In this document: positions 1 to 64,000 of the stretch, piece by piece
Layout of the letters: the number at the start of each line of letters is the position of its first letter
Position numbering within the stretch: position 1 is the first letter of the stretch
From: Microlunatus elymi
GTDB lineage: Bacteria; Actinomycetota; Actinomycetes; Propionibacteriales; Propionibacteriaceae
Assembly: GCF_007362775.1 (NCBI RefSeq)
Contig: NZ_CP041692.1
Span: forward strand, 1,488,001 to 1,552,000
DNA: 64,000 bases
Reading direction: 5' to 3'
The notes under the pieces: model-generated
Seen by the model: only the letters and a program-made list of their open reading frames with translations
What the model was told of the DNA's origin: nothing
Databases searched by the model: none
Made by a program: the position numbers and the translations under genes

Positions 1-2
1 CC

Positions 3-1076
3 GTCGGTTTGGGCACGGTCGGACTCTGCTCGGTCAGCTATGCCGCGGCCGTCGCCGCCGTCGGGTTGGCGACGGGCGCCGAAACCTCGTACGCGATTCT
101 GGGCGCTGCCGTGATCGCCGTGGTCGGCTCGACCTGGGGCAGCGTGCGTGGTCTGCGGGTACGGGTGTGGGACCGACTGCCGGGCTGGGCCCGGCCGGTC
201 CCGCTCGCAGTGGCCTGCGCCGTCGGCGTGCTGCTGCTGGCCGGGATCGCCGTACTGGTGACCGGCGTGCTGCTGCATCTGGACCGGATCACCGCGCTGT
301 CGGCAGGTCTCGGCGCCGGGGTGGTCGGCGGCATCGCCTTGTGGGTGGCCCAGGCGGCGTTCCTGCCGAACATCATCGTGTGGTGCGCCAGCTATGCCCT
401 CGGCGCCGGATTCTCGATCGGGCAGGGGTCGGTCGTCGCGCCGTCCGGGGTGACCCTCGGCCTGCTGCCGTCGATCCCGGCGCTGGGTGCGCTGCCGGCC
501 ACCGGACCCGGCTCGGATCGCGGGCTGTTCTGGCTGGCGTCCGGTGTGGTCGCCGGTGCGGTCGCCGCCCTGATCGTGGTACGCCGCCGCCCGGCCGCCC
601 GCTTCGACGAGACGGCGCTGGTCGGTGGGTTGGCCGGACTGCTCGCCGGACTCGTCTTCACCGGCTTGGCGTTCTTCACCGGTGGCGATCTCGGCGACGG
701 CCGGCTGGCCGGCACCGGACCCCGGCTGGTGGAGCTGCTGGTGATGAGCGGAACGCTGCTCGGCCTGGCCGGGCTGATCTGCGGCCTGGTGTTCGGGCTG
801 ATCGCGCACCTTCGCCGCCGTTCCGCGCGGACGGCAGAAGCCACCCAGCGAACCGACGCCGGGTCGACGGCCTCGAGCTCTCCGGCCGCGGAGCAGTCGG
901 TCGATGACGGGGCCGGGAAGGGCGCGGTCGCCGCGTCCAGGGAAGTCGACCGCGCCGACGTCGACGCGGATGTCCCTGTCGGAGAGGTCGACGACACCGA
1001 GGAAACAGTGGCCGTGGGCGATTCCAATGCAGACCACGATGCCGACGACGCGAGCGAGCAACGGCGCTCCGCCTGA
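3..1076 (+). CDS. perM: DUF6350 / PerM-like membrane protein, 5' end outside the window
   Basis: Integral membrane protein of the actinobacterial DUF6350 family. The mycobacterial member PerM lies just upstream of purN and is linked to cell division and persistence; I transfer that role by family and synteny only. About eight to ten hydrophobic segments fill the first 265 residues. They are followed by a roughly 90-residue disordered tail rich in Asp, Glu, Ala and Ser, probably cytoplasmic. The frame is open to the first base of the window and family members usually exceed 400 residues, so the true start lies upstream and the TTG at 9 is probably internal. purN follows on the same strand after a 257-bp gap that carries a direct repeat. 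Confidence 0.75.
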   Translation, partial: VGLGTVGLCSVSYAAAVAAVGLATGAETSYAILGAAVIAVVGSTWGSVRGLRVRVWDRLPGWARPVPLAVACAVGVLLLAGIAVLVTGVLLHLDRITALSAGLGAGVVGGIALWVAQAAFLPNIIVWCASYALGAGFSIGQGSVVAPSGVTLGLLPSIPALGALPATGPGSDRGLFWLASGVVAGAVAALIVVRRRPAARFDETALVGGLAGLLAGLVFTGLAFFTGGDLGDGRLAGTGPRLVELLVMSGTLLGLAGLICGLVFGLIAHLRRRSARTAEATQRTDAGSTASSSPAAEQSVDDGAGKGAVAASREVDRADVDADVPVGEVDDTEETVAVGDSNADHDADDASEQRRSA

Positions 1077-1090
1077 ATTCGCTCTTCTGC

Positions 1091-1177
1091 TTCCCGTCCG
1101 TTTTCCCACCGAACACGAGATCGAATCCCGGCCCGAACCTATTTCCCGTCCGTTTTCCCACCAGGCACGAGATCGAA
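1091..1177. repeat. 35-bp direct repeat, two copies, 52-bp period
   Basis: Copies at 1091-1125 and 1143-1177 share the core TTCCCGTCCGTTTTCCCACC followed, three variable bases later, by CACGAGATCGAA. They fill most of the gap between the perM-like gene and purN. No coding sense was found. They could be regulatory sites for the purine gene or a remnant of a dispersed repeat. Confidence 0.7.
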
Positions 1178-1333
1178 CCGGCCGTACCTGCTTTCCGAAC
1201 GGCGCATGAGCAGCACTCGTCATCGCGGCCACTACCGAGCAGCCCAACCTTGGACCTGGTGATCGCGGGTTCTCGAGGACGCCGAGTGAGCCGCGATCTC
1301 GGGCTTGGTTCGGATGCCGATAGGCTTCCGGAC

Positions 1334-1939
1334 GTGGGTTTCCGCGTGGTCGTCCTGGTGTCCGGTTCGGGCACGCTGTTGCAGTCCCTGATCGACGCCC
1401 AGGCCGATCCCGGCTTCGGTGCTCAGATCGTCGCGGTCGGCGCCGACCGCGGCAAGATCGCCGGGCTGGAACGCGCCGAGGCAGCGGGCGTTCCCACCTT
1501 CGTACACCGGTTGAAGAAGGGCGCCGATCGCGACGCCTGGGACGTCGGACTGCGCGATCTCGTCGACGGCTACGCTCCCGATCTGGTGGTCAGCGCCGGC
1601 TTCATGAAGCTAGTCGGGCCGGCCTTCCTGGAGCGCTTCGGCGGCCGGATGATCAACTCGCATCCGGCCCTGCTGCCGAGCTTCCCGGGGATGCACGGCG
1701 CCCGCGACGCGCTCGAGTACGGGGTGAAGATCACCGGGGCCACCGTGTTCCTGGTCGACGGGGGCGTGGACAGCGGCGCCATCCTGGCCCAGGCCGCCGT
1801 ACCGGTGCTGGACGACGACGACGAGGAATCGCTGCACGAACGGATCAAGATCAGCGAGCGCGCGTTGCTGGTCCAGGTCGTCGCCCGAATGGCCCGGCAG
1901 CGTTGGTGGGTGCAGGGCCGGACGGTGCGCTGGCAGTGA
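1334..1939 (+). CDS. purN: Phosphoribosylglycinamide formyltransferase (GART)
   Basis: Transfers a formyl group from 10-formyl-tetrahydrofolate to glycinamide ribonucleotide, the third step of de novo purine synthesis, in the cytoplasm. At 201 residues it has the usual PurN length. Visible motifs are the N-terminal strand and phosphate loop VVVLVSGSGTLLQSL, the catalytic Asn and His in NSHPALLPSF near residue 108, and the catalytic Asp in the GGVDSG loop. I chose GTG 1334 because homologous sequence begins there; the frame is open further upstream but adds no recognisable residues. It overlaps the next gene by four bases (GTGA), so the two are translationally coupled. purH, the usual next gene, is absent. 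Confidence 0.95.
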   Translation: MGFRVVVLVSGSGTLLQSLIDAQADPGFGAQIVAVGADRGKIAGLERAEAAGVPTFVHRLKKGADRDAWDVGLRDLVDGYAPDLVVSAGFMKLVGPAFLERFGGRMINSHPALLPSFPGMHGARDALEYGVKITGATVFLVDGGVDSGAILAQAAVPVLDDDDEESLHERIKISERALLVQVVARMARQRWWVQGRTVRWQ

Positions 1940-2238
1940 CTGCGAACCCCGAAGGCCGGCGGCCGCGACCACCGAAGTTGACCCCGACAGAGATGGTGTC
2001 GCTGGCGGTCGTGGTGGCTGGGATGATCGCCGGCTTGGTGCTGGTGGCCATCGGTCAATGGCGGCTCGGCTGTCTGGTGGTCGGTGCGTTCCTCGCGGTC
2101 GGCGGGCTCGAACGTCTCTTGTTGCCGACCGCGAAGGCGGGCCTGTTGCGCGTACGCAGCCGGTTCTTCGACGTGATCATCCTGATCGGCATGGGGGCGG
2201 CGATCATCGCGTTGTCGATCTTGGTCCCGCAGAACTGA
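1936..2238 (+). CDS. DUF3017 small membrane protein
   Basis: A 100-residue protein with three predicted membrane helices (about residues 21-42, 45-63 and 76-97) after a basic, proline-rich N-terminus. DUF3017 is an actinobacterial family of unknown function that normally sits between the purine/folate genes (purH, folD) and mdh. The same order holds here except that purH and folD are missing and mdh is on the other strand. The start GTG 1936 overlaps the purN stop, and a strong hairpin terminator follows 30 bases after the stop. Confidence 0.8.
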   Translation: MTANPEGRRPRPPKLTPTEMVSLAVVVAGMIAGLVLVAIGQWRLGCLVVGAFLAVGGLERLLLPTAKAGLLRVRSRFFDVIILIGMGAAIIALSILVPQN

Positions 2239-2268
2239 ACGGGTCCAGAACTCAACACCAGAAAGGAA

Positions 2269-2294
2269 AGGCCCCGAGCAACTGCCCGGGGCCT
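2269..2294. terminator. Hairpin terminator between convergent genes
   Basis: Perfect 8-bp stem AGGCCCCG/CGGGGCCT with a 10-base loop, placed between the DUF3017 stop (2238) and the stop of the convergent DUF4190 gene (2322). There is no U-run, so it may work in both directions as a GC-rich actinobacterial terminator. Confidence 0.75.
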
Positions 2295-2321
2295 CGACCA
2301 AGCCGATCGTCGCAGCGGCGA

Positions 2322-2825
2322 TCAGCCCATCGATCCGGCCACTCCGAAAACCATGATCAACACGAAGATCATGTAGACGATGAAGAACGCGATTCCGACC
2401 ATGCTCAGGATCGACATGATCATGCCAATGATCTTGCCGGCGTTGATGTTGCCGACATTGCTGTAGGTGGCGCCGGTCTCTTCGATCTCCCGTTGCACCT
2501 TGTGGCCCATGTACCAGGCGACGAAGCCGATCACCGGCACCGCGATGCTGACCACGCCCAGGACCAGAATGGTGGTGCCTTGCGGATGTTCCGGCGCGAT
2601 CGCATACGGCGGGTAGGGCTGCCCGTGTTGCGTCGGAAGGCCTTGCACCGGCTGTCCCTGGTAGGGCTGACCCTGCTGCTGGAATCCCTGTTGTTGGTAT
2701 CCCTGCTGCTGGAAGGGTTGCGCCGGACCCGGCCGGCCCTGGGGCTGGCCGTAGTAGCCGGCCGGTGACTGATCGCCTGCCTGTCCGTGCTGGTACGGAT
2801 CCTGGGGGCTGTAACCGCTGGCCAT
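2322..2825 (-). CDS. DUF4190 membrane protein with Gln/Tyr/Pro-rich N-terminus
   Basis: A 167-residue protein. Residues 1-80 are low complexity (Gln, Gly, Tyr, Pro with QQQGYQQQGFQQQG-type repeats). They are followed by two hydrophobic hairpin segments (about 85-107 and 135-163) with the DUF4190 pattern GTTILVLGVVSIAVPVIGFVAWYMGHKVQREIEETG. DUF4190 proteins are actinobacterial membrane proteins of unknown role. The Gln/Tyr-rich head is probably cytoplasmic and disordered. The gene is next to a second, similar gene at 2921-3586, which suggests an old tandem duplication. Confidence 0.75.
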   Translation of the reverse strand: MASGYSPQDPYQHGQAGDQSPAGYYGQPQGRPGPAQPFQQQGYQQQGFQQQGQPYQGQPVQGLPTQHGQPYPPYAIAPEHPQGTTILVLGVVSIAVPVIGFVAWYMGHKVQREIEETGATYSNVGNINAGKIIGMIMSILSMVGIAFFIVYMIFVLIMVFGVAGSMG

Positions 2826-2920
2826 CGGCGGAGCCTTTCTGCTGGAGCGGCCTCAAGCCTACGGTCCCGGCGGGTCACAGCCGACCGGGACCACACGACG
2901 TCGACGGACTGGGACACGCC

Positions 2921-3586
2921 CTAGGAACCGGCGCGAACGGCCAGACCGATGATCACCCAGACGACCAGCAGCGCGACGCCGATGATGCCGCAGTAGAGCC
3001 CGGCACTGGCCTGCTGCCGACCGGTGTACGCGGCCGGGTTGGCGTCGATCTCCTTGCGGGCCTTGTTGCCCAGCACGATCGCGATGATGCCGGTGATCAG
3101 GCCGACACAGCCGATCGAGAACGGGATCGAGATGATGCCCAGGATCATCGCCGGCAGTGCCTGCGGATGCTTGACCGGAGCGGCTGCACCGTACGGGCCG
3201 TAACCAGGCTGCGCGCCGTAGGCATTGCCCTGCTGGGCGCCATAGGCGTTGCCGGCGGGGTAGTTTCCTTGCTGGCCGGGATAGCTCTGGCCGTAGTCGG
3301 ACTGCGGCGGCTGCTGTGCACTGTAGGGCGACTGAGTGCTGCCGTAGCCGCCGGCGCTCGGCTGCCCGTACGGCTGCTGAGGCTGCTGTCCGTACGGCTG
3401 CTGTTGCTGCTGCCCGTACTGCGGGTCTTGGCCGTACGGCGTCTGCTGGCCGTAGTCGGGCTGGCCCGACCCCGAACCGGTCGACCCCGAACCGGTCGAA
3501 CCCGAATTGTCGGCCCCCGAGTTGTCGGCGCCCGAGCCGTCTTCGGGCTTGTCGCCGTAGGGATTGGATCCGTAGGGAGAACTCAT
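2921..3586 (-). CDS. DUF4190 membrane protein, paralogue with long disordered head
   Basis: A 221-residue protein. Residues 1-140 are disordered and rich in Gly, Gln, Tyr, Ser and Pro, with short DNA-level tandem repeats encoding SGSTGSG, DNSGA and YGQQ units. A DUF4190 core follows with two membrane segments (about 150-175 and 197-217) and the typical loop [20 protein letters not shown]. It lies 95 bp upstream of its shorter paralogue on the same strand, and the two could be co-transcribed. No enzymatic motif was seen. The repeat-rich 5' half is expected to vary in length between strains. Confidence 0.75.
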
Positions 3587-3755
3587 ACCGCCATCATTTC
3601 GTCGTTTGCGTCGGATGGACCCGCGGAAGTCACCTTCGGCGGGTCACAAGCCCGACATGTCGGAACCGGGCGCTCTCAGCTTATCGGCAGGTACTGTCAA
3701 TTCGCTCTCAGCCTGGCCACGGCATCGGTTCCCACGACGATCAACGCACAGCGGT

Positions 3756-4745
3756 TCAGATCAGGCCGAGGCTCTTGACCGCCTCGCGCTCCTCGTTCAA
3801 CTCGGCAACCGAGGCGTCGATCTTGGCCCGGGAGAAGTCGTCCAGCTCCAGGCCCTGCACGATCTCGTACTCGCCGTTCTTGACCACACACGGGAAACCG
3901 GACACGACGCCCTCGGCGATGCCGTACGAACCGTCGGTCGGCACCGCCATCGACACCCAGTCGCCCGCCGGCGTCCCGGAAACCCAGTCCCGCATGTGCT
4001 CAAGTGTCGCGTTGGCCGCGCTCGCCGCCGAGCTGGCGCCCCGTGCCTCGATGATGGCCGCGCCGCGCTTCTGCACGGTCGGCAGGAAGTCGTTCTCGAT
4101 CCAGGCTCGGTCGTTGATCACCTCGGCCGCAGGCTTGCCGCCGATCTTGGCGTTGAACGCGTCCGGGTACTGGGTGGCCGAGTGATTGCCCCAGATGGTG
4201 ACGTTGCTGACCTCGTTCACCGAGACCCCGGCCTTCGCGGCGAGCTGGGCCTTGGCCCGGTTGTGATCAAGCCGGGTCAGCGCATTGAAGCGGTTGGCCG
4301 GGATGTCGGGGGCGTTGCTCTTGGCGATCAGCGCATTCGTGTTGGCCGGGTTGCCGGTGATCAAGATCTTGACGTCGTCGGCGGCATGATCGTTGAGCGC
4401 CTTGCCCTGCGCAGTGAAGATCGCGCCGTTTGCCTCCAGCAGATCACTGCGCTCCATGCCCTTGCTGCGGGGGCGAGCGCCGACCAGCATGGCCAGATTG
4501 ACCCCGTCGAACACCTGGTTCGGATCGTCGCCGATCTCGACCCCGGCCAGCGTCGAGTAGGCACAGTCGTCCAACTCCATCACCACACCCTCCAGCGCCT
4601 TCAGCGCCGGGGTGATCTCCAGCAGACGCAGCTCGACCGGCTGGTTTGCTCCGAGCAGTTCACCGGAGGCGATCCGGAACAGCAGGCTGTAACAGATCTG
4701 ACCGGCAGCGCCGGTGACGGCGACCTTGACGGGTGCGGGACTCAT
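3756..4745 (-). CDS. mdh: Malate dehydrogenase
   Basis: NAD-dependent oxidation of malate to oxaloacetate in the TCA cycle. At 329 residues it has the usual length of the actinobacterial/MDH type 2 group. The Rossmann motif [18 protein letters not shown] lies at residues 12-30. Substrate-binding Arg residues are in the [14 protein letters not shown] loop, followed by NPANTNALI and [14 protein letters not shown], and the catalytic His is in [12 protein letters not shown]. The start ATG 4745 is preceded by a purine-rich AGGGAGAT sequence. mdh follows DUF3017 in many actinobacteria; here it faces the opposite way. Confidence 0.95.
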
Positions 4746-4968
4746 GACTGGATCTCCCTTGAGGGCTTCGGACGACTGGCTCGACTGGAACAGCTTGCGG
4801 CGCGTCCGCTACGGACTGGCTACCCAGACCCGACTGGACTATTCGAACCAACTGGACTACCAGGGCCGACGCTAGCAAGATGAGCCCGCGCGGAGTGCGC
4901 TGGGTGACGTGAGGCTCCCCACAACTCCGGCCCGCGGAATCCGTGTTGATCAAGCCTCGAGGAAGAGA

Positions 4969-6000
4969 GTGGCCACCGTGCCGAACGACTACCGCTGGTA
5001 CGAACTGGGCGAGCCCGAAGGACGGGGTTGGCCGGCATCGGACACCAAGCGTCTGACCGACCGGTTGCCGGCCCGGGCCGAGGGCGTCGTACCGGACGTC
5101 GTCTGGGGGCTCAGCCGGATGTCGGCCGGGCTGTACTACCGATTCCGGACCGACGCGACCGAGATCGCCGCCCGATGGACACTGCCCGACGGGCCGGTGG
5201 CGATGCCGCACATGCCGGCCAGTTCGGTCAGCGGGCTGGACCTGTACGCCGAAGATGATCATGGCCGGTTGCGGTGGGCCTCCTGGGCCGCGCCGGCGGA
5301 GGGCGGCACCAACACCGCGGTCCTGCTGTCGGAGATCCGCCCCTTCGACGGGATGCGCGAATATCGGCTGTACCTGCCGCTGTTCAACCAGGCCGACGAG
5401 ATCGCCGTCGGCGTGCCGGAGCAATCCCGCCTGGAGATCCTGGAACGCGATCCGGTCGCCCCGATCGCCTATTACGGCACCTCGATCGTGCACGGCGCGG
5501 CGGCGTCTCGATGCGGGATGGCGATGCCGGCGCAGCTGGGCCGACGGCTCGACCGGCCGGTGCTCGGGCTCGGCTTCTCCGGAAACGCCAAGATGGAGAT
5601 CGAGCTGGCCGACGTGCTCGCCGACCTCGACCCTGCCGTCTATCTGATCGACTGCCTGCCGAACATGACGGCCGAGCAAGTCGCCGAACGGGCCGAACCC
5701 TTCGTCCGGCGCCTGCGCGTTGACCATCCGAGGACGCCGATCCTGCTGATCGAGGACCGGACCCTGACCAACGCCTGGATCCGGACCGAGGTGTTGGACG
5801 CGCACCGGGCCCGGCGCGCCGAGCTCGCGGCCGCGTACCGGTTGCTGCGAGCCGAGGGCGACACCAACCTGCACTACCTCGGCCATGATCAACTTCTCGG
5901 CGACGACGACGAGGGCACCGTGGACAGCTCGCACCCCACCGACCTCGGCTTCACCCGCATGGTCGACCTCCTGGAGCCCCGCGTCAAAGCCCTCCTCTAA
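4969..6000 (+). CDS. SGNH/GDSL-type hydrolase with N-terminal beta domain
   Basis: Predicted esterase or deacetylase of the SGNH superfamily, 343 residues. The N-terminal ~150 residues resemble the beta-sandwich found ahead of SsfX3-like hydrolases. The catalytic blocks follow: block I YYGTSIVHG near residue 167, block II Gly in LGFSGNAKMEIEL, block III Asn in DCLPNM, and the C-terminal DSSHPTDLGF that supplies Asp and His. No signal peptide is visible, so it is probably cytoplasmic. The GTG 4969 start is favoured by GAGGA five bases upstream; GTG 4978 is the alternative. The stop codon abuts the first palindrome of the 6001-7094 unit. The substrate, probably an acyl or acetyl sugar, is unknown. 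Confidence 0.85.
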   Translation: MATVPNDYRWYELGEPEGRGWPASDTKRLTDRLPARAEGVVPDVVWGLSRMSAGLYYRFRTDATEIAARWTLPDGPVAMPHMPASSVSGLDLYAEDDHGRLRWASWAAPAEGGTNTAVLLSEIRPFDGMREYRLYLPLFNQADEIAVGVPEQSRLEILERDPVAPIAYYGTSIVHGAAASRCGMAMPAQLGRRLDRPVLGLGFSGNAKMEIELADVLADLDPAVYLIDCLPNMTAEQVAERAEPFVRRLRVDHPRTPILLIEDRTLTNAWIRTEVLDAHRARRAELAAAYRLLRAEGDTNLHYLGHDQLLGDDDEGTVDSSHPTDLGFTRMVDLLEPRVKALL

Positions 6001-6054
6001 CCGACTTGTCAGCGTTAGACGTCGCTATAGCGCTTCTTAAGGCTGACAACTCGG
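6001..6054. repeat. Palindrome family 1, copy 1
   Basis: Outer arms CGACTTGTCAGCG and GGCTGACAACTCG flank a core that contains TCGCTATAGCGC. The element starts on the base after the SGNH hydrolase stop codon and lies 55 bp upstream of the DUF559 gene. It is less perfect than copy 2 (7039-7094). Confidence 0.85.
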
Positions 6055-6108
6055 GGGTGTGGATAACTCGGCTGGTGTCCCGCGCGAACTGCGGCAGAGT
6101 TTCGGACC

Positions 6109-7098
6109 ATGTTCCCGGGTACAGAGGGCGATCGGCGGCTGGCGGCGACGGCACTACGGCAAGCAGGTGCGGTCCACCGTGACCAACTCCGAGACCTTGG
6201 CGTCACGGCATCGTTCGTACGTGCGCAATTGGCCGCTCGTCGATGGATGGCGATCGGCGAGTCGGTGGTGATAACGCAGAACATCGCGCCCGGACGTCTG
6301 CAGACGATGTGGGCCGCCGTGTTGGACGCGGGTCCGGCGTCCTTGCTGGGTAGTCACACAGCCCTGGAACTAGCGGGCTTTGAAAGCCGCGCACGTGAAC
6401 GGGAAGTGATCCACCTGATCGTTCCGAGGGGTCGGCACACAACACCTCTGCCCGGTGTGCGAGTACACGAGTCGCGACGAATCCGTCCGGGAGACGGCAC
6501 GGTGATCGGCGGTCTGCCGTGTACCCCGGTTGCGAGATCTGTGGTTGATGCCGCTGCATGGCAACCGTGGCCGCGGTTCGCTTGCATGATGCTTGCGATG
6601 GCTGTGCAGCAGCGGCTCTGCACGGTCGAGCAACTCGACGAGGCTCTCGGTCGCGTCGGTCGTGTCCGGCACAAGCGCTACATGAGGTTGGCGCTGGTCG
6701 ACATTGCAGGAGGTGCGCAGGCACTGGGCGAGATCGACATGGCCCGAGTCTGCCGGCGATTCGGTCTACAGCCGCCCAAGCGCCAAGTGCGGCGCAAGGA
6801 CGCGAGCGGGAAATGGCGGTATCTCGACTGCGAGTGGGATCTGCCGACCGGGGAGATTCTGGTGTTGGAAATTGACGGCCGACATCACTATGACGTCAGC
6901 CAGTGGGAGGCCGATATGCGCAGGGAGCGTGGAGTCGTGGTGAGCCGGCGGTGGGTGTTACGGGCCACCGCGTTCGAAGTCCGGCTCGAGCCGGGTCCGT
7001 TGGTGGCCGACCTGATCTCGATGGGCGTACCCAGAATCTCCGACTTGTCAGCGTTAGGAAGCGCTATAGCGCGTCGAGACGCTGACAAGTCGGATTAG
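6109..7098 (+). CDS. AbiEi-like winged-helix / DUF559 (Vsr-like nuclease fold) protein
   Basis: A 329-residue protein of a group often listed as AbiEi-family antitoxin domain or DUF559. The N-terminus (about 10-70) looks like a winged helix (LAATALRQAGAVHRDQLRDLGVTASFVRAQLAARRW). The C-terminal ~110 residues resemble the very-short-patch-repair/DUF559 endonuclease fold: YLDCEWD, then LEIDGRHHYDVSQWEADMRR, then a late strand. The Glu/Asp pair in this region could be a metal site, but nuclease activity is inferred only. No toxin partner is adjacent. The last 19 residues (SDLSALGSAIARRDADKSD) and the stop codon are supplied by a palindromic repeat, and a sister repeat lies just upstream. Its stop overlaps the stop of the convergent ugd gene. 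Confidence 0.7.
   Translation: MFPGTEGDRRLAATALRQAGAVHRDQLRDLGVTASFVRAQLAARRWMAIGESVVITQNIAPGRLQTMWAAVLDAGPASLLGSHTALELAGFESRAREREVIHLIVPRGRHTTPLPGVRVHESRRIRPGDGTVIGGLPCTPVARSVVDAAAWQPWPRFACMMLAMAVQQRLCTVEQLDEALGRVGRVRHKRYMRLALVDIAGGAQALGEIDMARVCRRFGLQPPKRQVRRKDASGKWRYLDCEWDLPTGEILVLEIDGRHHYDVSQWEADMRRERGVVVSRRWVLRATAFEVRLEPGPLVADLISMGVPRISDLSALGSAIARRDADKSD
7039..7094. repeat. Palindrome family 1, copy 2 (perfect, coding)
   Basis: Perfect 15-bp arms TCCGACTTGTCAGCG / CGCTGACAAGTCGGA around the 12-bp palindrome GCGCTATAGCGC at 7061-7072, with 7-base spacers on each side, so the whole 56-bp element is symmetrical about 7066.5. It is read as the C-terminus of the DUF559 protein and could also be a bidirectional terminator between two convergent genes. 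Confidence 0.9.
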
Positions 7099-8411
7099 AG
7101 GGTGGCGGCGCGGCCTAGTTGTACGAGTTTCCAGCCGGCAACGTGCCAGGTGGCGGGGTTGAGCTTCAGGCGGGCGTCGATGATGATCTTGGTCTTCACC
7201 AGGTCCGCCAGTGCGGCGGGGTCGAGATTACGGAATTCGGGCCATTCGGTCAGGTGCAGGACGATGTCCGCATCCCGTACGGCGGCCTCGACGGTGTCGA
7301 CCTGGGTGAAGTTCTCCCGCGGTGCCAGCTTGGCCTGCGGATCGAAGATGATCACCTCGGCGCCGCGGGCATGCAGTTGATCGGCCACCGTCAGGGCAGG
7401 GGAGTTGCGTGTGTCGTCGGTCCCCGGCTTGAAGCTCGCCCCCAGCACGGCGACCCGCTTGCCGTCCACCGAACCGCCGAGTTGATCAACAGCGAGCTGG
7501 GTGACCTCGGCCCGCTGACCGTTGTTGATCTTCTCCACGCTCTCGATCAGGTTGCTCAGTACATCGACACCGTGTTCGTCGGCGCTGTAGGCCAGAGCCC
7601 TGATGTCCTTGGGAATGCAGCCGCCGCCGAAGCCGAGACCGGCGTTCAGCATGCCGCGGCCGATCCGCTTGTCGTAGCCGATCGCGTCGGCGAGCTGGGT
7701 GACGTCGCCACCGGTCGCCTGGCAGAGCTGCGCCATCGCGTTGATGAAGCTGATCTTGGTCGCCAGGAACGCGTTGGCGGCGTTCTTGATCAACTCCGCG
7801 GTGGCGAAGTTGGTGATCACCCGCGGCGTGTCCTCGCTGAACGGGATCGCGTAGACCTGGTCCAGGATCGCCAGGGAAACCTCGTCCTCGATGCCGAGCA
7901 CAATCCGATCCGGACGCAAAGTGTCCTCGACGGCAAGGCCCTCGCGCAGGAACTCGGGATTGAACGCCAGATCGACGGCATCCCCAGCCGGGGCGAGTGC
8001 ACGGATCTGCTGCCGCAATGCCGACGCGGTGCCGACCGGGACGGTGGATTTGTTGACGATCAGTGTGGGCTTGGTCAGCAACGGCGCCAGCCCGTCGCGT
8101 ACGGAGTTGATCTGGGCGAGGTCGGCCGCGCCGGACGGCGCCTGCGGAGTGCCGACGCAGATGAAATGCACGTCGGCCCAATCGGCGATGTCGGCGTAGT
8201 CGGTGGTGAAGCGGAGCCGGCCGCTTGCGGTGTGTCGTTCCAGCAGGGGGTCGAGGTTGACCTCGTACATCGGCGCCTGGCCGGAGTTCAGCAGCTTGAC
8301 CCGCTCGGGCTCGACGTCGACCCCGATCACCTCGTGCCCGAACTCGGCCATCCCGGCCGCGTGAGTGGTGCCGAGGTAGCCCGTACCGATGACGCTGATC
8401 CGCAAAGTCAC
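7095..8411 (-). CDS. ugd: UDP-glucose 6-dehydrogenase
   Basis: Oxidises UDP-glucose to UDP-glucuronate with two NAD+, providing precursors for cell-surface polysaccharide. At 438 residues it has the usual length. The N-terminal Rossmann motif is ISVIGTGYLGTTHAAGMAEFG with the acidic GVDVEPERV end. Further motifs are the STVPVGTA and FNPEFLREG blocks and the catalytic Cys in GFGGGCIPKDIRAL near residue 265, followed by the C-terminal UDP-binding domain (LGASFKPGTDDTRNSPA). The start GTG 8411 (MTLRISVIG) is where homology begins; the frame is open far upstream. Its TAA at 7095-7097 overlaps the TAG of the convergent DUF559 gene. Confidence 0.93.
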   Translation of the reverse strand: MTLRISVIGTGYLGTTHAAGMAEFGHEVIGVDVEPERVKLLNSGQAPMYEVNLDPLLERHTASGRLRFTTDYADIADWADVHFICVGTPQAPSGAADLAQINSVRDGLAPLLTKPTLIVNKSTVPVGTASALRQQIRALAPAGDAVDLAFNPEFLREGLAVEDTLRPDRIVLGIEDEVSLAILDQVYAIPFSEDTPRVITNFATAELIKNAANAFLATKISFINAMAQLCQATGGDVTQLADAIGYDKRIGRGMLNAGLGFGGGCIPKDIRALAYSADEHGVDVLSNLIESVEKINNGQRAEVTQLAVDQLGGSVDGKRVAVLGASFKPGTDDTRNSPALTVADQLHARGAEVIIFDPQAKLAPRENFTQVDTVEAAVRDADIVLHLTEWPEFRNLDPAALADLVKTKIIIDARLKLNPATWHVAGWKLVQLGRAATL

Positions 8412-8443
8412 GCCTGCGATTCTCACATACCGAGCACTCCACA

Positions 8444-8498
8444 CCGAGTTGTCAGCGTCACGAGGCGTTATGGCGCCTCGTGAGGCTGACAAGTCGGG
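8444..8498. repeat. Palindrome family 1, copy 3
   Basis: Outer arms CCGAGTTGTCAGCG and GGCTGACAAGTCGG enclose a strong inner palindrome CACGAGGCG / CGCCTCGTG (8459-8467 and 8474-8482). It sits between the divergent ugd and aminotransferase genes, ending 12 bp before the aminotransferase start. The inner arms differ from copy 2 but remain self-complementary, which implies selection for the fold. Confidence 0.85.
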
Positions 8499-8510
8499 CA
8501 GAATTCGGCC

Positions 8511-9716
8511 ATGATCCGGGTGAGTGCGACTGCGCAGGCGATGACGTCCAGTGCGATTCGGGAGATCCTCAAGATCACCCAGCGGCCCGAGGTGATCTCG
8601 TTCGCCGGCGGCCTGCCGGCGCCGGAGTTGTTCCCGTTGGCCGAGATCCGTGAGGCCACCGAGAAGGTGTACGCCGACCATGGACCGGCCGCGCTGCAGT
8701 ATTCGACCACCGAGGGACATCTGCCGTTGCGGACGTGGATCGCCGATCGCGGCGGGCTCGCACCGGACCAGGTGCAGATCACCAGCGGCAGCCAGCAGGG
8801 TCTGGATCTGCTCGGCCGGGTGCTGATCGACCCGGGCGACGTGATGCTGGTCGAGTCGCCCACCTACCTCGGCGCGCTGCAGGCGTTCGCACCCTACCGG
8901 CCGCGGTTCGTCGAGGTGATCACCGACGACGACGGCGTCGTGCCGGAGGCGCTTGAAGATCAACTTCGTACGACGCCGGCCAAGTTGATCTACCTGGTGC
9001 CGACCTTCCAGAACCCGACCGGCCGCACCCTGTCGGTCGAGCGCCGCCGGCAACTGCTGGAGATCACCAAGCGGCACGGCGTGACCATCCTCGAGGACGG
9101 TCCCTACAACGAATTGCGGTTCCGCGGCGAACGGGTGCCGACCCTGTTCGAGCTCGCGCTGGCCGACGGCACCCCGGTCGACGATCTGAACGTGATCATG
9201 CTCGGCACCTTCTCCAAGGTGCTCGCACCTGGGCTGCGCGATGCCTGGGTCCAGGGGCCGCGACCGGTGATCGACAAGCTCGTGATGGCCAAGCAGGCAG
9301 CGGATCTGCACTCGCCGACGCTGAACCAGTTGATCGTCACCGAACTGCTGGACGACGTGCTGCCACGGCAGATCAAGATCATCAGCGCCGAGTACGGCAA
9401 GCGCGCCGCGGTCATGATCAACTCCATCGCCGAGAACTTCCCCCCAGGTGTTGCTTGTACCGATCCCGACGGCGGCATGTTCTGCTGGGTGCAGTTGCCC
9501 ACCGATGCCGGCATCGACACCGAACCGATGCTGGCGGCCGCGGTGGATCGCAACGTCGCCTACGTTCCCGGCCGGCCGTTCTTCGCCTCCGGGATCGGGC
9601 ACAACACGATGCGGCTGAGCTATGTCACCTCGACCGAGCAGGAGATCCGGGCCGGCATCGAGGCGCTCGGCGCGGTGATCGAGGATCAGCTGGTTGGACG
9701 GGCGCAGCTACGCTGA
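8511..9716 (+). CDS. PLP-dependent aminotransferase (LysN/2-aminoadipate transaminase-like)
   Basis: Fold-type I aminotransferase, class I/II, 401 residues, of the group that includes LysN and MocR catalytic domains but without a DNA-binding domain. Motifs are ISFAGGLPAPELFP at residues 29-42, SQQGLDL, the YLVPTFQNPTGRTLS block, the aspartate region ILEDGPYNELRFRG and the PLP lysine in LGTFSKVLAPGLRDAW near residue 240. The C-terminal Arg that binds the substrate carboxylate is in MRLSYV. The start ATG 8511 follows palindrome copy 3 by 12 bases. LysN-like enzymes convert 2-aminoadipate to 2-oxoadipate, a step missing from the lysine operon at 51856-58266, but specificity cannot be read from sequence. 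Confidence 0.85.
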   Translation: MIRVSATAQAMTSSAIREILKITQRPEVISFAGGLPAPELFPLAEIREATEKVYADHGPAALQYSTTEGHLPLRTWIADRGGLAPDQVQITSGSQQGLDLLGRVLIDPGDVMLVESPTYLGALQAFAPYRPRFVEVITDDDGVVPEALEDQLRTTPAKLIYLVPTFQNPTGRTLSVERRRQLLEITKRHGVTILEDGPYNELRFRGERVPTLFELALADGTPVDDLNVIMLGTFSKVLAPGLRDAWVQGPRPVIDKLVMAKQAADLHSPTLNQLIVTELLDDVLPRQIKIISAEYGKRAAVMINSIAENFPPGVACTDPDGGMFCWVQLPTDAGIDTEPMLAAAVDRNVAYVPGRPFFASGIGHNTMRLSYVTSTEQEIRAGIEALGAVIEDQLVGRAQLR

Positions 9717-9720
9717 GCCC

Positions 9721-10176
9721 ATGAAGCAGGCGGCGCCCATGAACCACCGAGAGGGCGACCTCGGTCCGGAGGACGAACTGGGGGAGTTGCTGCGTCGGGC
9801 GTCGCACCGGATGCGGCACCGCTGGGTCGAGCTGCTGCAACCGTGGGAGTTGTCGCCGCATCAGGCCCGTGCCCTGCGGGCGATCGTGACCAGTGAGCCG
9901 GTGCGGTTGACCGAGCTCGCCGATCGGTTGCGGGTGGCCAATCGTTCGGTGACCGATGTGGTCGACGCGTTGGTCGAGCGCGGACTGGCCGAGCGCGGTG
10001 CGGTGCCCGGGGACCGGCGGGCGACCGCGGTCCGGGCGACCGAAGCCGGCCGGGAGTTGCTGGAGCGCACCGAGGACGCACGCCGGGCCGACGACGCCAT
10101 CTTCTTCGGCCGGCTTACCGACGCCGAGCGCCGCCGGCTGGCCGCGCTGTTGCACAAGCTCACCGAATCCGAATGA
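9721..10176 (+). CDS. MarR-family transcriptional regulator
   Basis: A 151-residue winged-helix regulator. The DNA-binding helices are in SPHQARALRAIVTSEPVRLTELADRLRVANRSVTDVVDALVERGL and the wing in VPGDRRATAVRATEAGRELL, as in other MarR proteins. ATG 9721 was chosen because it starts just after the aminotransferase stop and avoids overlap; ATG 9739 is possible. It lies about 210 bp upstream of an ABC exporter on the same strand. MarR-exporter pairs of this kind usually have the regulator repressing the pump, and a small palindrome at 10278-10290 is a candidate site. Confidence 0.88.
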   Translation: MKQAAPMNHREGDLGPEDELGELLRRASHRMRHRWVELLQPWELSPHQARALRAIVTSEPVRLTELADRLRVANRSVTDVVDALVERGLAERGAVPGDRRATAVRATEAGRELLERTEDARRADDAIFFGRLTDAERRRLAALLHKLTESE

Positions 10177-10228
10177 GTTGATCTTGGTCCGCTGATCGAG
10201 CGGGGCGGTTGCTGCGGTTCGGCTTTGC

Positions 10229-10251
10229 GGTCCTTCGACAGGCTCAGGACC
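10229..10251. repeat. GGTCCT/AGGACC short palindromic repeat, intergenic copy
   Basis: Arms GGTCCT and AGGACC around TCGACAGGCTC. The same short element recurs at 37570, 45371, 55230 and 56897 in this window. This copy is intergenic, between the MarR gene and the ABC exporter. Confidence 0.85.
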
Positions 10252-10277
10252 CGAGGTGTTGACGTGCCGGTAGATGC

Positions 10278-10290
10278 TGAGGTATCCTCA
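10278..10290. promoter_or_regulatory. Candidate operator upstream of the ABC exporter
   Basis: Short palindrome TGAGG-TAT-CCTCA, 99 bp upstream of the ABC exporter start and 100 bp after the MarR stop. Position makes it a reasonable MarR-type operator, but a 5-bp arm is weak evidence. Confidence 0.35.
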
Positions 10291-10388
10291 CAATCAGGTT
10301 AGCTCAAGATGTCGGTCGCGCCACGATCCCGTACTGGTTGATCGAGCGCCTGGACCGCCTTGAGTCCGTACGATGAAAGGACTTGCCT

Positions 10389-12272
10389 TTGCCTGCCACT
10401 ACCACACTTCCACCACCCGATGCACCGTCCCGTGCCGGTGACCAACGCGGCCGCGGCGGCCGCGGCGGGCCCGGCGGCGGTTTCGGCCCCGCGAAGATCG
10501 ACCCCGAGGACCGCGCCCAACTCGCCGAGAGCCCGGTCAAGATCGCCAGGATCCTTAAGCTGTTCCGACCGTACCGAGGCCAGTTGATCATGGTCACCCT
10601 GATCATCGTCGGGACCTCGGTGATCGGCTTGGCCAGCCCGTTCCTGCTGCGCGAGATCATCGACGTCGCCCTGCCGCAGCAGGACGTCCGGCTACTCGTG
10701 ATCTTGGTTGCGATGATGCTCGCCGTCACCGTGGTCACCTCACTGTTCGGCGTACTGCAGACCTGGATCGCGACCAAGGTCGGCCAGCAGGTGATGCACA
10801 CGCTGCGGACCAGAGTCTTCAGCCACCTGCAATCCCAGTCGATGTCCTTCTTCACCGGCGCCCGCACCGGCGAGGTGACGTCCCGGCTGACCAACGACAT
10901 CGGCGGCATGCAAAACGTCGTCACCACCACCGCCACCTCGATCGCCAGCAACTTGACCACTGTCGTCGCCACCGCGATCGCGATGATCGCCCTGAGCTGG
11001 CAGCTCAGCCTGTTCACCCTGCTGGTGCTGCCGCCGGCGATCATCCTGACCCGTCGGGTTGCCTTGCTACGCAGGGAAATGACGCTGCAACAGCAGCGTC
11101 GGATGGCCGACCTGACCAGTCAGATCGACGAGGGGCTGTCGGTCAGCGGCGCCCTGCTCACCAAGACGATGGGTGCCACCAAGGCCAGCTCGCGGCGGTT
11201 CGCCGAAACCTCGACCGAGCTTGTTGATCTTGCTCTGCGATCGGAGTTGGCCGGCCGTTGGCGGATGGCGACGATGTCGATCATCTTCGCCGCGATCCCG
11301 GCCCTGATCTACCTGGTGGCCGGCCTGCCGATCACCGGCGGCACGATCAGCATCGGCACCTTGATCGCCTTCGCTTCCTTGCAGGGCAGCATCTTCCGGC
11401 CGATGATGGGTCTGCTCAACGTGGCCGCCCAATGGATCGCGTCGATGGCGTTGTTCTCCCGGATCTTCGGCTACCTGGACACCACCACCGACGTTCCCGA
11501 GCCGACCCATCCGCTGCCGATTGATCCGGCCGCGATCCGCGGCGAGGTGGAGATCGTCGGCGTCGACTACCGCTATCCGGGAGCCGAGACCGGCGCCCTC
11601 GACGGCATCGAGCTGAGGGTTTCGGCCGGCGGCAGCCTGGCCCTGGTCGGCGCGACCGGTTCCGGCAAGTCCACGCTCGCCTCGCTGGTGGCCAGACTGC
11701 GCGATCCGAGTACTGGTTCGGTCACCGTCGACGGCTACGACCTGCGTGAGCTGTCCGCCGAGACGATCGCCGCAGTGGTCGGCGTGGTCACCCAGGAGAC
11801 GTATCTGTTGCACGGAACGGTCCGCGACAACCTGTTGATCGCTGCCCCGGAAGCGACCGACGAACAGCTGTGGCAAGCCCTCGAGGTGGCGCAGATCGAC
11901 GACCTGATCGGCGGTCTGCCGGCCGGGTTGGACACCGTGGTCGGCGCCCGTGGGCAGCGGTTCTCCGGCGGCGAGCAACAACGCCTGGCGATCGCCCGGG
12001 TGGTGCTGCGCGACCCGCGGGTCCTGGTCCTCGACGAGGCCACCAGCGCCCTGGACAACGCCACCGAACGCCGACTGCAGACCGCACTGGACGCGTTGAG
12101 CCGCGGCCGGACCACGATCACCATCGCGCACCGGCTCAGCACCATCGAGCACGCCGACCAGATCGCCGTACTTGATCATGGTCGAGTGATCGAACTCGGT
12201 GCCGACGCCGATCTGCGGGCCCGCGCCGGGGCGTACGCGCAGCTGGCCGGGGATCCGGTGAACGTCTCCTAG
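10389..12272 (+). CDS. ABC-type exporter, fused membrane and ATPase domains
   Basis: Half-transporter of the MsbA/LmrA type, 627 residues, expected to dimerise and export lipids, drugs or peptides. A Gly/Arg/Pro-rich head of about 40 residues precedes six membrane helices (about 60-340). The nucleotide-binding domain has Walker A GATGSGKST near residue 420, a Q-loop (VVTQETYLLHGTVRDNL), signature FSGGEQQR, Walker B VLVLDEATSALD and the H-loop His in TIAHRLSTIEHADQ. TTG 10389 is preferred over TTG 10383 because GAAAGGA at 10375-10381 is then seven bases away. A MarR gene upstream may control it. Substrate unknown. Confidence 0.92.
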   Translation: MPATTTLPPPDAPSRAGDQRGRGGRGGPGGGFGPAKIDPEDRAQLAESPVKIARILKLFRPYRGQLIMVTLIIVGTSVIGLASPFLLREIIDVALPQQDVRLLVILVAMMLAVTVVTSLFGVLQTWIATKVGQQVMHTLRTRVFSHLQSQSMSFFTGARTGEVTSRLTNDIGGMQNVVTTTATSIASNLTTVVATAIAMIALSWQLSLFTLLVLPPAIILTRRVALLRREMTLQQQRRMADLTSQIDEGLSVSGALLTKTMGATKASSRRFAETSTELVDLALRSELAGRWRMATMSIIFAAIPALIYLVAGLPITGGTISIGTLIAFASLQGSIFRPMMGLLNVAAQWIASMALFSRIFGYLDTTTDVPEPTHPLPIDPAAIRGEVEIVGVDYRYPGAETGALDGIELRVSAGGSLALVGATGSGKSTLASLVARLRDPSTGSVTVDGYDLRELSAETIAAVVGVVTQETYLLHGTVRDNLLIAAPEATDEQLWQALEVAQIDDLIGGLPAGLDTVVGARGQRFSGGEQQRLAIARVVLRDPRVLVLDEATSALDNATERRLQTALDALSRGRTTITIAHRLSTIEHADQIAVLDHGRVIELGADADLRARAGAYAQLAGDPVNVS

Positions 12273-12311
12273 TCTTATGGGCGTGAGTGCCCCTGGACCC
12301 GGTCGCGTCCG

Positions 12312-16178
<3,867 letters not shown>

Positions 16179-16231
16179 GGTGTCTCCTCCGAAGAGCGGA
16201 TTCACCCATATCGACGCCGGCGCCGACCGAG

Positions 16232-16258
16232 AACTGGGCGCCTGTGCAGCGCCCAGTT
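16232..16258. promoter_or_regulatory. Perfect 10-bp inverted repeat in a divergent promoter region
   Basis: AACTGGGCGC - 7-base spacer - GCGCCCAGTT, halfway between the divergent efflux pump (start 16178) and the ECF sigma factor (start 16322). The 17-bp centre-to-centre spacing is what a dimeric repressor (TetR or MarR type) would use. A terminator role is unlikely because both genes point away. The regulator is not identified. Confidence 0.6.
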
Positions 16259-16321
16259 TCGAGCTCGGCCGACGTCGACAGCAGTGAAGTCGGACCACGA
16301 TCCGAAGGTGGATGGGATCAG

Positions 16322-17269
16322 ATGAACGCGCTGGACGAAGCAGGATTCGAAGCCCTGGTTGCCCCGTACCGGTCGGAGCTGCAGGCGCATTGCTATCGGG
16401 TGCTGGGCTCGCTGGAGGACGCCGAGGAGGCAATCCAGGACACGTTGCTGTCGGCCTGGCAGCACTACCCGGACTTCGAACATCGCTCCTCGGTGCGCAC
16501 CTGGCTCTACCGGATCGCGACCAATCGCTGCCTCGATCAGTTGAGAGCCGGAAGGAGAAGGCCGATGGCCACGCCGTTGAGCCGCGAACCACCCGAGCCG
16601 TCGTCCTCGTCCGAGGTCGCCTGGCTGCAGCCCTACCCGGATGATCTGCTGGTGGAGGATCCGGCCGATGCGGTGGCCGGACGGGAGACGATCGGGCTCG
16701 CCTACGTACGGGCGTTACAGCTGCTGCCGCCGCGGCAACGCGTCGTGCTGGTGCTGCGCGACGTGCTCGCCTTCCGGGCCGCCGAGGTGGCCGAGATGTT
16801 GGAGATCACCGAGGAGGCCGTGACCAGCGCACTCAAGCGAGCCCGGGCGACGCTGCGGGTGGAGGAGGCGCCCGAGCCGCCACCGCCACCGCGATCGGCG
16901 CAGGAACGGACCGTGGTGCAGGCCTGGTTGGACGCGTTCTGTCTGATGGACATCCCGCGGCTGGTCGAACTGCTGACCGAGGACGCCTGGCTGCGGATGC
17001 CGCCGCTACCGTTCGAGTATCACGGCCGGGCGGCCGCGGCCCGCTTCTTCACCGCGATGCAGACCGGCGCCCGGCACGATCGGATCCTGCAGACCCGGGC
17101 GAACGGACAACCGGCTTACTCGGCCTACGCCCAGGATCGGGTCACCGGACTATGGCACAGCCGCGGCCTGTTCGTGATCACAGTCGCCGGCGACAAGGTC
17201 CACGAAGTGACCCGGTTCGAGCCTGCGCTCGCCGCCCACTTCGGTTTGCCGCGGACCCTGCCCGAGTGA
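16322..17269 (+). CDS. ECF sigma factor with C-terminal SnoaL-like domain (TIGR02960/ECF56-like)
   Basis: Sigma-70 family factor, 315 residues. Sigma2 (about 8-75) reads FEALVAPYRSELQAHCYRVLGSLEDAEEAIQDTLLSAW and TWLYRIATNRCLDQLR. Sigma4 (about 140-185) reads ALQLLPPRQRVVLVLRDVLAFRAAEVAEMLEITEEAVTSALKRARATL. A SnoaL/NTF2-like domain (about 195-310) follows. ECF groups with this extension usually lack a classical anti-sigma partner and use the C-terminal domain for control, and none is adjacent here. It is divergent from a multidrug pump and may control it. ATG 16322 follows GGTGGATGGG. Confidence 0.88.
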   Translation: MNALDEAGFEALVAPYRSELQAHCYRVLGSLEDAEEAIQDTLLSAWQHYPDFEHRSSVRTWLYRIATNRCLDQLRAGRRRPMATPLSREPPEPSSSSEVAWLQPYPDDLLVEDPADAVAGRETIGLAYVRALQLLPPRQRVVLVLRDVLAFRAAEVAEMLEITEEAVTSALKRARATLRVEEAPEPPPPPRSAQERTVVQAWLDAFCLMDIPRLVELLTEDAWLRMPPLPFEYHGRAAAARFFTAMQTGARHDRILQTRANGQPAYSAYAQDRVTGLWHSRGLFVITVAGDKVHEVTRFEPALAAHFGLPRTLPE

Positions 17270-17461
17270 ACACGGCTCGCCGATCCGCGGGCCGTTGAAG
17301 ACAGATGTGTTATGGACGACCGTTAGCGGGACAGCCGAAGCTCGTAGTGTCACGCGCGGCACGACCACGATTCGCGGGCGCTTCCGCGAGTCTCGTCGTG
17401 GGGTTGCTCACCGCAGTGGCAGCTCTTACCGTGGCAAGTGGCGGGCGGGGGAAGGGTTCTG

Positions 17462-17923
17462 ATGACGAATCCAGGTGGAGGACAACGGTCTCCGGTGCGG
17501 TCAGACCAGCGGCGGGGTGTCCGCACAGCGCGGCTGCTGGCAGCCGGTACGGGTCTCTTCCTGATCCTGACTGCGGTCGGGGGGTACGGCTTTCGCTGGG
17601 GTTGGACGGGGTTCGCCGACAACGACACGCTTTGGGATTGGCTCAATCTTGTGCTCCTGCCGGTCACTGTGGCTTGCCTGCCGTTGTGGTCGGTGTCGAG
17701 GGCGGCCCACCGCACGGCCTGGCGCCTGGGGATGGGGTTGGCGGCGGGTGTTCTGGCCGTGCTGGTCGTGGGTGGATATGCCGTGCCGTGGCGCTGGACC
17801 GGCTTCGCGGGCAACACCTTGTGGGATTGGTTGCAGCTGTTCTTGGTGCCGGTTGTCCTGCCGCTTGTGGTCGGGTGGATGACCGGCCACCTGAAGTCTC
17901 AGGCTGGGGAGGGCTCTTCCTGA
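17462..17923 (+). CDS. Small membrane protein with duplicated WTGF...LWDWL hairpin
   Basis: A 153-residue protein with four predicted helices arranged as two copies of one unit. Unit 1 is GYGFRWGWTGFADNDTLWDWL followed by a hydrophobic stretch; unit 2 is GYAVPWRWTGFAGNTLWDWL followed by a hydrophobic stretch. The shared W-x-WTGF-x(2,4)-TLWDWL motif probably forms an extracellular or interfacial loop between helices. I know of no assigned function. ATG 17462 has a good site (GGGGGAAGGG). Its last 25 bp overlap the convergent gene 17899-19122. Codon use and context suggest an acquired block. Confidence 0.7.
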   Translation: MTNPGGGQRSPVRSDQRRGVRTARLLAAGTGLFLILTAVGGYGFRWGWTGFADNDTLWDWLNLVLLPVTVACLPLWSVSRAAHRTAWRLGMGLAAGVLAVLVVGGYAVPWRWTGFAGNTLWDWLQLFLVPVVLPLVVGWMTGHLKSQAGEGSS

Positions 17924-19122
17924 CCGGTGCCTCGCTGTGGTTCTCCAGCAGGCGTCGGGAGGACCTCCAGCTTCCCGACGGTGCCTCCGCTCCTCCGGGC
18001 CAAGGTCGCACCCGACGGGATCCGGGTGGAGGCCACGGCCACGGCCTCGTCCAGCTCAGACTGCCAGAGCGGAACCTCGAGCTTGGCTGCGACCTTCGCG
18101 GCGGCCATCGACAATCCTTTGACGGTGACGCCCAGAGCGACGAGCGACGCCAGCAGGTTGGTAATCGCCTTCGTAACTCCGGTGAGGTTGCCGCTGACGC
18201 TCACCCCGACGATCGTAGCGGCGAGCGCCGCCACGACGATGAGGATGCCCCACCAGAAGGTGCGGACGAGCACCGCGCCGAGTCGTGCCATGCGGTGCAG
18301 CATGGCTCGGGAAGCAGCCACGTAGTCGCCGGCCGACAGCAGGTCGACTGCTGCCTTCTCGCCGGACAGCAGCGTCCGCCAGATGTGGCCTTGGGAACGC
18401 AGTGCCGCCCGTGCCGTGTCCGGGTCGGCGCGGTGCTGTCCCTGCCACGCCTCAAGACTTCGGCTGACCGCGTAGGCGGTGTGATCGGGAAGGTCGCTCT
18501 TGAGCGCGGACAACCACCGCTTGAGGACAAGCAGCCGGTCCGAGGCGAACAGCGCTTCGAGGGCCCTCTGCTGACCGGCGGGATCCGGCCGGTCGGGGCC
18601 GCCGGCGCCGACAAGCGTTGTCGTCTCGCTGAGTAGGCGCCCCATGCCGTAGGCCTTACCGAGCCGGAAGTCGGCCGCATTGAGTGCCTCGAGCAGCTGC
18701 ACGTGCAGGGCCAGAACCGCCTCGCGGACTTCGTCGGCGGTGTGTCCGGCGCGGTTCAGTGCTGCGATCGTGGCGTCGACACTGGGCGCGGGTCCCACCG
18801 GGTCCTGCGGCACGCTTAGCGTTTCGTAGGCCGCAGCGATAGTGCGTGCCAAGAGCCGGTACCGCCGAGCGGCGCTGAGCTGGTCCAGACCTGGCAGCTC
18901 GCCGTCCAGGGGGTGCGGTTCGAGCGGTTCGAGCGGCACCGGGTAGGCGAACAGCTGCGCCACCTGCCAACCGATCGTGAAGGCGCGCTGCACTCTCGGG
19001 TCCCCGGAGTGCTTCTCCGGGTTGGGTGGGGCAACCGACGAGAGCGAGGTTTCTTGCTGCGGGATGATCATCGGGGCCGCCTTCGCCGACATCTGCCGCA
19101 CCGGACCTGCGGCTGTAGCCAT
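17899..19122 (-). CDS. Unrecognised protein with C-terminal membrane hairpin
   Basis: About 407 residues, not assigned to a family. Residues 30-285 are mainly helical and soluble, with runs such as QVAQLFAYPVPLEPLEPHPLDGELP and LSALKSDLPDHTAYAVSRSLEAWQGQ. Two hydrophobic helices (about 287-309 and 316-336) follow, then a short basic/Ser-rich tail. The start is uncertain: ATG 19122 and ATG 19092 are candidates and neither has a clear ribosome-binding site. It lies between a duplicated-hairpin membrane protein (3' overlap of 25 bp) and a divergent phosphoesterase gene. Confidence 0.6.
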   Translation of the reverse strand: MATAAGPVRQMSAKAAPMIIPQQETSLSSVAPPNPEKHSGDPRVQRAFTIGWQVAQLFAYPVPLEPLEPHPLDGELPGLDQLSAARRYRLLARTIAAAYETLSVPQDPVGPAPSVDATIAALNRAGHTADEVREAVLALHVQLLEALNAADFRLGKAYGMGRLLSETTTLVGAGGPDRPDPAGQQRALEALFASDRLLVLKRWLSALKSDLPDHTAYAVSRSLEAWQGQHRADPDTARAALRSQGHIWRTLLSGEKAAVDLLSAGDYVAASRAMLHRMARLGAVLVRTFWWGILIVVAALAATIVGVSVSGNLTGVTKAITNLLASLVALGVTVKGLSMAAAKVAAKLEVPLWQSELDEAVAVASTRIPSGATLARRSGGTVGKLEVLPTPAGEPQRGTGQEEPSPA

Positions 19123-19233
19123 GCTATCGGCGGAGTGTCCACGGGTAACCGGGCACAGCAGAAGCCCGCTCTGGCGTATCCCGACCTGCGGCCCTAGATT
19201 GAGAAGGCTTCGACCACGGTTTCGGAGGTTTGC

Positions 19234-20874
19234 ATGTCCACCATCGACCATGTCGTTGTGCTGGCGCTGGAGAACCGGTCCTTCGACCATATGCTCGGTT
19301 TCCTAGCCCATCCTGACCCAGCCTTCGACGGGCTGCTCACTGCTGAGGGGTACAGCAATCCCGGTTGGAACGGTGGCCCGGCCGTGGTGGCTTCGCCGAT
19401 CGCCAAGCGGGTGCTGCCGGTTGGTCCGGACCACTCCCATAACGCGGTGATGGAGCAGCTCGCCGTGGTGGGTTCAGGTGCTGGCCGGAAGGCGACCAAC
19501 ACCGGTTTTGTGGCCAGCTATGAGCGGAAGGGGCGTGGACTGGTGCCGCCGCCCTACCGGGGTCTTCTCGCTCCGCTCCTCAACCTGGTCGCGGGGCGCT
19601 TGGGCTCGTCTCGCATGGCGGCGAACCGTGGTCCGCTGGTGATGCAGTGCCAGCCGCCGGCGCAGGTGCCGGTGCTGAGCGAACTGGCCCGCGAGTACGC
19701 GGTGTGCACGCGGTGGTTCTGCTCGGTTCCGGGGGAGACGTGGCCGAACCGCAATTTCTTGCATGCCGCGACCTCCGACGGGGCAACTGACATCGAACTC
19801 CGTTTCTACGCCAATCGGACAATCTTCGAGGTCCTCGAGGAAGCGGGCTGTGATTGGCGCATCTATCACGACGACACCCCGCAGGTCTGGGCCTTCCCTC
19901 GGCTGTGGGACACCCCGGAGCGGCACGCTCGCTGGTTCCCGCTCGCCGACTTCGCACGGCACGTGGCAGAAGGCTCCCTGCCGAACTACACCTTCATCGA
20001 GCCCAACCACCGACCTCCGCTGCACACCCTGGACCACGAGCCGCTGGTGGGCGTGCCGGACGTCAGCAACAACCAGCACCCGGAGAACAATCTGGTCAGC
20101 GACGCGGCCTACGACGGGTTCGTCGATGACGGTGACACCGATTTTGCTCGTGCCGAGCAGCTCCTGGCCATGGTCTATGAGGCCCTCCGCGGCAATCCCG
20201 CGCTCTTCGAACACACGGTGCTCTTGGTGACCTACGACGAGCACGGCGGTCTCTACGATCACGTACCGCCGCCTTGTGACGTCCCGGCACCGGGCAGTGG
20301 GTCGACCACGCCGCCCGAGCGTCGGCTCCTGAGGCTGGCCCATGCGCTCCTTCGGCGCTCGGCCGCCGCGTTCGACTTCACCATGCTCGGGCCTCGGGTA
20401 CCAACGGTGGTGATATCTCCGCTGGTGCCGGCCGGCACCGTCGACGCCCGGATCCATGACCACGCGACGGTGCCGGCGACCCTGCGGCTGCTCTTCGCGC
20501 CGGATGAGGTGCCGCTGACGGCGCGTGACGCGTGGGCGCAACGACACCCCTTTCACACGGTGATGACGCTCGACCGCCCCCGGAGCGATCTGCCGGATCT
20601 CTCCGGTTACCTCCCCCCAAAAGTCGGGTCCGCCGACGTTTCGCGCGAGGCTCCCGGTGGGCGGCCCGAGACGGCCAGGGTGAAGCCCTGGGTGCCCGAG
20701 TACTACGACGCTTTCATGCAACTGGGGCGTGACGTCAGCCAGCGGCTCGCCTCGGTGGGCGAGCCTGAGGTGGTGTCGCCGGGACCGACCCCGACAGTGG
20801 CGTCGGCGGCACAGGTCAGCACGGAGTTCGCCCTCGCGGCGGAGCGACACCGCCGGCAGCATGGCGGCGAGTGA
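19234..20874 (+). CDS. Phospholipase C / acid phosphatase-like phosphoesterase
   Basis: Member of the phosphoesterase family (PF04185) that includes bacterial non-haemolytic phospholipase C and AcpA, 546 residues. Metal and active-site motifs are the N-terminal VVVLALENRSFDHMLGF, GETWPNRNFLHAATS, and VTYDEHGGLYDHVPPP near residue 335, with later His-Asp in ARIHDHATVP. Secreted members have a Tat signal; none is seen here, and the catalytic ENRSFDH motif begins at residue 13, so this protein seems cytoplasmic. ATG 19234 is preceded by GGAGG. It is followed, convergently, by a sulfotransferase gene 42 bp away. Confidence 0.88.
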   Translation: MSTIDHVVVLALENRSFDHMLGFLAHPDPAFDGLLTAEGYSNPGWNGGPAVVASPIAKRVLPVGPDHSHNAVMEQLAVVGSGAGRKATNTGFVASYERKGRGLVPPPYRGLLAPLLNLVAGRLGSSRMAANRGPLVMQCQPPAQVPVLSELAREYAVCTRWFCSVPGETWPNRNFLHAATSDGATDIELRFYANRTIFEVLEEAGCDWRIYHDDTPQVWAFPRLWDTPERHARWFPLADFARHVAEGSLPNYTFIEPNHRPPLHTLDHEPLVGVPDVSNNQHPENNLVSDAAYDGFVDDGDTDFARAEQLLAMVYEALRGNPALFEHTVLLVTYDEHGGLYDHVPPPCDVPAPGSGSTTPPERRLLRLAHALLRRSAAAFDFTMLGPRVPTVVISPLVPAGTVDARIHDHATVPATLRLLFAPDEVPLTARDAWAQRHPFHTVMTLDRPRSDLPDLSGYLPPKVGSADVSREAPGGRPETARVKPWVPEYYDAFMQLGRDVSQRLASVGEPEVVSPGPTPTVASAAQVSTEFALAAERHRRQHGGE

Positions 20875-20916
20875 AGCGAGCTCTGGGTCAGCTGGTGCGC
20901 TTCCGCGGACGGATAC

Positions 20917-21699
20917 CTAAGCGGTGTCGAGCTCGGCCCGCAGGCGTCGCGCCCAGTCACGGTTGGTGCCGTTGGCCAGTTTCTTGACACCGATCGCCAC
21001 GCCGTCGGCCGCACCTTCGTCCAGTCGCAGAGCTCGCAGCACCTCCCGCAGCACCGAGAGGGGGTCGACGGAGAGCCGGTCGTAGCTCAGCCGCAACGGT
21101 TCGATCGCCTCGCTCGCGAACCAGCTGAGCCACTGCCTGTCCAACTCCACCGTCTCGTCGTAGGTGCGGCGCAGCGCAGGCCCGTCGTAAACCGGATCCT
21201 GGTGCTCCTTCACCCGCTCCAGCGCAGTCCCATCCGGAGCCATGTGCCACAGTCCCGTCTGCTGCGCTATGACACACGACACGGCCTGCGCAATTTTGTC
21301 GGCCCGCGTGAGATGGATGAAGAGCGTTCGGCCGAAGGCTGCGCGAAATCTGTCCGCGTCACTCATCTGTTCGGGATGCAACAGCGCCAGCTTGCCCAGG
21401 AGGAAGTCGAAGCTGTGCCGCTGCAGTCTCAGACCGAAGACGCCGGTGCTGTTGGTGCCCTCGGCGATAGCCGCGTCCACCACGGTCCGCGCATAGTCGA
21501 GATCGCTGCCGCGGCGTCCCGGCGGCGTCAGTAGATGCGCCGACCAGTTCGCGACCGACGGCTCGTGGAAGAAGGATTTAGGATTGCCGGCCAGACCGGT
21601 GGCCGCAAGCAGCGAGCAGAGCAGGGTGCTTCCGCTGCGCGGGGACGTGCAGAGCACATAGGACTCAAAGCGCCCGCCGGCGCCACTCCCGATCGTCAT
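20917..21699 (-). CDS. Stf0-family sulfotransferase
   Basis: PAPS-dependent sulfotransferase of 260 residues resembling mycobacterial Stf0 (trehalose 2-sulfotransferase). The 5'-phosphosulfate loop is in YVLCTSPRSGSTLLCSLLAATGLAG (residues 14-38), followed by KSFFHEPS. The 3'-phosphate motif region is LFIHLTRADKIAQAVSCVIAQQTGLWH, and the C-terminus has RLSYDRLSVDPLSVLREVLRALRL. The acceptor is probably a carbohydrate but is not provable here. It lies at the edge of the 17.4-21.7 kb block, convergent with the phosphoesterase. Confidence 0.85.
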   Translation of the reverse strand: MTIGSGAGGRFESYVLCTSPRSGSTLLCSLLAATGLAGNPKSFFHEPSVANWSAHLLTPPGRRGSDLDYARTVVDAAIAEGTNSTGVFGLRLQRHSFDFLLGKLALLHPEQMSDADRFRAAFGRTLFIHLTRADKIAQAVSCVIAQQTGLWHMAPDGTALERVKEHQDPVYDGPALRRTYDETVELDRQWLSWFASEAIEPLRLSYDRLSVDPLSVLREVLRALRLDEGAADGVAIGVKKLANGTNRDWARRLRAELDTA

Positions 21700-21958
21700 C
21701 TGGTCAAAACTCCAGGCGCTGCGTCGGGGTGGTCACTTCGCCATTCCTACCAGTCGGGCTGTCAGCGCGGGACGGGGCAAGCTCGATCACCTGGGCCACG
21801 GACCTCACGCTCAGCTGGGTGTCCGGTGGAGACCCGATGGTCCGCCCGGCCACCGGCTGCGACGTTCGGCCGCCGGCCGCATTGGTCCGGGAACCCGTAC
21901 CGGTTCTGGATTCCGCACTGCAGGCGGAGCACTCCGAGTCGGCACTGACTCGACCGCA

Positions 21959-23842
21959 TTATCCGAGTCGTTCGTCCTCGAAGCACCAGCGCCACTTCTC
22001 GCCGGGTTCGAAGCTGCGCATCACCGGATGGCCGGTCTCGGTCCAGTGCCGGCGGGAATGCTGGGCGGGGGAGGAGTCGCAGCAGCCGACGTTGCCGCAG
22101 GTCAGGCAGAGCCGCAGGTGCACCGTACGAGTGCCCTCGCGTTCACAGTCCAGGCAGTGGCCCGGGCCGACCGGCTGGATCACGTACGGGGCATCCTCCA
22201 GATGGTTGCAGGCCCCGCGGAAACTCTCTGGTGCGCTCAACGGACTCGCCTCCGAGATCTGTTCGTCCTGGTCCGACAACACTGTCAGCATCGACTCCTC
22301 GACGTCGAGGGCATAGAGCACGTCGTCGATCACCTCGTGGTCGATCTTGCCGGTGCCGCGGATCTTCAGCACCTTGGTCCGTTCGGCCTGCAGCGTCGCC
22401 ATCCGGAGCCGGCGATACTCCTCGGCCGGCGTCTCCATGTTGCCGGTGCCGAGGCGTTCCCAGATCTCGTTCGTCCGCCGGGAGATCCGATCCCGTAGCT
22501 GGGCCAAGGTCTCCTCCGAGTCGGAGGCATCGGCGATGTCGTCCAATTTCTGCAGCGCGGCCGCCGAACTGGCCTGTAGCACCGACGCTGCCTGCAAGGC
22601 GTCCTCCCGCGGGTCGGGGCCGCGCAGTCCGGTCCGCCGAGCCAGTATTGGCAACGTCAATCCCTGCAGCAGTAGGGTTCCCGCGGTCACCACCATCGCC
22701 GAGAACACCAGCAGCGGCCGATACGGGACCGTGCTCGGCAGCACGAACGCCGCCGCCAAGGTGACCACCCCGCGCATCCCGGCCCAGCCGACGATCAGCG
22801 TCTCCGCCCTGGTCCCGCCGCCACCGTTCTCCGGATCCCGGCGCAGCAGCACCAGGTGAAAGATCCACACCATCACCATCCGGATCACGATCACCCCGCC
22901 GAACACGGCAGCGCAGACTGCGACGATCAGACCGAGGCCCAGCTTGGCCGCCGCCAGATCCGCGACGATCCAGCGGGCCTGCAGGCCGATCAACAGGAAG
23001 ACCGCGTTCTCCAGCAGGAACTGGATGGTGCCCCAGTTCATCCGTTCGCTCAGCCGGGACTGCGCGGTCTGGACCAGCGGCGCCCGATGCCCGATGATCA
23101 GGCCGGCGGTCACCACCGCGATCACGCCGGAAGCGTGCAACTCGCCGACGCCCAGCTCCTCGGCCGGCAGATAAGCGGCGAACGGAAGCAGCAGCGACAG
23201 CGCGTTGTCCAACCGTGGCGAGCTGATCCGGGACCGGATGATGCCGGCCAGCCAGGCCACCACCAGCCCGATCGCGACGCCGCCGCCGGCCGCGATCAGG
23301 AACGCCAACCCGACCTGGCCGACTCCGACCTCGGCCGTCAGCGCCAGGATGCCGACGCGTAGACACGTGATCGCCGTGGCGTCGTTGAACAGCGACTCGC
23401 CCTCCAGGATGGTGACGATCCGCCGGGGCAGCCCGACCCGACGCGCCACCGACGTCGCCGCGACCGCATCCGGCGGCGCGACCACGGCACCGATCGCAAA
23501 CGCGGCGGCGAACGGGATGCCCGGCAGCAACAACTTCACCAGCACACCGACACCGAGCGCGGTGACGACGACCAACGCCACCGACAGCAGCCCGATCGCG
23601 GGCGCCTGGGCCTTGAAGTCGACCACCGAGGAACGGATCGCGGCCGCGTACAGCAGCGGCGGCAGCAGCCCGATCAGCACCACCTCCGGCGACAGGTGCA
23701 CCTCGGGGATCTGCGGTATGAAGGAGGCGATGATGCCGATCAGCATCAGCACCAGCGGCGCGGACAACCGCAGCCGTCCGGCCAACGCGGTGAACGCGAT
23801 CACGGCGGCGGTCAGGGTGGCGATCCCCAGGGCAACGGGCAC
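21959..23842 (-). CDS. CPA1-type Na+/H+ antiporter fused to a UBP-type zinc finger
   Basis: A 627-residue protein in two parts. Residues 1-405 are a 12-13 helix cation:proton antiporter with the family core GAVVAPPDAVAATSVARRVGLPRRIVTILEGESLFNDATA and GWAGMRGVVTLAAAF. Residues 430-545 are a soluble, probably cytoplasmic helical region. The last ~80 residues are a UBP (BUZ) zinc finger: ACNHLED, CLDCEREG, RLCLTCGNVGCC, HSRRHWTETGHPV and RWCFEDE supply Cys/His ligands. In eukaryotes this finger binds ubiquitin C-termini; bacterial versions have no proven ligand. GTG 23842 was chosen because the antiporter homology begins there. Confidence 0.88.
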   Translation of the reverse strand: MPVALGIATLTAAVIAFTALAGRLRLSAPLVLMLIGIIASFIPQIPEVHLSPEVVLIGLLPPLLYAAAIRSSVVDFKAQAPAIGLLSVALVVVTALGVGVLVKLLLPGIPFAAAFAIGAVVAPPDAVAATSVARRVGLPRRIVTILEGESLFNDATAITCLRVGILALTAEVGVGQVGLAFLIAAGGGVAIGLVVAWLAGIIRSRISSPRLDNALSLLLPFAAYLPAEELGVGELHASGVIAVVTAGLIIGHRAPLVQTAQSRLSERMNWGTIQFLLENAVFLLIGLQARWIVADLAAAKLGLGLIVAVCAAVFGGVIVIRMVMVWIFHLVLLRRDPENGGGGTRAETLIVGWAGMRGVVTLAAAFVLPSTVPYRPLLVFSAMVVTAGTLLLQGLTLPILARRTGLRGPDPREDALQAASVLQASSAAALQKLDDIADASDSEETLAQLRDRISRRTNEIWERLGTGNMETPAEEYRRLRMATLQAERTKVLKIRGTGKIDHEVIDDVLYALDVEESMLTVLSDQDEQISEASPLSAPESFRGACNHLEDAPYVIQPVGPGHCLDCEREGTRTVHLRLCLTCGNVGCCDSSPAQHSRRHWTETGHPVMRSFEPGEKWRWCFEDERLG

Positions 23843-23869
23843 GCGGCTATCGTGCCAGCAGGCCGCTGC

Positions 23870-23912
23870 CCGGCCAGAATGCCATCGGGGACCGGCAAGA
23901 ATGCCATCGGGG
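23870..23912. repeat. Two tandem 21-bp repeats between divergent genes
   Basis: CCGGC(C/A)AGAATGCCATCGGG occurs at 23870-23890 and 23892-23912, a 22-bp period (about two helical turns). They lie between the antiporter start (23842) and the APH-like kinase start (23941). Same-face spacing suggests a direct-repeat operator. Confidence 0.65.
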
Positions 23913-23940
23913 GCGGAACGCCTGAAGCATCGGGAGGACT

Positions 23941-25215
23941 GTGACACCGAACGCACCTGCCGTCGACGACGGGTCCGAGCTGCTCACCTCGGGTGACGCG
24001 CAGGACGTGCTGGCCGCTGCCGTACGGCATCGCGGCGGGACGCTGGTGTCCTGGAAACTCGACCATGTCGACGCCAACCCCCGGCGCAGTACGACGGCCA
24101 CCTTCCATGCGGTCGTCGACTGGCCGTACGGCCGACGCGAGGAGTTGATCGGTGCCAGCGCGCGGGTCGAGGGCCGCAACCGTACCGACGAACGCGCGGT
24201 GATCTTCGGCGACGGCAGCCGGGAGGTCGCGGTCTGGATCTATCCCGACGACCCGGACCTGGTCGGACTGCCGCGGGCGGCCTACCCGGATCGCTTCGCC
24301 GCACTGCTGACCGAATTGGGCACCCTGGGCCGTCCGGTCAGCAAGGATCAGGTCCAACTGCAGGTGATCGGCTATCGGCCACGTCGCCGGGCCGTGTTGA
24401 AGGCGACCATTGCCGGGCCTGTGAGCACTCGCGGGCAGAGCACTCGCGGGCCGAGTCAATCCCGGCCGGAAGTGCTGTACGTCAAGGTGTTGCGGGAGAG
24501 CAGCTACGCGGCCGTGCTCGGTCGGCATCGGCTGCTGCTGGATGCCGGGCTGCCGTCGCCGCCGATCGCCGCGGCCACCGCCGACCAGTTGCTGGTACTG
24601 CGCGAGTTGCCCGGTCGTCCGCTGGCGCGGGCGTTGTTCGACTCGGTCCCCCCGGTCGGCGCCGAGGATTTGATCGGACTGCTGGACGCGATGCCCGCGG
24701 CGGTGTCGACGCTGGAACGGCATCGCCCGTGGGCCGATGCGGTCGACCAGTACGCGACGATGGTCGCGGCCGCGCTGCCGGAGGCCGAATCGATTTTGAC
24801 CGCGATGGTCAGCGCGATTCGTTCCGGACTGGGCGGAATCCCGCTCGGCAACGAGCCGACCCACGGCGACTTCTACGAGGCCCAACTGTTCGTACGTCGT
24901 GGCCGGGTGAGCGGGATCCTGGACATCGACACCATCGGGCCGGGGAGGCGGGCCGATGATCTTGCCTGCCTGGTCGCCCATCTGGCCACGGTGCAGCGGA
25001 TGAACGCCGAGCAGGCGTCCCGGGTACAGCGGCTGATCGATCAGTGGCTGCCGGTGTTCGACCGCCGGGTCGATCCGGTCGAGTTGCGGCTGCGGGCGGC
25101 CGCGATCGCGATCTCGCTGGCCACCGGGCCGTATCGAGGTCAGGAAGCTGACTGGCAGGGCGAAACCTGGCAGATCCTGCGGTCGGCCGATCAACTGATC
25201 CGCAGTATTTCCTGA
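23941..25215 (+). CDS. APH-like phosphotransferase
   Basis: Aminoglycoside-phosphotransferase/choline-kinase fold protein of 424 residues. The Brenner-type motif is THGDFYEAQLFV near residue 313, with catalytic Asp and Gln where many members have Asn. The metal motif is ILDIDTIGPGRRADDLA. The first ~160 residues form an extra N-terminal region including ALLTELG and QVQLQVIGYRPRRRAVLKA. A short in-frame DNA duplication (AGCACTCGCGGGC twice, 24424-24452) sits in a surface loop. GTG 23941 follows GGGAGGA. The substrate is unknown; a small-molecule or sugar kinase is as likely as drug resistance. Confidence 0.8.
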   Translation: MTPNAPAVDDGSELLTSGDAQDVLAAAVRHRGGTLVSWKLDHVDANPRRSTTATFHAVVDWPYGRREELIGASARVEGRNRTDERAVIFGDGSREVAVWIYPDDPDLVGLPRAAYPDRFAALLTELGTLGRPVSKDQVQLQVIGYRPRRRAVLKATIAGPVSTRGQSTRGPSQSRPEVLYVKVLRESSYAAVLGRHRLLLDAGLPSPPIAAATADQLLVLRELPGRPLARALFDSVPPVGAEDLIGLLDAMPAAVSTLERHRPWADAVDQYATMVAAALPEAESILTAMVSAIRSGLGGIPLGNEPTHGDFYEAQLFVRRGRVSGILDIDTIGPGRRADDLACLVAHLATVQRMNAEQASRVQRLIDQWLPVFDRRVDPVELRLRAAAIAISLATGPYRGQEADWQGETWQILRSADQLIRSIS

Positions 25216-25339
25216 CGAGTTGATCAAGGTCTGCCGTGATCTGCAGCCTGATGTGCCAATCGTGGCCGAGCACGCTACGATCCCCAAGGTCTTGGGCGCC
25301 GGACGAAAACTTTCGGCAAGGACCCGAGGCCCCACGTAC

Positions 25340-25397
25340 ACCGGCCTAACCCCCGAGGGCCGGTTGGGAGATCCGCGTACCCCCTGGGTGCGCGGAT
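25340..25397. terminator. Two consecutive hairpins after the APH-like gene
   Basis: Hairpin 1: ACCGGCC (25340-25346) pairs with GGCCGGT (25358-25364). Hairpin 2: ATCCGCGTACCC (25371-25382) pairs with GGGTGCGCGGAT with one G-U pair, followed by a T-rich TTCTTCCGTTTG. The second looks like a real intrinsic terminator. They lie 125 bp after the kinase stop; the DNA between (25216-25339) shows nothing recognisable. Confidence 0.65.
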
Positions 25398-25465
25398 TCT
25401 TCCGTTTGTAGCGCAGTCGAGTTTCTGCCTGCTGCCGCGATTTACCTTGGCGGCTTACTTTCCGA

Positions 25466-26040
25466 GGGGCGACCCCCGGACCCCCGCCTGGGGCACCTCT
25501 TCCGCTCAACTCACTTCGACTCCTCCGGAGCCGGTCTCGCGCTGGGGCGCTCGACAGGCGTTCAATCTGGCCTTCAAGCGTTCGTGGTGGCGGCAGATAT
25601 TGGGCGCAGTCGGGCTGGGTGCGTGCTTCCGCGACTTGGTCTGGCGTCTTGCGTTGCGAGGGGCGACCCCCGGACCCCCGCCTGGGGCACCTCTTCCGCT
25701 CAACTCACTTCGACTCCTCCGGAGCCGGTCTCGCGCTGGGGCGCTCGACAGGCGTTCAATCTGGCCTTCAAGCGTTCGTGGTGGCGGCAGATATTGGGCG
25801 CAGTCGGGCTGGGTGCGTGCTTCCGCGACTTGGTCTGGCGTCTTGCGTTGCGGGGGGCGACCCCCGGACCCCCGCCTGGGGCACCTCGTCCGCTCAACTC
25901 ACTTCGACTCCTCCGGAGTCGGTCTCGCGCTGGGGCGCTCGACAGGGTGTTCAATCTGGCCTTCAAGCGTTTGTGGTGGCGGCAGATATTGGGCGCGGTC
26001 GGGCTGGGTGGCTGCTTCGGCTACCAGACCGCGGCGGCGG
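25466..26040. repeat. Three tandem copies of a ~193-bp repeat unit
   Basis: The marker GACCCCCGGACCCCCGCC recurs at 25472, 25665 and 25859 (periods 193 and 194). Copies 1 and 2 are nearly identical and copy 3 is slightly diverged and ends early at about 26040. All six frames are open over much of the block because the sequence is GC-rich and the period is close to a multiple of three, but no codon bias or known domain is visible, so I treat it as non-coding. A diverged single copy in the other orientation lies at 37600-37785. The block fills the gap between the APH-like gene and methylmalonyl-CoA mutase. Confidence 0.9.
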
Positions 26041-26069
26041 CAGCGACCTGACCGCGTAGGTTAATCCGC

Positions 26070-27650
26070 ATGCGGGAGCGAGAGACCGAGTCGGGGACGC
26101 CGTTCAAGACGGTGTACGACGCGGAGGATCTGGCCGGGTTCGATCCCGCACGGCTCGGGGAACCGGGCGAGTTTCCGTACACACGTGGCGTTTATCCGGG
26201 GATGTACACCGAGCGGCCGTGGACGATGCGGCAGTATGCCGGGTTCGGCACCGCGAGCGAGTCCAACCAGCGCTATCGCGAGTTGATCGAGAACGGCACC
26301 ACCGGGCTGTCGGTCGCCTTCGACCTGCCCACCCAGATGGGCTACGACTCGGACGCGTCCCTGGCGCACGGCGAGGTCGGCAAGGTCGGGGTGGCGATCG
26401 ACAGCCTGGCCGACATGCGGGTGCTGTTCGACCGGATTCCGTTGGGCGAAGTCTCCACCTCGATGACGATCAACGCACCGGCGGCGGTGCTGCTGCTGCT
26501 CTACCAACTGGTCGCCGAGGAGCAGGGCGTCGACCCGACGCGGCTCACCGGCACCATCCAGAACGACGTGCTCAAGGAGTACATCGCCCGCGGCACCTAC
26601 ATCTTTCCGCCGGCGGCCAGTCTGCGGCTGGTCAGCGACACTTTTTCCTACTGTCGCAGCGAATTGCCGCGTTGGAACACGATCTCGATCTCCGGCTATC
26701 ACATGGCAGAGGCCGGTGCTCATCCGGCGCAGGAGATCGCGTTCACCCTGGCCAACGGGATCGCCTACGTCCAGGCCGCGATCGACGCGGGCCTGGCAGT
26801 GGACGACTTCGCGCCCCGGTTGAGCTTCTTCTTCGTCAGCCGCACCAGCCTGCTGGAGGAGGTGGCGAAGTTCCGTGCGGCCCGCCGGATCTGGGCCCAC
26901 GTGATGCGGGATCGCTTCGGAGCAAGGAATCCCAAGTCGTTGATGCTGCGCTTCCACACCCAGACCGCGGGGGTGCAGCTGACCGCGCAGCAGCCCGAGG
27001 TCAACCTGGTCCGGGTCGCGGTGCAGGCGCTGGCTGCGGTGCTCGGTGGCACCCAGTCCCTGCACACGAACTCCTTCGACGAGGCGATCGCGCTGCCCAC
27101 CCAGAAGGCCGCACGGCTGGCGTTACGCACCCAGCAGGTGATCGCGTACGAGTCCGACGTCACCAAGACCGTCGATCCCTTCGCCGGCTCGTACGTGATC
27201 GAGTCGCTCACCGATGACCTTGAAGACCATGCCCTCAAGTTGATGCAACGCGTTGATGATCTTGGTGGTGCGGTGGCTGCGATCGAACAGGGGTACCAGA
27301 AGAGCGAGATCGAGCAGACCGCGTACGCGACCGCGCAGCAGATCGACGACGGGGAACGGATTGTCGTCGGGGTCAACAGGTTCACCCTGGCCGAGGAGGA
27401 ACCGTACGAGCCGCTGCGGGTCGACCCGGCGATCGAACAAGCACAAGTCGATCGGCTCGTCTCGTTGCGGGCCGGTCGTGATCAACAAGCCGTCGACGCC
27501 GCCCTTGATCAACTTCGTACAGCCGCGAAGGGCGACGACAACGTGCTCTATCCGATGAAGGAAGCGTTGCGCGCGCTCGCCACCGTCGGTGAGGTGTGTG
27601 ACGTGCTCCGCGAGGTCTGGGGACGCTACCAGCCCAGCGACCGGTTCTGA
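26070..27650 (+). CDS. Methylmalonyl-CoA mutase large (catalytic) subunit family
   Basis: A 526-residue protein of the B12-dependent acyl-CoA mutase large-subunit type (TIGR00641), lacking the C-terminal cobalamin-binding domain of full-length MutB. Conserved motifs are [93 protein letters not shown], and [14 protein letters not shown]. It must pair with a separate B12-binding subunit, which is not in this window. The reaction is probably (R)-methylmalonyl-CoA to succinyl-CoA, though related mutases act on isobutyryl-CoA or ethylmalonyl-CoA. ATG 26070 is the first start with homology. Confidence 0.88.
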
Positions 27651-27670
27651 CGTTGTGCCAGACTCGCGGC

Positions 27671-28870
27671 ATGACCGAAGATGATCATCCGACGAAGTTG
27701 ATCATGACATCGCTGGCGGAGCTCGAGTCCGAGTTGATCGACTTCCGCCGCGACCTGCACGCCCATCCGGAGCTGGGGTTCGCCGAGCAGCGGACCACGA
27801 CCAAGATCATCGAGCGGCTGGTCGCGGCCGGACTGTCGCCGCACCGGCTGCCGTCCGGGACCGGGCTGGTCTGTGATCTTGTCCCGGCCGGGATGGAGGG
27901 CCGGCCGATGATCGGCCTGCGCGCCGACATCGATGCACTCCCGATCACCGACATCAAGGATGTTCCTTACAGGTCAGAGAATCCGGGCGTCTGCCATGCC
28001 TGCGGTCACGACGTCCACACCAGTGTCGTGCTCGGCACCGGGCTCGTCCTGGCCGGCCTGCTGGACCGGATGACCAAGCCGGTGCGGTTGATCTTCCAGC
28101 CGGCCGAGGAGCTCGTCCCCGGCGGTGCGCCGGCGACGATCGAGGCCGGCGTACTGGACGGCCTGGACGAGGTGTACGCGATGCACTGCGATCCGCGGAC
28201 CTCGGTCGGCCGGATCGCGCTCACCACCGGGCCGATCACCTCGGCGTTGGACCGGATCCTGGTCCGGCTGTCCGGGCCGGGCGGCCACACCTCCCGGCCG
28301 CAGCTGACCTGCGACCTGGTCGCGGCACTGGCCCAGGTCGCCGTTCAGGCGCCGCTGCTGCTCTCCCGCCGGGTCGATCCGCGCGGCGGCAGCTCGCTGG
28401 TCTGGGGCCGGATCAACGCCGGTACGACGGCGAACGCGATTCCTGCGGTCGGCGAGTTGGAGGGCACGGTTCGGTCGTTGCAGCTCAGCGGCTGGCGGGA
28501 AGCGCAGCAGCAGCTGCCCGAGCTGATCAGGCAGATCGCCGAGCCGTACGGTGCCGCGGTCGAGGTGAGCATGACCGAGGGGGTGCCTCCCACCGTCAAC
28601 GACGCGGCCGCCGTGCGACGGCTGACCGAGGCGGCCGCAGCCGTGCTGGGCGACCAGGCGGTCGGCATCACCGAGCAGTCGCTGGGCGGCGAGGATTTCT
28701 CCTGGATGCTGCAGCAGGTGCCGGGCGCGATGGCCCGGCTCGGCGTACGGAGTCCGCACGCCGACCCGGCCGAGGTTGTCGACCTGCATCAGGCCGGCTT
28801 CGACCCCGACGAAGGTGCGATCGCCACCGGCGTCAGCGTCTTCAGTCGACTGGCGCTCGGCCACGACTGA
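27671..28870 (+). CDS. M20-family amidohydrolase (HipO-like)
   Basis: Zinc amidase/peptidase of the M20D group, 399 residues, related to N-acyl amino-acid hydrolases. Metal and catalytic motifs are FRRDLHAHPELGF, GLRADIDALPI, CHACGHDVHTS (His and Asp ligands), QPAEELVPGG (catalytic Glu pair), the dimerisation-domain His in GPGGHTSRP, and GGEDFSWML (C-terminal ligand). ATG 27671 was chosen; ATG 27704 would remove a charged 11-residue lead. It starts 20 bp after the mutase stop and is probably co-transcribed. Substrate unknown. Confidence 0.88.
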   Translation: MTEDDHPTKLIMTSLAELESELIDFRRDLHAHPELGFAEQRTTTKIIERLVAAGLSPHRLPSGTGLVCDLVPAGMEGRPMIGLRADIDALPITDIKDVPYRSENPGVCHACGHDVHTSVVLGTGLVLAGLLDRMTKPVRLIFQPAEELVPGGAPATIEAGVLDGLDEVYAMHCDPRTSVGRIALTTGPITSALDRILVRLSGPGGHTSRPQLTCDLVAALAQVAVQAPLLLSRRVDPRGGSSLVWGRINAGTTANAIPAVGELEGTVRSLQLSGWREAQQQLPELIRQIAEPYGAAVEVSMTEGVPPTVNDAAAVRRLTEAAAAVLGDQAVGITEQSLGGEDFSWMLQQVPGAMARLGVRSPHADPAEVVDLHQAGFDPDEGAIATGVSVFSRLALGHD

Positions 28871-29038
28871 CGGGCTCGCGCTAACGAACTTGTATCGTCC
28901 GGCCGTGCAGATTGCCGCAGGCGCGACGCGAGCCGACCTGTCGGGCTACAGTGCCGGTTGCCAGGCACCGAACGGAGCAGGATTTCGCTGCGGGAACGGT
29001 CTTGGTCGATAGGTTCCGGGGTTTGTCGAGGAGGCGGC

Positions 29039-30181
29039 GTGAAGAAATCCATCATCAGCGTGGCGGCGGTGGCAGGAGCATTGGCGCTCGGTCTGGCGAG
29101 TTGCGCCCAGCCGCCGGGCAACGAGTCCGGCAACAGCGCCAGCCCGAAGACGTCGGCCAGCAGTCCGGCGGCCGGCGGTGGTGCCAGCGCGAGCAACGCC
29201 TCCTTCAAGGCCTGCATGGTCTCCGACTCGGGCGGCTTCGACGACAAGTCGTTCAACCAGACCTCGTACAAGGGCCTGACCGACGCCAAGAAGGAGTTCG
29301 GCATCCAGACCGGTGCGGTCGAGTCGAACAGCAACTCCGACTACGCCAAGAACATCCAGTCGATGGTGGCCGCCAAGTGCAACATCATCGTCACCGTCGG
29401 CTTCCTGCTCGCCGATGACACCCTGGCGGCGGCCAAGGCCAATCCCGACATCGATTTCGCCATCGTCGACTCGGACGACCCCAAGTTCAAGGCGGTGAAG
29501 AACCTCAAGCCGCTGGTCTTCAACACCGCCGAGTCCAGCTTCCTCGGCGGCTACCTGGCCGCCTCGATGACCAAGACCGGCAAGGTCGCCACCTTCGGCG
29601 GCACCAAGATCCCGACCGTGACGATCTTCATGGACGGCTTCGCCCAGGGCGTCGAGTATTACAACAAGCAGAACGGCAAGAACGTCCAGCTGATCGGCTG
29701 GAACGCGGCCAAGCAGGACGGCCAGTTCGTGCCCGGCGATCAGCCGTTCGAGAACGTCACCGGCGGCAAGCAGGTCGCGCAGAACCTGGTCAGCCAGGGG
29801 GCCGACATCCTCTTCCCGGTCGCCGGCCCGGCCGGTGAGGGTGCGTTGCAGACCGCCAAGGCCAGCGGCGGCAAGGTGAACGCGATCTGGGTCGACACCG
29901 ACGGCTGCATCAGCGCGGCGTCCTACTGCCCGCAGATCATCAGCAGCGTCTACAAGGGCATGGATGTTGCTGTGACGGACGTGATCAAGGCGTCGATGGA
30001 CAAGACCTTCAGCCCGGATGCCTTCGTCGGCACCCTGGAGAACAAGGGCACCGGCCTGGCTCCCTTCCACGATTGGGATTCCAAGGTCCCCGCGGATGTG
30101 AAATCCAAGCTTGATCAACTCAAGTCCGACATCATCTCCGGCAAGATCAAGATCACCTCGAAGGCCCAGCCGGGCAGCTGA
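29039..30181 (+). CDS. BMP-family nucleoside-binding lipoprotein
   Basis: Substrate-binding lipoprotein of a nucleoside ABC importer (Bmp/PnrA family), 380 residues. A type II signal peptide ends in the lipobox LASC (residues 19-22), followed by a Ser/Ala/Gly-rich linker to residue 58. The mature domain has the family signature MVSDSGGFDDKSFNQTSYKGL and later GGYLAASMTKTGKVATFGG and VAGPAGEGALQTA. GTG 29039 has GAGGAG five bases upstream. It is the first gene of a run that continues with ATPase, two permeases and cytidine deaminase, so nucleosides are the likely ligand. Confidence 0.92.
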   Translation: MKKSIISVAAVAGALALGLASCAQPPGNESGNSASPKTSASSPAAGGGASASNASFKACMVSDSGGFDDKSFNQTSYKGLTDAKKEFGIQTGAVESNSNSDYAKNIQSMVAAKCNIIVTVGFLLADDTLAAAKANPDIDFAIVDSDDPKFKAVKNLKPLVFNTAESSFLGGYLAASMTKTGKVATFGGTKIPTVTIFMDGFAQGVEYYNKQNGKNVQLIGWNAAKQDGQFVPGDQPFENVTGGKQVAQNLVSQGADILFPVAGPAGEGALQTAKASGGKVNAIWVDTDGCISAASYCPQIISSVYKGMDVAVTDVIKASMDKTFSPDAFVGTLENKGTGLAPFHDWDSKVPADVKSKLDQLKSDIISGKIKITSKAQPGS

Positions 30182-30206
30182 GTTGATCAACCGGAACTGA
30201 CACGAG

Positions 30207-31841
30207 ATGGCGGATGCGGTGCGCGGTACAGACGGCGGACCCGGTCGGGGCCGCGGTGATGCCGAGCCGGTCCCGGCCGATGCCGGGATCGGCCTGCGGC
30301 TGCGGCAGATCACCAAACGGTTCGGCTCGCTCGTCGCCAACGACCGAGTTGATCTTGACATCCGGCCCGGTGAGATCCACTGCCTGCTGGGTGAGAACGG
30401 GGCCGGCAAGTCGACCCTGATGAACGTCCTGTACGGGCTGCTGCAGCCGGACGAGGGCGAGATCGCGGTCGACGGCGTGCCGCGGATCTTCAACAATCCC
30501 AAGCAGGCCATCAATGCCGGCATCGGGATGGTGCATCAGCACTTCATGCTGGTGGACGTGTTCTCGGTCGCCGAGAACATGATCTTGGGCCGTGAGCCGG
30601 GCAGCGGCGGCATGCTCAACCTGGGCACGGCTCGGCGGCGGGTGCGCGAACTGTCGAAGCGGTACGGCCTGCAGGTCGACCCCGATGCGCTGGTCGAGGA
30701 CCTGCCGGTGGGCGTCCAGCAGCGGGTCGAGATCTTGAAGGCGCTGGCCAACGACGCCGAGTACTTGATCTTCGACGAGCCGACCGCGGTGCTCACTCCG
30801 CAGGAGATCGACGAACTGATGCAGGTGATGCGGACGCTGCGCGACGAGGGCAAGGCGATCGTCTTCATCACCCACAAGTTGCGCGAGGTCCGGGCCATCG
30901 CCGATCGGATCACCGTGATCCGACGCGGCGCCGTGGTCGGCGAAGCGGATCCGGGTGACTCGGAGTCCAAGCTGGCCGAGATGATGGTCGGCCGTCAGGT
31001 CAGCCTGCTGGTGAGCAAACTGCAGCACAAGACCGGCGACGTACGGCTGCAGCTGTCCGGTGTCACCATCGCCAGCCCGGCCGGCGCGGTGATGGTCGAT
31101 GATCTTGATCTCGACGTGGCCGGCGGCGAGATCGTCTGTATCGCAGGAGTTCAGGGCAACGGACAGAGCGAGCTGGCCGAGGCAATCATCGGCACCGTCG
31201 AGGTGCGCTCCGGCGACATCCGGGTGGACGGCCGCTCCATGATCAAGTTGACTCCCAAGCAGCGCATCCGGGTCGGGCTCGGCTTCGTACCGGAGGATCG
31301 CCAGCACGACGGCTTCGTCGGTGAATACAGCGTGGCCGAGAACCTGGTGCTGAACACCTTCGACGAACCGCCGTTCGCTCGCGGCGCCGCGCTCAACCTG
31401 ACCAAGATCAACCAGAACGCCGTCGAACTGGTGGAGGAGTTCGACATCCGTACCCAGGCGATCGACACTCCGGTCGGTTCACTGTCCGGCGGCAATCAGC
31501 AGAAGGTCGTACTGGCGCGGGAGATGTCGCGCGAGCTGTCGGTGCTGATCGCCAGCCAGCCGACCCGCGGGGTGGACGTCGGCGCAATCGAGTTCCTGCA
31601 CCAGCGCCTGGTGTCCGCTCGGGATCGCGGCAGCGCGGTGCTGATCGTCTCCACCGAGCTGGACGAGGTGTCCGCGCTGGCCGACCGGATCGCGGTGATG
31701 TATCGCGGCAAGATCATCGGCGTCGTCGACGCGAACACCTCGCGTGAGGTGCTCGGCATGATGATGGCCGGGATGTCTGCCGAGGACGCCCGCGCGCAGG
31801 CCAGTCAGTTGACCAGCGAGACCGAGGGAGTGGTGACGTGA
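30207..31841 (+). CDS. Nucleoside ABC transporter ATPase (tandem NBDs)
   Basis: A 544-residue protein with two nucleotide-binding domains, as in sugar/nucleoside importers of the YufO/NupA type. Domain 1 has Walker A GENGAGKST (near residue 63), signature LPVGVQQRVEI and Walker B YLIFDEPTAVL. Domain 2 has a degenerate Walker A (AGVQGNGQSE) and intact LSGGNQQKVVLARE, with ASQPTRGVDVGA in place of a canonical Walker B. This asymmetry is usual for the family. The stop overlaps the next start (GTGA), which fits coupled translation with the permease. Confidence 0.93.
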   Translation: MADAVRGTDGGPGRGRGDAEPVPADAGIGLRLRQITKRFGSLVANDRVDLDIRPGEIHCLLGENGAGKSTLMNVLYGLLQPDEGEIAVDGVPRIFNNPKQAINAGIGMVHQHFMLVDVFSVAENMILGREPGSGGMLNLGTARRRVRELSKRYGLQVDPDALVEDLPVGVQQRVEILKALANDAEYLIFDEPTAVLTPQEIDELMQVMRTLRDEGKAIVFITHKLREVRAIADRITVIRRGAVVGEADPGDSESKLAEMMVGRQVSLLVSKLQHKTGDVRLQLSGVTIASPAGAVMVDDLDLDVAGGEIVCIAGVQGNGQSELAEAIIGTVEVRSGDIRVDGRSMIKLTPKQRIRVGLGFVPEDRQHDGFVGEYSVAENLVLNTFDEPPFARGAALNLTKINQNAVELVEEFDIRTQAIDTPVGSLSGGNQQKVVLAREMSRELSVLIASQPTRGVDVGAIEFLHQRLVSARDRGSAVLIVSTELDEVSALADRIAVMYRGKIIGVVDANTSREVLGMMMAGMSAEDARAQASQLTSETEGVVT

Positions 31842-33151
31842 GCCCGGCAGCCGATCAGAATCCGGGTCCGGCCGCTGATCAAGCCCCCGGTGCGGGTTCG
31901 GGGGCTGCGAGCTCACGGGCGCCGGGCTCACGGGGTACGGGATCGGACAAGCCGTCGTTGAGCGATGCGATGCGGCCGAGATCGACCACCCGCAAGGGAT
32001 TCCCGTGGACCGATGTCTGGACCACCCTCGGCGCGATCCTGCTGGCGTTGATCGTCGGAGCCATCCTGATGGTGGTCACCGACCCGGACGTGGTCAGCAA
32101 GTACGCCTACTTCTTCGCCCGTCCCGGCGATGCGCTGAGCGCCTCCTGGGACAAGATCAGCAGTGCCTACCTGGCGTTGCTGAAGGGTGCTGTCGGCGGC
32201 TGGGTGCCGATCACCGAATCGACCGCCCAGGCGGCGCCGTTGATCATGGCCGGGCTCGGCGTCGCGCTCGCCTTCCGTACCGGCTTGATCAACATCGGCG
32301 GACAGGGACAGGCGATCTGGGGTGCGATCCTGGCCGCCTACGTCGGGTTCACCCTGCACATGCCGCCCGGGCTGCAGCTGATCGTCGCGATCATCGCCGG
32401 CATCGTCGGCGGGGCGATCTGGGGCGGCATCGTCGGCTGGTTGAAGGCCCGGACCGGGGCGCACGAGGTGATCGTCACGATCATGCTCAACTACGTCGCG
32501 GTCGGCATGCTGGCCTACCTCTTGACCACCACCGCGTTCCGCCGGCCGGGACGTACCGATCCGATCTCGCCGGTCGTCGACTGGAACGCGACCTTCCCGC
32601 GGCTGGCCGGATCGCAACTGCACCTGGGCTTCTTCCTCGCGCTCGCCGCGGCGGTGCTGGTCTGGTGGATCCTGGAACGATCCACCCTCGGCTTCAGCTT
32701 GAAGGCGGTCGGGATGAACCCGCACGCCGCGGCGACCGCCGGGATGAGCGTGTCCCGGGCAACCGTGCTGGCGATGCTGATCGCCGGCGCGCTGGCCGGT
32801 CTGGCCGGTGCGAACGCCGCGTTGGCACCGAGCGCGAGCGGAGTGCCGGTGCCGCTGTCGGCCGGCATCGTCGGCACCGTCGGCTTCGACGCGGTCACCG
32901 TCGCACTGCTCGGACGATCGAAACCGCTCGGCGTGGTGCTGGCCGGATTGCTCTTCGGCGCGCTGCACGCCGGCGGGCTGGCGATGCAGAGTTCGGCCGG
33001 TACGCCGCTGACGCTGACCACGGTGCTGCAGGCGGTGATCGTGTTGTTCGTCGCCGCACCGGCGCTGGTGACACGGATCCTGCCGTTCGTCAAGGCCCGC
33101 AAACACGCCACGGCGAGTGGTGTGCCGACCTCGACGGGGGCCCTGTCATGA
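31838..33151 (+). CDS. Nucleoside ABC transporter permease 1 (YufP-like)
   Basis: A 437-residue permease of the BPD_transp_2 family. A Ser/Pro-rich cytoplasmic head of about 55 residues precedes nine or ten membrane helices. Family sequence includes GLGVALAFRTGLINIGGQGQ, GAHEVIVTIMLNYVAV and SLKAVGMNPHAAATAGMSV, and the coupling region lies just before the last helices. It overlaps the ATPase gene by four bases and the second permease by four bases, so all three are one translational unit. Confidence 0.92.
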   Translation: MSPAADQNPGPAADQAPGAGSGAASSRAPGSRGTGSDKPSLSDAMRPRSTTRKGFPWTDVWTTLGAILLALIVGAILMVVTDPDVVSKYAYFFARPGDALSASWDKISSAYLALLKGAVGGWVPITESTAQAAPLIMAGLGVALAFRTGLINIGGQGQAIWGAILAAYVGFTLHMPPGLQLIVAIIAGIVGGAIWGGIVGWLKARTGAHEVIVTIMLNYVAVGMLAYLLTTTAFRRPGRTDPISPVVDWNATFPRLAGSQLHLGFFLALAAAVLVWWILERSTLGFSLKAVGMNPHAAATAGMSVSRATVLAMLIAGALAGLAGANAALAPSASGVPVPLSAGIVGTVGFDAVTVALLGRSKPLGVVLAGLLFGALHAGGLAMQSSAGTPLTLTTVLQAVIVLFVAAPALVTRILPFVKARKHATASGVPTSTGALS

Positions 33152-34509
33152 CCGCCGACGAGACCCGAACACGTACGGTCGAAGACGGCGGCGGCGATCA
33201 GAACGCGGACAACTCGGCGGCCGCCGGCGTACCGACCGACGTCGGGCCGATCGAATTCACCCGGGTGGAGGCACCGGCGGCACGGCGTCAGCGGCTGACC
33301 ACCGGCTCGCTGATCTGTCTGGTGGGCGTCCTGTTGTTGATCTTGGTGCCGTTCACGCACGGGTCGGCACGGTTCGCGCTGTCGGATGCGTTCGACCCGG
33401 TCCAGCTGCCGACGATCGTGCTGCCCGGCATGCCGATCGTGTTGATCTGCGCGCTGCTCTGTCTGGCTTCGGGCGCGGCGTTCCTGACTGGTCGGGCTCG
33501 TGGCCGGATGGAAGCCGTCGCGGGCACGGTCGGCGGCGTGGCGTTCCTGATCGGATTCCTGACCTGGGCCGCGGCCGGACGGGATCTGCCGTTCCCGGTC
33601 AGCAATCAGTTCGCCGGCACCCTGGCGGTGGCGACGCCGCTGGTGCTGGGCGCGCTGGCCGGTGTGCTCGGCGAACGGGCCGGCGTGATCAACGTGTCGA
33701 TCGAGGGCCAGTTCCTGGTGGCTGCGTTGGCGGCGGCGATCGTCGGATCGCTGACCCAGTCGGTGTTCTGGGCGATCGTCGCGGCAGCGATCGCCGGGGT
33801 TGGGATGGGTGCGCTGCTGGCGCTGTTCGCGATCAAGTACCTGGTCAACCAAGTGGTGCTCGGGGTGGTCCTGAACATGCTGGCCACCGGCATCACCGGC
33901 TTCATCTTCGACCAGCTGGTGGAGCCGAACCAGGCGACGCTGAACTCGGCTCCAGTGCTGGAGAAGATCGCCATCCCGGGCCTGTCCAAGATTCCCTTCT
34001 TCGGCCCGGTGCTGTTCGACCAGAACGTGCTGGCCTACCTGGCCGGAATCTCGGTGGTGGTCGTCTGGCTGCTGCTGTTCAAGACCAAGTGGGGGCTGCG
34101 GGTCCGGGCCGTCGGCGAACACCCGCGGGCGGCGGACACGGTCGGCATCAGCGTGGTCGGGATGCGGTGGTCGGCGGTGCTGGCCGGTGGCCTGTTCGCC
34201 GGTCTCGGCGGCGCCTTCTTCACGCTCGCGTCCACCGGCGCCTTCTCCAAGGAATTCACCGTCGGCAACGGCTTCATCGCGCTGGCCGCGGTGATCATGG
34301 GGCGCTGGCACCCGGTCTGGGCCGCGATCATGGCGCTGTTCTTCGGCTTCGTCACCCAGATGGCCTCGCAGCTGCAGACCCTCAGCACCCCGGTGCCGAG
34401 CCAGTTCCTGCTGATGTTGCCGTACGTCGCGACGGTGATCGCGGTGGCCGGTCTGATCGGCCGGGTCCGAGCGCCGGCCGCCGACGGCGTTCCCTACGAG
34501 AAGGCCTGA
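33148..34509 (+). CDS. Nucleoside ABC transporter permease 2 (YufQ-like)
   Basis: A 453-residue BPD_transp_2 permease that pairs with the preceding one. After a 50-residue acidic/charged head, two helices form an N-terminal extension (about 53-72 and 92-125, with an Arg-rich turn). The family core follows: LGERAGVINVSIEGQFLVAAL, LVNQVVLGVVLNMLATGITG, RVRAVGEHPRAADTVGISV and GAFFTLASTGAFSKEFTVGNGFIALAAVIMGRW. ATG 33148 overlaps the previous stop (ATGA), and its own stop overlaps cdd by one base (34509). Confidence 0.92.
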   Translation: MTADETRTRTVEDGGGDQNADNSAAAGVPTDVGPIEFTRVEAPAARRQRLTTGSLICLVGVLLLILVPFTHGSARFALSDAFDPVQLPTIVLPGMPIVLICALLCLASGAAFLTGRARGRMEAVAGTVGGVAFLIGFLTWAAAGRDLPFPVSNQFAGTLAVATPLVLGALAGVLGERAGVINVSIEGQFLVAALAAAIVGSLTQSVFWAIVAAAIAGVGMGALLALFAIKYLVNQVVLGVVLNMLATGITGFIFDQLVEPNQATLNSAPVLEKIAIPGLSKIPFFGPVLFDQNVLAYLAGISVVVVWLLLFKTKWGLRVRAVGEHPRAADTVGISVVGMRWSAVLAGGLFAGLGGAFFTLASTGAFSKEFTVGNGFIALAAVIMGRWHPVWAAIMALFFGFVTQMASQLQTLSTPVPSQFLLMLPYVATVIAVAGLIGRVRAPAADGVPYEKA

Positions 34510-34913
34510 TGAGCACCAGTCTCGCCTCGGTCGACTGGGAGGCGCTGCGAGCGGCGGCGCGGGAGGTCAGTGCGCGCGCCTACGCTCCGTACTCCAACTA
34601 TCCGGTCGGCGTGGCCGGTCTGGTCGACGACGGCCGAATCGTGGTCGGCTGCAACGTCGAGAACGCCGCCTACGGCGTCGGCCTGTGCGCAGAGTGCGGC
34701 ATGGTCTCCTCGCTGCACGCCGGCGGCGGCGGCCGGCTGATCGCGGTCGCCTGCGTCGACGGCGACGGCGAGACGCTGATGCCCTGCGGCCGCTGCCGTC
34801 AACTCCTCTGGGAGAACGGCGGCCCCGACTGCCTGCTCGACACCCCCGCCGGCATCCAACCGATGACCGCGGTGCTGCCCCAAGCCTTCGGCGTGGAGAA
34901 CCTCCTGCGGTAG
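34509..34913 (+). CDS. cdd: Cytidine deaminase
   Basis: Deaminates cytidine and deoxycytidine to uridine and deoxyuridine, 134 residues, the usual tetrameric class. Catalytic features are VENAAYGVGLCAECG, in which the zinc Cys and proton-shuttle Glu sit (CAE), and the second zinc pair in PCGRCRQ. The N-terminal ARAYAPYSNYPVG is the substrate loop. It is fused by a TGATG overlap to the permease gene, which ties import directly to salvage. In related genomes thymidine phosphorylase comes next; here a palindrome and a broken foreign gene follow. Confidence 0.95.
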   Translation: MSTSLASVDWEALRAAAREVSARAYAPYSNYPVGVAGLVDDGRIVVGCNVENAAYGVGLCAECGMVSSLHAGGGGRLIAVACVDGDGETLMPCGRCRQLLWENGGPDCLLDTPAGIQPMTAVLPQAFGVENLLR

Positions 34914-34926
34914 TGCCCCGCCGGCA

Positions 34927-35006
34927 GCGGTAAAAACGTCGGACGGGACGCACTGCACCCCGCCGTTACAGGGGTTGTAGCCCATCCCGTCCGACACTTT
35001 TACCGC
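34927..35006. repeat. Palindrome family 2, copy A
   Basis: 22-bp arms at 34927-34948 and 34985-35006 (left arm begins GCGGTAAAAACGTCGG) match at 20 of 22 positions when one is reversed. The 36-base centre holds a second nested hairpin (CTGCACCCC against GGGGTTGTAG). The element starts 13 bp after the cdd stop and ends about 30 bp before the recognisable primase-helicase fragment. Confidence 0.88.
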
Positions 35007-35020
35007 ATTCGGGCAACCAT

Positions 35021-36127
35021 GGTCGGAGTGCTGCCGACGCACGCTACCTACCGCTCACCAACGAAGTCGTCGAGGCTCACCTGCGGGGCCACGCGTTCAT
35101 CGGGCAGGATCCGATGAGGAGCGACAACACCTGTCACTACCTCGCCGCAGACTTCGATGGTCCCGCGGCCGTGCTGGACGCGCTGGCGTACACCAAGGCA
35201 GCTCGATCGCAGGGGGTTCCTGCCGCCTTGGAACTGTCGCAGTCCGGGCGCGGTGCGCACGTCTGGATCTTCTTCGCGGCCGCCGTACGGGCCGACCTTG
35301 CCAGGGCCCTCGGAACCGCTCTGATCCACGAAGCCAGCATGCTGCGGGGCTGGATGGAGCTGACGTCCTATGACCGGCTCTTCCCCAACCAGGACGTGCT
35401 GCCGGCCGGCGGCTTCGGCAATCTGATCGCCGCGCCGTTGCAGGGAAAGCGTCGGCGGGATGGTCTGACAACCTTCCTCGATCTCTCCACGCTGGAGCCG
35501 CACGCGGACCAATGGCTGTTTCTCTCCACGATCGACCGGCTGAGCCCGAGCGAACTCGCCCGTTACCGACATCGTCGACCGTGCCGGGTCGAGGCTGTCG
35601 GTCACTGATCTGCGTAATGCCGGCAGGGAGATCGATGTCGAACTGAATGCTGAGCTGTCGCCCGTTCAACAGCAGGCGGTGAGCGCTGTGCTGGCTCACG
35701 ACGACGGCGTCCTGGTCGCTCCGCCGGGATCGGGGGAAGACAGTGATGGCGTGCGCGGTGATCGCGGAACGCTCGACGTCGACGTTGGTACTGGTGGACC
35801 GCAAAGCCCTGGCGGAGCAATGGCGTGATCGGTTGCGCACCTTTCTCGGGATTCCGCCCGGTCAGTTGGGTGGTGGCCGTCGCAAGCTCAGCGGCGTGGT
35901 GGACATCGCGATGATGCCGACGTTGGCCCGGCGGGACGACATTGCGGAGCTGACCGATGGCTACGGACAGATCGTCGTCGACGAATGCCATCACTTGGCT
36001 GCCGCCAGCTACGACCACGCGGTGAAGCGGATCGGCGCGCAGTTCTGGCTCGGGCTGACGGCCACGCCGACTCGACGCGACGGACTCGAAGATCTGATCA
36101 ATTGGCAGCTCGGGCCCGTTCGGCACG
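35021..36127 (+). pseudogene. Broken TOTE-type archaeo-eukaryotic primase / helicase gene
   Basis: Fragments of a TOTE conflict-system protein are readable in three frames. Frame A (to 35608): RYLPLTNEVVEAHLRG, YLAADFDGP, SQSGRGAHVWIFF and SYDRLFPNQDVLPAGGFGNLIAAPLQ, the AEP primase domain. Frame B (about 35556-35740): DRAGSRLSVTDLRNAGREID and VLVAPPGSG, the helicase entry. Frame C (from about 35740): [36 protein letters not shown] and [10 protein letters not shown]. The B-to-C shift lies in a G5 run (35732-35736) inside Walker A; four Gs would restore GSGKT. The N-terminal zinc region, much of the linker and the second RecA domain are gone. The decay is real even if one G is a sequencing slip. 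Confidence 0.8.
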
Positions 36128-36385
36128 CCGTCGCCGACCAGCAACGTGTGGGTCAGAACAGCAAACGGTGGCTATCCGGTCGACATCCTGTTTCGCCGCG
36201 AGCGGGTGATTGTCGAGTTCGATGGTTACGCCTACCACAGCGATCGGGCTGCGTTCGAGCGAGACCGCGCGCGCCGCAACGAGCTCGTGCTCGCCGGCTA
36301 CACCGTGCTCAACTTCACCTGGGCCCAGCTGTGCGACCGGCCGGAGTGGGTGATCAACTGCATCCGCCGGGCGCTCGGACGGTAA
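36128..36385 (+). pseudogene. DUF559 (Vsr-like) domain fragment joined to the helicase remnant
   Basis: About 85 residues match the C-terminal half of DUF559 proteins: [41 protein letters not shown] and [18 protein letters not shown]. The N-terminal winged-helix half is missing, and the fragment begins exactly where helicase similarity ends (after LGPVRH, about 36127), in a different frame. The stop codon TAA (36383-36385) lies inside the left arm of the second family-2 palindrome. A GTG at 36146 could start a 79-residue product, so residual expression is possible, but I treat it as a remnant. Confidence 0.7.
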
Positions 36386-36456
36386 GAACGTCGGTGGGGA
36401 TTGCAGTTCGCCCCGGGGGACGTGGGTCCAAGCGATCGCGTCCGACGTTATTACAC
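36380..36456. repeat. Palindrome family 2, copy B
   Basis: Arms CGGTAAGAACGTCGG (36380-36394) and CCGACGTTATTACAC (36442-36456) match the CGGTAA-AACGTCGG arms of copy A. The centre contains a G/C-rich TTCGCCCCGGGGGA core. Copy B is less perfect than copy A. It overlaps the DUF559 fragment stop and ends 26 bp before add. Confidence 0.8.
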
Positions 36457-36481
36457 CTCTGCCGATCAGTAGGATCGGCGA

Positions 36482-37564
36482 ATGGCGGTTGATCTCGACC
36501 TGTTGCGCAGGGCGCCGAAGGTGTTGCTTCATGATCATCTGGACGGCGGGTTGCGGCCGGGGACGATCATCGAGTTGGCCGCAGAGTGCGGGCATCGGCT
36601 GCCGGCCGAGGATCCGCAGAAGCTGGCGCGGTGGTTCGCCGAGTCTGCCGATTCCGGTGCCCTGGAACGGTATCTGGAAACGTTCGAGCACACCGTTGCG
36701 GTGATGCAGACCGCGTCGGCGCTGCGCCGGGTCGCTGCCGAGATGGTGGCCGACCTCGCCGACGACGGTGTGGTGTACGTGGAGACGCGGTGGGCGCCGG
36801 AGCAGCACCTGCACGGCGGTCTGTCACTGCGCCAAACGGTGGAGGCCGTGCAGCATGGTCTCGAGGACGGTATGGCGGTTGCCGCCGGGCAGGGCCACAA
36901 GATCACCGCGCGGCAGTTGCTGACCGCGATGCGTCACGCTGAGGACTCCCGTCAGATCGCGGAACTGGTGGTGAGCTGCCGCGACCTCGGCATCGCCGGG
37001 TTCGACATCGCCGGCGCCGAGGCGGGCTATCCGCCCTCGCGCTATCGCGGGTCCTTCGACTACCTGAAGCGCAACAACGCCCGGATCACCGTCCACGCGG
37101 GCGAAGGGTTCGGGTTGCCGTCGATCTGGGAGGCGGTGCAACTGTGCGGCGCGAACCGGCTCGGCCACGGCGTACGGATCATCGACGACATCCCGTTCGG
37201 CGACGGTGTCGCCGAGCTGGGGGACTTGGCCGCCTACGTTCGTGATCTGCGCATCCCGCTGGAGATGTGCCCGACGTCCAACGTACAGACCGGCGCGGTC
37301 GCCTCGATCGCCGAGCATCCGATCAAGCTGCTCGCCGACCTCGGCTTTCGAGTCACCGTGAACACCGACAACCGACTGATGAGCAACACCTCGATGACCG
37401 GAGAATTCGCCGCCCTCAGTGAGGCTTTCGGCTTCGGCCTCGACGACTTCCGCTGGCTCACCCTCAACGCCGCCAAGAGCGCCTTCTTCCCGCACCCCGA
37501 ACGCCTCAAGTTGATCGAGGAACAGATCAAGCCCGGGTACGCCGAGCTTGCTGCGCGGACCTGA
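36482..37564 (+). CDS. add: Adenosine deaminase
   Basis: Deaminates adenosine and deoxyadenosine to inosine forms; zinc TIM-barrel enzyme, 360 residues. Metal and catalytic motifs are [12 protein letters not shown] (residues 15-26; two His ligands), [11 protein letters not shown], the third His and catalytic Glu in [10 protein letters not shown], the proton-shuttle His in NRLGHGVRI and the zinc Asp in [11 protein letters not shown]. It belongs with the upstream nucleoside operon but is separated from cdd by about 1.6 kb of palindrome-bounded remnant DNA. Confidence 0.95.
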
Positions 37565-37569
37565 CACCC

Positions 37570-37592
37570 GGTCCTTCGACAAGCTCAGGACC
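37570..37592. repeat. GGTCCT/AGGACC repeat, intergenic copy after add
   Basis: Arms GGTCCT and AGGACC around TCGACAAGCTC, six bases after the add stop, where it could serve as a weak terminator hairpin. Followed by CCTTGGG, as in the deoC copies. Confidence 0.85.
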
Positions 37593-37599
37593 CTTGGGA

Positions 37600-37785
37600 G
37601 CCGGAATCCCTTTGCCGTCACCATGAGCGCTTGAAACAGCGATTGAATAACCCGTCGAGCGCAGCGAGGCCGGCTCCGGAGCCGGCGGAGGAGTCGGGGT
37701 AAGAAGCGCACTCGCAGTGACCACGGCGGGAGCGCGAGGGGCGTCCCTCGCAAATTAAGACGCCAGACCACGACCGCGGCAGCGG
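37600..37785. repeat. Dispersed, diverged copy of the 193-bp repeat
   Basis: Read on the + strand this matches the minus strand of the tandem block at 25466-26040. Shared landmarks in order are a CACCA(C/T)GA(A/G)CGCTTGAA segment, GTCGAGCGC, CCGGCTCCGGA, GGAGTCG, CCCTCGCAA and AAGACGCCAGACCA. It occupies the add-metG gap (37565-37827), which has no gene. Confidence 0.75.
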
Positions 37786-37827
37786 CACCCGGCTCGACCG
37801 CGGATCCAGGCGGTTAGGGTACGCCCT

Positions 37828-39609
37828 ATGAGTTCAGTCTTGACCTCGGTTGCCTGGCCGTACGCCAACGGCCCGCGGCACATCGGCCACGTTTCCGGCT
37901 TCGGCGTTCCCTCCGATGTGTTCTCGCGCTACATGAGGATGTCGGGGCATCAGGTGCTGATGGTGTCCGGGACCGATGAGCACGGCACCCCGATCTCGGT
38001 CCAGGCCGAGGCCGAAGGCATGACGGCCCGCGAACTCGCCGACAAGTACAACGGCGTGATCACCCGTGACCTGCAGGGCCTGGGACTCTCGTACGACCTG
38101 TTCACCCGGACCACCACGCGCAACCACTACCGTGTTGTGCAGGACCTGTTCACGTCCCTGTTCAAGAACGGGTACGTGGTGCCGAAGACGACGATGGGCG
38201 CGATCAGCCCGTCCACCGGACGGACGCTGCCGGACCGCTACATCGAGGGCACCTGCCCGATCTGCGGCTACGACAATGCCCGCGGCGATCAGTGCGACAA
38301 CTGCGGCAACCAGCTCGATCCGGTCGACCTGATCAATCCGCGGTCCAAGATCAACGGGGAGACGCCGAAGTTCGTCGAGACCGAGCACTTCTTCCTCGAC
38401 CTGCCGGCGCTGGCCGGATCGCTGGAGAAGTGGCTGGGCACCAAGACCGAGTGGCGGCCGAACGTGCTCCGCTTCTCCCACAATCTCCTTGCAGACTTGA
38501 AACCTCGCGCGATCACGCGTGATCTCGACTGGGGCGTACCGGTGCCGCTGGACGGCTGGCGGGACCAGCCGATGAAGCGGATCTACGTCTGGTTCGACGC
38601 GGTGATCGGCTACCTGTCGGCCTCGATCGAGTGGGCCCAGCGGACCGGCGATCCGGACGCCTGGAAGCAGTGGTGGCTCGACCCCGACGCCCAGGGCTAC
38701 TACTTCATGGGCAAGGACAACATCGTCTTCCACTCGGTGATCTGGCCGGGCATCCTGCTCGGGCAGAACGGCGAAGGTGATCATGGCGGCGAGGTCGGGC
38801 CGTTCGGAAAGCTCAACCTGCCCAGCGAAATCGTCTCCAGCGAGTTCCTCACCATGAGCGGGTCGAAGTTCTCCACCAGTCGCGGCCAGGTGATCTACGT
38901 CGGCGACTTCCTGCGTGACTTCGGCCCGGACGCGCTGCGCTACTTCATCGCGGTGGCCGGCCCGGAGAATCAGGACACCGACTTCACCTGGGACGAGTTC
39001 GTCCGCCGGACCAACTTCGAGCTGGCCAACGAGTGGGGCAACCTGGTCAACCGGTCGGTGTCGATGGCGCACAAGCAGGTCGGCGCCGTACCGGAGGCCC
39101 ATGATCAACGCGATGTTGATCATGAGCTGCTGAACCGCTCGCGGGCCGCCTTCGATGAGGTCGGGAAGCTGTTGCAGCGCAGCAGATTCAAGCAGGCGAT
39201 GGGGGAGGCGATGAAGGTCGTCTCGTCGGCCAACCGCTACATCTCCGACCAGGAGCCGTGGAAACTGAAGGACCAGCCGGAGCGGCGCGACACCGTCCTG
39301 CACACCGCGTTGCAGGTGGTCTCGGACGCCAACACGCTGCTCACCCCGTTCCTGCCGCACGCCGCGCAGAAGGTGCACGAGGCGCTCGGCCGGGACGGTG
39401 TCTGGGCGGCTCAGCCCGAGATCCGTACGGTCTCGGAGACCGACGGTCCCGACTATCCGGTGCTGATGGGGGAGTACGCCGCCGAGCAGGCCCACTGGGA
39501 GAGCACCCCGATCCGGCCGGGCACGCCGCTGCAGAAGCCGACGCCGCTCTTCCCCAAGCTGGACGAGAGTCTGGGCCAGACCGGCCCGGACTGGGCGCCG
39601 CTGGACTGA
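37828..39609 (+). CDS. metG: Methionyl-tRNA synthetase
   Basis: Class I synthetase charging tRNA-Met for initiation and elongation, 593 residues without a C-terminal dimerisation (EMAP-like) domain. The HIGH motif is in [23 protein letters not shown] (residues 8-30). The zinc-binding knuckle [18 protein letters not shown] (near residue 147) has four Cys and marks the MetG1-type insert. The KMSKS counterpart is GSKFSTSRG. The anticodon-binding helices follow from about 400. ATG 37828 is the first Met of the conserved region. A 10-bp perfect hairpin follows the stop. Confidence 0.95.
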
Positions 39610-39618
39610 CCCGCCGTT

Positions 39619-39647
39619 GTTCGGCGGACTTTGCGGCTCCGCCGAAC
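39619..39647 (+). terminator. Hairpin terminator after metG
   Basis: GTTCGGCGGA (39619-39628), 9-base loop, TCCGCCGAAC (39638-39647): a perfect 10-bp stem starting 10 bases after the metG stop. No T-run follows. Confidence 0.75.
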
Positions 39648-39681
39648 GAGCCGGAACTCCGACTTGCGTTGCATAGGAACT

Positions 39682-39699
39682 CTATGTAGAGTTACATAG
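39682..39699. promoter_or_regulatory. MarR-type operator at the marR-MFS promoter
   Basis: Palindrome CTATGTA-GAGT-TACATAG, A/T-rich in a GC-rich genome, ending two bases before the GTG start of the MarR gene. Its place fits autorepression of the marR-MFS operon, with the site covering the promoter or the ribosome-binding region. Confidence 0.65.
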
Positions 39700-39700
39700 C

Positions 39701-40183
39701 GTGACGATGGATGTGGTACGGGAGATCGGCACGGCAGCGCCGGAGCCGGGTGAGTTGATGCTCGCCTGCGCACGGCTGACCCGATCGGCGTCGCGACTGA
39801 ACCGGCGTGCCGATCCGTCGGCGGTGTGGCGGGCGATGGCGACGCTGGCCGAGGCCGGGCCGCTGCGGGTCAGCGAATTCGCCGAGCTCGACCACTGCTC
39901 CCAACCCACCGCGACCACGATGATCAAACGGCTGGAGGCCGACGGCCTCGCCCAGCGGATCGCCGACCCGGACGACGGCCGGGCCTGGCTGGTCAGCCTG
40001 ACCGAAGCCGGACGTCGTCGACTGGACCAGCTGCGAGCCCAGACCGCCGACCTGATGAAGGCCCGGCTGGGAGCGACCAAACCGGTCAGCGACGACGAAC
40101 TGCGGGCCGCGATCGACGTGATCAACCGGCTGACCACCAGCCTGATGAACAGCAACCACGACAAGGAGGACGGCACCGAGTGA
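39701..40183 (+). CDS. MarR-family transcriptional regulator
   Basis: A 160-residue winged-helix regulator: recognition region LAEAGPLRVSEFAELDHCSQPTATTMIKRLEADGLAQRI and wing DPDDGRAWLVSLTEAGRRRL. It overlaps the MFS gene by four bases (GTGA), so the pair is co-expressed, and an 18-bp palindrome abuts the GTG start. Probably a ligand-responsive repressor of the transporter. ATG 39707 is an alternative start. Confidence 0.9.
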   Translation: MTMDVVREIGTAAPEPGELMLACARLTRSASRLNRRADPSAVWRAMATLAEAGPLRVSEFAELDHCSQPTATTMIKRLEADGLAQRIADPDDGRAWLVSLTEAGRRRLDQLRAQTADLMKARLGATKPVSDDELRAAIDVINRLTTSLMNSNHDKEDGTE

Positions 40184-41463
40184 GTGCATCCAGTACGGCG
40201 GCCCAAACCGCCAAACCATCGATCTTCCGTCAGACTAAAGCGGTCTGGGCGGTCGCATTCGCCTCGGTGATCGCCTTCATGGGCATCGGACTCGTCGACC
40301 CGATCCTGCCCAAGATCAGCAGCGAACTCGGCGCGACGCCGTCCCAGGCGATGCTGTTGTTCACCAGCTACTTGATCATCACCGGTGTGGCGATGTTCTT
40401 CACCAGTTGGGTTTCCAGCCGGATCGGGGTGAAGAAGACGCTGCTGATCGGCCTCGCGCTGATCGTGATCTTCGCTGCGCTGGCCGGATCGTCGAGCACC
40501 GTGAACATGATCATCGGCTTCCGGGCCGGTTGGGGTCTGGGCAACGCGTTGTTCATCTCGACCGCGTTGGCCACCATCGTCGGCGCAGCCAGCGGCGGCG
40601 TGGACAGCGCGATCATGTTGTACGAGGCTGCGCTCGGTGTCGGCATCGCCGTCGGTCCGCTGGTCGGCGGAGTGCTCGGAACCATCTCCTGGCGTGGCCC
40701 CTTCTTCGGCACCGCGGTGCTGATGGCGATCGGACTGATCGCGATCTTGGTACTTCTCGGCCAGACCCCGCAGAACGCCGGGGCGGCACGGGTGAAGATC
40801 ACCGCACCACTGGCAGCCCTTCGGCACAAGGGAATTCTGACCCTCGGGCTGGTCGCGCTCTTCTACAACTTCGGCTTCTTCACCCTGTTGGCCTACAGCC
40901 CGTTCCCGTTGAACGACGCGGCGACGGCGCTTTGGGGCCCGGACAAGTTCGGAGCGATCCAGCTCGGCCTGGTGTTCTTCGGCTGGGGCATCTGCCTTGC
41001 GTTCACCTCGGTCTTCGTCGCGCAGCGGCTGGCGCGCCGGATCGGCCGGCGCAACACGATCTACCTCGCGATGGCCTGCCTGGCCGTGATCGAGGTGATC
41101 ATGGCGCTCAAGATCGACACCTTCGTCGTGATCACCGTGTGCGTGATCGTCGGCGGTCTCTTCCTGGGTGTGATGAACACGGTGATGACCGAGTCCGTGA
41201 TGGAGGTGTCGGACCTGCCGCGGGCGGTCGCGTCGTCCACCTATAGCGGGATCCGCTTCCTCGGTGGTGCGATCGCCCCGGCCGTCGCTGGTCCGATCTC
41301 GACCCACATCAGTGCCGGGGCACCGTTCTACTTCGGCGCGGGCGCGTTCGTGGTCGGCATGATCGTGCTCACCCTCGGTCGCAAGCACCTGGCTCACATC
41401 GATCGTCCGGACGAGCTCGACGAGCTGGAGGAAGCGGAACTGCTCACCGCTGCCGACTCGTGA
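40180..41463 (+). CDS. MFS transporter (12-helix, drug-efflux-like)
   Basis: A 427-residue major facilitator. Helix 1 carries FASVIAFMGIGLVDPILPKI, the signature of DHA1-type exporters. Motif A is in SWVSSRIGVKKTLLIGLAL, motif C-like glycine sequence is YEAALGVGIAVGPLVGGVLGTISWRGPFF, and the second half repeats the fold (ARRIGRRNTIYLAMA). The acidic C-tail is cytoplasmic. GTG 40180 overlaps the marR stop. Likely a drug or metabolite efflux pump controlled by the MarR protein. Confidence 0.9.
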   Translation: MSASSTAAQTAKPSIFRQTKAVWAVAFASVIAFMGIGLVDPILPKISSELGATPSQAMLLFTSYLIITGVAMFFTSWVSSRIGVKKTLLIGLALIVIFAALAGSSSTVNMIIGFRAGWGLGNALFISTALATIVGAASGGVDSAIMLYEAALGVGIAVGPLVGGVLGTISWRGPFFGTAVLMAIGLIAILVLLGQTPQNAGAARVKITAPLAALRHKGILTLGLVALFYNFGFFTLLAYSPFPLNDAATALWGPDKFGAIQLGLVFFGWGICLAFTSVFVAQRLARRIGRRNTIYLAMACLAVIEVIMALKIDTFVVITVCVIVGGLFLGVMNTVMTESVMEVSDLPRAVASSTYSGIRFLGGAIAPAVAGPISTHISAGAPFYFGAGAFVVGMIVLTLGRKHLAHIDRPDELDELEEAELLTAADS

Positions 41464-42051
41464 TCAGCGATCGTTCCTGATCAACTCCAGCGACTGCCGC
41501 AGGCTCACCATCGCGAAGCCTGCGGCAGTCGCGCGTTCGCGGAGCGCTTTGTCAGCGTGAAACAGGGCGACGCCGCGGCGGATCAGGATCGCCAGCGGCT
41601 TGCGATGCTCGCGCAGATCACGTACGAACCTCAAGACCATCACCAGCAGCCTGGGCCGGTCCAGGTAGAGCGGCAGCACATGCAACCCGGCGGCGCGGCA
41701 GCGATCGGCGAGCTGCATCGCGAACACCCCTTCGGCAACGAAGCAACGAGCATCACCAAGATCAACTCGATGACTGCCGACCCGGATGCTGCGGCCGATG
41801 TCGTAGCGAGGAACCTCGGCCGCGCCGGTGCGCAGGAGTTGATCAACGGCCGCGACCGCGGCGTCGGCGTCCCAGGTCCGCGGGTCGTCCCAGTCCACGA
41901 TCCCCAACGTGTGCGGGAGATCCGGATGATCGGCGTCGAAGTAGAAGTCGTCCAGGTTCAGACTCGGGCACTCCGCGAGCCTGGCCACCCGTGACTTCCC
42001 GCTGCCGGACGGCCCGGCCAGCAGGACGATCTGCCCCTGACGTTCGTGCAC
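41464..42051 (-). CDS. P-loop kinase, uridine-kinase-like
   Basis: A 195-residue ATP-binding protein. Walker A is LLAGPSGSGKSRVARLA (residues 10-26), followed by LNLDDFYFDADHPDLP, the acidic segment typical of uridine kinase and related nucleoside kinases, and DWDDPRTWD. The later segment FVAEGVFAMQLADRC and the Arg-rich RFVRDLREHRKP could be the lid. Specificity for uridine is inferred from the DDFY and DWD motifs and from the many nucleoside-salvage genes in this window. The stop abuts the MFS stop (convergent, no gap). Confidence 0.75.
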   Translation of the reverse strand: MHERQGQIVLLAGPSGSGKSRVARLAECPSLNLDDFYFDADHPDLPHTLGIVDWDDPRTWDADAAVAAVDQLLRTGAAEVPRYDIGRSIRVGSHRVDLGDARCFVAEGVFAMQLADRCRAAGLHVLPLYLDRPRLLVMVLRFVRDLREHRKPLAILIRRGVALFHADKALRERATAAGFAMVSLRQSLELIRNDR

Positions 42052-42061
42052 CCGCCGAAGA

Positions 42062-42946
42062 CTAATAGCTGGAACCGGCGGCCAGCGATGGCGATCCGGT
42101 CGGGTGCCAGACCGTCTTGATCTCCAGGAAGGCTCGCAGCCGCGCCGTGCCGGGGGTGGCCGTGAAGTCCGGGCGCCCCTTCGGCCGGTAGACGCGCTTG
42201 ACCGTTCCGGCCGCGCTACGTTCCAGCTCCGTCCGCAGTTCGCCCTCGGCGCCGGTCAGGTCGAGTGCGTTCACGTCCGCGTGCGCGGCCAGCGTCGGCC
42301 CGATCTCGGCGCCATGGCCGGTCAGGATGTTGACAACACCGGCCGGTACGTCGGAGGTGGCCAGCACCTCGCCGAAAGTGACTGCTACACAGGGATCCTG
42401 CTCGGCTGCGATCACCACGCACGCGTTGCCGCCGGTGATCACCGGAGCGATCACCGACACCAGCCCGAGCAGCGGGGCGTCGACCGGCGCGACCACCGCG
42501 ACCACGCCCGTCGGCTCCGGCGCGGAGTAGCTGAAGTACGGTGCGGACACCGGATTCGCCGAGCCGAACACCGCGGTCAGCTTGTCGGTCCAGCCGGCGT
42601 AGTGCACCAACCGGTCGATCGCCGCATCGACCTCGGCGCGTGCCGTGTCATGATCAACACCGCGGCCGACGATCAACAATTCGACGAACTCCGCCGCCCG
42701 GCCCTGCAGCATCTCGGCGATCCGATAGATCACCTGGCCGCGGTTGTACGGCGTCGCCTTCGACCAGGCAGCAAAACCCTTCCGGGCCGCGACCACCGCA
42801 TCCCGGGCGTCCTTGCGCGAGGCCAGCACCGCGTTCGCCATGAAGCTTCCTCCGGCATCGTCGACCTGATAGGTGCGCCCGGACTCCGACCGCGGAAAAG
42901 CCCCGCCCACGTACAACTTGTAGGTCTTGGAGACCGTCAGGCTCAT
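42062..42946 (-). CDS. Short aldehyde-dehydrogenase-like protein lacking the catalytic half
   Basis: A 294-residue protein that aligns with the N-terminal, cofactor-binding half of aldehyde dehydrogenases: KLYVGGAFPRSESGRTYQV, FAAWSKATPYNRGQVIYRIAEMLQ, PTGVVAVVAPVDAPLLGL and PAGVVNILTGHGAEIGP. It then stops short. The ELGGK and catalytic-Cys regions are absent, replaced by a tail ending FLEIKTVWHPTG. It is translationally coupled (4-bp overlap) to a full-length aldehyde dehydrogenase upstream, which suggests a non-catalytic partner subunit rather than a random truncation. Confidence 0.75.
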   Translation of the reverse strand: MSLTVSKTYKLYVGGAFPRSESGRTYQVDDAGGSFMANAVLASRKDARDAVVAARKGFAAWSKATPYNRGQVIYRIAEMLQGRAAEFVELLIVGRGVDHDTARAEVDAAIDRLVHYAGWTDKLTAVFGSANPVSAPYFSYSAPEPTGVVAVVAPVDAPLLGLVSVIAPVITGGNACVVIAAEQDPCVAVTFGEVLATSDVPAGVVNILTGHGAEIGPTLAAHADVNALDLTGAEGELRTELERSAAGTVKRVYRPKGRPDFTATPGTARLRAFLEIKTVWHPTGSPSLAAGSSY

Positions 42947-44409
42947 CCCAGCACCGCCTCGTCGTCGGTGTCCAGGTAGGCGGCCAGGCCGGCCGGTCCG
43001 CCCTCGCGGCCGAAGCCGGACTCCTGATAGCCGCCGAAGGCCGCTGCCGGGTCGAACCGGTTGAAGGTGTTGTCCCAGATCACCCCGGCCTGCAGCCGGG
43101 CCGCCATCGCCATCGCTCGCGATCCCTTCTCGGTCCACACCCCGGCCGACAAGCCGTACGGGCTGTTGTTCGCCTTGGCCAACGCCTCGTCCGGAGTACG
43201 GAAGGTGATCACCGTCAGCACCGGGCCGAAGATCTCCTCCCGGGCGATCCGCATCGTCGCCGACGCGTTCGCCAGGATCGTCGGGGTGACGTAGAACCCG
43301 CGATCGGGCAGCGGGCAACTCGACCGCCAGACCTCAGCACCCTCGTCGACGCCGGCCTGAGTGAGCTCGGTGATCTTGGTCAGCTGGGCGGACGAGTTGA
43401 TCGCACCGACGTCGGTGTTCTTGTCCAACGGGTCACCGACTCGCAGGGTCTCGGCCCGATCCTTCAACCGGAGCAGCAACTCCTCGGCGACAGGCTCCTG
43501 CACCAGCAACCGTGAACCGGCGCAGCAGACCTGGCCGGCGTTGAAGAAGATCCCGTTCACGATCCCCTCGACAGCTTGATCAAGAGCGGCATCGGCGAAG
43601 ACGATGTTGGCGCCCTTGCCGCCCAACTCCAGCGTCAGCTTGCGACCGGTTCCCGCGAGCGACTGCTGGATCTGCTTGCCCACCGCGGTCGAACCGGTGA
43701 ACGCGACCTTGTCGATGCCGGGATGATTGACCAGGCTGGCTCCGACGTCCCCGGCGCCGGGGACGATGTTCACCACACCCGGGGGGAGGTCGGCGTCGGC
43801 GATGATCTCGGCCAGCACCAAGATCGACAACGGGGTCGTCTCGGCCGGCTTGATCACCACCGTGTTGCCGGCCGCCAGTGCCGGAGCGATCTTCCAGGCC
43901 GCCATCAGCAAAGGGAAATTCCACGGAATCACCTGGCCGGCAACCCCCAGCGACTTCGGATTCGGGCCGTAGCCGAGGTAGCCGAGCTTGTCCGCCCAAC
44001 CCGCGTGGTAGAAGAAGTGCTGCGCTGCGGTGGGGACGTCGAAGTCGCGGGTCTCCTTGATCGGTTTGCCGTTGTCCAGACTCTCCAGCACGGCCAGTTC
44101 TCGGGCGCGTTCGGCGATGCCGCGGGCAATCCGGAAGAGGTACTTGCCGCGTTCGGCGCCGGAGAGTTTCGACCACGGACCCTCGTACGCCCTGCGGGCC
44201 GCGGCGATCGCGGTGTCGAGATCGGCATCGTCGACCGTGGACACGGTCGCCAGGTCTTCGCCGCGTCCAGGGTTGACGGTGATCAGATCGTCGCCGCCGC
44301 CCTCGATGAACTTGCCGTCGATGTAGGGCAGGTAGCGTTCCTTGACCCGGGCGACGGCCTCGGACTCCGGCGCCGGCGCGTATTCCCAGTCCACAACAGA
44401 ATTTGTCAT
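42943..44409 (-). CDS. Aldehyde dehydrogenase (deoC-linked)
   Basis: Full-length NAD(P)-dependent aldehyde dehydrogenase, 488 residues. Motifs are VIPWNFPLLMAAWKIAPALAAGN, FTGSTAVGKQI, ELGGKGANIVFADA (catalytic Glu), and FFNAGQVCCAGSRLLVQ with the catalytic Cys. The C-terminal EEIFGPVLTVITF and GGYQESGFGREGG are intact. It follows deoC by 9 bp on the same strand. DeoC releases acetaldehyde from deoxyribose 5-phosphate, so this enzyme probably oxidises acetaldehyde to acetate, although that is inferred from context. Confidence 0.9.
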   Translation of the reverse strand: MTNSVVDWEYAPAPESEAVARVKERYLPYIDGKFIEGGGDDLITVNPGRGEDLATVSTVDDADLDTAIAAARRAYEGPWSKLSGAERGKYLFRIARGIAERARELAVLESLDNGKPIKETRDFDVPTAAQHFFYHAGWADKLGYLGYGPNPKSLGVAGQVIPWNFPLLMAAWKIAPALAAGNTVVIKPAETTPLSILVLAEIIADADLPPGVVNIVPGAGDVGASLVNHPGIDKVAFTGSTAVGKQIQQSLAGTGRKLTLELGGKGANIVFADAALDQAVEGIVNGIFFNAGQVCCAGSRLLVQEPVAEELLLRLKDRAETLRVGDPLDKNTDVGAINSSAQLTKITELTQAGVDEGAEVWRSSCPLPDRGFYVTPTILANASATMRIAREEIFGPVLTVITFRTPDEALAKANNSPYGLSAGVWTEKGSRAMAMAARLQAGVIWDNTFNRFDPAAAFGGYQESGFGREGGPAGLAAYLDTDDEAVLG

Positions 44410-44418
44410 GATCAGCTC

Positions 44419-45456
44419 TCAGTCCACGGTCACGTAGTCGGCACCCCAGTAGTGCCCGGCCTGCTGTGTACGGCGCTGCATGATCAGATCGTTCAGCACC
44501 GAGGATGCGCCGAACCGGAACCAGTAGGGATCCAGCCACTCGGGTCCGGCAACCTCGCGAACCGCAACCAGGTAACGGATCGCGTCCTTGGCAGTACGGA
44601 TCCCGCCGGCCGGCTTGACTGCCCGTTGCTGCCCGGTCAGCCGCTTCCAGTCCTTGACCGCCTGCAACATCACGTGCGTGACCGGCAGGGTCGCGGCCGG
44701 ACTGACCTTGCCGGTCGACGTCTTGATGAAGTCGCCGCCGGCCAGCAGCGCCAGCCAGGAGGCCTTGCGGACATTGTCGTAGGTGGCCAGCTCGCCGGTC
44801 TCCAAGATCACCTTCAGCCGTGCCGCGCCGCACGCCTGTTTCACCGCAACGATCTCCTCGTACACCTTGGCGTAGTTCCCGGCCAGGAACGCGCCCCGAT
44901 CGATCACCATGTCGATCTCGTCGGCACCCGCCTCGACGGCGCTGCGTACGTCGGCGATCTTGACCGAGGTCGCCGCCCGGCCGGACGGGAACGCGGTCGC
45001 CACCGAGGCGATCTTGATCTTGGTCCCGGTCCGTTCCGCGCCGGCCAGCGCTTCGGCGGCCACCGGAACCAGATCGGGGTAGATGCACACCGCCGCGACC
45101 CGCGGCGTGTCCGGTTGCTCGGGATCGGGCTGCAGCGCCTTGCGGACCAGGTTGCGCACCTTGCCAGGGGTGTCTGCGCCCTCCAGCGTGGTCAGGTCGA
45201 CCATCGAGATCGCCAGGTCGATCGCGGTCAGCTTGGACTGCTTCTTGATCGACCGGGTCGCCAGCCCCGCCGCTCGCTGCTCCAACGCCACCGGATCCAC
45301 GCCCGGCAACCCGTCCAGAAAGCGGCGCAGCGAACTCTGGTCGGCGACGACGTCGGCGAACGGTGCCGGCGGTCCTTGGACAGGCTCAGGACCCTTGGGC
45401 GCGCCAGGCTCAGGACCCTTGGGCCGTGATGCGTCGTGGATCACCGTGCTGGCCAT
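44419..45456 (-). CDS. deoC: Deoxyribose-phosphate aldolase
   Basis: Cleaves 2-deoxyribose 5-phosphate to glyceraldehyde 3-phosphate and acetaldehyde; class I Schiff-base aldolase, 345 residues (long form). Motifs are AAVCIYPDLVPVA, ADEIDMVIDRGAFLAG, LKVILETGEL, and the Schiff-base Lys in GGDFIKTSTGKV, with the second Lys in AVKPAGGIRTAKDA. The N-terminal 35 residues (RPKGPEPGAPKGPEP) are encoded by two copies of the GGTCCT/AGGACC repeat and are not part of the fold. It heads an operon with two aldehyde dehydrogenases. Confidence 0.93.
   Translation of the reverse strand: MASTVIHDASRPKGPEPGAPKGPEPVQGPPAPFADVVADQSSLRRFLDGLPGVDPVALEQRAAGLATRSIKKQSKLTAIDLAISMVDLTTLEGADTPGKVRNLVRKALQPDPEQPDTPRVAAVCIYPDLVPVAAEALAGAERTGTKIKIASVATAFPSGRAATSVKIADVRSAVEAGADEIDMVIDRGAFLAGNYAKVYEEIVAVKQACGAARLKVILETGELATYDNVRKASWLALLAGGDFIKTSTGKVSPAATLPVTHVMLQAVKDWKRLTGQQRAVKPAGGIRTAKDAIRYLVAVREVAGPEWLDPYWFRFGASSVLNDLIMQRRTQQAGHYWGADYVTVD
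45371..45424. repeat. GGTCCT/AGGACC repeat, one and a half copies inside deoC
   Basis: A full copy at 45371-45393 is followed by a partial one (AGGCTCAGGACCCTTGGG) near 45406-45424. Both are in frame with deoC and encode the repeated PKGPEP at its N-terminus. Confidence 0.85.
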
Positions 45457-45548
45457 GCCTCAGACCTTATCGCGCGCTCAGGTAGCCGGGGCAGCGTCTT
45501 CTACACTCCGTAGGACATCTGCTGCAGGGAAAGAGGCGACCGACGCGC

Positions 45549-46016
45549 ATGAGATTCCGACGACTCCCGCGGCGGCACACCTCGATCCTGCTGGCTGCGA
45601 CGGCGGCGACCGCGACGGTGCTGCTGGCCGGCTGCGATGTGTCGCAGGGGCACGTCGCAGGTACGGCCCCCGGGTCATCGGCGTCACAGTCGTCGGCCGT
45701 TGCCCCTGACACTCCCGGTCCGAGCACTCCCGCCGCGAGCCCGGCATCGTCGGTCGCGGCGTCGTCGGGCAAGCCGTCCATCGACCAGTTGCAGTCCGGC
45801 CTCGCGAGCTATTTCGGCCTGCTGCCCAACATGACCTCAGATCAGGTCCGTCGGGCGGCCGCCTGTGCCGCATACCCCACGTTCCAGGAGCTCTCCACCT
45901 CCGGACTCACCAAGATCATCAAGGGGCAGACGGCAGACCTCAGAGGTGCCGACGAAACGTCCTTCCAGCATGTCGTGACCGAATGCATCACGGCCGCCGG
46001 AGGCCCGGGAAAATGA
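45549..46016 (+). CDS. Small putative lipoprotein
   Basis: A 155-residue protein. A basic start (MRFRRLPRRH) and hydrophobic stretch end in the lipobox LLAGC (residues 25-29), so lipid attachment to Cys29 is predicted. A 45-residue Ser/Ala/Pro/Thr linker follows. The globular C-terminus (about 75-155) has two Cys (CAAYP and ECITAAG) that could form a disulfide. I do not recognise the family. It is divergent from deoC, and an EEP nuclease gene follows 31 bp downstream. Confidence 0.7.
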   Translation: MRFRRLPRRHTSILLAATAATATVLLAGCDVSQGHVAGTAPGSSASQSSAVAPDTPGPSTPAASPASSVAASSGKPSIDQLQSGLASYFGLLPNMTSDQVRRAAACAAYPTFQELSTSGLTKIIKGQTADLRGADETSFQHVVTECITAAGGPGK

Positions 46017-46047
46017 ACGGACTCACCCCCACTCTCTGCCCCTGCAG

Positions 46048-46767
46048 GTGGTGGACGTGAGATTGATGACCTACAACGTTCATCGATGGGGAGATGATCG
46101 TTCCGCGCTGAGCAGCGTGATCAGGACCTGCGATCCGGAGGTGTTGATCGTCCAGGAAGCACCGACCTGGTATGGGACACGCAGCCGACGGCGTGCGTTC
46201 GCGCGCAGCGTCGATCTCAACTATCTGGCCGGTGAGGCGCGGACAGCGGCCTTCGTCACCACCCCGGCGCACTGGACGATTCGCACCCGACGGATCTGGC
46301 GCCCGTTGGTCCGCCGGTGGAAGTCCGCCTGCACCCTGCAGCTTCCCGGCGGCGCGATCGCGCTGTCGACCAAGATCAACAAGGTGGGCAGGTTCAACAA
46401 CGTTTCGCTGTCGGTGGTCGGTTGCCATCTCGGCCTGAGCAACCGTGGCCGGCTGGCGGAGATGGAGCAGGTGCTCGATCTCGTACGGAGGTCGGCGGGT
46501 CCCAGCGTGCTGGTCGGAGACATCAACGAACCGGCGGACGGCCCTGTCTGGAAGCTGGCCGAGGCCGCCGGCCTGATCGACCCGGAAGCGGACCACCCGA
46601 AGCCGACCTTCCCGGCCGCAGCTCCGCGATCCCGGATCGATATCGTGTGGACCTCGCCCGGGATCCGCGCGCTGCCGGTTGATCTCGGCTGCTTGGGCCT
46701 TGATCAACAACTACTGGCCCGCGCCTCCGATCATCTCCCGTTGGTCGTGGATCTGCTCACAGGGTGA
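46048..46767 (+). CDS. Endonuclease/exonuclease/phosphatase-family protein
   Basis: A 239-residue member of the EEP (DNase I-like) superfamily. Metal and catalytic positions are visible: MTYNVHRWG (Asn), LIVQEAPTWYG (Glu), VGCHLGLSN (His), LVGDINEPADG (Asp-x-Asn), SRIDIVWTS (Asp) and ARASDHLPLVVDL (Asp-His). It may cut nucleic acid or hydrolyse a phosphodiester or lipid phosphate. No signal peptide. GTG 46048 is used; GTG 46057 is possible. The 3' end overlaps the convergent reductase gene by 11 bp. Confidence 0.82.
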   Translation: MVDVRLMTYNVHRWGDDRSALSSVIRTCDPEVLIVQEAPTWYGTRSRRRAFARSVDLNYLAGEARTAAFVTTPAHWTIRTRRIWRPLVRRWKSACTLQLPGGAIALSTKINKVGRFNNVSLSVVGCHLGLSNRGRLAEMEQVLDLVRRSAGPSVLVGDINEPADGPVWKLAEAAGLIDPEADHPKPTFPAAAPRSRIDIVWTSPGIRALPVDLGCLGLDQQLLARASDHLPLVVDLLTG

Positions 46768-47764
46768 TGATCATCTTGCCGGTGTTCGCCCCACGAAGCA
46801 TCCCGATGAAGGCGTCCACGGCCTGATCAAGTCCGTCCACGACGGTTTCCCGGGTCTTGATCTTGCCCTCGGTGAGCCAGCCGCTTACCTGCTGAGTGAA
46901 TTCGTCGGCGAGGTCATCGTGCTCGAAGACCAGGAAACCCTTCATGGCAAGGCGTCTGGAGACGAACAGGCCGAGATTGCGCGGGCCCGGCTGAGGCGAT
47001 GACGCGTTGTAGCCGGAGATCTGGCCGCACACGGCGATCCGGCCGTGCAGCTTCATCGCACCGATCGCGGCCTCCAGTTGTTCGCCGCCGACATTGTCGA
47101 AGTAGACGTCGATCCCGTCCGGTGCGGCTTGTGCCAGCAGCCGGGCAGCAGGCCCGTCGTGGTAGTTGAAGGCGGCGTCGAAACCAAGATCGTTCAGCAG
47201 GAAGTCGATCTTGTCCTGACTTCCTGCGCTGCCGATCACCCGCGCCGCACCGGACAGTTTCGCCAGCTGGCCGACCATGCTGCCGACCGCACCGGCCGCG
47301 GCCGAGACGAAGACCGTGTCGCCGGGCTGGAAGGCAGCGATGCGGAAGAGACCGACGTACGCCGTACGCCCCGGCATCCCGAGCGCGCCCAGGTACAGCG
47401 TCGGCGACAAACCGTCGCGGCGCGGCACCACGAACGCCTCCGACGCCGGCAGCACGGCGTGCTCACGCCAGCCACGGTCGTGCAGCACCAGGCTGCCGAC
47501 CGCCACATCGGGGCTCTGCGAGGCGGTCACCTCGCCGATCGCGCCACCGCGCGCGGCCTCGCCCAGCTGCCACGGCGGCGCGTACGACGGAGCGTCGTTC
47601 ATCCGGCCGCGCATGTAGGGATCGACCGACATCGCCAAGTTGCGTACGGCGATCTCGCCCGGCTGCGGATCGGGCAGCGCCACCTCGGCCAGCGCGAAGT
47701 TGTCTTGTGTCGGCTCGCCGTGCGGGCGGGACGCGAGTTGGATCTCGCGGGTGCTGATCGGCAT
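46757..47764 (-). CDS. NADP-dependent MDR oxidoreductase (leukotriene B4 dehydrogenase-like)
   Basis: A 335-residue zinc-free medium-chain reductase similar to CurA/YncB and leukotriene B4 12-hydroxydehydrogenase. The start of the fold is [18 protein letters not shown], then [57 protein letters not shown] (NADP-binding loop AAGAVGS), [13 protein letters not shown] and CGQISGYN. It reduces alpha,beta-unsaturated ketones or aldehydes in related cases. ATG 47764 has a purine-rich upstream GCAGAAAGGCC. It is divergent from tex. Confidence 0.88.
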
Positions 47765-47959
47765 CGATACGGCCTTTCTGCAGGCGGTTACCAGCGGAGG
47801 GAGGCTGCCCAGTATTGCTGTCGGGACGTCGCCGGGGCCGGTCGGGCCGGGTCTCGTGCCACGGGCCACTTCGCGGTGCACCGCCCGACAAGGCAGAATG
47901 CACGACTGCTGCGCGTTGTCGCGGAGGCGGATGCGGGGAACGGCCGGAGGAGAACAGAC

Positions 47960-50386
47960 GTGAGTGTGCAGACGATCGAAGGACGGATCGCGACCGAGCT
48001 GGAGGTCGGCGAGGCCCAGGTGCTGGCCGCCGTCCGGATGCTCGACGAGGGGTCGACCGTTCCCTTCATCGCCCGCTATCGCAAGGAGATCACCGGCGGG
48101 CTGGACGACACCCAGCTGCGCACGCTGGAGGAGCGGCTGCGCTACCTGCGCGAGCTGGACGAGCGCAAGCAGACCATCCTGGAGTCGATCGAGAGGCAGG
48201 GCAAGCTCACCGACGAACTGAAGACCCGGGTCACCGAGGCTGAGACCAAGGCGCGGCTGGAGGACATCTACCTGCCGTACAAGCCGAAGCGGCGGACCAA
48301 GGCGATGGTGGCGCGGGAGGCCGGGCTGGAGCCGCTGGCCGACGCGTTGCTCGCCGACCCGACGCTGGATCCGCAGGAAACGGCAGCCGGTTACGTGGAC
48401 GAGGACAAGGGTGTCGCGGATGTCGCGGCCGCCCTGGACGGCGCCCGGGCGATTCTGATCGAACGCTTCGCCGAGGACGCGGATCTGATCGGTGAGCTCC
48501 GCGAACGACTGTGGAACACCGGCCGACTGGTGTCCAAGGTCCGCGACGGGATGAAGAAGACCGGCGCGAAATTCTCCGACTACTTCGACTTCGCCGAACC
48601 GTTCACCAGCCTGCCCTCGCACCGCATCCTGGCGCTGAATCGGGGCGAGCGTGAGGAAGTGCTCACGCTGACCGTTTCGCCGGATGCCGAGGATCCGGAA
48701 CCGGCCACCACCAACCCGGTTCTGGCCAAGCTGAACCAGGCGCCGACCAAGATCAACTCCGCGCCGAGTGAATACGAGAATGTGATCGCCCGCCGCTTCG
48801 GCATCTCGGATCAACACCGTCCGGCCGACCGCTGGCTGCAGGGGGTCGTGGGCTGGGCCTGGCGGACCAAGATCCTGGTCGGCCTCGGCATCGACGTACG
48901 GATCCGGTTGCGGCAGCTGGCCGAGGACACCGCGATCGACGTCTTCGCCACCGGCGTCAAGGACGTGCTGATGGCCGCACCGGCCGGCACCCGCGCCACC
49001 CTCGGTCTGGATCCGGGACTGCGGACCGGGGTCAAGGTCGCGGTGGTGGACGCCACCGGAAAGGTCGTCGACACCGGGGTGATCTACCCGCACGCGCCGA
49101 AGAACCAGTGGGACGAATCGGTTGCCACGCTGGCGAAACTGTGCGCGGTTCATCGGGTCGACCTGATCGCGATCGGCAACGGTACGGCGTCCCGGGAGAC
49201 CGAGAAGCTGGCCGCACAGTTGATCAGGAAGCACCCGGAGCTGGAGCTGACCAAGGCGGTCGTCTCCGAGGCCGGGGCCTCGGTCTACTCAGCTTCCGCC
49301 TACGCCGCCGAGGAGTTGCCGGAGTTGGACGTGACCCTGCGCGGTGCGGTGTCGATCGCCCGCCGGCTGCAGGATCCGCTGGCCGAGCTGGTCAAGATCG
49401 ATCCGAAGTCGATCGGGGTCGGTCAGTATCAGCATGATCTGTCCGAGGTGGCGCTGTCGCGTTCGCTGGACGCGGTGGTCGAGGACTGCGTGAACGCGGT
49501 CGGCGTGGACGTGAACACTGCCTCCGCGCCGCTGTTGACTCGAGTGTCCGGCATCACCCCGGGGTTGGCGGAGAACATCGTCCGGCACCGTGATCAGCAC
49601 GGTCGTTTTTCAACCAGGACAGCGTTGTTGGAGGTGCCCCGGCTCGGCCCGAAGGCGTACGAGCAGGCCGCCGGCTTCTTGCGGATCCGTGGCGGCGATG
49701 AGCCGCTGGACGGCTCGGCCGTGCATCCGGAGTCGTACGAGGTGGTGCGCAAGATTCAGGCGGCCGCCGGAGTTGATCATGATTCGTTGATCGGCAAGCC
49801 GGAGGTGTTGCAGGGGTTGAAGCCGAAGGAGTTCGTCGACGAGCAGTTCGGGCTACCGACGGTGACCGACATCTTCGCGGAGTTGGAGAAGCCCGGGCGC
49901 GACCCGCGACCGGCGTTCGAGACGGCGGAATTCACCGACGGGGTTGAGACCCTGACCGATCTGGTCGCCGGAATGATCTTGGAAGGGCAGGTGACCAACG
50001 TCGCCGCCTTCGGCGCGTTCGTCGACATCGGCGTCCATCAGGACGGCCTGGTGCACATCTCCGCGATGTCGAAGAGTTTCGTCTCCGATCCGCGGGACGT
50101 GGCCAAGACCGGTGACGTGGTCAAGGTGAAGGTGCTCGAAGTCGATCTTGAACGCAAGCGGATCTCGCTGACCATGCGGCTGGATGATGATCAAGCTCCG
50201 GCAGACGGCGAGCGGAAGGCGGATGCCGAACGCAAGAACAACGGACGTCGCAGCGGCCCGCGGAATCAGCAGGTCGGCAACAAGGGCAAGGGCCGGAACG
50301 GGAAGCCTCAGCAGTCCCGCGACCGCAAACCGGCCCCCGCCAACACCGCGATGGCCGACGCCCTGCGCCGGGCCGGCCTGGGCTGA
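47960..50386 (+). CDS. tex: Tex-family RNA-binding transcription accessory protein
   Basis: An 808-residue protein with the full Tex architecture: N-terminal helical domain ([31 protein letters not shown]), YqgF/RNase H-like domain ([20 protein letters not shown] and [15 protein letters not shown]), helix-hairpin-helix pairs ([19 protein letters not shown] and [22 protein letters not shown]), and a C-terminal S1 domain ([27 protein letters not shown]). A Lys/Arg/Asn-rich tail follows. GTG 47960 has a strong GGAGGAG site. Tex proteins bind nucleic acid and influence transcription; the precise target is unclear. Confidence 0.95.
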
Positions 50387-50394
50387 CGAAGCGA

Positions 50395-51108
50395 TCATCG
50401 AGCGACGATCGTCGCGCCGAGTTGGTTTGCGATGGCATCCACCTGTAGCCGTCCCTCGCCTTCCAGCAGGTTTCGGCTGCCAGGGCCGATGCGTCTCCAA
50501 CCGCCGCGACCGACCTGATAGCTGTCGGCGTAGACGACCACCGCGATCACGTGTTCATCCGCGCCGAGTTCTGCCTGCCGTGAGTGCCACATCAGGCCGT
50601 GTGCCCGGCCCGGGTCGACGAAGGCGCGGTGCAGGTGCTGGGCGATTCTTCGGGTGCAGGGGTAGTGCTCGGCGGGGCTGGAGACGAACTGGCCGCGGGC
50701 GATCCCGGCATCCGTCAAGATCGGATCGCGTAGGTCCACCAGGCTGAGGGGACTCGGCGTGCGCAGATACGCCAGCAGCTGTTCTCGAAGATCACTTTCG
50801 TAGATGAGCCGGCTCGCGGTTTGGTGGACATCGTGGAAGATTGTCTCGAGGAGCGCTCCGGTCGGCGTCTCGGCGGCATAGAGGGCCGGTACGCGACGCC
50901 CGTCATCGAGTGCGTCGAACGGCGAGAACCTGGCGTCACCGAAGCCGGGATTGGGTTCGTCGTATCCCCAAGCCCCGTCGTAGACGCGGTGGAGCGAGCT
51001 GCCCTCGGGCAGTTGGACCACGGGGAGATCGTGGGGAAGATCTTCGGCATTGACAACCGGGCAACGCCTTGGCGACGGACAGGCCAGGTCTTGAGGCGGG
51101 TATTTCAT
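50395..51108 (-). CDS. RES-domain toxin (NAD+-degrading family)
   Basis: A 237-residue RES-domain protein. The conserved Arg is in SLHRVYDG, the Glu in TGALLETIFHDV, and the Ser region in GQFVSSPAEHYPCTRRIAQHLH; AHGLMWHSRQ completes the fold. RES toxins (for example MbcT and Res) deplete NAD+, by ADP-ribosyl-type or phosphorolytic chemistry. The cognate Xre/MbcA-like antitoxin gene is directly upstream with a 12-bp gap. The 3' end is 8 bp from the convergent tex stop. Confidence 0.85.
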   Translation of the reverse strand: MKYPPQDLACPSPRRCPVVNAEDLPHDLPVVQLPEGSSLHRVYDGAWGYDEPNPGFGDARFSPFDALDDGRRVPALYAAETPTGALLETIFHDVHQTASRLIYESDLREQLLAYLRTPSPLSLVDLRDPILTDAGIARGQFVSSPAEHYPCTRRIAQHLHRAFVDPGRAHGLMWHSRQAELGADEHVIAVVVYADSYQVGRGGWRRIGPGSRNLLEGEGRLQVDAIANQLGATIVAR

Positions 51109-51120
51109 CCCGGGTCTCGA

Positions 51121-51783
51121 TCAGGCCGCGGGCCGGTGCCGCGCGGCGAACCTTTCGGCTGCCCGATAGGCGCGCTGCGGCTCAGTCTCGACGAGCTCGA
51201 TCGGAACGGCGCCCGACAGCAACGGACTCGAGCTCGCCAGCCACGTCCACAAGGCCCAACCGTCCACTCCGGCCTCCAGCAATGGTCCGACAAGTCCGGC
51301 GAGATCCTGCCGTGGCTCGCCTTCGTCGGTCAACTGGAACGCAGGAATGATCAGCTGATTGTCGATCTTCACGGTGAACAAGAGCCGAGCCGAGCGCTTC
51401 CGGGACACCCAGGTCCGCGTCGTCGCCTGCTGAGCGTGCCCGAGCAGTTCACCGAGGGTCTCGTAGGTGTAAACGGGTGTGCTCAGCATCCGCCGTCGAT
51501 GATCGGCTTGGCGGCGCGCTTGCTCGATCGCAGCCGGGGGAGTGAGGTCGACATCTGCGGTCGCCATGATCTGAGTGAGCTGCGATGCCGTCAGAGATCC
51601 GCGTTCGAACTGCAGCTGGCGAGCTGCACCGAGGAGCCGCAATGCCTCGCGTGCATCCGCAGGATCGAGCCCCTCGATCTCAACTCCTCCGTCGCGTCGC
51701 AGCACCGTGTAGCCCCGGCGCTCGAGGTCAGCTCGCCTTCGCTTCTCGTCGTGGGTCGATCGATCGTCACCAGCGGTGGTCAT
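51121..51783 (-). CDS. Xre/MbcA-like antitoxin of the RES toxin
   Basis: A 220-residue protein. The N-terminal half has a short DNA-binding or regulatory part (LERRGYTVLRRDGGVEIEG) and a middle helix-turn-helix-like region (TYETLGELLGHAQQATTRTWVSRKRSARLLF). The C-terminal ~70 residues match the toxin-binding domain of RES antitoxins (IIPAFQLTDEGEPRQDLAGLVGPLLEAGVDGWALWTWL). It lies immediately upstream of the RES gene, as usual. The start ATG 51783 has GGGAGG nine bases upstream. CTGTAAC/GTTACAG sites lie in front and fit autoregulation. Confidence 0.82.
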   Translation of the reverse strand: MTTAGDDRSTHDEKRRRADLERRGYTVLRRDGGVEIEGLDPADAREALRLLGAARQLQFERGSLTASQLTQIMATADVDLTPPAAIEQARRQADHRRRMLSTPVYTYETLGELLGHAQQATTRTWVSRKRSARLLFTVKIDNQLIIPAFQLTDEGEPRQDLAGLVGPLLEAGVDGWALWTWLASSSPLLSGAVPIELVETEPQRAYRAAERFAARHRPAA

Positions 51784-51802
51784 AGGGTTACCTCCCGACG
51801 TA

Positions 51803-51853
51803 CTGTAACACTCGATGCGTAGTTTGAGATCCGTTACAGCTGCATCAGTTACC
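51803..51853. promoter_or_regulatory. Candidate operator of the toxin-antitoxin pair
   Basis: CTGTAAC (51803-51809) and its inverse GTTACAG (51833-51839) are 30 bp apart centre to centre, and a further GTTACC lies at 51848-51853. They fill the 72-bp gap upstream of the antitoxin. Spacing near three helical turns fits cooperative binding by the antitoxin. Confidence 0.5.
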
Positions 51854-51855
51854 GG

Positions 51856-53034
51856 TCAGGTGAAGGCGTTCTCGCCGGTGAGGGCTTGGCCGATCACCAG
51901 TTGGTGCACCTCGCTGGTGCCCTCGTAGGTGAGCACCGATTCGAGGTTGTTGGCGTGCCGCATGATCGGGTACTCGCCGGTGATGCCGTTCGCGCCGAGG
52001 ATGGTGCGGCAGGTGCGGGCGATCTTGATCGCCTCCCGGACGTTGTTCAGCTTGCCCAGGCTGATCTGCTCGGGGTCGAGTTGATGATCATCTTTGAGCC
52101 GGCCCAGGTGCAGCGCGAGCAGGAATCCCTTCTGCAGTTCGAGCGTCATGTCGGCAAGCTTGGCCTGGGTGAGTTGGTACGAGGCCAGCGACCGGTCGAA
52201 CACCTCCCGGGTCCGGGCGTAGGCCAGCGTCGTGTCCAGGCAGTCCCGGGCGGCGCCGAGGGAGCCGAAGACGATGCCGAACCGAGCCTCGTTCAGGCAG
52301 GACAGCGGGCCGCGCAGGCCACGGACCTCCGGCAGCACCGCGTCGGCCGGCAGCCGGACGTTGTCCAAGATCAACTCCGAGGTGATCGAGGCGCGCAGGG
52401 ACAGCTTGTGCTTGACCTTGGGTGCGCTGAAGCCGGGAGTGTCGGTGGGCACCAGGAACCCGCGGATTCCCTTACCTGGTTGGTCCTTGTCGGTCTGCGC
52501 CCAGACCACGGCGACGTCGGCGGCCGAGCCGTTGGTGATCCACATCTTGGTGCCGTTGAGCACCCAGTCGTCCCCGTCGCGTACGGCGTGGGTGCGCATC
52601 CCGGCCGGGTTGGAGCCGAAGTCCGGTTCGGTCAGCCCGAAGCAACCCAGCGCCTCGCCGGCCGCCATCGCCGGCAACCAGCGCTGCTTCTGCTCCTCGC
52701 TGCCGAACTTCCAGATCGCGAACATGGTCAGCGACCCCTGCACCGACACCAGGCTCCGAACTCCGGAGTCGCCGGCCTCCAACTCCAGGCAGGCCAGGCC
52801 GTAGGAGACCGCGTTGGTGCCGGCACAGCCGTAGCCGGTCAGGTGCATGCCGAGCAGGCCGAGCGAACCGGCCTCCTTCACCAACTCGAGATCGATATCT
52901 CCGCGCTCGTACCAGTCGGCGACGTTGGGCCGCACCCGCCGATCCACGAAATCTCGTACGGTGGCGGCGATGTCACGCTCGTCGGAGGACAGCAGGTGAT
53001 CGATCTTCAACAGCTCGAGCGGTGACTTCGGCAT
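51856..53034 (-). CDS. gcdH: Acyl-CoA dehydrogenase, glutaryl-CoA dehydrogenase type
   Basis: FAD-dependent acyl-CoA dehydrogenase of 392 residues. Motifs are GCFGLTEPDFGSNPAGM, LNGTKMWITNGSAADVAVVWAQT, LSLRASITSELILDNVRLP, and the C-terminal GANGITGEYPIMRHANNLESVLTYEGTSEVHQLVIG. The catalytic base is Glu in TYEGT. These residues match glutaryl-CoA dehydrogenases, which oxidise and decarboxylate glutaryl-CoA to crotonyl-CoA. It is the last gene of a lysine-degradation-like operon, downstream of a fused E1, which supports this specificity. Other short-chain acyl-CoA substrates cannot be excluded. Confidence 0.82.
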   Translation of the reverse strand: MPKSPLELLKIDHLLSSDERDIAATVRDFVDRRVRPNVADWYERGDIDLELVKEAGSLGLLGMHLTGYGCAGTNAVSYGLACLELEAGDSGVRSLVSVQGSLTMFAIWKFGSEEQKQRWLPAMAAGEALGCFGLTEPDFGSNPAGMRTHAVRDGDDWVLNGTKMWITNGSAADVAVVWAQTDKDQPGKGIRGFLVPTDTPGFSAPKVKHKLSLRASITSELILDNVRLPADAVLPEVRGLRGPLSCLNEARFGIVFGSLGAARDCLDTTLAYARTREVFDRSLASYQLTQAKLADMTLELQKGFLLALHLGRLKDDHQLDPEQISLGKLNNVREAIKIARTCRTILGANGITGEYPIMRHANNLESVLTYEGTSEVHQLVIGQALTGENAFT

Positions 53035-53077
53035 CGGATACTCCTTACGGTGAACGGATCCAGGACGTGTCCCGAGA

Positions 53078-55336
53078 TCAATGGCGGACCCGGCGAGCGT
53101 TGATCCGGCTGCTCGCGACGAGGTGCTGAGCCGCCTTCTCGATCTCCTCGACGTTGATCAGGACGTGTTCGGCGGCGGCGCCCAGCGGGATGAAGCTGTC
53201 GTGGCTCGACAGCCGGGCCACGCGTCCGGCGAAGTCAGCCTCGACCAGCGCGGTGATCACACCCTCGCCGACACCGCCACTATGTCGGGTCTCGTCGACC
53301 ACCAACACCCGGTCGGTAGCCCGAGCCGCTGCCAGGATGTCCTCGACCGGCAAGGGTGCCAACCAGCGCAGGTCGAGGACGGCCGCCTCGATCCCGGCGG
53401 CGGCCAGCCGACGAGCCGCCTGCAGACACATCGGCACCCCGTTGCCGAAGGTGATCATGGTCAGGTCGCTGCCCGATCGGCGGACCCGACCGCGGCCGAT
53501 CGACGCGGCCTGACCATGATCAAGACTGAGCCACCCGCCGTCTCCGCTGCTGTAGAGATCCCGGCGGTGGTAGAGGGCGATCGGTTCCAGGAGGACCGAA
53601 ACCGTGCCGTCGACCAGCGCTGCAGCGACCAGCGTACGCAACATGGCGGCGGCGTCGTCACCGGCGGACGGGCAGCCGACCACCAGTCCGGGGATGTCAC
53701 GCAGGGATGCCAGGCCGTTGTCGTTGTGGAAGTGACCGCCGAATCCCTTCTGGTAGGACAATCCGGGCACCCGCAGCACCATCGGGTTGCGATAGCGGCC
53801 ACGGGAGAAGAACTGCTGGGTGGCCGCCTCCCCCCGTAGTTGATCGATCGCGTTGTGCAGATAGGCCAGGTATTGCACCTCGGGGATGGGCAACATCCCT
53901 GCCAGGCCGGCGCCGAGCGCCAACCCGAGAATCGACTGCTCGTCCAGGATCGCATCGAAGACCCGGGCGCCGCCGTAGCGTCGGGCCAGTCCGCGGGTGA
54001 TCCCGTACACACCGCCCTTCACGCCGACGTCCTCGCCGAAGATCATCGCCCGCGGCTCGCAATCCAGGATCGTTCCGAGGGTTGCATTGATCGACTCGGC
54101 CAGCGTGCGATGCTCGCCGAGCTCAGGACCCATGGCCAGGTCGGCGGCGCGCTCGGCGACGCGGCCGGGGTGACGAGGCGCGATCGGGCCCATCACCTCC
54201 TCGGCGGAGGCGAGGCGTCGTGAACCGCGAAGTCGCGCCAGCTCTTGATCGACCAGATCGCGCTGGTGTTGGTAGCGCTGGAGCACGGCTGGCGGCTCCA
54301 CACCATGATCAACAAGGGCGCGTGCCGTTCCCAGTAAGGGATCCCGGGCATAGTCGGCCTCGATCGCCGACTGCGTGCGGTAGGCGATCTCGGCATCGCT
54401 GCCCGCGTGTGCGCCGAAGCGTACGCAGCGCAGATGCAGGAAGACCGGGCGTCGCCGGGACCGTACGATCTCGGCCGCTCGGGCGGCGGACGCGAAAACC
54501 TCCTCGACGTCGGTACCGTCACAACTCAGATATTCCAAGCCCGGCCGCGACCCGTAGGCGTGTTCGATCCAACCAGCAGGCGTCGGCACCGAGATGCCGT
54601 AACCGTTGTCCTCGCAGACGAACAGGATCGGCACCGGCAGGCCGCGGTAGGCGGTGTTCAACGCGGTGTTGATCGCCCCGGTCGCGGTCGAGTGATTGGC
54701 CGACGCATCACCGAAGGAGCAGACCACGATCGCATCGTTCGGCCACGACGGTGCCTGCAGTTCCGGGTGCCGTCGGGCGGTTCGATGTGCGCGGGGCAGG
54801 GCTACGGCCAGCCCGACGGCGCGCGGCAGGTGGGAGGCGACGGTCGAGGTCTGCGGAATGATGTTGAGTTCGCGCCGGCCGAACACCTTGTGCCGGCCGC
54901 CGGCGATCGGTTCGTCCGCCAGCGCCATCAACCCCTGGAGCACATCGCGGATCGGCGTCGATCCGGTCACCTGCGAAGCACGGGCGGCATAGAAGCCGCC
55001 GGAACGGTAATGCAACAAGGCGGGATCGGTCGGCCGCAGCGCGTACGCGATCGCCGCGTTGCTCTCGTGCCCGGAGGATCCGATGGTGTAGAAGCCGTCG
55101 CCGGACGCCTGGAGTTCGCGAGCCACCACGTCCAGGTGCCGGCTGGCGGCCTGGGCGTCGAAGATCAACTCCAGCTCGGCGCGGGTCAGGGTTTCATGAT
55201 CAACAGCGTCGGAGCTTCGGTTGCGATGCGGTCCTTCGACGGGCGCAGGATCCTGGGGGATGGACTCAGGCCCCTGGGCGGTCAGGGCGGCGATGGCGGT
55301 GCGGAGCCACGCATCCTGGGGGGTGGTTGCAGCCAT
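53078..55336 (-). CDS. Fused alpha-beta E1 of a 2-oxoacid dehydrogenase
   Basis: A 752-residue TPP enzyme with E1-alpha and E1-beta in one chain. The alpha part (about 60-370) has GDGFYTIGSSGHESNAAIAYAL, a TPP motif in CSFGDASANHSTATGAINTA, and EDNGYGISVPT. The beta part (from about 400) has IFGEDVGVKGGVYGITRGL, LDEQSILGLALGAGLAGMLPIPEVQYL and LDLRWLAPLPVEDIL. It resembles branched-chain E1, but the neighbours are lysine aminotransferase, semialdehyde dehydrogenase and glutaryl-CoA dehydrogenase, so a 2-oxoadipate E1 is attractive. No E2 or E3 genes are adjacent. A repeat-derived PQDPAPVEGP lies near residue 30. Confidence 0.82.
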   Translation of the reverse strand: MAATTPQDAWLRTAIAALTAQGPESIPQDPAPVEGPHRNRSSDAVDHETLTRAELELIFDAQAASRHLDVVARELQASGDGFYTIGSSGHESNAAIAYALRPTDPALLHYRSGGFYAARASQVTGSTPIRDVLQGLMALADEPIAGGRHKVFGRRELNIIPQTSTVASHLPRAVGLAVALPRAHRTARRHPELQAPSWPNDAIVVCSFGDASANHSTATGAINTALNTAYRGLPVPILFVCEDNGYGISVPTPAGWIEHAYGSRPGLEYLSCDGTDVEEVFASAARAAEIVRSRRRPVFLHLRCVRFGAHAGSDAEIAYRTQSAIEADYARDPLLGTARALVDHGVEPPAVLQRYQHQRDLVDQELARLRGSRRLASAEEVMGPIAPRHPGRVAERAADLAMGPELGEHRTLAESINATLGTILDCEPRAMIFGEDVGVKGGVYGITRGLARRYGGARVFDAILDEQSILGLALGAGLAGMLPIPEVQYLAYLHNAIDQLRGEAATQQFFSRGRYRNPMVLRVPGLSYQKGFGGHFHNDNGLASLRDIPGLVVGCPSAGDDAAAMLRTLVAAALVDGTVSVLLEPIALYHRRDLYSSGDGGWLSLDHGQAASIGRGRVRRSGSDLTMITFGNGVPMCLQAARRLAAAGIEAAVLDLRWLAPLPVEDILAAARATDRVLVVDETRHSGGVGEGVITALVEADFAGRVARLSSHDSFIPLGAAAEHVLINVEEIEKAAQHLVASSRINARRVRH
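55230..55253. repeat. GGTCCT-type repeat, diverged copy inside the E1 gene
   Basis: GGTCCTTCGAC and GCAGGATCC around a short spacer, in frame with the E1 gene and encoding QDPAPVEGP of its N-terminus. More diverged than the other copies. Confidence 0.6.
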
Positions 55337-55345
55337 GAGTGATTA

Positions 55346-56923
55346 TCAGCGCTCGTCCACATCCAAGGTGAAGTCGGGGTCCACGGCCAGCTCGGCAACG
55401 TCCATCTGCGCCTTCTGCAACCGGCCGGAGTAGTCCCAGTTCATCGACTGCCAGCGGGTGAACTGATCCAGCACCCAGATGCCCGACTGCCGGGATCCGT
55501 TGCCGGACTTGCCGTTGCCACCGAACGGCAGGTGCGCCTCGGCGCCCGAGGTCGAGTTGTTCACGCTGGTCATCCCGGCCGAGATCCGGTTGGCGAAGCT
55601 GAACGCCTCCCGGGCGTCGTTGGTGTAGATCGCCGAACTCAGCCCGTAGCCCGGAGTATTCGCCAACTCGATCGCCTGCTCGAGATCGCGATAGCTGGTC
55701 ACCCCGACCAGCGGTCCGAACGTCTCCTGGTCGAAGATCGCGTCACCGGGCTGGACACCGTCCACCACCACCGGGTGGTAGAACAGCCCGGCTGCCGGAT
55801 CGCCGACGAAGCCGTCCCGCGGATTGTCGGCGGTGATCCGGCCGCACGCCGCCTGCACCTTGTGCTGCGGCTGGATCCAGCTCAGGAATTCCTCGTATCG
55901 TTCGGCGAACTTGGCGTCCATCATCGGCCCCATCAACACCTCGGCGGTCGGATCGCCGATCGGGGCAGCGGCCAGTGCGGCGTTGAACCGGTCGAGGAAA
56001 TCGTCGTGTACCGACTCGTGCACGATCACCGTGCCCAGCGACGTACACCGCTGACCAGCAGTGCCGAAGCCGGCGAACAACGCACCCTCGACAGCAAGAT
56101 CAAGATCTGCGGCCGGCGTGATCACCATCGGGTTCTTGCCGCCCAACTCCAGGCAGGCGGTCTGCAGATGACGGCCGGCCAGGCCGCCGACCTCACGGCC
56201 CACCGCCGACGAGCCGGTGAAGCCGATCTTGTCGATCAGGCCGGCGTCCAACGACTGCTCGAGTCCGGCAAAGGTCGACGGCCCGTCCGCATGCACGATG
56301 TTGAACACGCCGTCGGGCAGCCCGCCGCCGCGGACGAAGATCTCGTGGAAGGCGGCCGATGCGGCGGGGGAGTATTCGGCCGGCTTCCAGACGATCGTGT
56401 TGCCGGTCAGCAGTGCCGGCACGATGTACCAGGACGGCACCGCCACCGGGAAGTTGCCGGCGGTGATCACCGCAACGGTGCCGACCGGCCGCCGGAAGGT
56501 GAAGAGCTGCTTGTCTGCCATCTCACTCGGCACGGTCTGGCCGTAGAGTCGGCGGCCCTCGCCGAGGAAGAAGTCACAGGTGTCGATGATCTCCTGAACC
56601 TCGCCGAGCGCCTCGGCGTACGGCTTGCCGATCTCGGCGGTGACGATCTTGGCCAGCGCCTGTTTGTTGCGCTCGACCGCCCGGCCGATGCCGGCGATCG
56701 CCCGGCCCCGTACCGGAGCAGGGATCGCGGCCCATGCCGGCTGCGCTCGATGCGCCGATTCGGCCGCCCCGACCAGGGTCGACGCGTCGCCGAAGGACAC
56801 CTTGGCGATCACCTCGTCCAGCCGGCTCGGGTTGGTGCTGTCGGCCGCGCGTACGCCGTCGACGGGCTTCCCGTCGACGATTGACTTGATGGAAAGGGTC
56901 CTGAGCTTGCCGAAGGACGTCAC
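55346..56923 (-). CDS. pcd: Aldehyde dehydrogenase, probable piperideine-6-carboxylate/aminoadipate semialdehyde dehydrogenase
   Basis: A 525-residue aldehyde dehydrogenase. Motifs are GTVAVITAGNFPVAVPSWYIVPALLTGNTIVWKP, FTGSSAVGREVGGLAG, CLELGGKNPMVITPAADLD (catalytic Glu) and FAGFGTAGQRCTSLGT (catalytic Cys). It overlaps lat by four bases (GTGA), and that pairing identifies it as the likely enzyme that oxidises 2-aminoadipate 6-semialdehyde, the Lat product, to 2-aminoadipate. GTG 56923 has GGGAGG seven bases upstream. The first residues TSFGKLRTLS are encoded by a short palindromic repeat, yet the ribosome-binding site is intact. Confidence 0.85.
   Translation of the reverse strand: MTSFGKLRTLSIKSIVDGKPVDGVRAADSTNPSRLDEVIAKVSFGDASTLVGAAESAHRAQPAWAAIPAPVRGRAIAGIGRAVERNKQALAKIVTAEIGKPYAEALGEVQEIIDTCDFFLGEGRRLYGQTVPSEMADKQLFTFRRPVGTVAVITAGNFPVAVPSWYIVPALLTGNTIVWKPAEYSPAASAAFHEIFVRGGGLPDGVFNIVHADGPSTFAGLEQSLDAGLIDKIGFTGSSAVGREVGGLAGRHLQTACLELGGKNPMVITPAADLDLAVEGALFAGFGTAGQRCTSLGTVIVHESVHDDFLDRFNAALAAAPIGDPTAEVLMGPMMDAKFAERYEEFLSWIQPQHKVQAACGRITADNPRDGFVGDPAAGLFYHPVVVDGVQPGDAIFDQETFGPLVGVTSYRDLEQAIELANTPGYGLSSAIYTNDAREAFSFANRISAGMTSVNNSTSGAEAHLPFGGNGKSGNGSRQSGIWVLDQFTRWQSMNWDYSGRLQKAQMDVAELAVDPDFTLDVDER
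56897..56918. repeat. GGTCCT/AGGAC repeat at the start of the pcd-like gene
   Basis: GGTCCT (56897-56902) and AGGAC (56914-56918) around GAGCTTGCCGA. Read on the minus strand it is the GTCCTTCGGCAAGCTCAGG version and encodes TSFGKLRTLS immediately after the GTG start. Confidence 0.8.
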
Positions 56924-58266
56924 TGGTTACCTCCCGCAACATCGGCCACGGCCCGGCCCAGCGCCGCAGCGGCCTGGTCCAACTCGGCCTCGGTCACCGA
57001 CAGTGCCGGCCGGAACCGGATCGACCGTTCGCCACTGGGCAGGGCCAGCACGTGCTCATGATCACGAAGCCTGGTCAGCACGTTATCGCGGGTCTGCGGA
57101 TCGCGCAGATCGACCGCCACCATCAGCCCACGACCGCGGACGTTGGAGAGTGCCACGCCGGACTTCTCGGCGATCTCCCACAGACGTTCGACCAGGTGCG
57201 CGCCCTTCGGACCGGCCGCCTCGATCAGGCCGTCGCGCTCGACGATCTCCAGGATCCGGGTGGCCCGGACCATGTCGACCAGTCCGCCGCCCCAGGTGGA
57301 GTTGATCCGTCCCGATACCCGGAAGACGTTGTCCTGCACCTCGTCCACTCGGCGGCCGGCCATGATCCCGCCCAGCTGGGCCTTCTTGGAGAAGGCGACG
57401 ATGTCGGGCTCCAGCCCGAGTTGCTGGTAGGCCCAGGCGGTGCCGGTGGTGCCCATCCCGGTCTGCACCTCGTCCACGATGAACAACGCATCATGATCAT
57501 GAACGAGTTGCTGCATCACTCGCAGGAATTCCGGACGTAGGTGGTTGTCACCGCCCTCGCCCTGGATCGGTTCGCAGATGAACGCGGCAATGTCGTACGG
57601 ATGCTCCGAGAATGCCATCCTGGCTTGGGAAACAGCCCGTTCCTCGGCTGCGATCACCTCGTCCAGATGATCTTCCAACGGGAACGTGATCGCCGGCACG
57701 TCGATCCGCGGCCAACTGAACTTGGGGAACCGCGCCACCTTGCCTGGCTCGGTGTTGGTCAGCGACATGGTGTAGCCGCTGCGGCCGTGGAAGGCCCGAG
57801 TCAGGTGCATGATCTTGGTGCCCAACTCCGGTGACCGACCGGCGTCCTCGTTCTTGCGGCTCTTCCAGTCGAACGCGACCTTCAACGCGTTCTCCACTGC
57901 GAGTGCGCCGCCCTCGATGAAGAACAGGTGCGGCAGCGCGGGATCGCCGACGACGCGGACGAAGGTCTCGGTGAAGTCGGCGAGTTCGGCGCTGTAGATG
58001 TCGGAGTTGGCCGGCTTGTTGGCGGCGATCCGGCCGAGCTTCTCCAGGAACGCCGGGTCGTCGACGATGCCGGGAGGATTCAAGCCCAGCGGAGCGCTGG
58101 CGAAGAACGTGTACAGGTCCAGGTAGCGGTCCCCGGTGACCGCATCGACCACCACGCTGCCGCGGCTCGCGGCCAGGTCGATGACCAGTTTGAAACCGTC
58201 GGTCAGCAGGTGCCGCCCCAGCACCTCGTGGACCTCGGCGGGCAGGACGTGCGTCTGTTCGGCCAT
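56920..58266 (-). CDS. lat: L-lysine 6-aminotransferase
   Basis: Transfers the epsilon-amino group of lysine to 2-oxoglutarate, giving 2-aminoadipate 6-semialdehyde. 448 residues, very similar in layout to mycobacterial Lat (Rv3290c). Diagnostic stretches are VHEVLGRHLLTDGFKLVIDL, YLDLYTFFASAPLGLNPP, LFFIEGGALAVENALKVAFDWKS, AFHGRSGYTMSLTNTEPGK, EPIQGEGGDNH, FIVDEVQTGMG and, with the PLP lysine, AFSKKAQLGGIMAGRRVDE. Start ATG 58266 has the good site GGGAGGATGCC. It is first in the minus-strand lysine operon. Confidence 0.94.
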   Translation of the reverse strand: MAEQTHVLPAEVHEVLGRHLLTDGFKLVIDLAASRGSVVVDAVTGDRYLDLYTFFASAPLGLNPPGIVDDPAFLEKLGRIAANKPANSDIYSAELADFTETFVRVVGDPALPHLFFIEGGALAVENALKVAFDWKSRKNEDAGRSPELGTKIMHLTRAFHGRSGYTMSLTNTEPGKVARFPKFSWPRIDVPAITFPLEDHLDEVIAAEERAVSQARMAFSEHPYDIAAFICEPIQGEGGDNHLRPEFLRVMQQLVHDHDALFIVDEVQTGMGTTGTAWAYQQLGLEPDIVAFSKKAQLGGIMAGRRVDEVQDNVFRVSGRINSTWGGGLVDMVRATRILEIVERDGLIEAAGPKGAHLVERLWEIAEKSGVALSNVRGRGLMVAVDLRDPQTRDNVLTRLRDHEHVLALPSGERSIRFRPALSVTEAELDQAAAALGRAVADVAGGNQ

Positions 58267-58286
58267 GGCATCCTCCCTGATGCTTC

Positions 58287-58314
58287 TTCGACAGCTGTTG
58301 AGCGAGTTCGACAG
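58287..58314. promoter_or_regulatory. Direct repeats upstream of lat
   Basis: TTCGACAG at 58287-58294 and 58307-58314, 20 bp apart (about two turns), 21-48 bp upstream of the lat start. In mycobacteria lat is next to an Lrp-type regulator; no Lrp gene is present here, so these sites are only a candidate for control. Confidence 0.35.
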
Positions 58315-58416
58315 AGTCAATGAGGTAAATGTGTCGTCGAGGCCACTCTATGCGGGAAGTCTTGCGCAGGTTCGGCAGGTGAGCGACGAATTCGGCTTCA
58401 TGAAACACTGGCGCGC

Positions 58417-59033
58417 ATGTCTCGCGTGATCACCGCCGACGAAGTGCGGAAACTGCAGTCCTCCGGCCTCGGCGACGCCGAACTGGCCGACACGTTGGTC
58501 GCGTGGACGGAGCAGCCCGACGTTCGGTACGGGGTGGGCGTCTCGCCGGCCGAACTGCTCAGCCTTGCCGCCACCCATCGCGGCGTCTGTGGTGATCATG
58601 ATCTGCAGTGGGAGCTGCTGGAGCGGGCCCGCGCCGCCGAGGGTGCGACCACGATCGACATCGAGGCGAAGATGATCGCCTCGCTGGTGTTGCGCGGGCA
58701 GCCCGATCAGGCGTTGCGGATCGCCGATGAGCTGCGGAAGCAGGGGTCCGGTCGCTGATCTCGTACCTGCTGATCTCGTCCTCGCTCAGCGACGCGGGCG
58801 AGACGCGGCAGGCCCTGCGCTGGTTGAACATGGGGCTGCGCGCCTTCGAACGACAGGAGCACACCGAGTCCGACGACGCCATCCTGCAGGCGCTGTTGAC
58901 CGACCGCTATCAGCTGCGGCGGCAATCGGAACTGGGCAAGGACAGTTACGACGAGGAGGCCGAGCTGATCCTGCAACGCTGGTCCGCCGAGCAGCAAGGC
59001 AGTGCCGAGGGCGAAGACGCCGCCGACGGCTGA
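58417..59033 (+). pseudogene. Small unrecognised gene interrupted by a -1 frameshift
   Basis: Two reading frames join into one ~205-residue protein. Frame 1 (58417-58758) ends DELRKQGSGR. Frame 2 continues VRSLISYLLISSSLSDAGETRQALRWLNMGLRAFERQEHTESDDAILQALLTDRYQLRRQSELGKDSYDEEAELIL to 59033. The shift lies in the G4 run at 58743-58746; one more G would restore the frame. Codon bias is normal on both sides, so a sequencing slip is as likely as a real mutation. The helical, repeat-like second half resembles TPR-type hairpins, but I assign no function. Confidence 0.65.
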
Positions 59034-59085
59034 TCGCCGGGTCGGCGCACCGTGATGCCCCGCCGGGCTGGGACAATTCCCGATC

Positions 59086-60684
59086 GTGGCTGAACAGCAA
59101 CCCCAGGAATTCGGTGACGGCCCGGCAGAACGACCGGACCGGTGGCTCGCTCCGGGTGAACACGCCGAGAACCCCGCCGGATCCGGGATCCCGAACGCGC
59201 CGCAGTCGGGCGATCCGACCTCCGTCCCGGAGCGGTACCGGCCGAACTTCCGCCCGGTACGAGGTGGCCGTGGCATGCGCTCGCCCGGCCGTACGCGGAT
59301 CGGAGGCCGGATCGGAATCGTGGTCCTGCTGGTGCTGGCGGCCATCACAATCGCCGGAGTGATCTCGAACCTGAACCGCTCCGGCGAGGTCGACCGGCCG
59401 AGACCGTCGGCCACCGGATTCAAGGAGCTGCCGACCAAGATCAACTGGAAGGTCGAGCCCGCGCAGCTGCGATCCGACCTGACCGAGCCCCGGTTCATCT
59501 CCTCGGTTGACGGTGACTTCAGCGGCTCCTACGTCGCGGCCACCGCCGATGTCTGGCTGACGATCACCGGTCGGGAGAACGCCACCGACACCATGGTGCA
59601 TGCGCTGAATCCCCAGACCGGGAAGGAGATCTGGCATCGTCGGCTGGACGGGGTGCTGTGTGACGCCGAGGCGCCCGCCTCGGGCATCGTCTGCGCCTCG
59701 GTGCTCTCGCGCGATCCGCAGACCGGGCTCGGCACCCGCTGGCGGCTGCATCGAATCGATCCCGCTGACGGCAGCGACCGGAAGACCGCCGACATCAACG
59801 GCTGGCTGACGGCAGTTCATCGCAGCGGGAACCAGTTCATCGTGCTGGAACAGCGTCAGCCGGCGCCGCACGCCGTGGTGCGCGCCTTCGACGTCAAGGA
59901 CCTGACTCCACGATGGAGTCGCGATCTGCTCCGGCAGCCGGGCCAAGCCGAGATGTTCAGCGAGAACAGGATCATCAAACGGCCGGAACCCGAACGGCAG
60001 GGTCTGGCGCTCGACCGGCCGCGGTTCCGCGACGTAGGGCACGGGCTCGTCGCCGTCTGGGCCGGGCAGCGGACCGCGTTCTTCAACGCCGCCAGCGGGA
60101 AGTTGATCATGATGCCGCACTGCTCGCGGCTGGTCGACGACGGGCAGCGATTGTGGTGCAACGAACCGGCCGGCGCGGCCTCGTACAGCTACAACGGCAA
60201 GTTGTTACACCGAATTCTCGGTCCGCGGCTCGCCTTCCCCTACGACAACGGCATCGGGGTCGACCGCAACCGGCCGATCTTCCTGAACGACTCCGGCGCT
60301 CCGGTCTCGGTCGACCTGAAGACCGGCACGGTCGGCGGCGCGTACGGCGGCCCCGGCGCGGGATCGGCATTCGGGATGAAGACGATGCCGAGCGCGTACA
60401 CCGTCGGCCGCTACACCTTCCTGGTCGGTGAGGGCGGCGCCATGCTGCTCGATCCGAAGCAGGACCGAGCAGCATGGCTGAATCCCGCCGCCACCCACAC
60501 CGACCTGCCGATCCTGCTCGGCGATCGGGTGCTGGTCGGCGACTTCCACTGGACCGTGCTCGACCTCGCCACCGGCAAACAACAGGCGACGGTCCACCCC
60601 GACGCCGGCCTCTACACGGTCGCCATCGGCGACCACGTCGCCGGCATCGGCCCGGACAAGATCTCCGACCTGCAGCTCGGCTGA
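59086..60684 (+). CDS. Membrane-anchored PQQ-propeller-like protein
   Basis: A 532-residue protein. A 75-residue Pro/Gly/Arg-rich cytoplasmic head and one membrane helix (about 77-95, IGIVVLLVLAAITIAGVI) are followed by an extracellular domain. The latter contains propeller-like blades such as VHALNPQTGKEIWHRRLDG, WRLHRIDPADGSDRKTADINGWL and FLVGEGGAMLLDPKQDRAAWLN. Blades of this kind (PQQ-like repeats) usually serve as protein-interaction scaffolds, sometimes as BamB-like factors. GTG 59086 is the first start. Function unknown. Confidence 0.75.
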   Translation: MAEQQPQEFGDGPAERPDRWLAPGEHAENPAGSGIPNAPQSGDPTSVPERYRPNFRPVRGGRGMRSPGRTRIGGRIGIVVLLVLAAITIAGVISNLNRSGEVDRPRPSATGFKELPTKINWKVEPAQLRSDLTEPRFISSVDGDFSGSYVAATADVWLTITGRENATDTMVHALNPQTGKEIWHRRLDGVLCDAEAPASGIVCASVLSRDPQTGLGTRWRLHRIDPADGSDRKTADINGWLTAVHRSGNQFIVLEQRQPAPHAVVRAFDVKDLTPRWSRDLLRQPGQAEMFSENRIIKRPEPERQGLALDRPRFRDVGHGLVAVWAGQRTAFFNAASGKLIMMPHCSRLVDDGQRLWCNEPAGAASYSYNGKLLHRILGPRLAFPYDNGIGVDRNRPIFLNDSGAPVSVDLKTGTVGGAYGGPGAGSAFGMKTMPSAYTVGRYTFLVGEGGAMLLDPKQDRAAWLNPAATHTDLPILLGDRVLVGDFHWTVLDLATGKQQATVHPDAGLYTVAIGDHVAGIGPDKISDLQLG

Positions 60685-60737
60685 GCGGTCGGACGAAGCA
60701 CTTGGGCCGCTCGGGGGCGACGGTCAGGTGCATGGTT

Positions 60738-60793
60738 CTGGTACTCGGACCTGCATAATTTTGGTACTCGATGGTGTGTGAAATTGGTAGTCT
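60738..60793. promoter_or_regulatory. Three direct repeats, 23-bp period, upstream of the DUF4143 ATPase
   Basis: CTGGTACTCG (60738), TTGGTACTCG (60761) and TTGGTAGTCT (60784) are exactly 23 bp apart, at 63, 40 and 17 bases before the ATG 60801. The second copy sits in a TAATTTTGGTACTCG context. The regular spacing suggests an iterated operator for the product or for a regulator. Confidence 0.7.
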
Positions 60794-60800
60794 CTCCGAT

Positions 60801-62039
60801 ATGGGCTTGTCTGACGCCATCGACTATCGGCGACGCATCGTCGATGACGTCCTGGACGAGCGCTTGGCAAGCGATCCCGCGATCTTGATCACGGGACCTC
60901 GCGGATGCGGCAAGACGACCACCGCATCGCGCAGGGTAGCCAGTGTCGTACGGCTCGACGTGCCCGGCGAAGCTGAGGCATTTCGAAGCGATCCGGATGC
61001 CGCAATCGGTCGGGTAGCGGGCCCAGTTCTGCTCGACGAGTGGCAACAAGTGCCGGAGGTGCTCGCGGCCGTGCGACGAGCCGTGGACGCAGGCGCGGGC
61101 CCGGGCCAATATCTGCTGACCGGAAGCATGCGGGCCAACCGTGGGCCCAGTCTCTGGCCGGGGACCGGTCGGATCGCCCGAGTGCGGATGGAAGGTCTCA
61201 CCCAGTCCGAACAGCGCGACCCGGACGGGTCGAACGACGTCATGGCACGCTTGCTCCATCCCAGCGACTCTCTCGGCCGTTCGAGATCGAAGTTGCCCGA
61301 CTACCTGGACCTCGCAGTGCGCGGCGGTATGCCTGCCGTCGTCCTGCGAGGCCGAAGCCCACTTCGTTGGTATGCCGATTACCTCGACCAGTTCATCGAC
61401 AGGGACGTTCCCGAGACCGGCACCATTGCAGAACCGGACCGGCTTCGTCGCTATCTGGTGACCCTGGCGGAGTCGACCGCAGGGACGCCGACTACGTCGA
61501 CCTTGCTTCAGGCTGCTCGGATCAACGCGAAGACGGCCGCCCGCTATGACGTGATCTTGACCGAGATGGGCATCCTCGAAGTCGCTCCGACCTGGTCGAG
61601 AAACAGGCTGAGCCGAATCGTCAAACAGGGCAAGGTCTACCTGACGGACACCGGTCTGACGGCAGCGGCGCTCGAGGTGGATGCCGACGACCTGCTGGCA
61701 GATGGCGGCCTGTACGGCCGGATCACCGATGCTTTCGTGGCTGCCCAAATTCGGCCGGCGCTGGCCGTCGGATCGATAGCGCGACGCTTGTATCACCTGC
61801 GTGATCAGGGCGGCCGGCACGAGATCGACCTGATCCTCGATCTTGGTCGCCGGGGAATCGTGGCGATAGAGATCAAGGCTGCCGCGAGCGTGACGCCGCA
61901 AGATGCCCGGCATCTCGCCTGGTTGCGTGACCAGTTGGGGGATCAATTCGCCTCCGGTCTGGTCCTGCACACCGGGCCGGACGGATATGAGCTCGGCGAT
62001 CGCATCGTTGCAGCGCCGATCAGCTTTCTGTGGTCGTAG
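60801..62039 (+). CDS. AAA ATPase with DUF4143 (nuclease-like) domain
   Basis: A 412-residue protein of the AAA_14/DUF4143 family, widespread, often in mobile or stress-linked settings, and of unknown function. Walker A is ILITGPRGCGKTTTASRR (residues 29-46) and Walker B VLLDEWQQVPEVL, with the sensor-like LTGSMRA. The C-terminal domain ends in GGRHEIDLILDLGRRGIVAIEIKAAASV, where His-Glu-x-Asp, then Glu-x-Lys resembles a PD-(D/E)xK nuclease core. ATG 60801 was chosen because homologues begin MGLSDAIDYR; an upstream ATG at 60771 lies within the repeats. No partner gene is adjacent. Confidence 0.85.
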   Translation: MGLSDAIDYRRRIVDDVLDERLASDPAILITGPRGCGKTTTASRRVASVVRLDVPGEAEAFRSDPDAAIGRVAGPVLLDEWQQVPEVLAAVRRAVDAGAGPGQYLLTGSMRANRGPSLWPGTGRIARVRMEGLTQSEQRDPDGSNDVMARLLHPSDSLGRSRSKLPDYLDLAVRGGMPAVVLRGRSPLRWYADYLDQFIDRDVPETGTIAEPDRLRRYLVTLAESTAGTPTTSTLLQAARINAKTAARYDVILTEMGILEVAPTWSRNRLSRIVKQGKVYLTDTGLTAAALEVDADDLLADGGLYGRITDAFVAAQIRPALAVGSIARRLYHLRDQGGRHEIDLILDLGRRGIVAIEIKAAASVTPQDARHLAWLRDQLGDQFASGLVLHTGPDGYELGDRIVAAPISFLWS

Positions 62040-62046
62040 CGCAGCC

Positions 62047-63723
62047 TCAGTTGAGGCCGAGGGCGGCTGCCATCTCTTTTCGCAGCTGACGCAGGACGCC
62101 GGCGGCTGTCGTCTGCGCGTCGTCGACGCTGCGATCCTCGGTCGGCACCCGGGCCTCGAGGTAGCACTTCAGCTTCGGTTCGGTGCCGGAGGGGCGGGCG
62201 ACGACCTTGATCGATTCGCCGGTGATCAACACGCCGTCGGTCGGCGGCAGCACCCCGGCCGGACCAAGATCAACTCCTGCTGCCAGGTCCTGGACGGTGA
62301 CCGGCTGGTCGGCCAGCTCGGTCGGCGGATGATCGCGCAGCCGGGTCATCGCATCGGCGATGATCGTCATGTCCTCGACCCGGACCGACAGCTGATCGGT
62401 GGCGTGGACGCCGTAGCGAGCGCTGATCTCGTTCAGTCGGCCGACGACGGTCTGCCCGTCGGCCTTCAGTTCGGTGGCGATCGCCAGCACCCGCAGCAGG
62501 GCGGTGATGCCGTCCTTGTCGGGTACGGCGGCGGAATCGCAGCAGTAGCCGATCGCTTCCTCGTAACCGAACGCGAGCTCCGGCACTCGGCCGATCCACT
62601 TGAAGCCGGTCAGCGTGTACTGGAACGGTTGATCATGGTCGGCGGCCATCGTCTGCAGCAGTGAACTGGACACGATCGAGCAGGCATAGCGGCCGGAAAC
62701 CCCACGGCGCAAGGCGTCATCGGCCAGCAACACCCCCAGTTCGTCGCCGCGCAACATCCGCCAGCCGTGATTACCGGCCGAGGGGTCCGACACCGCCACG
62801 GCGCAGCGGTCGGCGTCGGGATCGTTGGCGATCACCAGGTCGGCCTCGGCCTCCGTCGCCCTGGCGATGGCGAGATCGAGGGCGCCGGGCTCCTCGGGGT
62901 TGGGGAAGGGCACCGTGGGGAAGTCCGGGTCCGGGTCGGCCTGTTCCTTCACCACCTCCGGTTCGTCGAAGCCGAGTCGGCTGACCGCCTCGGCGACGAT
63001 CCGGCCGCCGACGCCGTGCATCGGGGTGTAGACCCAGGACAGTGACCGCGGGGTGCCGTCCGCGATCAGGGAGGTCGCCCGGTCGAGGTACGCGTTGATC
63101 AACTTGTCGCCGACGACGCGGTAATCCTGCGACCGTGGCACCCGATCCAGTGGCTGCGCGGACACCAAGTCGATCTGCGCGGCGATGTCGGCATCGGCGG
63201 GCGGCACGATCTGCGATCCGTCGCCCAGATAGACCTTGTAGCCGTTGTCCTGCGGCGGATTGTGCGACGCCGTCACCACGACGCCGGCCACACACTCGAA
63301 GTGCCGGATGCCGAAGGCGACCACTGGCGTCGGCGTCGGTGCGGCGGTGATCAAGGCGTCGAAACCGGCCGCGGCCATGATCTCCGCGGTGTCGGTGGCA
63401 AACAACTGTGACTTGTGCCGGGCGTCGAAGCCGATGATCACCCGGCCGCCGCCCAGTTGTTGATCTTGGAGGTAGCGGGCCAATCCAGCGGCTGCCTGGC
63501 CGACGGTGACCCGGTTCATTCGATTCGGTCCGGGGCCGAGCGCGCCGCGTAGCCCGGCGGTGCCGAAGGTCAGCCGGGCACCGAACGCGTCCTCCAACTC
63601 TCGTACGGCTTCGGTGTCTGCGTCCTCGGCGGCGTTCACCAACCGATCGAGTTCAGCGACCGTGCCGGGGTCGGAATCCTGAGCACGCCAGGACGTGATC
63701 ACGTCCTCCAGATCCGAGCTCAC
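62047..63723 (-). CDS. pmmB: Phosphohexomutase (phosphoglucomutase/phosphomannomutase family)
   Basis: A 558-residue alpha-D-phosphohexomutase. The catalytic phosphoserine loop is [22 protein letters not shown], the metal loop is [12 protein letters not shown], and the sugar-binding loop is [20 protein letters not shown]. The phosphate-binding loop is [16 protein letters not shown]. The position just downstream of purine nucleoside phosphorylase (4-bp overlap GTGA) matches mycobacterial deoD-pmmB and suggests a phosphopentomutase role: conversion of ribose 1-phosphate, produced by PNP, to ribose 5-phosphate. The symbol follows that synteny. Confidence 0.88.
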
Positions 63724-64000
63724 AGCAGCCCTGCCAATCCACGCAGCAACTCACGGAGCCGATCGGTCGCGTCCCGGCCTGCCTGGACGACCTCGGCATG
63801 GTTCAACGGTTCCGGTGCGATGCCGGCCGCCGGATTGGTGACCAGCGACAGACCGAGCACCTCCATCCCGGCCTCGCGGGCCGCGATCGCCTCCAGCGTG
63901 GTGGACATGCCGACCAGATCGCCGCCGAGGATGCCGGCCATCCGCACCTCGGCCGGAGTCTCGTACTGCGGGCCGCGGAACTGCACGTAGACCCCCTCCG
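63720..64000 (-). CDS. Purine nucleoside phosphorylase, C-terminal part
   Basis: The last ~93 residues of a class I (trimeric) purine nucleoside phosphorylase: [40 protein letters not shown] and [20 protein letters not shown], with the purine-binding Asn in SLVTNPAAG and the phosphate/substrate loop in [11 protein letters not shown]. The frame is open past the window end, so the rest of the gene (about 180 residues) lies outside. It overlaps the phosphohexomutase start by four bases. Together they recover ribose 5-phosphate and free purine bases. Confidence 0.9.

Follow-up and report, generated by a model that had tools for sequence, protein, structure and literature searches.

In RAYT/TnpA-REP systems, the gene is described as stationary beside dispersed, mostly intergenic palindromes with which it has co-evolved (PMC8266576; PMC3116915). 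CGTC-tagged REPs, which are also dispersed palindromes, are said to lack a dedicated transposase, and the account of them names five phyla, Actinomycetota not being among those it reports (PMC3733652). For AbiEi and Rv2827c, binding to inverted repeats within the promoter of their own gene has been described (PMC7319586).

The window analyzed here is a stretch of 64,000 nucleotides from Microlunatus elymi. It contains a gene for an AbiEi-DUF559 protein which, like the gene of a REPtron, is bracketed by repeats, and these repeats are dispersed and mostly extragenic. Unlike in a REPtron, the enzyme is an AbiEi-DUF559 protein and not an HUH/Y1 transposase, and the palindromes are symmetric elements of 46–54 bp for which base counts beside 86 copies show no conserved tag, whereas a conserved tetranucleotide, mostly GTAG, stands ahead of REPtron palindromes. 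A further mark of REPtrons is that the folded single-stranded repeat is the substrate of cleavage and strand transfer. Y1_Tnp (PF01797) was found at E ≤ 0.001 in none of 20 genomes, including the window's own genome (G000) and G004, compared with 5 of 14 control genomes, and a Y1/RAYT partner was therefore rejected. Because there is no HUH enzyme and no tag, the system is not a REPtron: AbiEi-DUF559 genes and their palindromes work like REP-RAYT but fall outside what defines it.

The other known systems each share part of these features. CGTC-tagged REPs share the dispersal of palindromes. AbiEi antitoxins of type IV toxin-antitoxin systems resemble the N-terminal half of the unit 1 protein, but have neither its fused nuclease domain nor dispersed repeats, and no gene for a DUF1814 toxin occurs among the neighbors scanned here. 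Vsr-like homing endonucleases such as I-Bth0305I, for which we take EDxHD to be the family name, weakly resemble the catalytic domain in fold; such enzymes have one homing site, whereas many dispersed palindromes are present here. Unit 2 includes AEP-TOTE primase, helicase and DUF559 pieces as in TOTE conflict systems, but it is broken and bracketed by palindromes of family B, and unit 1 has no TOTE domains. Target-site duplication is a property of many, though not all, kinds of MITEs and insertion sequences; unlike those, the 86 copies have none, and unlike in intrinsic terminators, no T-run follows the palindrome. In the open PMC literature, searched by title and abstract start, no published description of such a nuclease-palindrome pairing was found.

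Two Palindrome-Bracketed Units in the Window

As was originally predicted, both DUF559 coding regions have a palindrome upstream and another at the stop codon (Table 1), and each pair has its own sequence, with no relation between families A and B. That inventory of two pairs stands, but a third copy of family A and the genome-wide dispersal of the palindromes had been missed.

Table 1. Features of the two units (positions within the window)
Feature	Position	Strand	Remarks
Palindrome, family A, upstream copy	6001..6054	.	54 bp
Unit 1 gene, 329-aa protein, AbiEi-like N-terminal half and DUF559-type nuclease C-terminal half	6109..7098	+	
Palindrome, family A, downstream copy	7040..7093	.	overlaps 3' end of 6109-7098 gene
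Palindrome, family A, third copy	8444..8497	.	no DUF559 gene of its own
Palindrome, family B, upstream copy	34927..35006	.	
AEP-TOTE primase domain piece, broken unit 2	35114..35608	+	E 8e-52
ResIII helicase domain piece, broken unit 2	35752..36075	+	E 5e-16
DUF559 piece, broken unit 2	36146..36385	+	E 3e-9
Palindrome, family B, downstream copy	36382..36454	.	overlaps stop codon

The upstream copy of family A stops 54 bp short of the start codon of the unit 1 gene, and the downstream copy covers about the final 18 codons of the 329-aa ORF. The third copy lies in a divergent pair, with a UDP-glucose-dehydrogenase-like gene (minus strand) on one side and an aminotransferase gene (plus strand) on the other; the former name is a probable one, read from the sequence without a family match. 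RNA-fold z-scores for the family A copies, in order of position, are −4.7, −9.0, and −10.4, and those for the upstream and downstream copies of family B are −7.9 and −2.1, respectively, the last being weak. At gathering thresholds, no known RNA family was found in the window.

The AbiEi-DUF559 Protein

The 329-aa unit 1 protein has no Pfam match; DUF559 (PF04480) is matched at E ≤ 1 by 66 of 82 aligned sequences, but not by the window protein itself. The N-terminal half is matched by the AbiEi models of PADLOC (E 8e-20). E208, D240, and E254 are invariant columns in the alignment of 82 sequences, and are presumably the catalytic residues of a PD-(D/E)XK active site. The AlphaFold2 model of the protein is confident (pLDDT 91.8, pTM 0.86), and its nearest solved folds, as identified using Foldseek, are Streptococcus agalactiae AbiEi (6y8q, E 1.2e-5) and Rv2827c (1zel, E 6.6e-4), with I-Bth0305I (3r3p) as a weak match of the catalytic domain (probability 0.75, E 0.49).

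No gene for a DUF1814 (AbiEii-type) toxin was found among 20 of 25 listed neighbor genes, at 11 of 80 loci. One ABC-transporter ATPase among the scanned neighbors also matches PF13304, a model named putative AbiEii toxin. Searches for homologs of the unit 1 protein on plasmids and for relatives in viral contigs found none, and a single 31% match is present in a 7.6-kb record named Bacteriophage sp.; on these grounds, carriage of the gene by phages or plasmids was rejected.

Matched Palindromes Flank the Gene

Homologs were taken from the same genus and order and from named genomes, and 80 of at least 112 relatives, mostly from Nocardioides, Knoellia and their relatives, were kept. This gave 92 loci in all, for 86 of which both flanks were available. 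A matched repeat upstream and downstream of the gene (score ≥ 16) is present at 77 of the 86 loci, compared with 14 of 516 pairs formed across loci and, among other positions, 12 of 444; 9 of the 86 have no matched pair. When the comparison is made with other genes of the same loci (600–1500 bp, intergenic DNA on both sides), matched flanks occur at 64 of 72 loci versus 4 of 138 such genes. Inverted repeats on both sides (score ≥ 14) are found at 32 of 80 loci versus 22 of 7410 overlapping control windows, and downstream copies of the palindrome are equal in frequency to upstream ones. The excess of flanking palindromes over random DNA, on which the original prediction had staked itself, is thus present: the association of gene and palindrome is confirmed as real and far beyond chance, and it is general in this AbiEi-DUF559 clade.

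In a broad Pfam DUF559 sample, consisting of the 29 best-scoring loci from 149 genomes of the phylum and 10 loci from G000, matched flanks are present at 17 of 39 loci versus 0 of 304 cross pairs; at three of these 17 (L324, L326, and L329) the protein is short and the repeats are simple ones or of another kind. Short DUF559 proteins (about 130 aa) have no convincing flanking pairs. Among the ten G000 loci, six have a pair and L002, L007, and L010 have none; the flank score of unit 2 (L004) is low because the flank was taken at its DUF559 piece.

Palindrome Type and Protein Lineage

The prediction that palindrome type follows protein clade is borne out by several comparisons. Similarity of the flank repeats climbs with protein identity (Spearman 0.44; Mantel 0/500; 75 of the 92 loci), and palindromes are alike in 82% of locus pairs at ≥60% protein identity, 55% at 50–60% and 2–3% at 25–40%, the top bins being inflated by some close locus pairs with homologous flanks. 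A 46-bp type, GTCGTGTGCC...GGCACACGAC, is present in 8 of 39 genomes and has an identical length in every copy among the matches listed. Of the genomes with a homolog ≥59% identical to the L109 (Nocardioides) protein, all six carry this type, compared with 2 of the 33 remaining ones (Fisher p 9e-6, the 59% cut having been set after the data were seen); at a 50% cut, the figures are 7 of 19 versus 1 of 20 genomes (p 0.02). The two exceptions carrying the 46-bp type are G045 (54% homolog) and G070 (34%). G053 has the 46-bp type at a 55% paralog, and its 59% homolog lies between copies of a similar but distinct palindrome, GTCGTGTGCT; in G056, which has a split homolog of 54–58% identity, the 46-bp type is absent.

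G000 has one close homolog and G004 has two, and the two G004 paralogs (C11 and C6) are flanked by two palindrome types. A 400-kb sample of G004 contains 12 copies, of which two are the C11 gene's own pair, seven others are of the C11 type (one variant), two are of the C6 type and one is mixed. Overall, the palindrome tends to be specific to the nuclease lineage.

The gene has the same UDP-glucose-dehydrogenase-like neighbor in G000, G004, and G001, and at this shared site protein identity is 58% and the palindromes have different inner arms. Gene and palindromes have thus changed in place as a pair. An nnr-type (Carb_kinase/YjeF) gene is next to the AbiEi-DUF559 gene at L101, L112, and L091, with acpS on the other side at L101 and L112; the palindromes of these three loci differ in outer or inner arms. 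Vertical descent of the gene is demonstrated at these sites with shared neighbors only.

Dispersal and Copy Numbers

The strict pattern of family A has 28 copies in the 5.12-Mb genome and none when the pattern is read backwards, and all 28 are equal in length, although the gap was allowed to vary by 30. A wider pattern, with a shorter shared outer arm, has 68 copies in this genome (backwards control, 0), and these fall into at least three subfamilies when sorted by eye. A covariance model yields 134 two-strand matches, corresponding to 68 places, from the best 150 of 2767 candidates scored. The strict pattern of family B is found at four places in the genome, including the window's upstream copy.

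Across 20 genomes, the outer-arm pattern has 68 copies in G000, 20 in G001, 240 in G004, three in G010, two in each of G005 and G011, and none in the other 14 genomes. All four of these genomes whose homolog is at least 50% identical carry it, versus 2 of 16 others (p 0.003), a count to which G015 and G018, both also with a homolog of at least 50%, do not belong. A stricter family A pattern has 19 copies in G015 and none in G018, and G018 has a related palindrome pair at its own gene. Two G000 subfamilies have no close cognate gene in G000, and palindromes are present without a close homolog in G005, G011, and G070. Extra copies are weakly enriched in the 20-kb neighborhoods of other lineages, with 10 in 922 kb (6 of 56 loci) compared with 18 in the 9.17 Mb from other loci.

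Probable Reading of Half-Sites Rather than Hairpins

The original prediction assumed that the protein recognizes a hairpin or cruciform. This is not supported: within a subfamily, shuffling the arms between copies leaves the pairing of inner arms no worse. In three G000 subfamilies (26 of the 28 strict copies, and 13 and 10 copies of the other two types), the pairing of inner arms versus that of shuffled arms is 0.654/0.678, 0.744/0.766, and 0.808/0.787, and in one-type sets of G001 and G015 it is 0.842/0.817 and 0.732/0.757, respectively; these one-type sets were sorted by eye and are small (10–26 copies). Between the G000 subfamilies, inner-arm pairing is 0.709 versus 0.492 for shuffled arms (0/2000). 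The first, mixed sets of G001 (12 of 20 copies) and G015 (19 of 19) exceeded their shuffles, but the excess was gone once they were sorted to one type (10 and 14 copies, respectively).

Pairing that appears only between subfamilies indicates that each half follows the consensus of its subfamily and that copies are not visibly kept as individual hairpins. These data fit a reading of double-stranded half-sites better than one of hairpins, and arm pairing within subfamilies gives no support for selection for a hairpin. The greater conservation of the outer than of the inner arms is a consequence of the search pattern.

Positions, Turnover and Possible Mechanism

The palindrome at the gene has a nearly fixed length (54 bp here and 46 bp in the Nocardioides clade), and elsewhere in the genome copies of the same type number from a few to 240 by strict match, most of them directly after a stop codon in the sets examined. 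We give an even chance to a mechanism in which the AbiEi-like domain recognizes the palindrome, the DUF559 domain cuts, and repair spreads and homogenizes the copies. In a dimer, the outer half-sites would be recognized by the two AbiEi-like domains, and cleavage by the DUF559 nuclease would take place within or beside the palindrome. Repair templated by another copy would homogenize the copies, and occasional ectopic repair would create new ones behind stop codons, where they might do little harm or might help 3'-end function. The gene itself would be inherited mainly vertically.

Positions were analyzed for 86 G000 copies among those listed (up to 3725096), a set drawn from G000 and not from G004, with three covariance-model places of odd length or weak score omitted. 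Of these copies, 78 lie outside called genes, and the eight inside were excluded from the counts, which rest on a crude gene caller. A stop codon is within 5 bp of 49 of the 78 copies and within 10 bp of 62, compared with 3.6% and 6.1% of random intergenic points, respectively, and at nine places a TGA inside the palindrome is the called stop codon. Convergent gene pairs hold 31 of the 78 copies versus 5% of random points, and divergent pairs hold three versus 37%; the copy at 8444-8497 is not classed as divergent here because the caller missed the window gene and its neighbor.

This placement at stop codons could equally mean a host function. The main rival to the cut-and-repair model, appreciably less probable in our judgment, is a host regulon or 3'-end element: the protein would be a DNA- or RNA-binding factor acting at the palindromes in termination, mRNA 3'-end protection or separation of convergent genes, with copies kept by host selection and cutting minor or absent. 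The proximity to stop codons, the enrichment in convergent and depletion in divergent pairs and the AbiEi-like N-terminal half of the protein are all consistent with such a role. However, it leaves unexplained the bracketing of the gene on both sides in most lineages, the invariant catalytic-type residues and the range of 0 to 240 copies among related genomes, and at the 86 copies no T-run follows the palindrome, the outward flanks being G-rich.

Turnover of the elements was assessed at 13 syntenic junctions between G000 and G011, all of which were screened and 10 displayed as alignments, and whose flanks are mostly 65–86% identical. At nine of the 13, G011 has no family A palindrome, with 2630956 and 4415876 aligning poorly on one side; this absence may also be due to loss in G011. 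Two G011 junctions have near-exact half-sites only (3717761 and 1673053), and 1439942 has a degraded pair. At 1313481, where the flanks are about 94.5% identical, both genomes have full elements with different inner arms, a swap that provides the best hint of element turnover. For the mobile or selfish system that had been proposed, dispersal holds (28 strict and 68 wider copies) and movement is supported only indirectly, by the G011 junctions; the gene itself looks stationary where sites were compared and was not found on plasmids, so that the system may or may not be selfish.

It is improbable that the palindromes are operators for autoregulation only, as in AbiEi antitoxins, with the dispersed copies as by-products. 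The binding of AbiEi and Rv2827c to inverted repeats of their own promoters, as described (PMC7319586), and the copy that ends ahead of the start codon would agree with autoregulation, but downstream copies match upstream ones in frequency, many copies are at stop codons elsewhere, and there is no DUF1814-type toxin among the 20 neighbors at 11 loci.

It is hardly probable, too, that a different enzyme, such as a Y1/RAYT or an insertion-sequence transposase, moves the elements as REPs or MITEs, with the DUF559 genes as passengers. Short dispersed palindromes at gene 3' ends do resemble REPs, but the Y1_Tnp search described above was negative in all 20 genomes, there is neither a tag nor a target duplication, and passengers would not co-diverge with the palindromes. 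At the 86 copies, direct duplications are at chance level only and no target motif is found beside them, and insertion with target duplication or a target motif was rejected for this reason. Ordinary intrinsic terminators flanking these genes by chance, with which hairpin-capable sequence behind stop codons would be in keeping, are already disfavored and very improbable, given that matched flanks occur at so few other genes of the same loci, that the copy at 8444-8497 is between divergent genes, that the arms belong to a single sequence family whose length is almost constant, and that there is no T-run.

Significance

The AbiEi-DUF559 proteins and palindromes look like a new type of system for spreading or binding repeats. 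Our opinion is evenly balanced as to whether those of Actinomycetota constitute a nuclease-plus-repeat pair that resembles REP-RAYT and is separate from it. Slightly short of that balance, and held tentatively, is the more specific proposal of a separate non-HUH class of repeat spreading, in which a PD-(D/E)XK nuclease that has borrowed its DNA-binding domain from an antitoxin would multiply short palindromes across the genome through cutting and recombinational repair, each lineage being tied to its own palindrome, with an origin independent of RAYTs. With dozens of naturally occurring pairs of protein and palindrome available, specificity lends itself to swap tests, even within one genome (G004).

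If true, this would assign a role to DUF559/AbiEi genes, a large actinobacterial family, and would mean that nuclease-linked dispersed palindromes arose outside HUH transposases. It is also relevant to the spread of REP-like repeats for which no transposase is known.

Palindromes at shared sites

At one site shared by G000, the genome that holds the family A palindromes of the window (G000:C1:1313481), and the related genome G011 (L165), the flanks are ~94.5% identical and the palindromes come from two different subfamilies. Either the element was swapped at this site or two insertions took place. At two further junctions, a full palindrome in G000 is matched in G011 by AAGTTGTCAG half-site-like stretches: two in the same orientation at L321 (counterpart of G000:C1:3717761) and one at L317 (counterpart of G000:C1:1673053). 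The G011 counterpart of the family A palindrome at G000:C1:4815648 (L301) contains a different inverted repeat, composed of CAAGGGCCCTGAGCTTGTCGAAGG and its complement.

Palindromes, stop codons and ORFs

In nine G000 copies (L179, L195, L198, L199, L200, L219, L228, L231 and L234), a TGA at the palindrome end serves as the called stop codon and arises from T replacing the usual C at the second palindrome position; this T is present in 15 of the 172 palindrome arms. Eight copies (L026, L193, L196, L201, L204, L210, L229 and L235) lie within ORFs called by a crude gene caller and are candidate coding insertions.

Homologs and other DUF559 genes

The match of the unit 1 protein to its homolog in the related genome G010 (L052) comes as two overlapping pieces, as if the coding sequence were split across two frames. 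Only three family A copies were found in G010 using the wide pattern, which has a shorter outer arm, and one of these adjoins the homolog gene. A homolog of 31% identity (MT837139.1:3670-4521) is present in a 7.6-kb record named Bacteriophage sp., which may be bacterial DNA. At L329, TGTTTCACGTGAAACA repeats, which we take to be the parS sequence, occur near a short DUF559 gene.

Second DUF559 unit in the window
Feature	Coordinates	Flanks
TOTE-like primase-helicase-DUF559 unit, broken remnant	35114-36385	palindrome family B on both sides

Subfamilies and their cognate genes

Two dispersed palindrome subfamilies in G000 have inner arms like AAGGTGGTTGGG (e.g., L219 and L221-L224) and TCGGTGGTTTGG (e.g., L220, L225 and L228), and neither has a close cognate gene in the G000 genome. 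These subfamilies may be leftovers of lost paralogs, or the same protein may read them.
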